35,818 nucleotides of DNA, from positions 1 through 35,818 of the forward strand of contig CANJOS010000012.1 of the NCBI GenBank assembly GCA_947476015.1, read 5' to 3'. The notes beneath the pieces were generated by a model. The model was not told the DNA's origin. It did no database searches and saw only the letters and a program-made list of their open reading frames with translations. Shown one piece after another: positions 1 to 35,818 of this stretch (its first letter is position 1; every line of letters starts with the position of its first letter). Source of the DNA: Comamonadaceae bacterium. Its GTDB lineage: Bacteria; Pseudomonadota; Gammaproteobacteria; Burkholderiales; Burkholderiaceae_C. The translations under genes and the position numbers were made by a program.

Positions 1-455
1 AACGCGTGAGGGTTGCATTTGCACTGGACTGCTGCGACAGAGAAATCATGAGCTGGGTTGCCACTACCAAAGGCATTGATGCAGGATTGGTTGGCGACTT
101 GATGATGCAGGCTGTGGAGAAACGATTCGGATCAAACGGCAAGCCACCCAAAACGATTGAGTGGCTGACTGATAACGGCAGCTGTTACACAGCGGCTGAG
201 ACAAGAAGCTTTGCCAAAGAACTGGGTTTAAAGCCTGTAACGACACCCGTGACAAGCCCTCAAAGTAACGGCATGGCAGAGAGCTTTGTGAAGACCCTGA
301 AGCGGGACTACGCCAAGCTGGCTAATCGACCAGATTCAAAAACTGTGATGGCTCAACTGAAAGGTTGGTTCGATGACTACAATTCGTATCACCCGCACAG
401 CGCACTTGGTTACTTGCCACCAACGCTGTTCAGGGAGAAACGATCGGTAACTTAA
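1..455 (+). CDS. IS3-family transposase OrfB, C-terminal part (cut by window edge)
   Basis: This is the DDE integrase core of an IS3-family transposase. Counting from the first possible start (GTG at 6), the frame shows Asp8 in a hydrophobic strand, Asp56 in a TDNG motif and Glu92 in AESFVK. Asp56 and Glu92 are separated by 35 residues, the classic D(35)E spacing of the family. The C-terminal YHPHSALGYLPP block is also typical. The frame is open to the window edge, so the N-terminal helix-turn-helix part probably lies upstream. It may be a complete element cut by the window or a fragment; only the end is visible. The partner orfA cannot be seen. Confidence 0.9.
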   Translation, partial: RVRVAFALDCCDREIMSWVATTKGIDAGLVGDLMMQAVEKRFGSNGKPPKTIEWLTDNGSCYTAAETRSFAKELGLKPVTTPVTSPQSNGMAESFVKTLKRDYAKLANRPDSKTVMAQLKGWFDDYNSYHPHSALGYLPPTLFREKRSVT

Positions 456-491
456 ACATACCGGCGGTACTGGATTACAGGGTCAAGACCA
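1..491 (+). mobile_element. Right part of an IS3-family insertion sequence; 3' boundary uncertain
   Basis: The transposase ends at 455. IS3-family elements usually end within a few tens of bases after orfB, with terminal inverted repeats ending in CA. The stretch around 471-491 (ending GGTCAAGACCA) could be that right end, because its reverse complement starts with TG as expected. The left end is outside the window, so the repeat pair and target duplication cannot be checked. The transposase assignment is firm; the exact boundary is a guess. Confidence 0.45.
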
Positions 492-615
492 CTTTTTTTA
501 TTCGTACCCACCAATTTACCCACCATTAAGTTCGAGGGTGAATTTCTCTTGATGCTACCAGTTGGGATTAAATCAACAAAGAGCAATTTCCATCCTGGCG
601 AACAGTGGCTTCTGC

Positions 616-632
616 AATTCAAAATTTGAATT
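616..632. repeat. 17-bp inverted repeat
   Basis: AATTCAAA and TTTGAATT flank a single central A. The arms are perfect and AT-rich. It could be a weak hairpin or a regulator site; nothing adjacent decides between them. Confidence 0.4.
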
Positions 633-747
633 CACAAAAATCACAACCATAGCACCCCACCCACCCCCCACCCGTCCGTTTCGAGGTGACCCTCTCCAGA
701 CGGGTTAATCACTGTTCCGTAGCCGCAATATAAAAATCCAAGAATCT

Positions 748-765
748 TTGTCTAACGTTAGACAA
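748..765. promoter_or_regulatory. 18-bp perfect palindrome, candidate operator
   Basis: TTGTCTAACGTTAGACAA is a perfect even palindrome with a central CG inside AACGTT. Even palindromes centred on CG are typical of LacI-family operators, and some TetR and GntR operators look similar. It lies 9 bases upstream of an ATG (775) that meets a stop after three codons. The palindrome is seen directly; the operator role is inferred, and no LacI- or TetR-type gene is present in the window. Confidence 0.4.
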
Positions 766-796
766 CAGGACAGTATGAGCATGTAAGTCGGCAAAG

Positions 797-1549
797 TTGG
801 ACTGTGCGGCGCAACATACGCACAGTGGGTGGTGGAGCACCCCTTCAAAAATCCAGCCAGACGGGACCGCATCGGGCCTGCTGCGAGTTCATACCACTCT
901 AAATTTTGCGCAGCACCAATTGGCGCCCATGCTGCCGGAGTTTCTGTCGCTGCATCCTCAGCTCCGAATTGAGTTTTTGCTTAATAGTGAACCCATTGAC
1001 TTGGTCAAGGCTGATATCGACATTTCCCTGCAGGTGGGCCCCATCAGCAATACCTCACTAATTGCCAAGCGAATCGCCACGACACAATGGTTGTTGTGTG
1101 CAGCGCCTGATTACCTTCAGGTGGCCGGCACACCCAGAGCGCCTGAAGACCTTCTTCGCCACAATTGCTTGAATTTCTTGCCGCAGACCTATCGCAGTGT
1201 CTGGCCACTGCGTTCCCGCTCTATTGAAACTGGTTCCGGTCTCGCTCCTACTCGCTATGAAGCGGTGGGAAACGTAGCAAGCAACTCGGACAATTTCCTG
1301 CGTGTTCTTGCCTGTCAGGGCCTGGGAATTGCGCGCCTTGCAGCCTTCCATATAGGGCAGGACTTACGTGACGGGCGATTGCAAACGGTACTTGTTAACT
1401 ATTTGCCCGAAGAGCCTGAGCCCATATTCGCGGTCTTCCAAAGCCGTCGAAACCTGAGCTTGCGCATGAAGGTATTCTTGAAGTTCCTCGAAGAGCGTTT
1501 GGCAAATTCCTTGGACTGGGAAGATCCACTCAGATTTCGGGCCACCTGA
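797..1549 (+). pseudogene. LysR-type regulator lacking its DNA-binding domain
   Basis: The frame (TTG start, 250 aa) reads as the effector-binding domain of a LysR-type regulator. It starts near residue 22 with SGLLRVHTTLNFAQHQLAPM, the usual entry to the first lobe, and continues through ADIDISLQVG, a hinge region and the second lobe with LACQGLGIARL. The winged helix-turn-helix and linker helix (about 90 residues) are absent, and I found no such sequence in another frame upstream. A stop at 776-778 blocks extension. The nearby IS remnant suggests the 5' half was lost by transposition or deletion. It converges with the intact LysR gene, separated by 13 bp. It is unlikely to bind DNA. Confidence 0.75.
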
Positions 1550-1562
1550 TAAGAAGGGTGGA

Positions 1563-2474
1563 TCACTGCTTTTTGGACTTGGTCCGAATTTGTTCGACTA
1601 GGTATTCGTGCAGAAGTGTCGTTGCATGCGCCACAGTTCCTTCCGCTTTTGCTATCCACACTTCGGTGCGGGGGAGCAGGGGTAGGCCCTGATCGGGACC
1701 GATGATTTCTAAGCGGTTGCCAATACTCTGGGATACAAATGCACTGACCCCAAGGCCGGCCCGCACGGCGGTCTCAAGGGCGACGAGGCTACCGCAACTG
1801 CAGACCTCTCTCCACGCGATGCCCGCGCCATCAAGTGCTGCGATGGCCCATGCCCTTACCCCTGATCCTTCCTGATGAAGCGCCAGTGGTAACGGGCGGC
1901 GTCGCCAAATTTCAGCCTCGCCGGAACATGCCCATACTGTTTCGTAGTGCGCCAGTACCGTCGTCCCGGGAACGCCACTGTTCTGAGCTACTCCTTTGGG
2001 CCCCACACCGACTAACAGGTCGTAGTCCATACCCAAGCGTGGTCGCATTGCCGATGGAATGCCAATACGCAGATCGAACTGCACTTCAGGGAAATCCAAG
2101 CAGAACTGCGCAAGAAGCTGTGGAAGGACCGCGGTCGCATAGTGCTCAGTGGCACCTATGCGCACCCGTCCGGCAACCCGCGAGAGCTTTCGCTCAAAAA
2201 AGAGGTCGTTGTTGAGTGTAAGCAACTGTTGCGCACGCGGAAGCAACCACACGCCATCTGGCGTAAGCGTCGTCCCTTCACGCAGTCGCATCAGCAAGAC
2301 GCAATCTAATTGCTCTTCAAGGCGCTGCATTTGCATGCTAATGGTCGATTGAGTACGGTGCAAGACCTTTGCAGCAGCCGTGAAGCTGCCGTTATGTGCA
2401 ATCGAGATAAACGTCTTCAGAAGGTCCAAGTCAATGAGGCGTGGGATTTCAGTGATGGTTGAGAGCTGTTTCAT
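1563..2474 (-). CDS. LysR-family transcriptional regulator
   Basis: This is a 303-aa regulator of normal LysR length. An N-terminal winged helix-turn-helix covers about residues 16-75 (LLKTFISIAHNGSFTAAAKV, then QSTISMQMQRLEEQL). The effector domain covers about residues 100-295 (GRVRIGATEHYATAVLPQL; RAGLGVSAFVS). It is transcribed divergently from the Bug gene that starts at 2589, so it probably controls that Bug-FAD oxidoreductase pair in response to the transported compound. Two short inverted repeats sit in the divergent region, one directly before its start. I see no Shine-Dalgarno sequence before ATG 2474, but the N-terminus fits the family. The ligand is unknown. Confidence 0.88.
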   Translation of the reverse strand: MKQLSTITEIPRLIDLDLLKTFISIAHNGSFTAAAKVLHRTQSTISMQMQRLEEQLDCVLLMRLREGTTLTPDGVWLLPRAQQLLTLNNDLFFERKLSRVAGRVRIGATEHYATAVLPQLLAQFCLDFPEVQFDLRIGIPSAMRPRLGMDYDLLVGVGPKGVAQNSGVPGTTVLAHYETVWACSGEAEIWRRRPLPLALHQEGSGVRAWAIAALDGAGIAWREVCSCGSLVALETAVRAGLGVSAFVSQSIGNRLEIIGPDQGLPLLPRTEVWIAKAEGTVAHATTLLHEYLVEQIRTKSKKQ

Positions 2475-2475
2475 A

Positions 2476-2492
2476 CATCAAGATTGTTGATG
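2476..2492. promoter_or_regulatory. LysR-type inverted repeat, candidate binding site
   Basis: CATCAA and TTGATG are separated by GATTG, a 17-bp interrupted palindrome one base upstream of the LysR start codon. LysR regulators bind such T-N11-A-like sites in divergent promoters and often repress themselves from them. The octamer CATACATC occurs at 2472-2479 and again at 2494-2501. The site role is inferred. Confidence 0.4.
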
Positions 2493-2500
2493 GCATACAT

Positions 2501-2512
2501 CGATAATTATCG
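2501..2512. promoter_or_regulatory. 12-bp palindrome in the LysR-Bug divergent region
   Basis: CGATAATTATCG is a perfect palindrome located between the LysR gene and the Bug gene. It could be a second regulator half-site set or part of an AT-rich promoter. Support is limited to symmetry and position. Confidence 0.3.
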
Positions 2513-2588
2513 CTTGCACAAATGTCTCGTCAATCTTAAATTTGCGTCGACTTCAACGAATTTCGGTAAAACAACAGGAGATTGCCCC

Positions 2589-3563
2589 GTGACTTTCAAT
2601 TTTCGAGTCCTCATAAACATTTTGTCGGCAACAGCAATAAGCATTTCGGCGGTTAGCGCCTTTGCACAGGACGGCTATCCCAACAAGCCCATCAAGATCA
2701 TCGTTGGCGTTGCACCTGGCGGCTTGATCGATGGCTCTGCCAGGCTTATGGCGACGCAGTTGGCGCAGCGACTTGGTCAACCAGTATTGGTTGACAACAG
2801 GCCGGGCGCGAGCACAACGATTGCAGCCAACGCAGTATCAAAGGGTGTGCCAGATGGGTACACGTTTTTCTATGGTGGAGCCCTGTCGGCCTCCCCGATT
2901 CTGACCAAAAACAGTGCGGTGGACTTCACCAAACAAATGCAACCCGTGTCAATGGTGTTATCTGCTCCCCTGTATGTCTTGGTGAGCAACAAAGTGCCAG
3001 CCAAGACGATGTCCGAGTTAATTTCCTATTCCAAGCAAAACCCTGGCAAATTGAACTTCGCTGACATCGCGCCAGCGAGCACTCTGACGATGCATGCAGT
3101 ATCGGAGAAGACCGGGTTCAATTTCACGCCCATTTCCTACAAGGGAAGTGCCCCAGCTTTGATGGCATTGGTGTCTGGCGAAGTTGACTTGACGCTGGAT
3201 ACAGTTGCAAACTATCTGCCCCATATCAAAGCGGGCACAGTTAGGGCCATCATGAATACAGGGCAGGCGCGCATGAAGGTATTGCCCGATGTGCCAACAG
3301 GGCATGAAGAGAAGCTGATTGACTTTAATTCGTCATCCGTATTTGGCTTGTGGGCGCCACTGGGAACGCCAGAGCCCATCGTACAGCGCCTCAGCAAGGA
3401 GATCGCGGCTATCTCCAAGGTGCCGGAATTCATTGAAAAATTCCGTATCGCAACTTTCGTAGACCCGCAGGGTACGACACCGGCAGAATTGTTGAAAGCC
3501 ACGGAATTGGACTATGCGCTCTTCAGTGGAGTAGCCAAGCGAATAGGACATGTGGCGCAGTGA
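2589..3563 (+). CDS. Bug/TctC-family tripartite tricarboxylate transporter substrate-binding protein
   Basis: This is a periplasmic solute-binding protein of the Bug (TctC) family, about 324 aa with the GTG start at 2589. I chose that start because CAGGAG lies 8 bases upstream and the protein then opens with a signal peptide (hydrophobic core ILSATAISISAVSAFAQ). The mature part has the family entry motif YPNKPIKIIVGVAPGG, then GQPVLVDNRPGAS and PDGY. Bug proteins bind carboxylates, amides or aromatic acids. No TctA/TctB membrane genes are here, so it must use a permease encoded elsewhere or act as a sensor. A FAD oxidoreductase follows after 135 bp, suggesting uptake followed by oxidation. 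The ligand is unknown. Confidence 0.9.
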   Translation: MTFNFRVLINILSATAISISAVSAFAQDGYPNKPIKIIVGVAPGGLIDGSARLMATQLAQRLGQPVLVDNRPGASTTIAANAVSKGVPDGYTFFYGGALSASPILTKNSAVDFTKQMQPVSMVLSAPLYVLVSNKVPAKTMSELISYSKQNPGKLNFADIAPASTLTMHAVSEKTGFNFTPISYKGSAPALMALVSGEVDLTLDTVANYLPHIKAGTVRAIMNTGQARMKVLPDVPTGHEEKLIDFNSSSVFGLWAPLGTPEPIVQRLSKEIAAISKVPEFIEKFRIATFVDPQGTTPAELLKATELDYALFSGVAKRIGHVAQ

Positions 3564-3698
3564 CGCTGCAAAGTTGACGAATTCCCTTACACGCTGAGTG
3601 ACCTGTGGGCGCTCGCACTGTCCGCTCGATCCAGGCTGTACCTATAACGACCGCCAAGTTTTTTGCTGCGGAATTACCTGAGCAATAGCAAATGAAAT

Positions 3699-4964
3699 AT
3701 GAAACGAAAAACACTACGATATGACGTCGTCGTCGTCGGAGGCGGAGCCGCGGGCGCTGCAGCCGCAGTAGCTTCGGCGCGTTTGGGTGCGAAGACTCTT
3801 TTGATAGAGCGGTACGGCTTCCTTGGCGGTGCCGCTACAAACTCCTTGGTGCTTACCTACTGCGGCTTCTACATGGCTGGAGCAGCGCAACGACGCGCCG
3901 TTGGCGGTGTCGGTTGGGAGTTGCTCCTGCAACTGCAGCGCCTAGGCTTCGATACTTCCCCTGTTCGCAGCAAGAGTGGAAATTGGTTGGTCATGATTGA
4001 CGTCGAGGCTGTGAAATTTGCATTTGATACTCTGGTGAGCGTACCGAACCTGGATTTGCGTTTCCACACACGACTGATTTCCAGCACGGTCAGCGCCGAC
4101 AAGATTCAAAGCATTCAAATTGCAGACCACGCAGGCATTCACGACATTGAGGCACCGTCCTTTGTGGATGCTAGCGGTGAGGCCAGCCTTTGCGCTTTTT
4201 CGGGGGCTACATTTAGCCAAGCTGGAGGCCCGAACGCCACAGTCCAACCGGCATCACTACCTGTTCATCTGGGTGGTGTTCCCCCAGATGTCAAAGTGGA
4301 TGGAGAAGAACTTCGCGCACTGGTAACCCGATTCAACGCGCAGTCGCCCGTACCGCTTTTCCGTCAAGACGGCGGGGTTTTTGCCCGATTGCCGCTGTGC
4401 AATGATTTTTGGTGGATGGGCATAGATTTGCCAACAATCGGATTGCAAGGTGATGAACTGGCCGCTGTGGAAATGACTGCGCGCCGGCAAGCGTGGTCGT
4501 TCCTGCCGTTTTTGCGAGAACTCCCAGGTTTTGAAAATGCTTTCATTGTGGCGACGGGACCGCAAATTGGAATACGTGAGACGCGCAGACCTTGGTCACT
4601 GGGAGACATAACCGGCGATGATGGCAGTGTCGGTCGCCGCCGGGAAGATGGTCTTGGACAAGGATGTTGGCCGATGGAGGTACATGAGGCCCCTGGACGG
4701 GCTATATTCGTCCCCATCGGTGGTGATGGCTACTTTGACATTCCGCATTCCGCTCTGCAATCAAAGGACATCGCCAATCTGCGATTGGCAGGTCGGGTAG
4801 CCGGTGCCGATGCACAAGCTTACGGATCAACCCGAGTCATGGGCACCGCTTTCGTAACGGGTCAGGCAGCAGGTGTATCCGCCGCACTGCAGGCTGACAG
4901 TGGCAATACACCGGAAGCAACAACAGTGCGAGGCGCACTGATCACTCAGCACGCCATCGTATAA
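3699..4964 (+). CDS. FAD-dependent oxidoreductase (FAD_oxidored family)
   Basis: This 421-aa flavoprotein has an N-terminal dinucleotide-binding fold (YDVVVVGGGAAGAAAAVASA, glycines 14-16 and 19), an acidic strand end (LLIERYG) and the LGGAATNSL motif usual in the FAD_oxidored family. The C-terminal LRLAGRVAGADAQAYGSTRV and MGTAFVTGQAAGV blocks close the FAD site. There is no signal peptide, so it should be cytoplasmic. It follows the Bug gene on the same strand and is probably co-transcribed, so it may oxidise the imported compound. Substrate and reaction are not known for most members. The start has no strong ribosome site but fits the fold. Confidence 0.85.
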   Translation: MKRKTLRYDVVVVGGGAAGAAAAVASARLGAKTLLIERYGFLGGAATNSLVLTYCGFYMAGAAQRRAVGGVGWELLLQLQRLGFDTSPVRSKSGNWLVMIDVEAVKFAFDTLVSVPNLDLRFHTRLISSTVSADKIQSIQIADHAGIHDIEAPSFVDASGEASLCAFSGATFSQAGGPNATVQPASLPVHLGGVPPDVKVDGEELRALVTRFNAQSPVPLFRQDGGVFARLPLCNDFWWMGIDLPTIGLQGDELAAVEMTARRQAWSFLPFLRELPGFENAFIVATGPQIGIRETRRPWSLGDITGDDGSVGRRREDGLGQGCWPMEVHEAPGRAIFVPIGGDGYFDIPHSALQSKDIANLRLAGRVAGADAQAYGSTRVMGTAFVTGQAAGVSAALQADSGNTPEATTVRGALITQHAIV

Positions 4965-5039
4965 AGCCAGCAGGAGCCACCTACCGGCCCCCAATCACTT
5001 GATTAGGCATCAGGATCCTGAAAAACTAGGCACCGCTCG

Positions 5040-6017
5040 CTATTCAGGACGAAGATTAAGTTTGCGAATTAGGGTACTCCAGCGAGTGGTTTCGCTTTCC
5101 ATAAAGCGAGTAAATTGGGCTGGGGACCCTTCCATTGCTTCAGCTCCAAGCGTGGTGAGTTTTTCCCGAACTGCAGCTGACGCAAGGGCCTTGTTCAATT
5201 CAGCATTGAATTTGGTGATCACGGGCGCAGGTGTTCCAGCCGGGGCAATGATTCCATACCATCCCACGGTGTCGAAGCGGGGTACTCCCTGCTCTGCGGC
5301 TGTCGGAATCTGAGGTAGAACCGTTGATCGCTTGGCCGACGTCACCGCCAATATGCGCAACTTGCCTGCCTTGGTCAGGCCTATGGCCCCGGTCACGGTG
5401 TCAAACGCAGCATCAATTTCGCCGGATAGAGTTGCTGCAAGAACAGGGCCGGTGCCCTTATATCCAACGCCTTTGGCGTCGAATCCCGCATCACTCTTGA
5501 GCTGTTCGGCCGCGAGATTTGTAAGAGTTGCCCCACCTCCGGTCCCATAGTTCAATTTGCCCGGATTCTTTTTTGCATCGTTTATTAGGTCAGACAGCGT
5601 TTGGTAGGGCGATGAAGCGTTCACCAGGACAACTACAGGTGTGGACGCTACGCCACCAATGGGAGAGAAACTCTTAACGGCTTCATAGGACAGATTGCCG
5701 TAAAAAGCTCCGTTTCCTGCGTGCCCACTAGAGACCAATAGGAGCGTGTATCCATCCGGGGGTGACTTTGCAACCTGTGCCGCCGCAATGGTTCCTCCCG
5801 CGCCAGGGCGGTTTTCAACAATCAGAGGTTGCCCAAACACACTACCCAGGCTCTCTGCAACGATTCGGGCCAAGCCGTCAGCTGGTCCTCCCGGGGCAAA
5901 CCCCACCATGATCTTGATCGGTTTACTTGGATACGCGTCTTGGGCAAAGGCACCATGGATCGCAGTAAGGCAGGCTATGGCAATGGCACCATGAAAAAGC
6001 TGTTTGGAAAATTTCAT
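5040..6017 (-). CDS. Bug/TctC-family substrate-binding protein
   Basis: This is a 325-aa periplasmic binding protein with a clear signal peptide (LFHGAIAIACLTAIHGAFAQ). The family motifs YPSKPIKIMVGFAPGG, GQPLIVENRPGAGG and PPDGYTLLL follow, and the second lobe has LPQIPTAAEQG and IIAPAGTPAPV. AGGAGA lies 5 bases before the ATG, a good ribosome site. It lies 23 bp downstream of the large FAD oxidoreductase on the same strand, so they form a two-gene unit. This mirrors the left Bug-FAD pair and converges with it. It has no neighbouring permease. Its ligand may be related to that of the left module, but the two Bug proteins differ clearly in sequence. Confidence 0.9.
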   Translation of the reverse strand: MKFSKQLFHGAIAIACLTAIHGAFAQDAYPSKPIKIMVGFAPGGPADGLARIVAESLGSVFGQPLIVENRPGAGGTIAAAQVAKSPPDGYTLLLVSSGHAGNGAFYGNLSYEAVKSFSPIGGVASTPVVVLVNASSPYQTLSDLINDAKKNPGKLNYGTGGGATLTNLAAEQLKSDAGFDAKGVGYKGTGPVLAATLSGEIDAAFDTVTGAIGLTKAGKLRILAVTSAKRSTVLPQIPTAAEQGVPRFDTVGWYGIIAPAGTPAPVITKFNAELNKALASAAVREKLTTLGAEAMEGSPAQFTRFMESETTRWSTLIRKLNLRPE

Positions 6018-6040
6018 ATTTGTCTCCTAGGGGTTTTTGA

Positions 6041-8299
6041 TCAGTAAACGCGAATCTCAAATACTTCAGCACTTTCAGATCCGTTGGACGCCTCTACAAC
6101 CAATCTCAGTGCATCAACTTGCAACGGCGCAGACACAGAATGGATACGTCGACGCTGCCGGTTGGCAGTTACCCGGAAAAGTTGCGACCATGTTCCCTTG
6201 AACTTGGCTTCAATCCGGTAGTCCCTCACCAGTTCAGGAATAACTCTGAAGGGAGTGAAAAACTTGTGCAGATTATTCAAATGTTCGTTCACGTCGTCGT
6301 TGAAGGTGACGAAGACTTCACGAATTTCGATTGGTTGCCCCCATGCAAGCTCAATCCATGCCTCGCCGTCACGTTCACCGGTCAGCGGCGACGATATCCA
6401 CAAGTTGGGCCCACCGAACGGGCGAGGACGGCCGTTCACTATGTTTTCCGGCAAAAAGGCGCGCGTTTGAGGACTTGCTCTGAAGCAAACTGCTTGACGC
6501 AGATGTTCCTTCATATTCCAAGCCAATGCCCCCGGAGGGTAAGCGTCCGTTCCATCAATGTGAAACTGGTTGGGAATTCGCTCGGGACAATGAACGTATG
6601 TCAAAGTTCCGGTGCTGGGCTGCGAGGAAATATGTAGGCTGAGGTGCGCCGCTGCCCGTACAACTACGCACGCGTTTCCAGCAGTCGCTGGATGCCATGC
6701 CAAAGGCACCTGTATCCATTGATTGGCCCCTGCTGCGACTTGGACCTCCGCAAATGTGACTTTTTCATGAGGCAAATAGTTTTCTTCACGCTCAACCGCC
6801 CACAGTTCCACCGTCAATGTGGTGGCGGCTTTCGCGCTAACCTGCAAGTCAATGCTTTCAATGCAAGGGTTTACAGGTAGCAGGAAGCTCATGTCTCGGG
6901 TGAGCTCTACCTCTTCCGTGGACTCAACAAGATTTATGTCTTGCTTCCATGAGGACGCCTTAACCTGGGAACTGCGTGCCAAATCGCTGGCGTCGTCATT
7001 GCGCAAACCCATGACAGGAGCATCCTGTTTGAGCAACTGCTGCTGCAGCTGTCGAATGTGTTCGCGCCCCAATGTGCGTGGTGTGCATTTCATTTGCAGA
7101 CACAAGGCTGCTGCAGTACCCACTGCCTCTCCCATGGCAGCGCAGGTTGCCATCACGCGTGTGGCGCCGAAACCCGCGTGGCTGGCACTGATATTGCGCC
7201 CAGCAAACAACAGGTTGTCGACATTGACGGAGTACAGGCTGCGATAGGGGATGTGGAAAACGCCGTTGCCATACATGTTCTGGGCAGCCCCCTTTTCATC
7301 ATACATACCTTTGGTCGGGTGTAGGTCCACCATCCATCCGCCATACGCGACACGGTCATCAAAAAGAACTTGGGCGATGACATCGTTTTGCGTCAGTATG
7401 TAGTCTCCGATCAGTCGTCGTGACTCTCTTTTTCCTGGCAGTGCACCGCACCATTCCAGGGTCAAGTTCGCTGCGTCAAATTTGCCGGAATTCTTGATGT
7501 AGTCCCAGATGCCATATATGGCACTCCAGAGCTCATCGCGAATTACCGCATCGTCATGAATAGTGTCGAGTTCGCCGCCGAACTCAATCCACCAATACTT
7601 GGCGCCCGAGTCACCCGTTGAAAGAATCCGGTGCACAGGGATGGTCGTGGCGGTAATGTCACGCGCAAAGGCTGGGCGGATGAATTCAACTGGTTTTCCG
7701 GTGTCTTTGGTATGGAAGAGAATGGTGCTTCCCAAAGTAATGTTGTCGGGTACGGGGGGGGCCCAGATTTCGTTGAATTCAGACTGAGCTTCCCTACCCA
7801 GGCGATACTGCGCATCGGACAGCAATCCGATAAGTGCGTCACCCGTGCAGTCGATGAAAAGTGGGCTCTCAAACCGGATGCTCCGTTCTGAAGACATCAT
7901 CCAACCTGTGCATGAGTGAATGACTCTTTGCTCTTGTGGGCCAGATGCGTGAACTTCACGAACGTCTGTGTTCAAGAACAATGTGATATTGGGCTCAGCC
8001 TTTACTTTCTCCAGTACCACCAGATCCCAAATGTATGGATTACCTTCTGGGTTGCGGTACTGGTTTTCAACAATCATCTCACCCACGATGCCAGTCTCCC
8101 GCGCATACCGGTTGTGCGTCAGGCCGTTGGCACCACCTACCCAGACACGAATTTCACTGCTCGACACCCCACCTAGTACCGGCCGGTTTTGTACCAGAGA
8201 CACTTTTCGCCCCAACCTTGCTGCGGCAACAGCGGCGCAAACTCCCGCCAGACCGCCCCCAACTACCGTTACATCTGCAACCACCACTTCATTTCTCAT
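6041..8299 (-). CDS. Large FAD-dependent oxidoreductase with C-terminal beta-rich domain
   Basis: This flavoprotein is about 752 aa from ATG 8299. I chose that start because AAGGAG sits 5 bases upstream and the FAD fold begins at once (VVADVTVVGGGLAGVCAAVA); an upstream in-frame ATG at 8392 lacks these signs. The N-terminal ~430 residues are a FAD_oxidored module (RPVLGGVSSSEIRVWVGG near the start, SASHAGFGATRVMATCAAMG near its end). The C-terminal ~300 residues look like beta-sandwich modules, one resembling a discoidin/F5-8C fold (EAWIELAWGQPIEIREVFV). FAD_oxidored proteins of this size with such extensions are, from memory, commoner in Bacteroidetes and Planctomycetes, near polysaccharide genes. 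No signal peptide is visible. The substrate is unknown. Confidence 0.83.
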   Translation of the reverse strand: MRNEVVVADVTVVGGGLAGVCAAVAAARLGRKVSLVQNRPVLGGVSSSEIRVWVGGANGLTHNRYARETGIVGEMIVENQYRNPEGNPYIWDLVVLEKVKAEPNITLFLNTDVREVHASGPQEQRVIHSCTGWMMSSERSIRFESPLFIDCTGDALIGLLSDAQYRLGREAQSEFNEIWAPPVPDNITLGSTILFHTKDTGKPVEFIRPAFARDITATTIPVHRILSTGDSGAKYWWIEFGGELDTIHDDAVIRDELWSAIYGIWDYIKNSGKFDAANLTLEWCGALPGKRESRRLIGDYILTQNDVIAQVLFDDRVAYGGWMVDLHPTKGMYDEKGAAQNMYGNGVFHIPYRSLYSVNVDNLLFAGRNISASHAGFGATRVMATCAAMGEAVGTAAALCLQMKCTPRTLGREHIRQLQQQLLKQDAPVMGLRNDDASDLARSSQVKASSWKQDINLVESTEEVELTRDMSFLLPVNPCIESIDLQVSAKAATTLTVELWAVEREENYLPHEKVTFAEVQVAAGANQWIQVPLAWHPATAGNACVVVRAAAHLSLHISSQPSTGTLTYVHCPERIPNQFHIDGTDAYPPGALAWNMKEHLRQAVCFRASPQTRAFLPENIVNGRPRPFGGPNLWISSPLTGERDGEAWIELAWGQPIEIREVFVTFNDDVNEHLNNLHKFFTPFRVIPELVRDYRIEAKFKGTWSQLFRVTANRQRRRIHSVSAPLQVDALRLVVEASNGSESAEVFEIRVY

Positions 8300-8369
8300 C
8301 TCGCTCCTTTTTTGCACCAGGTTGGTACTTAGATGGGCAGATGGTAGGCAGCGATCACCATAATGAAAA

Positions 8370-8405
8370 ATACCAAAACGACCAAAGGTCATGACTAATT
8401 GGTAT
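8370..8405. promoter_or_regulatory. Nested inverted repeats between the FAD and LysR genes, candidate LysR operator
   Basis: ATACCAA (8370-8376) and TTGGTAT (8399-8405) form a perfect 7-bp inverted repeat. Inside it lie GACC-AAA-GGTC (8380-8390) and the palindrome GTCATGAC (8388-8395). The cluster sits in the 125-bp divergent region, about 20 bases before the LysR start and 70 bases before the FAD start, where LysR proteins usually bind. The function is inferred. Confidence 0.45.
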
Positions 8406-8424
8406 GTTGTAGTAGACTTATACG

Positions 8425-9321
8425 ATGAACCTACGACAAATAGAAATGTTTCGGGCCATCATGCAGACGGGCTCTTTCACTGCTGCCGCAGAGGCGCTGC
8501 ATATCTCCCAACCCGGGGTCAGCCGGGCTGCCCGACACCTGGAAATCCTGCTTGGTGTTCCACTTTTCCAGCGGGTTCAGGGTCGCATCCGGCCTACGGA
8601 CGAGGCCTTGGCGTTGTATTCAGAAATTGAACGTTCATTCCGTGGCGTCCAGTCTATTCAACAATTTGCCGGCTCGCTGAAACATGGTGCGTACGCGATG
8701 TTGCGTGTTGCCTGCAGTCCCAACGTGGGCATCGAGATTGTTCCCCGGGCGATGGCGGCACTTCTTCAAAGCAATCCGGCGGCAAGCGTTTCGCTCGAAG
8801 TATTTCCAAGGGCGCTACAGCAAAAAGAGGTGCTTTTGGCCCAACAGGTTGATCTTGTATTTTCTTCAGTGGCGGTTGATCATCCGATGCTTGAAACGAT
8901 GGCCGTGGGGCATTGGGACATGGTTTGTCTATTCCGAGAAGATCACCGGTTGCGTAGCAAAAAGGTTATCACTCCCAAGGACGTTGGTGCAGAAGCGATT
9001 GTGGCGTTTCAAGCCGACACACTTCAGGGGCGTGTTGTCAAGGAATGGCTCACGGTTCAATCCAAAATACCAACCCCGAGAGCCTATGTTAGATCAGGCC
9101 AGGCTGCCGCATCCTTGGTAGCAAGTGGTCTGGGCATCACTTTTGTCGACAGCCTCACCGCCAGGTCTGCACGGACGAACGGCGGAATGGACTGGCGCCC
9201 CATGAAGGGGGGCCCAAGATTTCCCATCCAAGCAGTATGGAATAGAAGCCATTCTCCATCCTTACAGTCCATGCGCCTTTGCAGTTTTGTTCGACAGGAG
9301 TTGGCGGGTATTGTCTCCTGA
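8425..9321 (+). CDS. LysR-family transcriptional regulator
   Basis: This 298-aa regulator starts with MNLRQIEMFRAIMQTGSFTA and has the helix-turn-helix in residues 1-60 (AAAEALHISQPGVSRAARHL). The effector domain runs from about residue 90 to the end. The opening sequence is like the OccR/NocR branch of LysR proteins, which sense opines or amino-acid-like ligands, but the resemblance is too general to assign a ligand. It is divergent from the large FAD oxidoreductase and Bug pair and is their likely regulator. It mirrors the LysR gene at 1563-2474, so the two outward regulators bracket the two convergent modules. Confidence 0.88.
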   Translation: MNLRQIEMFRAIMQTGSFTAAAEALHISQPGVSRAARHLEILLGVPLFQRVQGRIRPTDEALALYSEIERSFRGVQSIQQFAGSLKHGAYAMLRVACSPNVGIEIVPRAMAALLQSNPAASVSLEVFPRALQQKEVLLAQQVDLVFSSVAVDHPMLETMAVGHWDMVCLFREDHRLRSKKVITPKDVGAEAIVAFQADTLQGRVVKEWLTVQSKIPTPRAYVRSGQAAASLVASGLGITFVDSLTARSARTNGGMDWRPMKGGPRFPIQAVWNRSHSPSLQSMRLCSFVRQELAGIVS

Positions 9322-9712
9322 CTGCACGTATTTACACCAACGATTCACGAGGGGGCGTGCCAATTCGGCTCTGTAAAGAGGGATTTGCGCCGGTAACCAG
9401 TCACTCATGGGTACCCGCATTTGGTCGGGAGTTGCCGGCCAGCGCAAGACCGCCAATGACTGCTGACGAAAAAACGATCGCCACCAGTTCGAAAAAACCT
9501 CAACCTCCGGTGGATGACCGCTTCCGAGATTTCGGGTTGATCGAATGATGAAACTGGACCTGCGACGGGAATGACCGGTCACGAGAAATCAACAGAAAAT
9601 CCCCGCTGGCGGCGAAAACCCGCTTACGCTGCAATGCGGGTGCTGCTGAAGCCCCCCAAGCACTGCTGAAGTATCTTTTATATACCTGCTCACTTTGGGT
9701 TCTCTATTGGAG
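9322..9712. other. Gene-free stretch with direct repeats and one hairpin
   Basis: No convincing gene is present. Short open frames exist on both strands but show no family motif or ribosome site. CTGCTGAAG occurs twice, 20 bases apart (9643-9651 and 9663-9671). A hairpin at 9618-9641 is listed separately. The stretch marks the end of the mirror-module region. Confidence 0.6.
9614..9641 (-). terminator. Possible terminator downstream of the 256-aa hypothetical gene
   Basis: Read on the minus strand, ACCCGC and GCGGGT form a 6-bp stem around a 12-base loop, followed by TTTTCG. It lies about 70 bases beyond the stop of the minus-strand gene ending at 9713. The stem is short and the T-run is only four bases, so support is weak. 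Confidence 0.3.
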
Positions 9713-10483
9713 CTAGTATTTAAATCTAGCTGGCCCTCTGTAGCCCTTTTCGAGCAGCGATAACTGCATTTCACACAGCTTACGATCGTCTTCGCCAACT
9801 TTGGCCAGTTTGGCTCTGGCTTTCAATGGTTGCCCCATTTCGCGGTATAGCTCGCCAAGCTCAAGTTCATCGACCATGTCATGGTCTTCAAGCAATGCTG
9901 CAAGCTGCTCCATGTTGTCCATCTGGGCCGCGCTGGGTGCGTATGCTGGGAAGTTATCTTTGTGTACTTCTTTGTAAGCTCGGTACTCATCACGAAACTG
10001 GTTGTTGAGGTGACGCCAGTAAAGTCTGGGTGCTTGGATGAGTAGATTTATATCTTGTGGCTTTGAGTCAAGCAGTTTCGCTATTGCTGCTCCTGTGACG
10101 CTTTGAGCATTAGGTGGAATGACCGTTTCATTAGCTGCCCATTGAGTGGGTAGCATGCGGATGGTCTGCGGCTTCGCCTTGTCCTCAGCTATCAACAGCT
10201 TGCCAATCTTGCCAAATATCTTTGCGACTGAATATTCAGATTGTTCTGGCTGTTGTCCAGTATTCTTTGGGATAAACCCAACGCGCTCTGCATAGCCCGA
10301 CAGAAAGTAGCCTCCGCATATACAGCGGCGAAGTCCCCCATCGGATTGCGACAGGGAGTTTTCATCTTGACCGTCTGTCCAGTGCTCACTGGCCATGAAG
10401 TTGATTGAAGCGAATGCAGTCGTTGAATAAAAAGCTCCGCAGCAGGGCGCTTTGATGATGTTAGTTCCTGCGATGCGTGTCAT
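9713..10483 (-). CDS. Uncharacterised protein with Cys-pair knuckles and TPR-like C-terminus
   Basis: I do not recognise this 256-aa protein. Its N-terminus has two cysteine clusters, CCG at 14-16 and CICGG at 54-58, which could form a zinc ribbon. Between them lies an aromatic, acidic stretch (FMASEHWTDGQDENSL). The middle is mixed alpha/beta with no known motif. The last 55 residues (ELGELYREMGQPLKARAKL and following) look like a TPR-type helical pair. There is no signal peptide or membrane segment, so it is probably cytoplasmic. The gene above it on the same strand ends 16 bp upstream, so they may be co-transcribed. There is no clear link to the catabolic genes. Confidence 0.7.
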   Translation of the reverse strand: MTRIAGTNIIKAPCCGAFYSTTAFASINFMASEHWTDGQDENSLSQSDGGLRRCICGGYFLSGYAERVGFIPKNTGQQPEQSEYSVAKIFGKIGKLLIAEDKAKPQTIRMLPTQWAANETVIPPNAQSVTGAAIAKLLDSKPQDINLLIQAPRLYWRHLNNQFRDEYRAYKEVHKDNFPAYAPSAAQMDNMEQLAALLEDHDMVDELELGELYREMGQPLKARAKLAKVGEDDRKLCEMQLSLLEKGYRGPARFKY

Positions 10484-10499
10484 GAGTCAAATTAAAAAG

Positions 10500-10922
10500 T
10501 TATTTACTTTTTGCAACCCTAGCAGCATAGGACTGGTAGTCTTCAAATCGGGAAGCCTTAAGTTCACCGTCAGGATGGAAGCCAACTGCATCCCACTTTC
10601 CATCAAAATCATTGTCCCAGTAAGATAAAGACCACTTCTCATTTCGACTATATGACAACACAAGTAAGTCAATCTTCCCATCAAGATTTCGGTCAGCTCG
10701 CAGATAAAATGGCTTTGAAGAATCGATAGGCTTAACAATTTCAAGATCAGCTTTTCCTGAGCATTGGGTATCGAAAGAAATTACGTAGGGTCGTTTAATT
10801 TGTCTAAACATATTGGGCTGGGAGTTCTTGGGTCGTTCTACTTCAACAAGAGTTGCATTGAAATTGCAGTGCAAGATTAAAGGGGGTAAACCACTCCAAA
10901 TTCCATCCCAGCTAGACCCCAC
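10500..10922 (-). CDS. Hypothetical protein with three Asp-rich calcium-loop-like repeats, N-terminus doubtful
   Basis: The frame encodes up to 140 aa. It shows three loops of the type DxxxxGxxD at residues 51-59, 77-85 and 103-111, exactly 26 residues apart. The last two (DRNLDGKID, DNDFDGKWD) resemble EF-hand, dockerin or thrombospondin-3 calcium loops. Such proteins are normally secreted, yet no signal peptide is present. The GTG at 10922 is a poor start; ATG at 10811 gives a shorter protein (103 aa). The upstream sequence stays open in frame to a stop at 10968-10970 without a usual start codon. The 5' end, including a signal peptide, may therefore have been lost by rearrangement. Confidence 0.5.
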   Translation of the reverse strand: MGSSWDGIWSGLPPLILHCNFNATLVEVERPKNSQPNMFRQIKRPYVISFDTQCSGKADLEIVKPIDSSKPFYLRADRNLDGKIDLLVLSYSRNEKWSLSYWDNDFDGKWDAVGFHPDGELKASRFEDYQSYAARVAKSK

Positions 10923-11061
10923 CCACCCCGTACCATCACTTATTGGCGATGGGACTCCCGTCAGGCCTTACATACTAATTTGCTCAAAAGGTGAGCCTGC
11001 GGAAGGCCCCCCTTCCTTTTTGCATTGCATTGGGCGGGGAGGTATATAAATTTTGGAAAAG

Positions 11062-11077
11062 ATGCGAACGTTCGCAT
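11062..11077. promoter_or_regulatory. 16-bp perfect palindrome overlapping a candidate promoter
   Basis: ATGCGAACGTTCGCAT is a perfect even palindrome with AACGTT at its centre, the same core as the palindrome at 748-765. It directly precedes a -35-like TTGACT (11078-11083), and the MORN-type remnant starts at 11112. It fits an operator for a LacI- or TetR-type regulator not encoded here. Only symmetry and position support this. Confidence 0.4.
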
Positions 11078-11111
11078 TTGACTAGATTGTAAAAATGATT
11101 GCTATTGATAT

Positions 11112-11276
11112 ATGAGATTCATAAGCCGTTTTTTATTGATTTGCCTAATTGGGTGTGGGACGGCGTTTTCTCAAAGTAATTTACCTGCTTGTCAGATTGG
11201 TGATGCATCTAAGTGGAGTAATTGCTTGGGTACTTGCAACTATGCTAAAGGCGAAATTGCATTTAATAAGATTTGA
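11112..11276 (+). pseudogene. Remnant of a secreted MORN-repeat-type protein
   Basis: This 54-codon frame starts with a signal peptide (MRFISRFLLICLIGCGTAFS) and continues LPACQIGDASKWSNCLGTC. That matches the start of small exported MORN-repeat proteins common in Comamonadaceae, where a similar segment leads into YANGDKYVGEF-type repeats. Here the frame stops after YAKGEIAFNKI, before any full repeat, so the gene appears truncated and is listed as a remnant. A candidate promoter with a palindrome lies directly upstream. The family recognition is from memory and covers only about 25 residues. Confidence 0.45.
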
Positions 11277-11452
11277 CAGAAGTACCTTGAATTCCTGGAT
11301 TGCACCTTGGCTTAACAGCGTTATGGAAGCCTATGAAAATATTGGTGATCCCATTGTGAAGGCGCCTCAAAGTGCGGATAGAAGTCAAATACTACTTCCT
11401 CATCAATGGGCGCCTGCAAGAATTTTTGATAAAGCTTTGTATCCGCATGAAT
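11277..11452. other. Short stretch with an unrecognised open frame before the catabolic cluster
   Basis: On the plus strand one frame stays open into the end of the SDR gene and reads NSWIAPWLNSVMEAYENIGD and onward with natural-looking codon use. It has no usable start and differs in frame from the MORN remnant. It may be the 3' piece of an unidentified gene left at the boundary. I do not recognise it. No terminator for the minus-strand catabolic arm is evident here. Confidence 0.35.
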
Positions 11453-12232
11453 TCAAATCAACGAGCTGTAAGAGCCACCATCTAGTTGCAAATTTTGACC
11501 CGTCATAAAGCCTGATGTAGTCGCACATAAAAATGCACACGCAGCGCCAAATTCCTTGGGATCTCCCATTCGGTTGGCTGGCAGTGTTGCCGCAATTTCG
11601 GAGCGTGCTTGCTCACGCGTGATATCAGAGGCCTTCATCATGCGTTGAACCATGAACTCCTGTCGAGGAGTATCAAAACGCTCAGGCAATAAATTGTTGA
11701 TGGTAACGTTGTCAATTATGGCCTCGCGTGCAAGCGCTTTTGACAATGCGGTTAGGCCCGCACGTGCAGCTGTCGAAAGCCCCATGGCTGCGTGTGGGGA
11801 TTTAACCATGGCCGAAGTGATGTTCACTATGCGACCAAAACGTCTTTGGCGCATACCAGGAATCACTTCACGCATGAGCAAAGCAGCTGAAAGCAAATTA
11901 CTTTCTAGCGCCCCCATCCAAGCGGTGTGATCCCAATCTGAGAGTTGCCCAGGAGGTGGGCCTGCATTGTTATTGATCAAAATGTCGGGCTGTGGGCAAG
12001 CCAATAGCAATTTCAGCCGACCTTCATGGGTATTTAAATCAGCTTGAATGGGCATCACAGCCTGGCCAGTTTCCGTACGTAGCGACTTGGCTGCTTCTTG
12101 CAACTTGTCAAGCTGACGCCCATTGATGTAAACCTCACATCCTTCTTGCGCCAATGCCAATGCACACGCGTAGCCAAGACCTTGCGACGATGCGCACACC
12201 AGTGCTTTTTTATCCTTCAGGCCGAGGTCCAT
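11453..12232 (-). CDS. Atypical short-chain dehydrogenase/reductase
   Basis: This 259-aa protein has the SDR fold: a cofactor loop ASSQGLG (residues 14-20), the NNAGPPPG motif, and a C-terminal FMTGQNLQLDGG. The catalytic block is unusual. In NITSAMVKSPHAAMGLSTAA the conserved Ser is present, but at the Tyr position (13 residues later) there is Ser, and at the Lys position Arg, giving SxxxR instead of YxxxK. A branch of SDR proteins with this change exists, often annotated as 3-oxoacyl-ACP reductase, and its chemistry is unclear. It is the last gene of the minus arm, 17 bp after the dehydrogenase gene, with AAGGAA before the ATG. Confidence 0.85.
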   Translation of the reverse strand: MDLGLKDKKALVCASSQGLGYACALALAQEGCEVYINGRQLDKLQEAAKSLRTETGQAVMPIQADLNTHEGRLKLLLACPQPDILINNNAGPPPGQLSDWDHTAWMGALESNLLSAALLMREVIPGMRQRRFGRIVNITSAMVKSPHAAMGLSTAARAGLTALSKALAREAIIDNVTINNLLPERFDTPRQEFMVQRMMKASDITREQARSEIAATLPANRMGDPKEFGAACAFLCATTSGFMTGQNLQLDGGSYSSLI

Positions 12233-12249
12233 GCTTTATTTCCTTCGAT

Positions 12250-13593
12250 TCAGTGTTGGAGGTCAGCAAAAGATTGACCATTTTTCACCAGCTTTTGCAA
12301 AAGCGATGCGGGCTGCCACCAGACACCATATTCTGAATAAAACTTCTCAATGTCGGCCAGCACTTGAGGTAAACCAATTTTGTCAGCAATGTACATGGGC
12401 CCACCCTGTCTCGCTGGAAATCCGTAGCCTGTGAGATAAGTAATGTCGATGTCACTAGGACGCAAAGCGATACCTTGTTCAAGTAATTTAGCACCTTCGT
12501 TGATCATGCCGTAGAGGCATCGCTTAATGATTTCAGTTTCGCTGATGATGCGCCGCGTAAGTCCTATGCGTGCTGATTCTTCAACGATGAACTTCTCAAG
12601 TTCCGGGTCGCGGTGAGGAGTTCGATCGCCGGCTTCGTAGCGATACCAACCTTTGCCACTTTTTTGACCTAAGCGTCCCATGTCACAAAGCTTCACGATC
12701 AAATCATTCCATCGACGATCGTTAGGCCGCGTGGCCATTTGAGCCTTGCGCGTTTGGAGTCCAACATCATTGCCCCCCATGTCATGAACGACAAAGATGC
12801 CCATGGCGTAGCCAAAACGAGTCAAAGCAGCATCAACTTCGTGCGGCAGTGCGCCGTCTTCCACCAAGAAGTGTGCCTCTCGTGTGTAATTTCTAAAAAG
12901 CGCATTGCCAATAAAACCAGGATAAATTTTGGCCAGCACAGAAATTTTCCCCATGCGGCGTCCTAAATCCATCAACGTAGCTATCACATCGTTCGAAGTA
13001 GCCGCCCCACGCACCACTTCCAATAAACGCATGACATGCGCAGGACTGAAAAAATGTGCGCCTACAACATCTTGTGGACGCTGTGTTACCGCTGCAATTT
13101 GGTCAACATCAAGGCCAGACGTATTGGTTGCCAGGATGGCGCCTGGTTTGCACACCTCGTCCAATTGCCGAAAGATGGATTGCTTGAGACCCATGTCCTC
13201 ATAAACAGCTTCAATCACCATATCGGCATTTTGAATGTTGGTCATTTGAACTGTGCCTTGAATCAAGCCCAAGCACTTGTCCATATCAGATTGAGTTAAT
13301 TTACCGCGTTTCAAGCTGGTTGCGTAGTTATCTTTAACGCGTTGAAGTCCTCTTTGCAGAGAAGGTGCATCTGCATCCACCAGCAACACATTCACGCCCA
13401 TGTTGGCCAGTGACATGGCAATACCACTGCCCATGGTGCCAGCCCCTATGACTGCAACTTGCTGAACAGGTCGCAAAGGGGTGGTCAAAGGAATGTCAGG
13501 AACGTGTGCCGCTTTTTCTGCGGCCATTTTGGCATGCGCCTTGGCACGTGCTAGCGCGTCATCGCTGACATTGAAAAAATCAAAATGGTGCAT
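12250..13593 (-). CDS. 3-hydroxyacyl-CoA dehydrogenase (stand-alone FadB/FadJ-type)
   Basis: This enzyme oxidises (S)-3-hydroxyacyl-CoA to 3-oxoacyl-CoA with NAD. From ATG 13593 it has 447 aa. I chose this start over upstream codons because those overlap the preceding gene and add unrelated sequence. The NAD-binding motif is VAVIGAGTMGSG (glycines 50, 52, 55). Catalytic His180 (GAHFFSPAHVM) and Glu192 are 12 residues apart, as in known dehydrogenases. Two C-terminal helical 3HCDH domains follow (YPGFIGNALF; GYGFPARQGGPMY). It resembles the dehydrogenase part of a FadB/FadJ fusion without the hydratase part, which a separate gene supplies 16 bp upstream. It acts in side-chain beta-oxidation. 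Confidence 0.92.
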   Translation of the reverse strand: MHHFDFFNVSDDALARAKAHAKMAAEKAAHVPDIPLTTPLRPVQQVAVIGAGTMGSGIAMSLANMGVNVLLVDADAPSLQRGLQRVKDNYATSLKRGKLTQSDMDKCLGLIQGTVQMTNIQNADMVIEAVYEDMGLKQSIFRQLDEVCKPGAILATNTSGLDVDQIAAVTQRPQDVVGAHFFSPAHVMRLLEVVRGAATSNDVIATLMDLGRRMGKISVLAKIYPGFIGNALFRNYTREAHFLVEDGALPHEVDAALTRFGYAMGIFVVHDMGGNDVGLQTRKAQMATRPNDRRWNDLIVKLCDMGRLGQKSGKGWYRYEAGDRTPHRDPELEKFIVEESARIGLTRRIISETEIIKRCLYGMINEGAKLLEQGIALRPSDIDITYLTGYGFPARQGGPMYIADKIGLPQVLADIEKFYSEYGVWWQPASLLQKLVKNGQSFADLQH

Positions 13594-13609
13594 GGGATTA
13601 TTTTTTGAG

Positions 13610-14389
13610 TCAGTCCTGAATTCTCTTAGCTTTACCGTCCACAAACTCACGCAAGCGCGCTTCAGCTTCTGGAGGACGAGCACGCGCAGAGTTGAGTTGC
13701 TCAACAAAAAGGCCATTGTCATGCGACATGTCCTGAATACGAGGCAACACATTGATGATCATCCAATTGGTTTCAGCGCTGTTTTTGGCAATGCGATGCG
13801 CAATTTCTTTGGCTTTGCCAAGGGCTTGACCTGCTGGCGCCACATATCGAATTATTTTTTCCTGTAAACCTTCTGTGGCGTTTAAAAGTCTGCCCGTCAG
13901 CATCATGTCCATCATCACCGTGGTTCCCACCACACGTTGAATGCGTACAGTGCCCCCGCCGCCCACAAAAATGCCACGCTGACCCTCAGGCAAGCCAAAG
14001 AAAGAAGACTCGTCGCCGACACGCACATGTGCTGCTGTTGCAAGCTCAAGTCCTCCCCCCACCACTGCGCCATGCAAGGCCGCTACGAAAGGAATAGGTC
14101 CGCGCGCAATCATGTCAAAAACTTCGTGCCAGTTGTGGCGTTTGCGTTTGCGTGGGGGTTTGATCTGCCCAGTGGCTCTGGCCAAAGCTTCACTCAAATC
14201 AAGTCCCGCACAAAAATTAGTGCCATGTCCAAATAAAACAGCCACGTCAGCTTCTTCATGGGCGCGAAACACGGCCACACGCAATGCATCAATCAGGGGG
14301 TCGTTGATACTGTTGCGCTTATCAGGTCGGTTCAAACCAATCAAGGCCACATTGCCTTCCAATTCATAGGTGATGAGAGCTTCACTCAT
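13610..14389 (-). CDS. Enoyl-CoA hydratase/isomerase family protein
   Basis: This 259-aa crotonase-fold enzyme should hydrate 2-enoyl-CoA to 3-hydroxyacyl-CoA. The first oxyanion-hole segment is NFCAGLDLSEA (residues 58-68). The second segment, GAVVGGGLELATAAH, carries Glu115, and GLPEGQRG carries Glu135. Both catalytic Glu are retained with the 20-residue spacing seen in FadB, so real hydratase activity is likely. A basic insertion (PPRKRKRHNW) lies near residues 78-87. It is followed after 16 bp by the matching dehydrogenase gene, making a two-gene equivalent of FadB. Confidence 0.9.
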   Translation of the reverse strand: MSEALITYELEGNVALIGLNRPDKRNSINDPLIDALRVAVFRAHEEADVAVLFGHGTNFCAGLDLSEALARATGQIKPPRKRKRHNWHEVFDMIARGPIPFVAALHGAVVGGGLELATAAHVRVGDESSFFGLPEGQRGIFVGGGGTVRIQRVVGTTVMMDMMLTGRLLNATEGLQEKIIRYVAPAGQALGKAKEIAHRIAKNSAETNWMIINVLPRIQDMSHDNGLFVEQLNSARARPPEAEARLREFVDGKAKRIQD

Positions 14390-14410
14390 AGTTTGTCCAA
14401 AAGTTGAATG

Positions 14411-15382
14411 TCAAAGATCTAACACGAGACTGGCACTGCGGGAACCAGAACAGCACACCATCATGCGGTCGTTGGCGGCTTTTTCAGAATCAGTCAGGAC
14501 CAGATCGCGGTGATCAGGTATTCCTTCTAGCACTTTGACTTCACAAGTGCCGCAGACCCCTTGCTGACATGAGTAGGGAGGTTCAACACCAGCGGCTATC
14601 AGCCCCTCTAGCAGGGTTTGTCCGGGAATGATTTGAATCGTCTGATGACGTCGTGCCAAAGAAACTGAATAACCGCCCTCATTGGCAGGCACATCGATGG
14701 ATGAAAAATATTCGCGATGCACACTCTCAGGCGGCAAGGCAGCCGTAGCCTTTTCATAAGCCTCCAACAAAGGCACAGGACCACAAGCATAGACATGCGC
14801 GCCTGTAGGCATCTTTGCGATCAATTCGTTCAAATTCAACATCTGCCCACCCGGCTCCTGGTCAAAGTTCAAATGAATTTCGACGCCGTTTTGTCCCTCG
14901 TAAGATGCGATCACATCAAGAAATCCGGCATGAGCACGGGTACGGGTGGCGTAATGTAAACGCCACGGGATGCCTAACGCTTTCGATCGGGCCATCATGC
15001 TTAACAAAGGCGTGATGCCTATACCTCCCGCGATGAACACATTGAAACTGGCCGATTCGTTCATTGGAAATAAATTTTTAGGATGACTGACAGTGAGTAT
15101 GTCGCCTGGTCTTAATTTCTCATGCATCTGCTTTGAGCCGCCTCGACTTTTCAGGTCTTTGTTGACGCCTATGCAGTAACGATGCGACTCTTGCGGATCG
15201 TTTAGCAAAGAATAACTGCGCGATAAACCACTGCTCAATTGAATATCGATGTGAGCGCCCGCTGAGAATGCCGGAAGACTCTCGTTTCGATCGAGAGGAA
15301 CCAACTCAAAGCTGAGAATGCTTTGGGCTTCATGAGTGATGGCGCGCAAACGAACTTGCAAAGCAGATTCTGAAATTGTCAT
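14411..15382 (-). CDS. Phthalate-dioxygenase-reductase-type oxidoreductase (flavin, NAD, 2Fe-2S)
   Basis: This 323-aa protein passes electrons from NAD(P)H through flavin to a plant-type 2Fe-2S centre and on to an oxygenase. The flavin motif RSYS is at 55-58, the nucleotide motif GGIGITP at 119-125, and the C-terminal ferredoxin has Cys272, Cys277, Cys280 (CQQGVCGTC) and Cys310 or 311. This domain order is that of PDR and VanB, class IA reductases. The natural partner is the Rieske oxygenase in the same operon, separated from it only by a Bug gene. Its ATG is 7 bp after the Bug stop. Confidence 0.92.
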   Translation of the reverse strand: MTISESALQVRLRAITHEAQSILSFELVPLDRNESLPAFSAGAHIDIQLSSGLSRSYSLLNDPQESHRYCIGVNKDLKSRGGSKQMHEKLRPGDILTVSHPKNLFPMNESASFNVFIAGGIGITPLLSMMARSKALGIPWRLHYATRTRAHAGFLDVIASYEGQNGVEIHLNFDQEPGGQMLNLNELIAKMPTGAHVYACGPVPLLEAYEKATAALPPESVHREYFSSIDVPANEGGYSVSLARRHQTIQIIPGQTLLEGLIAAGVEPPYSCQQGVCGTCEVKVLEGIPDHRDLVLTDSEKAANDRMMVCCSGSRSASLVLDL

Positions 15383-15389
15383 GGCTCAA

Positions 15390-16361
15390 TCAGTCTGGTT
15401 TGAAGCCTGATGCTTTGATGATTGGCTCCCAAGTTGCGAGTTCCTCTCGCTGAGTTTTGGCCATTTCATCGGCATTGCGAAAATGCGGTTCTACCGCCAA
15501 ACGTGTCATGAGGTAATCCTTGACCTGAGGATTAGCGAGAATTTTTTGCAAGGCTTGCTGCACGCGATTCAACTCTGCTTGGGGTGTTTTGGCCGGCGCC
15601 CACATGGCTGTCCATGCGTCACCACTGGACACATTGAAACCTTGCTCAGCAAATGTTGGAATATCTGGCATCAGCTCTGACCTCTTTTCACTGAAGATAC
15701 CAATCACGCGTAATTTTCCTAATTTCTGATGCTTGATCAGTTCGTCCATCAAAGAGATGCCTGCAGGCACATGTCCACCCAATAAATCGGTGATCATGGG
15801 TGGCGTGCCTTTATAGGGCGTCATCGGCAGGTCGATCCCAGCGACCTTGGCAAATTGAACACCCAAGAAATGATTTTGGCCGCTCGTTCCCGGCGTGCCA
15901 AAACTGGCTTTGCTGGGGTTTGCCCTCACCCACTGAACAAATTCTTTGACGCTCTTGACACCGATATCAGCGTTAACGGCCATGCCCAGCGGATAAGAGA
16001 CCAAGCCCGCTACAGGCGCAAAGTCTCTCCATATGTTCCACTTCAATTGAGGCCCAAACACCAACATCTGGAATGTAGGCGTGGCATTGGGTGCAATCAT
16101 GTAAGTGAGACCATCTGGATTGGCTGTCATCAGTGCATCAGCAGCCAAGCGGCCCCCCACGCCAATACGACTTTCAATGATTACCGGTTGCCCCAACTGT
16201 TCTCGCAGTTTTTCTGCCATGTAACGTGCGATTGCATCGGTGCCACCTCCAGCGGGTAGACCCACCAAGATCCGAATGGTGGGCTTGTCTTGTGCCATGC
16301 TCCATGAATGCGCGGACGACATACAAGCGATCATCAATACACTGCGTCTGGAAATCTGCAT
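15390..16361 (-). CDS. Bug/TctC-family substrate-binding protein (minus arm)
   Basis: This is a periplasmic binding protein of 323 aa from ATG 16361. I preferred this start to the TTG at 16373 because GAGGA lies 6 bases before it. The signal peptide is short and hydrophobic (RRSVLMIACMSSAHSWSMA). Family motifs follow: IRILVGLPAGGGTDAIARYM, GQPVIIESRIGVGG, YKGTPPM. It is close to the Bug protein of the plus arm: both have YMIAPNAT, a GD.W block and a C-terminus reading W.PIIKASGF. The two arms thus carry paralogous binding proteins, probably for the pathway substrate or a relative. It sits between the Rieske oxygenase and its reductase. Confidence 0.9.
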   Translation of the reverse strand: MQISRRSVLMIACMSSAHSWSMAQDKPTIRILVGLPAGGGTDAIARYMAEKLREQLGQPVIIESRIGVGGRLAADALMTANPDGLTYMIAPNATPTFQMLVFGPQLKWNIWRDFAPVAGLVSYPLGMAVNADIGVKSVKEFVQWVRANPSKASFGTPGTSGQNHFLGVQFAKVAGIDLPMTPYKGTPPMITDLLGGHVPAGISLMDELIKHQKLGKLRVIGIFSEKRSELMPDIPTFAEQGFNVSSGDAWTAMWAPAKTPQAELNRVQQALQKILANPQVKDYLMTRLAVEPHFRNADEMAKTQREELATWEPIIKASGFKPD

Positions 16362-16391
16362 GCGAATCCTCAATATTTCAGTACAACGTGA

Positions 16392-17627
16392 TCAATGATC
16401 AGCCAGAGTTCGCCAGTCAGCTCCTGCATCGATCACGCCTCCTACTGACTTAATTTGGGGGTAGTTCAATTCAGGATGATGCGCCAAAGTGGGGGCTTTT
16501 CCCTCAGCGAACTCTTTAGCAGCCTTTAACAGCAATTGGCGAACACGTATTACCGCTCCGTCAGCAGCGCATAACTGTTCGTCTGTTCTGTCATAGATCG
16601 GACCTTGGCTCAAAAACATGGCAAAGTCTTCAGTACCCAAGTGTTGCGGAAAGCCTGTTTTATGACCTCGTTTCATGAGGTCGCGATTTTGTCCCCAATT
16701 GTCTTTGGGATCGCCTGGAGGAAGAGGCGGAAAATTCCATACGTCAGGCGAAGCAGACATGACAGTCATGCCCAAGGGACGGTAGGGGTTGTAGTGCACA
16801 AACCACGCGCGATGCGTCACATCATCCACTGGCGTTGAAAAGAAAAGAGTGGTGGGCCCTTGCGCTTCAGGTGGACAAATGATGCCGAACCAAGGCATCA
16901 CAAAGTTATTCACGCGAGCATACACTTTGTTGTCAGGCAAAGTACGAAGTGCAGCATACCGATAGCCGTAAGGCCGCTCTTCGAATTCCAATTTAGGCGC
17001 CAAGGCTTTGGTCATCAGCAAGCGCTCGTTGCCACCGCCTGCTGTCAGTTGTGTGGTGGATTCATGCAAAACACCCACGTGCGAAGAGTCCATGGAGGCC
17101 TCTACGCCTTGCACCCAATTGGTAGGCACCTCCACACTGGTCACGGAGCGCTGATTGACCGGCAGATCCATGAAGGGAAACCCTGGAAATGGGGGTGGCG
17201 TTTCACCCTGTCCAAGCCATACCCAAACAATGCCACCGCGATCAACTGTGGTGTAGCGATTGACTCGCACATGCTTGCAGAACTGGGCTTGGTCACCTGC
17301 ATGATTCGGCGCTTCAATGACCTCGCCTTTGACGTTGAATTTCCAGCCGTGATAAAGACACCTGATGCCATTTTCTTCATTTCTTCCCAAGGCCAATGAA
17401 GCTTTCCGATGAGGACATTGTTCGTCTATGACGCCAGCTGTACCGTCGGTGACTCTGAAAGCGATGAAATTTCGACCTAATAGCCGAATGCGGACAGGCG
17501 CTCCATCTGACTCTAATTTGATGGATGGCACTGCAGGCAACCAATAGTGCTGTCGAATCATTTCACCCATGGGTGCACCGTTTTCAACGCGCGTCAGCAG
17601 ATCGTTGTCTTCTTTACTCAGGGGCAT
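16392..17627 (-). CDS. Rieske non-heme iron oxygenase, phthalate 4,5-dioxygenase/LigXa-like
   Basis: This 411-aa protein is the oxygenase component of an aromatic oxygenase. The Rieske centre ligands are Cys71, His73, Cys90 and His93 (CPHRKAS; CLYHGW). The mononuclear iron site has His183 and His188 with bridging Asp180 (MDSSHVGVLHES), and Asp334 (TEDFAMFLSQGPIYDR) is the likely third ligand. N-terminus, length and the GPIYDR block place it with phthalate 4,5-dioxygenase and LigXa (dehydrodivanillate O-demethylase), which need no small subunit. It therefore either hydroxylates or O-demethylates an aromatic acid. Its reductase is two genes downstream. AGGA lies about 8 bases before the ATG. 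Confidence 0.92.
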   Translation of the reverse strand: MPLSKEDNDLLTRVENGAPMGEMIRQHYWLPAVPSIKLESDGAPVRIRLLGRNFIAFRVTDGTAGVIDEQCPHRKASLALGRNEENGIRCLYHGWKFNVKGEVIEAPNHAGDQAQFCKHVRVNRYTTVDRGGIVWVWLGQGETPPPFPGFPFMDLPVNQRSVTSVEVPTNWVQGVEASMDSSHVGVLHESTTQLTAGGGNERLLMTKALAPKLEFEERPYGYRYAALRTLPDNKVYARVNNFVMPWFGIICPPEAQGPTTLFFSTPVDDVTHRAWFVHYNPYRPLGMTVMSASPDVWNFPPLPPGDPKDNWGQNRDLMKRGHKTGFPQHLGTEDFAMFLSQGPIYDRTDEQLCAADGAVIRVRQLLLKAAKEFAEGKAPTLAHHPELNYPQIKSVGGVIDAGADWRTLADH

Positions 17628-17650
17628 GATTCATTCCTAGGTCAGTCAAT

Positions 17651-18655
17651 TCAGCTTTGAGCGTCAGTTTTAAATGCTTTGCTATAGACACGACGACAGT
17701 TGCATTCAAAGATGTCCTCCTTTTGTGCTGCTGTCAGCCACTCAATGCTTTCAATCACGGGTTTCATATCGTCATAATCTCGTCCACTGATCGGATCACG
17801 CGCACTGCCAGTGCCAGGTTTCTCGGTTCCAAACAAAACGTTTTTTGTCCCTGCAACTTTGAGCAAAAGTTCGATCGCTTCTTTGCTGTAGTTACAGGTA
17901 TCGAAATAAAGTTTTTGAAGTTGTTCGTCAAATGTTTCTTTTTCACCTTTGCGCACATTCCATGATCGAAACCGGCCCATTTGGTAAGGGATCGCACCGC
18001 CTCCATGCGCCACCACAATTTTCAATTGTGGATATCGGTCCAAAGTTTTTGCACCCAAAAGGGAAATGATGGCGATACTTTCCTCATTGATGAATTTGAG
18101 GGTATAGGACTCACGCGCACTGCAACTGCCCGCAGAATGAATCAAACCTGGCACGTCAAGTTCTGTCATGGCCTCGTAAAGGGGATGCCAAAATGGATCA
18201 CCCAACCCCGGGGGGGTGGGCCCCGCTCCTTCTGTAGGGTCTGGGTTGATCAAGCAACCCACAAAACCCATTTCAGTGACGCATCGGCGAAGTTCAGGAA
18301 TTGCGCGCAACTCTAAAGATTCCTCCATGTACTGAGGTAAGCCGGCGACGCCTCTGAAACGATCCGGAAACAACTTAACAAACTCTGCAATCAAATTATT
18401 GCAATGCATTGACCACAACTCTGTCACGCGCCCTGGCTTAACTGAATGCATTTGCAAATAGGGACGAGGCGAGATGAATTGCACATCGGTGCCAACAGCA
18501 TCCATGGAACGGACCAACTCTTCTGCTGCTTTTTTGACTGAAGCCTCTGGAATTTTGGGCAATGTGTTGGGATTAGCCCGACCCCCTACAAGTTCCGCCA
18601 TGAAACGAAAACTTTCAGGGGGCATGACGAGATGCGCATGTGAATCAATGATCAT
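17651..18655 (-). CDS. Amidohydrolase-family protein, LigJ (4-oxalomesaconate hydratase)-like
   Basis: This is a 334-aa TIM-barrel metalloenzyme. Metal ligands are His6 and His8 (DSHAHL), His173 (GLIHSAG) and Glu278 (VLFGTEKPG); His217 lies in AHGGGAIPYQMGRF. Most relatives have Asp at the last site. Glu there, together with the DPISGRDYDD block, is the pattern of LigJ, whose zinc ligands I recall as His6, His8, His178 and Glu284. LigJ hydrates 4-oxalomesaconate to 4-carboxy-4-hydroxy-2-oxoadipate in the protocatechuate 4,5-cleavage and gallate pathways. The next enzyme, LigK, is of the RraA-like type, and three such genes lie in the opposite arm. Decarboxylases (LigW type) are relatives but keep Asp. 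Confidence 0.83.
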   Translation of the reverse strand: MIIDSHAHLVMPPESFRFMAELVGGRANPNTLPKIPEASVKKAAEELVRSMDAVGTDVQFISPRPYLQMHSVKPGRVTELWSMHCNNLIAEFVKLFPDRFRGVAGLPQYMEESLELRAIPELRRCVTEMGFVGCLINPDPTEGAGPTPPGLGDPFWHPLYEAMTELDVPGLIHSAGSCSARESYTLKFINEESIAIISLLGAKTLDRYPQLKIVVAHGGGAIPYQMGRFRSWNVRKGEKETFDEQLQKLYFDTCNYSKEAIELLLKVAGTKNVLFGTEKPGTGSARDPISGRDYDDMKPVIESIEWLTAAQKEDIFECNCRRVYSKAFKTDAQS

Positions 18656-18677
18656 GAATCAATCTTTCTGTGAAACT

Positions 18678-19073
18678 TTAAGAAGACGAGGTAACGAAGG
18701 CGGTCACTTCTAACTGCAACACCATGCCATGCTGAAGTTCGTGCATCACAATGTGGCGTGCGGGCCGATCCTCTGGGTCTGGAAAGCGTGAAACCCAAGC
18801 CTCGTTGATGGCATCTCGCATGGCGCCATCTTGTAGTGTGATATGTAACTTGACAACATGTGCAAGCGTCGCGCCTGCAGAGGCTAGCAAAGCGTCCATG
18901 TTGGAAAATGCCAGACGAACTTGCGTTTGAGGATCTGCAGGCAATTGACCATTGGCAGGGTCTTTACCAGAAATGCCAGACGAACAAATCAGGGGACCTA
19001 CGCGCGCACCCAATGGAATCGGTGCGTTGTGACCTACTCCAGGCACATTGACAGAACGTTTGCCAGTCATCAT
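18678..19073 (-). CDS. RidA/YjgF family protein
   Basis: This is a small protein of about 131 aa from the ATG pair at 19068-19073; a longer frame from 19121 would overlap the regulator gene. The fold is RidA-like: GPLICSSGISGKDPANGQ, then QVRLAFSNMDALLASAGATL, and RPARHIV with the Arg that binds the carboxylate in active RidA deaminases. RidA proteins hydrolyse reactive enamine/imine intermediates; one branch acts as 2-aminomuconate deaminase in meta-cleavage pathways. Its place between the regulator and the LigJ-like gene suggests a pathway role, perhaps on an enol or imine product of ring cleavage. It is co-transcribed, 22 bp after the regulator gene. Confidence 0.85.
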   Translation of the reverse strand: MMTGKRSVNVPGVGHNAPIPLGARVGPLICSSGISGKDPANGQLPADPQTQVRLAFSNMDALLASAGATLAHVVKLHITLQDGAMRDAINEAWVSRFPDPEDRPARHIVMHELQHGMVLQLEVTAFVTSSS

Positions 19074-19095
19074 TTTGTTTCCAAGAAGTGAGTTT

Positions 19096-19854
19096 TCAAT
19101 TTTCTGGTGAGTCTGCTTCAAAAAAGCTGTTCGGCATGCGCGCTAGAAATTCAGAAAACCCACTGGAACCGGAGGGCACATGAAGCAGCATGGCACTGGA
19201 AGCCAAGCTCTCATCACCATCTTGAATGGCACGAGCCACCTGTTGATGTTCTTTGAGAGATTTACTGATTTGAGTTTTGGTTTGAAAATCTCGAATGCGA
19301 TACCGCTGAATTTGACGGCGCGCATTTCGAATCAACTCAGCCAAGTAGGGATTGCGGCTTCCTGCGTAAATGACTTCATGGAAGTAGGTGTTGGACAATG
19401 AATATTCCGCGTGACCTCCCTGAACCGCAGCATCTTGACAACGCTCAATGGCCAGGTCCAGGTCTTTCCGTAAAGGTTCATCGACTCGGCGTGCAGCCAA
19501 TTTGGCACACAAAGCTTCGAGTTCTCCAATGGATTCCATGATGGAACGTACTTCACTGATGGTGAGCCGAGAAACGGTGACGCCCTGTCGTGGCGCAATG
19601 CGAACTAACTCACGAGCAGCCAGCTGCTGAAGCGCCTCTCGAACTGGCGTGCGTGACACGTTGAAACGCTGCGCCAATGCACGCTCGTCTAAAGAAACCC
19701 CCGGCTGCAAATTGCCACTTTCAATTTCTTCTTGAAGGACATTTCTAATTTCATTGGCTCGTCCGCCGCGGGGTCTACTTTCGTCAGAATTCATAGCCTG
19801 CTCAGCTTCTTCATCCATCACTTTGCTTGGATTTTGGGTTTGATTTGAGTCCAT
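19096..19854 (-). CDS. GntR-family transcriptional regulator (FCD/FadR subfamily)
   Basis: This regulator has an N-terminal winged helix-turn-helix (about residues 30-95 from ATG 19854; SLDERALAQRFNVSRTPVRE) and a C-terminal all-helical FCD domain (SIGELEALCAKLAARRV; YFHEVIYAGSRNPYL), which binds organic-acid ligands, often with a metal. It opens the minus arm and borders the divergent control region, so it most likely controls both arms and itself. The start is uncertain: ATG codons at 19878, 19854, 19818 and 19794 are all possible because the first 35 residues are poorly conserved and none has a strong ribosome site. I give 19854. Confidence 0.9.
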   Translation of the reverse strand: MDSNQTQNPSKVMDEEAEQAMNSDESRPRGGRANEIRNVLQEEIESGNLQPGVSLDERALAQRFNVSRTPVREALQQLAARELVRIAPRQGVTVSRLTISEVRSIMESIGELEALCAKLAARRVDEPLRKDLDLAIERCQDAAVQGGHAEYSLSNTYFHEVIYAGSRNPYLAELIRNARRQIQRYRIRDFQTKTQISKSLKEHQQVARAIQDGDESLASSAMLLHVPSGSSGFSEFLARMPNSFFEADSPEN

Positions 19855-19881
19855 GAACGAAATTATGCAACAAAACATCTG

Positions 19882-19891
19882 TGGTATGCAA
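19882..19891. promoter_or_regulatory. Candidate GntR operator 1
   Basis: TGGTATGCAA, a near-palindrome of the TGG-N4-CAA type, lies 28 bases upstream of the GntR start. A related site in opposite orientation lies at 19974-19983. The preceding 9-mer ATCTGTGGT (19877-19885) recurs at 20012-20020. FCD-type GntR proteins bind short palindromes with similar edges. Position suggests self-repression. The role is inferred. Confidence 0.4.
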
Positions 19892-19958
19892 TAAATTCAG
19901 AAAAACCTATAAATATCAGTATTTACCCTTTATTTTCCTTATTTAGACTCGTGGTGTA

Positions 19959-19987
19959 TTGAAATGACAAGTTTTGTATGCCAGAAT
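19959..19987 (+). promoter_or_regulatory. Candidate promoter of the plus arm with GntR operator 2 inside it
   Basis: TTGAAA (19959-19964) and CAGAAT (19982-19987) are 17 bases apart, a fair sigma-70 match. TTGTATGCCA (19974-19983), which on the other strand matches operator 1 at 8 of 10 positions, lies within the spacer and touches the -10 box. A repressor bound there would block the plus arm until an inducer binds. The promoter match is weak by itself; the overlap raises its interest. Confidence 0.35.
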
Positions 19988-20067
19988 ATTTCTAAATTAT
20001 CTATTGAATTTATCTGTGGTGTTCTAAATTACACTGATTTCAACCCCCATACAAGGTTTCATGTCCC

Positions 20068-22227
20068 ATGCTTAAGTCGTCCACCAGTCTTGCCACTGAC
20101 GCAGAAGGTGTTCACGATGTGCGCCATATCCTCCGCCCTAGATCAATTGTCATCGTGGGCGCTTCGGCCGATCCCAGATCGTTTGGTGGCTTTGTCCAGG
20201 GCAATTTAGATCGCTTTGGCTTTCAAGGCGCACTTCATTTAGTGAGTCGCAGCAGCGAGGTGATCAATGACAGGCCTTGTGTCAAAACCATCGCGGAACT
20301 CCCCGAAGGCATCGATCTGGCTGTGTTGGCCATTCCTGAATCTGGTGTTGTTGAGGCCGTCAAATCTTTGGCGGAACGAAAGTGCAAGGCAGCGGTGTTG
20401 TTTGCTTCTGGCTACAGTGAAGCAGGCGTGGAAGGTCAGCAAAAACAAGCTGAACTCGCACGCACTGCCGCAAATGCCGGCATCCTCTTGGTAGGTCCGA
20501 ACTGCATGGGATTTACGAATTTAGCCCATGGAATACCCATCACTTTTGAACCTCTTAATGCCCGACCCCTTGAAACCTTGCCTGGTATTGGCGTGATTGC
20601 TCAGAGTGGCTTCATGGCAGCCAATTTAAGAGATTCATTTTTGGGCCGGGACATTCCAGTCACAACGGTGTTTTCAACAGGCAACGAAGTCTCTATCTGC
20701 ATAGAAGATATTTTGGCCGACTTGATCGATGACCCTCAAACTAGAGTCATCACTCTCTACGTTGAGCAAATACGTCGACCCCGAGTTTTTCTTAAATTGG
20801 CAGCCATTGCGAGACAAGCTGGCAAGCCCTTGGTGTTGTTAATGCCCGGGCGAAGTGCCCGCGCACGCGAGGCAGCGCAGTCTCACACAGGGGCTTTGGC
20901 GGGTGACCATGCCACTGCAATGGCCTTACTTCAACGTGAAGCTGTCGTCGTGGTTGATTCTTTGGATGAACTCGTAGATACAAGCACCATTTTGCTTCGC
21001 TACCCTCAGCCACCTGTCGGTGGAACTGCTTTCATGACGGGTTCAGGTGCCATGAAAAACATTGCCTTGGATTTTGCAGATGACTTGCAACTTGACTTAC
21101 CTGATCTGACCGACGCGACGGTCGTCAAGCTGAAAAGCAAACTTCCTGAATATGCTGTGGCTGAAAATCCTTTGGACTACACCACCATTGGCATTCGACA
21201 ACCAGGCTTGATTGGAGAGTTGGTGCTGACCATGCTGGACGATGATCGAATTGGCAACATGGTGTTGGCCATTCCGGTTGGACCGAGCGTGGCCCAACGC
21301 GATAAGGCAGATCACATTGTCCCTGCAATAGGCCGTGCGCACAAACCTGCGGTATTGGTCTTAACTGGCGATAGCAGTCCCATTGAAGATTTTTTTGCAG
21401 AAGCGATTAAAGCAAGCGGCGTTCCATTGTTTCGCTCCGTTGATCGAGCACTGCGGGCCTTGCAACGAGTCGCTCAATACGGTGAAGCATTGCAACGCGC
21501 AAAGCGATCAAACCAATTAAGGACCCAAACTGTTTCTTTGCCCAAGTCATTGCCAGCCAATGGCATTTATCCCGAGTACCGAGGTAAAGCTTGGCTAGCC
21601 GAAGTTGGCGTTTCAGTACCCGCGGGGGCATTGGCTCAAACAGAAGATGAAGCCATTGCAATCGCAGAAAAAATAGGGTTCCCAGTAGTCTTAAAAGCGC
21701 AAGCTAGCGAGCTTCCACACAAAAGTGAAGTAGGTGGTGTGATTGTAAACGTGATGGACGCGCCTGGTCTGCGATCAGCCTGGCAGCAATTGATGGCCAA
21801 TATTCAACAACACCGCCCAGGTCTTATTTTGGATGGCGCTTTGGTCGAGAGCATGGGGCCAAGAGGGCTGGAACTTGTCGTAGGCGCCAAACGCGATCCA
21901 GATTGGGGGGCTGTGGTTTTAGTTGGCTTGGGTGGTATTTGGATCGAAGCGCTCAAGGACGTAAGACTCCTCCCAGCTGACATGTCGGTCGATGACATCG
22001 CGGTAGAGCTTCAGCGACTCAAAGCTGCAACTGTACTCAAGGGGATTCGAGGCGCACAAGCAGTCGATATTTACGCCATTGCAAGTGCTGTCGCCAAGAT
22101 AGGGGCACAAATGATGGGCAACCCCAACATCATTGAAATCGATGTCAATCCCTTGATTGCTTACCCCATTGGCTCTAACACCCCAGTACTTGCACTGGAT
22201 GCATTGGTTGTGGTGAATTTAAATTGA
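20068..22227 (+). CDS. Acyl-CoA synthetase, NDP-forming (acetyl-CoA synthetase ADP-forming type)
   Basis: This 719-aa protein joins a carboxylic acid to CoA using ATP through a phospho-His intermediate. An N-terminal CoA-binding Rossmann domain starts at RSIVIVGASADPRSFGG (about residues 25-41). Succinyl-CoA-ligase-like domains follow, with the phosphorylated His273 in QSHTGALAGDHA. The C-terminal ~215 residues are an ATP-grasp domain (GFPVVLKAQASELPHKSEVG). All parts are in one chain in the usual order for the fused bacterial form. It is the first gene of the plus arm and is followed by two acyl-CoA dehydrogenase genes, so it probably activates a pathway acid. AAGG lies about 11 bases before the ATG. 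Confidence 0.9.
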   Translation: MLKSSTSLATDAEGVHDVRHILRPRSIVIVGASADPRSFGGFVQGNLDRFGFQGALHLVSRSSEVINDRPCVKTIAELPEGIDLAVLAIPESGVVEAVKSLAERKCKAAVLFASGYSEAGVEGQQKQAELARTAANAGILLVGPNCMGFTNLAHGIPITFEPLNARPLETLPGIGVIAQSGFMAANLRDSFLGRDIPVTTVFSTGNEVSICIEDILADLIDDPQTRVITLYVEQIRRPRVFLKLAAIARQAGKPLVLLMPGRSARAREAAQSHTGALAGDHATAMALLQREAVVVVDSLDELVDTSTILLRYPQPPVGGTAFMTGSGAMKNIALDFADDLQLDLPDLTDATVVKLKSKLPEYAVAENPLDYTTIGIRQPGLIGELVLTMLDDDRIGNMVLAIPVGPSVAQRDKADHIVPAIGRAHKPAVLVLTGDSSPIEDFFAEAIKASGVPLFRSVDRALRALQRVAQYGEALQRAKRSNQLRTQTVSLPKSLPANGIYPEYRGKAWLAEVGVSVPAGALAQTEDEAIAIAEKIGFPVVLKAQASELPHKSEVGGVIVNVMDAPGLRSAWQQLMANIQQHRPGLILDGALVESMGPRGLELVVGAKRDPDWGAVVLVGLGGIWIEALKDVRLLPADMSVDDIAVELQRLKAATVLKGIRGAQAVDIYAIASAVAKIGAQMMGNPNIIEIDVNPLIAYPIGSNTPVLALDALVVVNLN

Positions 22228-22234
22228 GAATGCC

Positions 22235-23428
22235 ATGGAACTGAAGTTTACGCCCGAACAAGAAACCTTTCGCATGGCGGTAAGAGCCTTTGTGAAAGAG
22301 AGATTGCCCAGTGACATCCGGCAAAAAGTAGAGATGGGACTTCGTTTAGAGCACGCAGATTACGTCACCTGGTTTCGAATTCTGCAAGAAAAATCTTGGC
22401 TCACAGCCAGTTGGCCTGTTGAACACGGCGGGCCAGGCTGGGGCCACGTTCAACGCTATATTTTTGATGAAGAAACATTACTGGCTGGCGCACCACGCAT
22501 CATTGCCAGTGGCATTCAGATGCTTGCACCCGTGTTGTTGGCGTTTGGGACAGAAGCTCAAAAAGAAAAATACTTACCGGACATCCTCAGCAGCAAAACT
22601 TGGTGGGCTCAGGGCTTCTCCGAGCCGGGGGCAGGTTCAGATTTAGCTGCTATCAGAACCACGGCCTTCTTAGAACCAGGTGGAAAACATTTTGTCGTCA
22701 ATGGTCACAAAGTTTGGACGTCTTACGCACACTGGTGTTCCATGATGTTTGCATTGGTCAAAACAGACCCCAGCGCAAGTAAACCACAAGAAGGCATTTC
22801 TTTCCTTCTGATTGACATGAACTCACCGGGTGTGACGATCCGACCCATTCGCATGTTGGAAGGTGGAACCGATTTGAACGAGTGCTACTTAGACAACGTG
22901 CAAGTTCCTTTAGAGAACTTGGTTGGAGAGTTGCACAAAGGATGGTCATATGGCAAGTATTTGCTAGGGCATGAACGGACAGGAATTGCCGGTATTGGCT
23001 CTTGCAAACAGCAATTGGCGCGGGCTCGTTTGATTGCCCAAGAACAAGGACTTGAAAACGAAGCTTGGCTCCAAAGCAAACTCATGCAATTTGAAGTGGA
23101 ATTGATGGCGCTCGAGTTCACAGCGTTGAGGTTGTTAGGTCAGCACCAGCAAAGCAAAACACCCGCCGTCGAAGCCTCTATGTTGAAAGTCAAAGGAACA
23201 GAATTGCGACAAGCAATCTACGAAACTCTGGTTGAGATTGCCGGACCTCAAGCCATTCCTTTTTCAGCAGAAGCTCAATTTCTAGAACATCTTTCTGAAG
23301 CACCACAAGACGAAAGTTTGGCTGCATTGGCGGCCAATTGTCTTGATTCAAGAAAAGTCACCATCTATGGCGGTACGAACGAAGTGCAGCGCAATCTGAT
23401 TGCCAAAGCCACACTGGCAGCCTATTGA
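22235..23428 (+). CDS. Acyl-CoA dehydrogenase 1
   Basis: This 397-aa flavoprotein introduces the alpha-beta double bond in an acyl-CoA. It has the family signature QGFSEPGAGSDLAAIRTTA in the beta domain and the C-terminal VTIYGGTNEVQRNLIAKATL, which binds FAD across the dimer. It begins 7 bp after the synthetase stop and is followed after 9 bp by a second, shorter acyl-CoA dehydrogenase gene. Paired unequal subunits of this type form alpha2beta2 enzymes in steroid catabolism (FadE pairs, ChsE1-ChsE2), so the two may be one heteromer. The substrate is probably bulky. Confidence 0.92.
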   Translation: MELKFTPEQETFRMAVRAFVKERLPSDIRQKVEMGLRLEHADYVTWFRILQEKSWLTASWPVEHGGPGWGHVQRYIFDEETLLAGAPRIIASGIQMLAPVLLAFGTEAQKEKYLPDILSSKTWWAQGFSEPGAGSDLAAIRTTAFLEPGGKHFVVNGHKVWTSYAHWCSMMFALVKTDPSASKPQEGISFLLIDMNSPGVTIRPIRMLEGGTDLNECYLDNVQVPLENLVGELHKGWSYGKYLLGHERTGIAGIGSCKQQLARARLIAQEQGLENEAWLQSKLMQFEVELMALEFTALRLLGQHQQSKTPAVEASMLKVKGTELRQAIYETLVEIAGPQAIPFSAEAQFLEHLSEAPQDESLAALAANCLDSRKVTIYGGTNEVQRNLIAKATLAAY

Positions 23429-23437
23429 AAGTAATCT

Positions 23438-24565
23438 ATGAATTTTTCATTCACTGACGATCAAATGGCATTGAAAGAAGCAGTAAGCCGGTTTTGCGAT
23501 GGGGAGTACCCTGCAGAGAAAAGAGGCGATGCTCTGAACATTGACCAGTTGAAAAAAAGAAAGTCCGCTTTGGCTGAAATGGGCTTACTTGGTTTGCCAT
23601 TCAGTTCAGACTTTGGCGGTAGTGAGCAAAGTTCGATTGAGGTTTTGTTGGTGGCACAAGAACTGGGGCAAGCACTTGACGATGGGGTGTTCACTTCAAG
23701 CACTGTGATGGCTGGCAGTTTGATCGATCAACTGGGCAGTCACGACCAAAAGAAACATTGGCTTGCCAGCCTGGCCACTGGCGAAAAACAAGCGGCACTG
23801 GCCGCCTATGAAGCAGGGGCCCGATACGATTGGCACCTTACTGACACTCGCGCTGAATTAACACCTGAAGGGTGGGTTTTAAACGGTCGCAAAACCATGG
23901 TATTTCAAGGGTCGTCTGCAGATTTATTTTTAGTCGTGGCACGCACCTCAGGAACCACCCGCGACACAGATGGATTGTCTGTGTTCATGCTGCCGTCAAA
24001 TACCCCAGGGCTTGTGATTGAAGCATTCGATACTTTAGACAACCGACGAGCAGCCCATCTGACCCTTCAAAATTTAAAGCTGTCTGAAGACCAACTGCTT
24101 GGCCTGCCTGGGCATGCATTCATTGCGGTAGAAAAATCCATCGACCGAGGTATCGCCGCACTGTGCGCTGAAGCTGTGGGAGCCGTTGAAATATTGCTTG
24201 CGATGACGGTCATTCATTTAAAAACACGACAGCAATTTGGTTCTCCCCTCGCAAAATTTCAAGTCCTACAGCATCGTATTGCCAACATGGCCATGGATTT
24301 AGAACAACTGAAATCGATGGCCTGTGTTGCAGCCATGGCGCTAAATAGCAGTGATACAGCCCAAAGAAAAAAACTCATCTCAGCCGCCAAAGTCTTGACC
24401 AGTCAGAAAGGACGGGAAATTGGCTTGGCAGCCATTCAATTGCATGGTGCGATGGGCATGACCGAAGAATGCCGAGTCGGCCACTATGCCAAGCGCTTGA
24501 TGGTGATTGGCCAATCGTTGGGAGATGCCCATTGGCATCTCCATCGCATGACCCAATTGCAATGA
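23438..24565 (+). CDS. Acyl-CoA dehydrogenase 2
   Basis: This 375-aa acyl-CoA dehydrogenase-fold protein is diverged from its neighbour. In place of the usual FSEPGAGSD segment it reads AAYEAGARYDWHLTDTRAEL, and the C-terminal FAD segment reads AIQLHGAMGMTEECRVGHYA instead of YGGTNE. Such short, weakly conserved partners often pair with a canonical subunit, with FAD and the catalytic base divided between them. The gene order (canonical then diverged, 9 bp apart) fits a heteromeric enzyme. Independent catalysis is possible but less likely. Confidence 0.88.
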   Translation: MNFSFTDDQMALKEAVSRFCDGEYPAEKRGDALNIDQLKKRKSALAEMGLLGLPFSSDFGGSEQSSIEVLLVAQELGQALDDGVFTSSTVMAGSLIDQLGSHDQKKHWLASLATGEKQAALAAYEAGARYDWHLTDTRAELTPEGWVLNGRKTMVFQGSSADLFLVVARTSGTTRDTDGLSVFMLPSNTPGLVIEAFDTLDNRRAAHLTLQNLKLSEDQLLGLPGHAFIAVEKSIDRGIAALCAEAVGAVEILLAMTVIHLKTRQQFGSPLAKFQVLQHRIANMAMDLEQLKSMACVAAMALNSSDTAQRKKLISAAKVLTSQKGREIGLAAIQLHGAMGMTEECRVGHYAKRLMVIGQSLGDAHWHLHRMTQLQ

Positions 24566-24617
24566 ATATTCAAGATCACTGACCCTCGCTATTTTTAACC
24601 ACAAGGAGACAAACATA

Positions 24618-25595
24618 ATGAACCGTAAAACATTTCATACTGTGATAGCTGCAATGCTGCTGAGCTTAGGGCTTATGGCCAGTGCGCAAGATAAACCACC
24701 CATCCGACTGCTAGTAGGCTTTCCGCCAGGCGGCGCTTCTGACAGTTTGGCCCGATTAATGGCCGAAAAATTAAGGGATCAATTAAAGCAAAATGTCATC
24801 GTCGAAAACCGCCCCGGAGTAGGCGGCCGTATTGCTGCACAAGCCATCAAAGCGGCGCCGCCCAATGGCCTGATGTACATGATTGCCCCTAACGCTACCT
24901 TCACTTTCCAACACTTGACTTATCCCGTTTCTGTTTTGGGATATGACATGAACACGGATTTCACCTCCGTCGCTCGATTGACTTCTTATCCGATGGCCAT
25001 GGTAGTCAACAGCAGCATTGGCGCGAAGAATGCCAAAGAATACATCGCTTGGCTGAAGGCTAATCCAGATAAAAATACATTTGGAACTGCCGGTCAAGGT
25101 GGTGACACTCACTTCAATGGTTTGCAATTTGGCAAATTGGCAGGCATCCCTATGCAGGTGGTCCCATACCGTGGAAACGGCCCCTTACTGATCGACATGG
25201 TCGGTGGCCAAATTCTGACGGGAAACATGCTGGCTGGTGACGCGCTTCAACATGTGAAAAGTGGCAAGCTCAATTACATTGGCGTATTTGCCCCTCAACG
25301 CTCCCCTCTCATGCCTGAATTGCCAACCATGGCGGAACAAGGTTTCGATACAGGTGGGGGCGACGGATGGATGGGTGTTTGGGGCCCTGCCAAACTCCCC
25401 ATAGCAGAACTTGAGCGAATGCAGACTGCTATCAAGAATGTGCTGGCAACACCAGAAGTGAAAGAAATGTTGATCAGCAAGTTCTTGCAGGTGTCCGACT
25501 ATCGTCCTGGCTCTGATGTCGATAAAGCTCTCCAAGCTGAATTGACGCATTGGGGTCCAATCATCAAAGCCTCGGGCTTCACACCCGCCCCCTGA
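24618..25595 (+). CDS. Bug/TctC-family substrate-binding protein (plus arm)
   Basis: This 325-aa periplasmic binding protein has a signal peptide (FHTVIAAMLLSLGLMASAQ) and the motifs IRLLVGFPPGGASDSLARLM, VIVENRPGVGGRIAAQ and YRGNGPLL. AAGGAG before the ATG is a strong ribosome site. It is paralogous to the Bug protein of the minus arm, sharing YMIAPNAT and the ending W.PIIKASGF. Within the operon it separates the acyl-CoA dehydrogenase pair from the alcohol-oxidising genes. It would capture a substrate or intermediate in the periplasm; no cognate permease is present. Confidence 0.9.
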   Translation: MNRKTFHTVIAAMLLSLGLMASAQDKPPIRLLVGFPPGGASDSLARLMAEKLRDQLKQNVIVENRPGVGGRIAAQAIKAAPPNGLMYMIAPNATFTFQHLTYPVSVLGYDMNTDFTSVARLTSYPMAMVVNSSIGAKNAKEYIAWLKANPDKNTFGTAGQGGDTHFNGLQFGKLAGIPMQVVPYRGNGPLLIDMVGGQILTGNMLAGDALQHVKSGKLNYIGVFAPQRSPLMPELPTMAEQGFDTGGGDGWMGVWGPAKLPIAELERMQTAIKNVLATPEVKEMLISKFLQVSDYRPGSDVDKALQAELTHWGPIIKASGFTPAP

Positions 25596-25618
25596 TTCAT
25601 AACCCAGTCTTACTGCGC

Positions 25619-27244
25619 ATGCAAAACTTTGATTACATTGTGATAGGCGCAGGCTCTGCAGGTTGTGTCATTGCCAATCGTCTCAGCGCCGATGGTCAAA
25701 CATCGGTGCTGCTTCTCGAAGCAGGTGGTGAGGACAACCACCCTTTAGTCCGCATGCCTGTTGGCTTTCTGAAAGCCTTACAGCGTCCTGAATTGACTTG
25801 GGGTTATGAGGGTGAACCTGAACCATTTTTAAATGGCCGAAAAATGCCTATTCCTCGGGGTCGACTGCTCGGGGGTTCCTCCTCTATCAACGGCATGTTT
25901 CACATTCGAGGCCATCGACTTGATTTCGACCATTGGCGTGATTCAGGCTGTACGGGTTGGGGTTATGAAGATGTTCTTCCTTACTTCAAACGCTCTGAAA
26001 CCAACTGGCGAGGCGCAAATCACTTTCATGGTGGAACAGGACCCTTGCAAATCAATCGTATTCGCAATCGTCATCTGTTGCCCGATCCACTCAGAGAAGC
26101 GGCAATCAAGGCGGGGCATGCCGTCAATCCTGATTACGACGGCGAAGAAATTGAAGGCATTGCTGCTGGCGATGTCGCCATTGATGCCCATGGACGTCGA
26201 AGCAGTTCTTCTACTGCCTATTTAAAGCCTGCAAAAAATCGCTCCAATTTAAAAGTTCTGACCCATGCCAAGGTCAATCGCATTTTGATTGAGGGTCAGC
26301 AGGCCGTGGGTGTGGCGTACACGCATCGAGGCCAAGTCGGTCAAGTTCATGCAAAGGCAGAAGTGATTTTGTGTGGTGGAGCCTACAACTCGCCTCACTT
26401 GCTCATGTTGTCTGGCATTGGCCCCGCTGAACAATTGAAAAAATTCCAAATTCCTGTTGTCGTAGATTTACCCGGCGTGGGTGGAAATCTGGCCGAGCAT
26501 CCTCGAATGATGCTGATGTACCGGGCCAAAAAACCCATTACCTTCATCAATCAACTGCGCTTTGACAAAGCCACTTTGGCATTTTTGCAATGGGCAATTT
26601 TTGGGAAAGGCCCCTTTGCGACGCAAATTTGCAGCGGTACGGTCTTACTGAAAACAAAATCAGAATTAGAGCGACCTGACATTCAATTGCTGTGCAATCC
26701 TGTCAGGTTTGATGCGGGGCTTTGGTTTCCCGGCATCGTGAAGCCCAAAGAACACAGTTTCTACATCACGGTCTGCTTGCTTCATCAAAAGAGTCGAGGG
26801 CGGGTCACATTGAAATCGGCCAACCCAGACGATAAGCCCAGCATTTCATTGAACTTATTTTCTGAGCCCGAAGATTTTGAAGCCATGCGCGCGGGATTGC
26901 GTGCAGCACGTGAAATTTACAGCTGTCATCCTCAAGTTGATCTGATTGATCAGGAGACTATTCCTGGTGCACATGTTCAAAGCGATGCTGATATCGATCA
27001 ATCGATTCGCGAATTAGGCGGCATCACACATCATCCTGTGGGTACCTGTGCCATGGGTATGGGGCCCCAGTCGGTGGTTGATCCAGAGCTGCGAGTTCAT
27101 GGCATCAAGGGTTTGCGCATTGCCGATGCATCGATCATGCCCACCATCCCTAGCGCAAACACCAACGCAGCCACCGTCATGATTGCTGAAAAAGCTTCAG
27201 ATTTGATCCAAGGCCGACACGCATTTTCGCATTCATCCAATTAA
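25619..27244 (+). CDS. GMC-family FAD alcohol dehydrogenase (choline dehydrogenase-like)
   Basis: This 541-aa flavoprotein starts at ATG 25619, where MQNFDYIVIGAGSAGC opens the FAD fold; an upstream frame start overlaps the Bug gene. GMC signature 1 is in GRLLGGSSSINGMFHIRG and signature 2 in GGAYNSPHLLMLSGIG. The C-terminal catalytic pair is the His of THHPVGTCAMG and the Asn of IPSANTNAATVMIA. It should oxidise a primary alcohol to an aldehyde. The aldehyde dehydrogenase gene follows after 8 bp, so the two carry alcohol to acid, feeding a CoA-activation step. Polyethylene-glycol, choline and aryl-alcohol dehydrogenases share this fold, so the substrate is open. Confidence 0.92.
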   Translation: MQNFDYIVIGAGSAGCVIANRLSADGQTSVLLLEAGGEDNHPLVRMPVGFLKALQRPELTWGYEGEPEPFLNGRKMPIPRGRLLGGSSSINGMFHIRGHRLDFDHWRDSGCTGWGYEDVLPYFKRSETNWRGANHFHGGTGPLQINRIRNRHLLPDPLREAAIKAGHAVNPDYDGEEIEGIAAGDVAIDAHGRRSSSSTAYLKPAKNRSNLKVLTHAKVNRILIEGQQAVGVAYTHRGQVGQVHAKAEVILCGGAYNSPHLLMLSGIGPAEQLKKFQIPVVVDLPGVGGNLAEHPRMMLMYRAKKPITFINQLRFDKATLAFLQWAIFGKGPFATQICSGTVLLKTKSELERPDIQLLCNPVRFDAGLWFPGIVKPKEHSFYITVCLLHQKSRGRVTLKSANPDDKPSISLNLFSEPEDFEAMRAGLRAAREIYSCHPQVDLIDQETIPGAHVQSDADIDQSIRELGGITHHPVGTCAMGMGPQSVVDPELRVHGIKGLRIADASIMPTIPSANTNAATVMIAEKASDLIQGRHAFSHSSN

Positions 27245-27252
27245 CACCTCTC

Positions 27253-28737
27253 ATGAACACATTGCTTAAGACATTTCCACCAATTTTGAATCAGCCTTTG
27301 AAAATGCTGATTGATGGTCAATGGGTCTCAAGCCAAAGTGGTGCCACTCTGTCGGTCATCAATCCTTCGAATGGTCAAGTGATTGCGCAAGAAAGTTTGG
27401 GTGGGCAGGTGGATGTTGATCTGGCCGTTCAAGCAGCCAGACGCGCACTGGATTCGGGGCCTTGGCAAAAAATGAGGCCATCAGAACGCACTCGTTTGAT
27501 GCTCAAATTGGCCGATACCATTGAACAAAACGGCGACGAGTTGGCGATGTTGGAAACCCTGAACACTGGTAAGCCTTTGAAAATGGCCCGAGCCTTTGAC
27601 ATCAGCATGGCTGCCGAATGTCTTCGTTACAACGCTGGTTGGGCAACCAAACTCCATGGCGAAACTCGCAACGTTTCTCTGCCCGGCGAATGGCATGCCT
27701 TCACGCTGCGTGAACCTGTTGGGGTGGTCGGCTTGATCGTGCCTTGGAACGTACCTCTTGCGATGGCTGTTAGCAAAATTGCACCTGCGATTGCAGCCGG
27801 CTGCACTGTGGTTCTTAAACCTGCAGAGCTCACACCGCTTACAGCATTGCGTTTGGGTGAATTGATTCAAGAAGTTGGATTTCCAGCAGGCGTCATCAAC
27901 ATGGTCACAGGCTTGGGTCATGAAGCAGGTCAAGCCATTGTGTCGCATCCAGGCATCGACAAAATTTCCTTCACAGGTTCTACCGCAGTTGGCAAGTCAA
28001 TTTTGGCCGCTGCTTCTGGCAACCTCAAACGCGTTGCTTTGGAATTGGGTGGTAAGTCACCCGTTTTCATCTTTGCCGATGCCGACTTGGAACGTGCCAT
28101 GGATGCTGCAGCACGCGGCATTTTTGGCAATACAGGACAAGTCTGTGCTGCAGGTTCACGCTTGTTTGTTCACAAAAAAGTAGCTGACCGCGTCATTGAG
28201 GGCATTGCGCAGCGAGCTCGTCAATTGAAAGTTGCCTCTGGTTTGTCGCCAGATGCAGAAATGGGTCCGGTGATATCTGAACGACAACGAGAACGTGTTT
28301 TGGAATACATCGCCAGTGGCCGAGAAGATGGCGCTGAAATTGTCACAGGAGGAGAGGCCATCCAAGGGGAAGGTTTTTTTGTGCAGCCAACAGTCATTGT
28401 GAATACCCATCCGCGCATGAAAATTGTGCAAGAAGAAATATTTGGACCTGTTCTGTCAACCCAAATTTTTGATGACGAAAGCCTTGAGCAACTGGCGGAA
28501 CGGGGTAACGACTCTATTTATGGCCTGTCATCTAGCATTTGGACGCGCGACTTGCGTACAGCTCACCAAATGATCAGGCGACTCAAAGCGGGCAACGTTC
28601 GCGTAAACGCGGCAGCTGCTCTTGACTTTGCCATGCCCTTTGGAGGCTACAAGCAATCTGGTTGGGGCAGGGAAAACGGTCGTGAAGGGGTCGAAGCCTA
28701 TACCGAATTGAAATCTGTGGCCATTGATTTGAATTGA
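27253..28737 (+). CDS. NAD(P)-dependent aldehyde dehydrogenase
   Basis: This 494-aa aldehyde dehydrogenase has the expected catalytic residues: Asn166 (VPWNVPLA), Glu264 (LELGGKSP), and nucleophile Cys298 (GNTGQVCAAGS). The cofactor loop is FTGSTAVGKSI. The C-terminal MPFGGYKQSGWGREN block is typical of the betaine-aldehyde/phenylacetaldehyde dehydrogenase group. It should oxidise the product of the preceding GMC enzyme to a carboxylic acid. It is 36 bp upstream of the thiolase gene in the same operon. Confidence 0.93.
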   Translation: MNTLLKTFPPILNQPLKMLIDGQWVSSQSGATLSVINPSNGQVIAQESLGGQVDVDLAVQAARRALDSGPWQKMRPSERTRLMLKLADTIEQNGDELAMLETLNTGKPLKMARAFDISMAAECLRYNAGWATKLHGETRNVSLPGEWHAFTLREPVGVVGLIVPWNVPLAMAVSKIAPAIAAGCTVVLKPAELTPLTALRLGELIQEVGFPAGVINMVTGLGHEAGQAIVSHPGIDKISFTGSTAVGKSILAAASGNLKRVALELGGKSPVFIFADADLERAMDAAARGIFGNTGQVCAAGSRLFVHKKVADRVIEGIAQRARQLKVASGLSPDAEMGPVISERQRERVLEYIASGREDGAEIVTGGEAIQGEGFFVQPTVIVNTHPRMKIVQEEIFGPVLSTQIFDDESLEQLAERGNDSIYGLSSSIWTRDLRTAHQMIRRLKAGNVRVNAAAALDFAMPFGGYKQSGWGRENGREGVEAYTELKSVAIDLN

Positions 28738-28773
28738 ATGCGCAATTAACACCATGAATAGGAAAGCAACAAC

Positions 28774-29991
28774 ATGAGTTTGAACGGATCCGCCTACATC
28801 GTCGGAGCCTATGAGCACCCTACTCGGAAGGCAGACAATCTGTCAGTCGTGCGTTTACACGCCGATGTGGCAAAGGGGGCGCTGGAAGACGCTGGGCTGT
28901 CTAAAGCTGACATTGATGGCTATTTTTGTGCCGGAGATGCACCAGGTTTAGGCACCACCACCATGGCCGAATATTTGGGGCTGAAATTGCGCCATGTTGA
29001 CTCCACAGAATGTGGTGGTTCTGCGCCGATACTGCACGTGGCTCATGCCGCTGAAGCCATTGCGGCAGGTCGATGCAATGTTGCTTTGATCACCTTGGCC
29101 GGTCGCCCTCGTGCGCAAATGGCTGCGGCACAAGCTGCAGCCAAAGATGGCAAAGGTGGCAAAGCACCTTTGGCGTTGAAACCGCCCGATCCAGATGCGC
29201 CTGAATTGGCATTTGAATTGCCCTATGGTCCTGCAACCCAAAACCTCTATGCCTTGGTCGCCAAGCGTCATATGCATGAATTTGGCACCACCAGTGAGCA
29301 ATTGGCATGGATCAAGGTGGCGGCTTCTCACCATGCACAACACAACGTCAATGCCATGCTCAGAGATGTGGTCACCGTTGAAGACGTGATTCAATCGCCC
29401 ATGGTCAGCGATCCATTGCATCGCCTCGATTGCTGTGTCATGAGCGATGGCGGGGGCGCGCTGATTGTGGCTCGGCCAGAAATTGCTCGTGAGATAGCGC
29501 GTAAAAATGGACGGGCATTGGTCATGGTGAGGGGCACAGGAGAAGCTCCCAAGCATGGCATGGGGGGGCAAATTGATTTGACGTATTCTGCTGCTGCCTT
29601 TTCAGGTCCGATGGCCTTTGCAGAGGCCGGCCTCACGCCGCAGGATATTCAATATGCATCCCTTTACGACAGCTTCACCATCACTGTGCTGATGCAACTT
29701 GAAGATCTCGGCTTTTGCAAAAAAGGACAAGGTGGAAAATTTGTCATGGATGGCAATCTTATTTCTGGCATTGGCAAGCTTCCCTTCAACACCGATGGCG
29801 GCGGACTTTGCAACAACCATCCAGCAAACCGGGGTGGCATGACCAAGGTCATTGAAGCTGTTCGCCAATTGAGAGGCGAAGCACATTCCTCTGTGCAAGT
29901 TCCCAACTGTTCATTGGCATTGGCCAGTGGCATTGGTGGCGCATTGGCCTCTCGCCATACTGCCGCCACCCTGATTTTGGAAAGACGCTGA
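28774..29991 (+). CDS. SCP2-type thiolase/thiolase-like aldolase
   Basis: This 405-aa protein belongs to the SCP2/non-specific lipid-transfer thiolase branch. It retains the first cysteine, Cys80 (DSTECGGSAP), and His349 (CNNHPANRGG); the usual second catalytic Cys near the C-terminus is not in its standard context (ALASGIGGALASRHTAA). It could cleave a 3-oxoacyl-CoA with CoA, or act as a retro-aldolase like Ltp2 of steroid side-chain degradation. The second option is raised by the DUF35 gene one base downstream, since Ltp2 works with a DUF35 partner. AGGAAA precedes the ATG by 8 bases. Confidence 0.87.
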   Translation: MSLNGSAYIVGAYEHPTRKADNLSVVRLHADVAKGALEDAGLSKADIDGYFCAGDAPGLGTTTMAEYLGLKLRHVDSTECGGSAPILHVAHAAEAIAAGRCNVALITLAGRPRAQMAAAQAAAKDGKGGKAPLALKPPDPDAPELAFELPYGPATQNLYALVAKRHMHEFGTTSEQLAWIKVAASHHAQHNVNAMLRDVVTVEDVIQSPMVSDPLHRLDCCVMSDGGGALIVARPEIAREIARKNGRALVMVRGTGEAPKHGMGGQIDLTYSAAAFSGPMAFAEAGLTPQDIQYASLYDSFTITVLMQLEDLGFCKKGQGGKFVMDGNLISGIGKLPFNTDGGGLCNNHPANRGGMTKVIEAVRQLRGEAHSSVQVPNCSLALASGIGGALASRHTAATLILERR

Positions 29992-29992
29992 A

Positions 29993-30373
29993 ATGAGAAA
30001 AATACCTGCACCCCGCGTACTTCCAGAAACGATTGAATTTTGGAAAGCAGCTGATGAAGGTCGTTATGTGGTGAAAAAATGCACCGCATGTCAGCAAGTT
30101 CACTATTACCCCCGAGACATCTGTCCTTTTTGCTTGAGCGCAGAGACCGTATGGCAAGAATCAGCCGGAACAGGCATTGTGTATTCATTCAGCACCATGG
30201 GCAAAGATGAGTCTGCCTACACCGTGGCCTACATCACATTGGACGAAGGTTTCACGGTCATGAGCAATTTGGTGGAATGTGATCCGGAACAGGTCAAATT
30301 GGGTCAAAAAGTACGCGTTGTTTTTCAACCCACAGAGGGTGGACATGCCGTTCCCATGTTCACTCCTGTGTAA
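29993..30373 (+). CDS. DUF35 Zn-ribbon/OB-fold protein
   Basis: This 126-aa protein has a rubredoxin-like zinc ribbon with Cys30, Cys33, Cys44 and Cys47 (CTACQQVHYYPRDICPFC), then an OB-fold (GIVYSFSTMGKDESAYTVAY). Such proteins bind acyl-CoA and pair with SCP2-type thiolases or Ltp2-type aldolases, positioning the CoA tail. Its start lies one base after the thiolase stop, implying coupled translation and a fixed complex. Confidence 0.9.
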   Translation: MRKIPAPRVLPETIEFWKAADEGRYVVKKCTACQQVHYYPRDICPFCLSAETVWQESAGTGIVYSFSTMGKDESAYTVAYITLDEGFTVMSNLVECDPEQVKLGQKVRVVFQPTEGGHAVPMFTPV

Positions 30374-30384
30374 AGGACTTTTCA

Positions 30385-31587
30385 ATGACGACTGAAAGAA
30401 AAGGCCCCCTGTCTCGATTCACAGTTTTGGATGCCACACGCGTTCGTGCAGGTCCTACTGCCATTCGAACTTTCGCCGATCTGGGTGCAAGGGTGATCAA
30501 GCTGGAAATTCCGTCAGGTGCGCCAGGGGGCGACGACATGATTGGCGGTCGAGATCACAATCGCGCTGACTATGAAAATTTGCATCGTAACAAAGAGAGC
30601 CTCACGCTCAACATGAAGGAGCCTGAGGGACAGGATATTCTGGCGAAGTTGGTCAAAAAAGCCGATGTCTTTATAGAAAATTTTCGACCCGATGTAAAAC
30701 ATCGCTTGGGCATCGGTCCCGAACAACTTCATCTAATCAACCCACGGCTGGTTTATGCCAGTATTTCTGGTTTTGGACAAGATGGTCCCTATGCCAAGTG
30801 GCCAGGCTTTGACTCCATTGCACAAGGCATGGGCGGTTTGATGAGTGTGACTGGCAAGCCCGGTGAAGGTCCCATGCGCGTTGGCATTCCCATTGCCGAT
30901 TTATGTTCTGGTCATTTTTGTGCTCAAGCCATTATGGCGGCATTGCTCGAGAGGGAAGAGAGTGGCAAAGGACAATGGGTGCATACCTCTTTGTTGGAAT
31001 CACAAATCGCCATGCTTGATTTCCAAGCTGCGCAGTGGTTGATCGATCACAAAGTTCCAAAATCTACGGGCAACGAACATCCTTTGACGGTGCCTACCGG
31101 CGTTTTTGAAACCAGTGATGGTCATCTGAATGTAGCGGCCATTGGCCAAGGCATGTGGAAACGCCTTTGCGCAGCACTTGAACTTCCACAGCTGATTGAT
31201 GAACCTGGCATGGGTTCAGACCCTGAGCGTGTCACCAACAGAGCCAAGGTCAATGCAGCGGTCGGCGCAGCTTTCAAAATGAGAAGTACATCCGCATGGA
31301 CAAAAATTCTCATTGATGCTGGTGTGCCATGCGGTCCCATCTACAACATCGACAAAATGTTTGAAGATGCACAAGTTCAACATCTAGGAATGGCCCGTAC
31401 CCTGCATCACCCAGATTTGGGAGATATCCAAGTTGTGAATTTACCCATGCAATTTTCTTCTCATCCCCGAAACAAAGGTCCCATGAAAGCTGCACCTGAG
31501 CAGGGTGACCACACCGTCGCCATTCTGCACGAATTAGGCTATAACAATTTACAAATCGATCAACTGCGCGAGCAGTTTGTTGTCTGA
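30385..31587 (+). CDS. CaiB/BaiF family CoA-transferase (class III)
   Basis: This 400-aa class III CoA-transferase moves CoA between carboxylic acids. The N-terminal LDATRVRAGPTAIRTFADLG and IKLEIPSG blocks and the catalytic Asp172 (GIPIADLCSG), which forms the acyl-enzyme, are present, as are ENFRPDV and SISGFGQDGPY. It probably activates the pathway acid with a CoA taken from a product such as acetyl- or succinyl-CoA. With the NDP-forming synthetase the arm has two CoA-activation routes, perhaps for two acids at different stages. Confidence 0.93.
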   Translation: MTTERKGPLSRFTVLDATRVRAGPTAIRTFADLGARVIKLEIPSGAPGGDDMIGGRDHNRADYENLHRNKESLTLNMKEPEGQDILAKLVKKADVFIENFRPDVKHRLGIGPEQLHLINPRLVYASISGFGQDGPYAKWPGFDSIAQGMGGLMSVTGKPGEGPMRVGIPIADLCSGHFCAQAIMAALLEREESGKGQWVHTSLLESQIAMLDFQAAQWLIDHKVPKSTGNEHPLTVPTGVFETSDGHLNVAAIGQGMWKRLCAALELPQLIDEPGMGSDPERVTNRAKVNAAVGAAFKMRSTSAWTKILIDAGVPCGPIYNIDKMFEDAQVQHLGMARTLHHPDLGDIQVVNLPMQFSSHPRNKGPMKAAPEQGDHTVAILHELGYNNLQIDQLREQFVV

Positions 31588-31614
31588 CCGCTGAGACCTT
31601 CTGAAAGAAAAACA

Positions 31615-32616
31615 ATGGCCAAATTAGTTGCAGCATTCGGCTCCTCACACAGCATCATGCTTGTCTCGCAACGAGAAGACTGGCAGCATGGTTTCAAAGT
31701 CATTGACCTTAAAAATCCCCACTATTTCGACAAGGACGGACTTCAAACTAACTACGCGGCTCTGCTGGCCAGTGCGCCGCCAAACACAGAGGCCATGGTG
31801 ACACCCGAGAAAATGGGAGAACGCTATGACGCAGCACAAGCCAGCATGGATACGTTACATGAACGTATCGTCGCTGCAAAACTTGATGTGCTTCTGATCG
31901 TCGGAGACGATCAAAATGAATTGTTTCGGACCAGCAACAATCCCGCCATGGCCATTTTTTATGGCCCCAGCATTCGCAATACGGCGCGTGAGCCTGCTAA
32001 CCCCTCAGATCCCTGGCCTAAGACTGCAAGGATGTGGCGACATGAGCCAGAAGTAGACAAAGAATATCCTGTGAAAAGCGATTTGGCGGAATGGCTGATT
32101 CGTCAACTCTGCGATCGTGAGTTTGATATCGCAGCGATGGACGGCTTGACCTTAGGACAGTCAGAAGGGCATGCGTTCCAGTTTGTTCACCGTAGACTTT
32201 TGAAGGAACATGAAATCCCTGTCATTCCAGTCATTCTGAACACCTTTGATCCGCCCAACCAACCCACACCTAAACGATGTGTTGCGCTAGGAAAAGCCTT
32301 GCGCGAATTGATAAGCTTGTGGCACGAAGACATTCGTGTGGGCGTCATTGCATCGGGTGGTTTAAGTCATTTTGTAGTTGATGAAGCGCTTGACCATCAA
32401 GTCTTGAACGCCATCCGTGACAAAGATTCTCAAACCTTGTCCAGCTTTGACCCCAAACATTTACAAGCAGGCAGTTCAGAGATTCGGAATTGGTTGGTGG
32501 TGGGGGAAATGGCCAAAGCTCTCGATCTCGAATGGGTAGAGTACATCCCAGGTTATCGAACTCCGGCTTTAACAGGAACTGGGCTGGCATTTGCCGCTTG
32601 GAAAACAATTGATTAA
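31615..32616 (+). CDS. LigB-type (class III) extradiol ring-cleavage dioxygenase homologue with altered metal site
   Basis: This 333-aa protein matches the LigB superfamily. His12 (GSSHSIML) is the first metal ligand, Glu290 (AGSSEIRNWL) the third, and His252 (ASGGLSHF) the catalytic His. At the second ligand, where LigB has His61 in a NDH context, this protein reads VGDDQNELF, so Gln100 (or Asp99) takes its place. Other family members with a DDQ motif exist, so this is a branch feature and not a mutation in this copy. It would open a catechol- or gallate-like ring next to a hydroxyl, or catalyse a related step. It has no small LigA subunit gene nearby. Confidence 0.85.
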   Translation: MAKLVAAFGSSHSIMLVSQREDWQHGFKVIDLKNPHYFDKDGLQTNYAALLASAPPNTEAMVTPEKMGERYDAAQASMDTLHERIVAAKLDVLLIVGDDQNELFRTSNNPAMAIFYGPSIRNTAREPANPSDPWPKTARMWRHEPEVDKEYPVKSDLAEWLIRQLCDREFDIAAMDGLTLGQSEGHAFQFVHRRLLKEHEIPVIPVILNTFDPPNQPTPKRCVALGKALRELISLWHEDIRVGVIASGGLSHFVVDEALDHQVLNAIRDKDSQTLSSFDPKHLQAGSSEIRNWLVVGEMAKALDLEWVEYIPGYRTPALTGTGLAFAAWKTID

Positions 32617-32637
32617 CTTAACTATCTCAACAATTTT

Positions 32638-33324
32638 ATGAATGACCCTCAGGTACAACGTTTGCGCCGTTTAGATGTGTGTGCTGTCTCTGATGCACTG
32701 GATAAATTGCAACTCAGTGGTGTGGTCACAGGTTTGCCTCTTCGAAGCAATGGACCAGGAGGCAACAGTCGAATCGCTGGTCGAGCTGTGACCATGAAAG
32801 TAGGTCCTGGCGCACCGCCATCTGGACCCCCTGTGCATTTAGGTTGCACCGCCATTGAAAACTCAAACAGTGACAATGTCATTGTGGTGGAACAACGCTC
32901 TGGCGTTGAAGCCGGATGTTGGGGCGGACTCCTGACGCTAGGCGCCAAGGTGAGAGGCGTTGCGGGTGTCGTTGCTGATGGTCCATTGCGCGATGTAGAC
33001 GAAGCCATCGCCTATGAATTTCCAATCTACAGTCGAAGCCTGACCTCTAGAACAGCCAGAACGCGAGTGGTTGAATTAGGTACACAAATTCCCATCACGG
33101 TCGGTGCAACGGCCGGAGGAGAAGTTGTAGTTCAGCCAGGTGACTATGTGCTGGCTGACCGAAGTGCCGTGATTTTCATTTCTTCAACTGACATCGAACG
33201 AGTTCTGGATACTGCCGAGATGATTGTGGCCAAAGAAGCGGTCATGGCCAAAGCTATTTTGTCAGGCACGCCCATTGCCAAGGTGATGGGCGGCAATTAC
33301 GAACAGATGCTTGAAAGACAATGA
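32638..33324 (+). CDS. RraA/LigK-like aldolase family protein 1
   Basis: This 228-aa protein is of the RraA/HMG-aldolase fold, which includes 4-carboxy-4-hydroxy-2-oxoadipate aldolase (LigK/ProA), an enzyme giving pyruvate and oxaloacetate. It has SDALDKL near the start, WGGLLT (95-100) and Arg118-Asp119 in DGPLRDVDE, the R-D-x2-E pattern reported for HMG/CHA aldolases. The C-terminal GDYVLADRSAV departs from the usual GD-x-DGV. It is the first of three adjacent paralogs and overlaps the next by 4 bases. Confidence 0.85.
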   Translation: MNDPQVQRLRRLDVCAVSDALDKLQLSGVVTGLPLRSNGPGGNSRIAGRAVTMKVGPGAPPSGPPVHLGCTAIENSNSDNVIVVEQRSGVEAGCWGGLLTLGAKVRGVAGVVADGPLRDVDEAIAYEFPIYSRSLTSRTARTRVVELGTQIPITVGATAGGEVVVQPGDYVLADRSAVIFISSTDIERVLDTAEMIVAKEAVMAKAILSGTPIAKVMGGNYEQMLERQ

Positions 33325-33995
33325 TGAAAATGCAAGATTCACTGGACGTCAATGTCCAACGCGCACTCAAACTTGATACGGCCACATTGTCCGATGCTTT
33401 GGACAAATTAGGAATCGTGGGGCAATGTTACAAAATCAAACCTCGCGATACTAATTTTAGAATGGCTGGCAGAGCTTGGACTTTGAAGTACGGCCCTTCA
33501 GGGAAACCTTGCGGGACCGTAGGTGACTATATCGATGATGTAGCGCCGGGCAGTGTGATTGTTCTTGACAACAATGGTCGCGATGATTGCACAGTGTGGG
33601 GCGACATCCTCACAGAAATTGCACACCGACGAGGCATTGCGGGCACTGTCATCAATGGCATCAATCGCGACACACACTTATGCCTTTCTTTAGGCTATCC
33701 TATTTTCTCAAAAGACAATTGGATGCGAACTGGCAAAGATCGCGTTCAAGTTGAGGCCATTGGCATTCCTGTGAACATCGGGGAGGCTCGTGTAGCGCCA
33801 GGCGATTTACTCAAAGGGGATACAGACGGCGTGGTTGTCATTCCAAAAGAACACGAAAATGATGTTCTCAATGTGGCAGAAGAAATAGAAGCGGCAGAAA
33901 ATAAGATCAGAGATGCTGCAAGATCTGGGATGCGATTAGACGAAGCGCGGCAGCAGTTTAAATATCATCAACTTCAAACAAGAGTCACCAAATGA
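33321..33995 (+). CDS. RraA/LigK-like aldolase family protein 2
   Basis: This 224-aa paralog has TLSDALDKLGI near the start, VWGDIL (92-97) and Arg116-Asp117 in NGINRDTHL. The third residue after the R-D pair is Leu, not Glu, so the full R-D-x2-E pattern is lost. The C-terminal GDTDGVVVIP is canonical. It begins inside the stop of paralog 1 (ATGA) and its own stop overlaps paralog 3, so all three are translationally coupled. Activity may need a partner subunit, or its substrate differs. Confidence 0.85.
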   Translation: MMKMQDSLDVNVQRALKLDTATLSDALDKLGIVGQCYKIKPRDTNFRMAGRAWTLKYGPSGKPCGTVGDYIDDVAPGSVIVLDNNGRDDCTVWGDILTEIAHRRGIAGTVINGINRDTHLCLSLGYPIFSKDNWMRTGKDRVQVEAIGIPVNIGEARVAPGDLLKGDTDGVVVIPKEHENDVLNVAEEIEAAENKIRDAARSGMRLDEARQQFKYHQLQTRVTK

Positions 33996-34651
33996 ATGCT
34001 GTGAATCCATCACTCACCACTCGTTTAAATGTGCCTCGTTTAAGTTCAGATCTGATTGCCAAAGCCAAATCTTTGCCAACCGCCACACTGCATGAAGCGG
34101 GCAAAAAAATAGGGGCATTGCCATCGGCCATTAAACCTGTATCAAGTGTGTTTAGAACTTGTGGACAAGCTCTCACCGTTCACTCACCTGGGGGCGATAA
34201 TTTGTGGCTGCACCGAGCACTTGCCATTGCTCAAGAAGGCGATGTCATGGTTGTTTTCGCCAATGGCGCTTACGAACATGGCTATTGGGGTGAAATTATG
34301 GGCACCATGGCCCAATCTCGTGGCCTCGCCGGCCTTGTCATTGATGCCTGCGTAAGAGATGGCGCACTGATTTCAACAATGGGGTTTCCAGTATTTTCAA
34401 GGGGGTTGTGCATCCGAGGCACTGGTAAGGACTTTGGCGCAACGGGTTGGATTAACCACCCTATCATGATTGGCGACGTCATCGTTCATGCGGGCGATTT
34501 GATAGTGGGTGATGGAGATGGTGTGGTCTCGATACCTCAATCTAAAGCGCAAGAAATCATTGAAGCCGGAATTCTCAGAGAAGTAGAAGAAGCGGCCATT
34601 TGCGAAAGAATTAAATCTGGTGAAACGACCATGGCCATTTATGGCTGGTAA
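33992..34651 (+). CDS. RraA/LigK-like aldolase family protein 3
   Basis: This 219-aa paralog is the closest to true HMG/CHA aldolases in layout: TATLHEAGKKIGALP near the start, the HGYWGEIMGTMAQSRGLAG block (96-114), Arg122-Asp123 in DACVRDGAL, FPVFSRGLCIRGTGK, and GDGDGVVSIP. It carries Glu101 in WGE but lacks the Glu three residues after R-D. It is the best candidate for the catalytic LigK equivalent, accepting the product of the LigJ-like hydratase. It overlaps paralog 2 by 4 bases. Confidence 0.87.
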   Translation: MNAVNPSLTTRLNVPRLSSDLIAKAKSLPTATLHEAGKKIGALPSAIKPVSSVFRTCGQALTVHSPGGDNLWLHRALAIAQEGDVMVVFANGAYEHGYWGEIMGTMAQSRGLAGLVIDACVRDGALISTMGFPVFSRGLCIRGTGKDFGATGWINHPIMIGDVIVHAGDLIVGDGDGVVSIPQSKAQEIIEAGILREVEEAAICERIKSGETTMAIYGW

Positions 34652-34658
34652 AACATTC

Positions 34659-35459
34659 ATGACCAACCCTTTATCTTTCGCAACTTCTCCCATTTTGGAA
34701 ATTGAAGCAGGCGTGGCCACAATCACATTGAATCGACCTGCCCAACGAAATCGTTTAAACAACGAGGACTTGAAAACATTATTGGCTCATTTTGAGACAA
34801 TCAATGAAGACGCCAGTGTTCGTGTGATGAAGCTCACAGCCAGTACAAAAGACCAACCCAAACCTGTTTTTTGCGCTGGCTATGACATTGGCGAATTTGA
34901 TGCATCTACGGCAAATGCAGTGGCTTTTGAAGCCGTTCCCGATGCCTTGGCACACGTCAGACCTGTCACCATCTGCGCCTTGAATGGCAGTGTGTACGGC
35001 GGTGCCACTGATTTAGCTTTAGCTTGTGATTTGCGGATTGGATTAGAAGGCATAGAGTGGCGCATGCCTGCCACAGCTCTCGGGCTTCATTACTACCCCA
35101 GTGGTTTACAAAGATATCTCAGCCGTTTCGGTGTCTTGGCGACGCAAAGAGCTTTTTTAACCGGTCGCCCATTTACATGGCAGCAATTGGAAAAGATCGG
35201 CCTGTTTGAAGCATTTTGCAACGAATCAAATTGGCATGCACATTTAGACAGCCTGACCAAAGACATTTGGGCATTGGCCCCTATGGCCGTTCAGGAAACC
35301 AAAAAATCTTTGAATGAAATAATTGAAAATCGATCAGACTTAGAGACTTTACGTGCCCGAGAAGAATTGACAAGTCAAAGTGAAGATTTTGCTGAAGGAA
35401 GACGGGCGTTCATGGAAAGACGAGCCCCCAAGTTTGGAACTCATGGCAAGCTCACATGA
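34659..35459 (+). CDS. Enoyl-CoA hydratase/isomerase family protein lacking both catalytic Glu
   Basis: This crotonase-fold protein is about 266 aa from ATG 34659, chosen because it lies 7 bases after the preceding stop; in-frame upstream codons overlap that gene. The oxyanion segment FCAGYDIGEF (71-80) and the glycine pair 114-115 are present, but at the two Glu positions it has Asp118 (GGATDLALA) and Thr139 (RMPATALG). Standard hydration needs both Glu, so it is probably an isomerase, hydrolase, decarboxylase or C-C bond lyase of the same fold. It is the last full gene of the plus arm. It differs clearly from the minus-arm hydratase. Confidence 0.85.
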   Translation: MTNPLSFATSPILEIEAGVATITLNRPAQRNRLNNEDLKTLLAHFETINEDASVRVMKLTASTKDQPKPVFCAGYDIGEFDASTANAVAFEAVPDALAHVRPVTICALNGSVYGGATDLALACDLRIGLEGIEWRMPATALGLHYYPSGLQRYLSRFGVLATQRAFLTGRPFTWQQLEKIGLFEAFCNESNWHAHLDSLTKDIWALAPMAVQETKKSLNEIIENRSDLETLRAREELTSQSEDFAEGRRAFMERRAPKFGTHGKLT

Positions 35460-35497
35460 ATTCAATCATTGCAAAAGCCATGGTAGCAGCCAACTAA
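35456..35497 (+). pseudogene. 13-codon remnant starting in the stop of the crotonase gene
   Basis: An ATGA overlap of the kind used for coupled genes opens a frame reading MNSIIAKAMVAAN, then stops. Such overlaps usually mark a real next gene, so this may be the head of a gene whose rest was deleted, or a chance frame. Nothing downstream continues it in another frame. Confidence 0.25.
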
Positions 35498-35609
35498 TTG
35501 CTGTCCCAACATTTAGAAAGATGAACTGGACACCAAGTGCTTGATTGGCGTGCCCTTCAAAAACTTAGACGGTTTGTGATGAGGTATGTTCTGCCTCTCC
35601 AAATTTTTA

Positions 35610-35638
35610 GCCCCGCTTGTTTGCAGGGCAATTTTTTT
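35610..35638 (+). terminator. Rho-independent terminator of the plus arm
   Basis: GCCCCGC and GCAGGGC form a 7-position stem with one C-A mismatch around a TTGTTT loop, followed after AA by seven T residues. It lies 150 bases after the stop of the last gene. The stem and T-run are both convincing. Confidence 0.65.
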
Positions 35639-35694
35639 GCTGAGCTCGCTGGGTGAGGGTGTATTGGTGGCCAGACATTTTCTGCCGTTAATCA

Positions 35695-35774
35695 GTTGAG
35701 CAGCAAGGCCTAAGGCGGCTGACGATTTCTGGTACTCCAGTATGAGGAAGCCGCCTTAGGCCTTGCTGCTCAAC
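35695..35774. repeat. 26-bp perfect inverted repeat with a nested hairpin
   Basis: The arms 35695-35720 and 35749-35774 are perfect reverse complements, beginning GTTGAGC and ending GCTCAAC. The 28-base loop contains its own small hairpin (CTGG-TACT-CCAG, 35729-35740). No T-run follows, so it is not a plain terminator. A similar arm occurs at 35795-35816. It may be a MITE-like or REP-like element, or a transposon end. Confidence 0.7.
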
Positions 35775-35794
35775 GCTCCCGCGTAGTAAGCAAA

Positions 35795-35816
35795 CCTTAG
35801 GCCTTGATACACAACG
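35795..35816. repeat. Partial second copy of the inverted-repeat arm
   Basis: CCTTAGGCCTTGATACACAACG matches 19 of 22 positions of the right arm (35754-35775), with identical 12 bases at its start and AACG at its end. The window ends two bases later, so a full second element may follow. Confidence 0.55.
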
Positions 35817-35818
35817 CG

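Follow-up and report, generated by a model that had tools for sequence, protein, structure and literature searches.

The window, the whole 35,818-nucleotide stretch analysed here, is an entire contig (C12) of a 2.8-Mb genome that is 79% complete and whose host is related to Polaromonas. The divergent 23-gene cluster that the preliminary description placed at 11453-35459 is real: each of the 23 reading frames is intact and the claimed order holds, with nine on the minus strand and 14 on the plus strand with the divergence point at 19854/20068, and intergenic distances, with gene starts refined by eye against homologues, are -4 to 52 bp except for the 213-bp control region. Because the window is the whole of C12 in an incomplete genome, the plus arm may extend past 35459. 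Enzyme classes assigned with Pfam/NCBIfam profiles agree with those listed earlier, except that the name 'LigJ-like' is wrong at the subfamily level for a protein that is LigY-like. The Rid protein, the two TctC binding proteins and the SDR, all inside the cluster, were missing from the earlier gene list. The features are:

11453-12232, minus: SDR dehydrogenase, perhaps for the oxidation of a diol or alcohol; Pfam adh_short_C2; orthologue in 19/28 sister clusters
12250-13593, minus: 3-hydroxyacyl-CoA dehydrogenase (3HCDH_N + 3HCDH); the ORF runs to 13752, start set at 13593 by homologues
13610-14389, minus: enoyl-CoA hydratase ECH1; PRK08150 354.9 bits, cut-off 232; 53% to an ECH of the SYK-6 DDVA cluster
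14411-15382, minus: oxygenase reductase, NAD domain and C-terminal 2Fe-2S (Fer2 + NAD_binding_1)
15390-16373, minus: TctC solute-binding protein (profile match); LigXa orthologue next to it in 17/28 sister clusters, none here
16392-17627, minus: Rieske oxygenase with LigXa_C domain (PF19301 + PF00355), not a LigXa orthologue; 29% to SYK-6 LigXa, 36% to a second SYK-6 Rieske oxygenase
17651-18655, minus: LigY-type amidohydrolase-fold C-C hydrolase, formerly 'LigJ-like' (score, motif and tree)
18678-19073, minus: Rid-family protein (Ribonuc_L-PSP)
19096-19854, minus: GntR/FCD regulator (GntR + FCD)
19855-20067, no strand: control region between the divergent arms, carrying a pair of operator-like sites at 19880-19890 (degenerate) and at 19975-19983 (TGTATGCCA)
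20068-22227, plus: NDP-forming acyl-CoA synthetase (profile); 43% to the SYK-6 DDVA-cluster synthetase, 42% to that on contig C47
22235-23428, plus: acyl-CoA dehydrogenase, PimC-like (profile; PimC-type model below its cut-off)
23438-24565, plus: acyl-CoA dehydrogenase, PimD-like (profile; PimD-type model below its cut-off)
24618-25595, plus: TctC solute-binding protein (profile)
25619-27244, plus: GMC alcohol oxidoreductase, accessory (profile); 10/28 sister clusters
27253-28737, plus: aldehyde dehydrogenase (ALDH), accessory (profile); 9/28 sister clusters
28774-29991, plus: SCP2-type thiolase; PRK08142 696.4 bits, cut-off 462
29993-30373, plus: DUF35/OB partner of the thiolase (OB_ChsH2_C + zf-ChsH2)
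30385-31587, plus: class III CoA-transferase (CoA_transf_3)
31615-32616, plus: LigZ-type class III extradiol dioxygenase (LigB domain; tree)
32638-33324, plus: Rra1, RraA fold, G-X20-RD-X2-E motif; identity 83% with its C47 counterpart and 54% with that of the SYK-6 DDVA cluster
33321-33995, plus: Rra2, RraA fold, D-X20-RD motif; identity 89% with its C47 counterpart and 70% with that of the SYK-6 DDVA cluster
33992-34651, plus: Rra3, RraA fold, E-X20-RD motif; by profiles closer to LigK than Rra1 and Rra2 are
34659-35459, plus: enoyl-CoA hydratase-like ECH2 (ECH_1)

The NDP-forming synthetase presumably resembles the feruloyl-CoA synthetase FerA; a literature search for FerA as an 'ADP-forming' feruloyl-CoA synthetase turned up no paper. 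A scan of the control region for exact palindromes gave nothing clear. The operator-like core was found via a palindrome picked from the scan list and then refined on the same sequences, so that the following statistics are partly circular: in a set of 24 regions chosen from the 36 extracted so that each cluster, the window among them, is represented once (earlier counts contained four second loci of the same clusters), the core is present within one mismatch in 24/24 and exactly in 18, and its 44 matches compare with 2.7 on average and at most 7 in 50 dinucleotide shuffles. The genes form a catabolic island that is probably under the GntR protein.

At 65% identity or above, the window LigB gene recurs at 28 loci in 27 other genomes, each within the same cluster type, and the individual genes are found in 9 to 28 of these sister clusters at identities of mostly 55-94%, several loci being fragments or short of some genes; strains with a sister cluster include Variovorax sp. 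YR216 and Limnohabitans sp. T6-20. Because LigB orthologues are accompanied by this gene set so often, the cluster is more than a chance arrangement. LigY and thiolase genes occur together in 23/28 clusters, LigY being missing mostly at contig ends. The proposal that one divergent unit joins ring cleavage with side-chain beta-oxidation is supported. A LigXa orthologue (56-60%) lies between the TctC and reductase genes in 17 clusters, is absent from seven that were read and falls outside the coverage of four; none is present in the 35,818 nt of the window.

The protein encoded at 17651-18655 is closer to LigY, the C-C hydrolase of the 5,5'-dehydrodivanillate (DDVA) biphenyl pathway, than to LigJ (i) by score (270.5 bits to LigY, 5vn5, versus 217), (ii) by an ExPGxGS stretch common to LigY and absent from LigJ, and (iii) by a tree that separates LigY from LigJ with full support and places it with LigY, in a sister subgroup of SYK-6 LigY (43% identity). 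Similarly, the window LigB protein falls in the LigZ-type half of its tree, in a sister group of LigZ proper (35% to SYK-6 LigZ); it sides with LigZ when protocatechuate enzymes are included and has little similarity to the dioxygenases for protocatechuate (27.5 bits) and gallate (23.5 bits). The LigY tree comprised 31 rows (pool of 76 plus 5, redundant sequences removed at 88%) and the LigB tree 62 rows (pool of 185 plus 5, 80%); tblastn rows with stops or low coverage were left out of both and of the RraA motif set. The G325 cluster was dropped as a DDVA-like candidate because its amidohydrolase groups with LigJ in the tree.

Protocatechuate/gallate 4,5-cleavage has its own separate cluster in this genome, on contig C3, which groups LigA, LigB, a true LigJ (667 bits to the solved LigJ), LigK (393.8 bits on TIGR02798, cut-off 304.5), OMA tautomerase and a LigI-like amidohydrolase, and the window proteins are distant superfamily relatives of LigAB, LigJ and LigK. 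The lack of LigI in the window, taken earlier as an argument for gallate, therefore says nothing about gallate, and the direct gallate-type cleavage that was proposed is not borne out by a LigB protein that sides with LigZ.

The three RraA proteins reach 65.2, 76.8 and 152.6 bits on the LigK model TIGR02798, none attaining its cut-off; on a second LigK model, NF006731, the best of them, Rra3, is a near miss (173.8 bits versus 179). Among the 105/138 distinct matched strings kept at 45% identity or above (the other 33, mostly cross-hits, were dropped), the Rra1 form of the motif is present in 41/41, the Rra2 form in 38/38 and the Rra3 form in 24/26. The idea that Rra1 is a non-aldolase for want of the Asp of D-X20-RD was dropped because all 41 strings bear the alternative motif. 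Two metal-binding/catalysis motifs exist among HMG/CHA aldolases of the RraA fold, as set out in PMC5065237. The motif test found the metal-binding/catalysis motif of these aldolases in the Rra strings. In what we take to be the exact forms of the two motifs, the E form of Rra3 matches neither. Rra1 and Rra2 are both present in 20/26 non-window LigY contexts that were read versus 0/7 LigJ contexts; the Fisher p of 4e-4 overstates the difference, since kinship between genomes makes the contexts non-independent (L212 almost duplicates SYK-6). Outside the 26 stand L076, L079, L089 and L116 (both RraA genes present), L034 (Rra1 only) and the unread L143, L144, L145 and G704:C60.

A second cluster in the same genome, on contig C47, encodes LigXa (58%, cut by the contig end), LigY (55%), LigZ (40%), Rra1 and Rra2 together with a synthetase, both acyl-CoA dehydrogenases and an ECH. 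Between the two clusters Rra1 and Rra2 are 83% and 89% identical and LigB, LigY, the synthetase and the dehydrogenases 31-44%, as expected if the two pathways share the released acid and differ in substrate. Contig C114 encodes a LigW2-like decarboxylase (399.4 bits to 4inf/4qrn, 397.1 to LigW2), so that a candidate for the 5-carboxyvanillate decarboxylase of the DDVA pathway is found in the genome.

The SYK-6 DDVA pathway (LigXa-LigZ-LigY, DdvT, DdvK, DdvR), whose cluster we recognised by 100% identity to the solved LigY, shares with the window a LigXa_C Rieske oxygenase, a LigZ-type dioxygenase, a LigY-type hydrolase, adjacent Rra1 and Rra2, synthetase, ECH, thiolase and DUF35 protein. Its cluster also has an esterase beside ligZ, Rra1, Rra2 and ligY. 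It differs in having a true LigXa, and a MarR regulator (DdvR), MFS transporter (DdvK) and TonB receptor (DdvT), none of which is in the window cluster, where GntR and TctC proteins occur instead; the window adds the acyl-CoA dehydrogenase pair, hydroxyacyl-CoA dehydrogenase, CoA-transferase, GMC, Rra3, ECH2 and SDR. The TonB-receptor end, MFS, MarR and LigXa_C Rieske genes of the SYK-6 cluster agree with the parts of PMC6874591 that treat them. In SYK-6, ddvT is SLG_07650; a literature search on guessed neighbouring locus tags turned up no paper. For the mhqPOD DDVA pathway of Paenibacillus sp. B2, the relevant parts of PMC12673573 propose the same chemistry (demethylation, extradiol cleavage, C-C hydrolysis, hydration, HMG aldolase) and describe no side-chain genes; its tables give the demethylase and dioxygenase as unrelated to LigX and LigZ and, in Table 2, list the CHPD hydratase of SYK-6 as not identified. 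The benzoylsuccinyl-CoA thiolase BbsAB is also an SCP2-type thiolase with a DUF35 partner, and its models match the window pair below both NCBIfam equivalog cut-offs (133.4 vs 750; 29.4 vs 250); the operons differ. The substrate of BbsAB is an aryl beta-ketoacyl-CoA. The window enzymes appear to be relatives of known biphenyl-lignin enzymes, and our literature search, in line with the earlier statement, found no description of this combination.

Combining these data, we suggest, with a probability of about 0.55, that the cluster encodes a pathway of the LigX-LigZ-LigY type acting on 5-substituted vanillates, of which the likeliest are 5-5' (biphenyl) phenylpropanoid lignin dimers whose side chains are first trimmed by beta-oxidation; the methoxylated or carboxylated lignin-type substrate class named earlier is probable. 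The sequences themselves show the gene families, the LigY and LigZ affinities, the conservation and the LigXa of sister clusters; from them we infer the substrates, the regulation and the following order of steps: (i) TctC proteins would bind the acids for uptake, (ii) GMC and ALDH, where present, would oxidise a terminal CH2OH to COOH, (iii) the NDP-forming synthetase or the CoA-transferase would make the CoA ester, (iv) the paired acyl-CoA dehydrogenases, ECH1, hydroxyacyl-CoA dehydrogenase and thiolase-DUF35 would shorten the C3 side chain by two carbons (acetyl-CoA) to a DDVA-like aroate, (v) the Rieske oxygenase and reductase (in relatives also LigXa) would O-demethylate this to a catechol, (vi) the LigZ-type enzyme would open the ring beside the biaryl bond, and (vii) the LigY-type hydrolase would split the product into a 5-carboxyvanillate-like acid and 4-carboxy-2-hydroxypentadienoate (CHPD). 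CHPD may be hydrated by Rra1, or by the CoA-transferase plus ECH2, and the hydrated product cleaved to two pyruvate by an RraA-fold aldolase (Rra2, perhaps Rra3), while the aromatic half would pass via the LigW2-like decarboxylase to vanillate and the protocatechuate 4,5-cleavage genes on C3.

This reading rests on the LigY affinity, the LigZ-type LigB and LigXa in 17/28 sister clusters; on the similar side-chain genes beside ligZ/ligY in SYK-6 and on C47; on the closeness of Rra1 and Rra2 between the two clusters of the genome; on the fact that Rra1 and Rra2 accompany LigY, not LigJ; and on the LigW2-like decarboxylase. Against it stand the lack of LigXa in the window and the 29% identity of the window Rieske oxygenase to LigXa. 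It is further weakened because seven read sister clusters lack LigXa, because the window LigB protein lies in a sister group of LigZ, because LigY with the RraA pair is absent from 47/52 fetched LigB loci below 65% identity (many of them short), because synthetase, ECH, thiolase or acyl-CoA dehydrogenase genes are found in only 10/26 non-window LigY contexts (0/7 LigJ contexts), and because GMC and ALDH are absent from most sister clusters and RraA genes are absent near LigB in G823 and in one of two G802 clusters.

Alternatively, and with clearly lower probability, the ring bears an alkyl or aralkyl group (as in a compound derived from a beta-5 unit, or in a prenyl/alkyl protocatechuate, to give examples) and the side chain follows the ring: LigZ/LigY-type cleavage would free an aliphatic or aralkyl acid, which would be activated by the synthetase or CoA-transferase and beta-oxidised. 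LigY chemistry does release R-COOH, the synthetase and acyl-CoA dehydrogenases of the window differ from those on C47 to much the same extent as LigY and LigB do, and a PimC/PimD-like pair would fit a larger or branched acyl-CoA; however, the LigXa orthologues of the sister clusters and the set of genes in the DDVA cluster of SYK-6 suggest biaryl substrates. Rather unlikely is a pair of pathways sharing only a regulator, namely a LigX/Z/Y-like ring route for a carboxylated monomer (such as 5-carboxyvanillate or another hydroxy-isophthalate) and unrelated beta-oxidation of a phenylalkanoate or dicarboxylate: a putative phthalate 4,5-dioxygenase among the best solved relatives of the window Rieske oxygenase, which also counts against 5-5' dimers, and the Rieske-reductase-LigB-Rid cluster without beta-oxidation genes in G325 fit such a split, but LigY and thiolase are kept together in most sister clusters and comparable side-chain genes are present again in SYK-6 and on C47. 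That LigJ and then LigK act on 4-oxalomesaconate from gallate-type cleavage of a side-chain-bearing aromatic, as first proposed, is contradicted by the LigY branch of the hydrolase, the LigK scores, the distant LigB and the genuine LigJ and LigK on C3, and the shared superfamilies and the near miss of Rra3 leave it a very small probability.

The 5-5' carbon-carbon units of lignin are hard to degrade, and the SYK-6 route has been studied from an already trimmed dimer, DDVA. Under the 5-5' dimer pathway preferred here, we tentatively propose that DDVA is an intermediate and not the natural entry, that LigX-LigZ-LigY clusters evolved for 5-5' phenylpropanoid dimers, that Comamonadaceae-type bacteria carry a self-contained version in which the C3 side chains are trimmed through CoA beta-oxidation ahead of biaryl cleavage, and that Rra1-Rra2 may be a dedicated CHPD module with one member (or the CoA-transferase with ECH2) as CHPD hydratase. 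If true, a conserved island in many Burkholderiales would shorten side chains, demethylate, open biaryl rings and release pyruvate within one system; the known hosts of 5-5' degradation would be widened and culturable test strains gained, in which the dimers that these clusters really accept and the enzyme that hydrates CHPD would become testable.

The 23 genes at 11453-35459 diverge from a control region of 213 bp, and the gaps between neighbouring cluster genes outside this region range from -4 to 52 bp. Gene order and control region bear out the divergent cluster proposed in the preliminary description, and the enzyme classes named there agree with the Pfam and NCBIfam matches. The contig is complete at 35818 bp and belongs to a genome of 2.8 Mb that is 79% complete. 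RNA family searches of the window gave no match at or above a gathering score, and the tRNA search was also negative. The contig starts with the end of a transposase-like protein carrying the integrase core domains rve and rve_3 (6-455), and genes for two FAD-dependent oxidoreductases (PF12831) lie with a TctC gene at 3699-8392, left of the cluster.

Gallate-type cleavage had been argued from a LigJ-like hydratase and RraA/LigK-like genes, with no LigC- or LigI-like gene in view. This argument did not hold: the supposed LigJ-like protein, an amidohydrolase (17651-18655), is LigY-like, the three RraA proteins fall below the LigK models, and the true LigJ and LigK are encoded on C3, another contig of the same genome. 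The amidohydrolase scores 270.5 bits against solved LigY versus 217 against LigJ, has an E-x-P-G-x-G-S stretch in common with LigY where LigJ differs, and in a 31-row quick tree groups with LigY and is separated from LigJ, the copy of this genome included. That copy scores 667 bits against a solved LigJ and is grouped on C3 with LigA, LigB, LigK (393.8 bits; model cut-off 304.5), OMA tautomerase and a LigI-like amidohydrolase. Against two LigK models all three window RraA proteins remain below cut-off, Rra3 narrowly so for one of them (173.8 versus 179). The window LigB protein is 35% identical to LigZ of Sphingobium sp. SYK-6 and is placed on the LigZ side of a 62-row quick tree, inside a sister group of LigZ proper; the root region of this tree is weakened by long branches. 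The window Rieske oxygenase has a LigXa_C domain yet only 29% identity to LigXa.

A single search of genome_contigs with an alignment of LigB, from which the best 80 loci were kept, gave 28 loci with at least 65% LigB identity, each with at least two other cluster genes beside LigB; 47 of the remaining 52, many of them short, show no LigY accompanied by an RraA pair. Among the organisms named in the search are Limnohabitans, Variovorax, Polaromonas, Ramlibacter, Hydrogenophaga, Caldimonas and Malikia, and also the alphaproteobacterium Acidocella aquatica. In an order-level sample, LigB at this threshold occurs in 2/399 genomes, one being that of the window. The 28 loci come from 27 genomes, 23 of which have a LigY orthologue (74-92% identity); in G817, one of the four without it, the stretch seen contains Rieske and Rid genes and lacks LigY, acyl-CoA dehydrogenase and CoA-transferase.

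Presence of cluster genes in the 28 sister clusters (identity thresholds 33-55%, mostly 50; the other arm was fetched where contigs allowed, and fragments count as misses)
LigB: 28
DUF35: 27
Thiolase: 26
Rieske oxygenase, GntR, CoA-transferase: 25 each
LigY: 24
3-Hydroxyacyl-CoA dehydrogenase, ECH1, Rid, Rra1, Rra2: 23 each
Synthetase, ACADa, ACADb, Rra3: 22 each
ECH2: 21
SDR: 19
Reductase: 18
LigXa: 17
GMC: 10
ALDH: 9

The Polaromonas cluster lacks GMC, and its ALDH is reduced to an 85-residue piece. One Comamonadaceae MAG (G802) has two copies of this cluster type, of which one has no RraA gene closer than 10 kb to its LigB, and on the same contig a further LigY context with an RraA pair. 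In G325, a compact cluster of TctC, Rieske, reductase, LigB, Rid, LigJ-like, HpaI aldolase and SDR genes (L033, 7283-14701) is free of beta-oxidation genes and perhaps represents a related pathway for a different compound.

The SYK-6 genome encodes a protein identical to solved LigY. Its cluster resembles that of the window in synthetase (43% identity), ECH (53%), thiolase (33%), DUF35 (29%), Rra1 (54%), Rra2 (70%) and ALDH (37%), and further holds the end of a TonB receptor, a BD-FAE-type esterase, an MFS transporter, LigZ, LigY, LigXa and MarR. 5,5'-dehydrodivanillate (DDVA) has no side chain for oxidation, yet side-chain genes are present in this cluster, suggesting by inference that the natural substrates would be longer dimers. 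According to passages of PMC6874591, ddvT, ddvK, ddvR, ligXa, ligZ and ligY form one cluster. A second SYK-6 locus (L148) contains LigY, LigZ, Rra1, Rra2 and Rra3 as well as a further Rieske oxygenase of the LigXa_C type and a gene resembling acyl-CoA dehydrogenases.

Between TctC and reductase, 17/28 clusters encode a second Rieske oxygenase with 56-60% identity to SYK-6 LigXa (57-67% for three of the 17 in a different alignment); it is absent from this position in seven clusters read there and in the window, four of the 28 being outside coverage. The window's genome has a second, diverged LigXa-LigZ-LigY cluster on contig C47 (3400-18162; LigXa 58%, LigY 55%, LigZ 40%), with Rra1, Rra2, reductase, synthetase, two acyl-CoA dehydrogenases, ECH, a regulator of the GntR/FCD type and an NMT1-type binding protein whose neighbours are transporter-like. 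Rra1 and Rra2 are 83% and 89% identical between C47 and the window, which suggests a fairly recent exchange. Contig C114 encodes a LigW2-like 5-carboxyvanillate decarboxylase.

Rra1 and Rra2 occur together in the fetched stretch of 20/26 non-window LigY contexts versus 0/7 LigJ contexts (Fisher p 4e-4, kinship ignored), and at least one of them in 22/26 versus 0/7 (p 8e-5, likewise); some LigY contexts encountered in other stretches do not belong to these 26. Among 105 of 138 distinct matched strings, those with at least 45% identity (overlapping loci of one genome can count twice), G-X20-RD-X2-E is found in 41/41 Rra1, D-X20-RD in 38/38 Rra2 and E-X20-RD in 24/26 Rra3 strings. Most RraA homologues have one of two motifs required for metal binding and catalysis, as stated in a passage of PMC5065237. 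PMC12673573 proposes hydration of 4-carboxy-2-hydroxypentadienoate (CHPD) followed by HMG aldolase, and lists the SYK-6 hydratase as not identified. In four sphingomonad loci (L076, L079, L089, L092) a class III CoA-transferase (35-37%) lies near LigB-Rid-LigY with the beta-oxidation set scarce or absent, and therefore CoA-transferase with ECH2 is another candidate for CHPD hydration.

The region between the GntR and synthetase genes contains a TTGTGTATGCCASAAT-like site. Its core, TGTATGCCA, is found with at most one mismatch in 24/24 regions (one per cluster, window included) and exactly in 18; the 44 matches compare with 2.7 on average, and never more than 7, across 50 dinucleotide shuffles, figures that are descriptive because the motif was derived from the very sequences counted. 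In the window, the operator-like core lies at 19975-19983, and its degenerate partner occupies 19880-19890. The core recurs exactly (TGGCATACA) at 2491-2499, near the start of the window, where it is flanked by a LysR gene (1563-2474) and a TctC gene.

No published description of this gene set was found among the papers listed from the open-licence literature, subscription papers being mostly outside its scope. On the best reading, in which substrate, regulation and step order are proposals, the cluster would be a variant of the LigX-LigZ-LigY biaryl pathway in Burkholderiales, with beta-oxidation of the side chain as an integral part.
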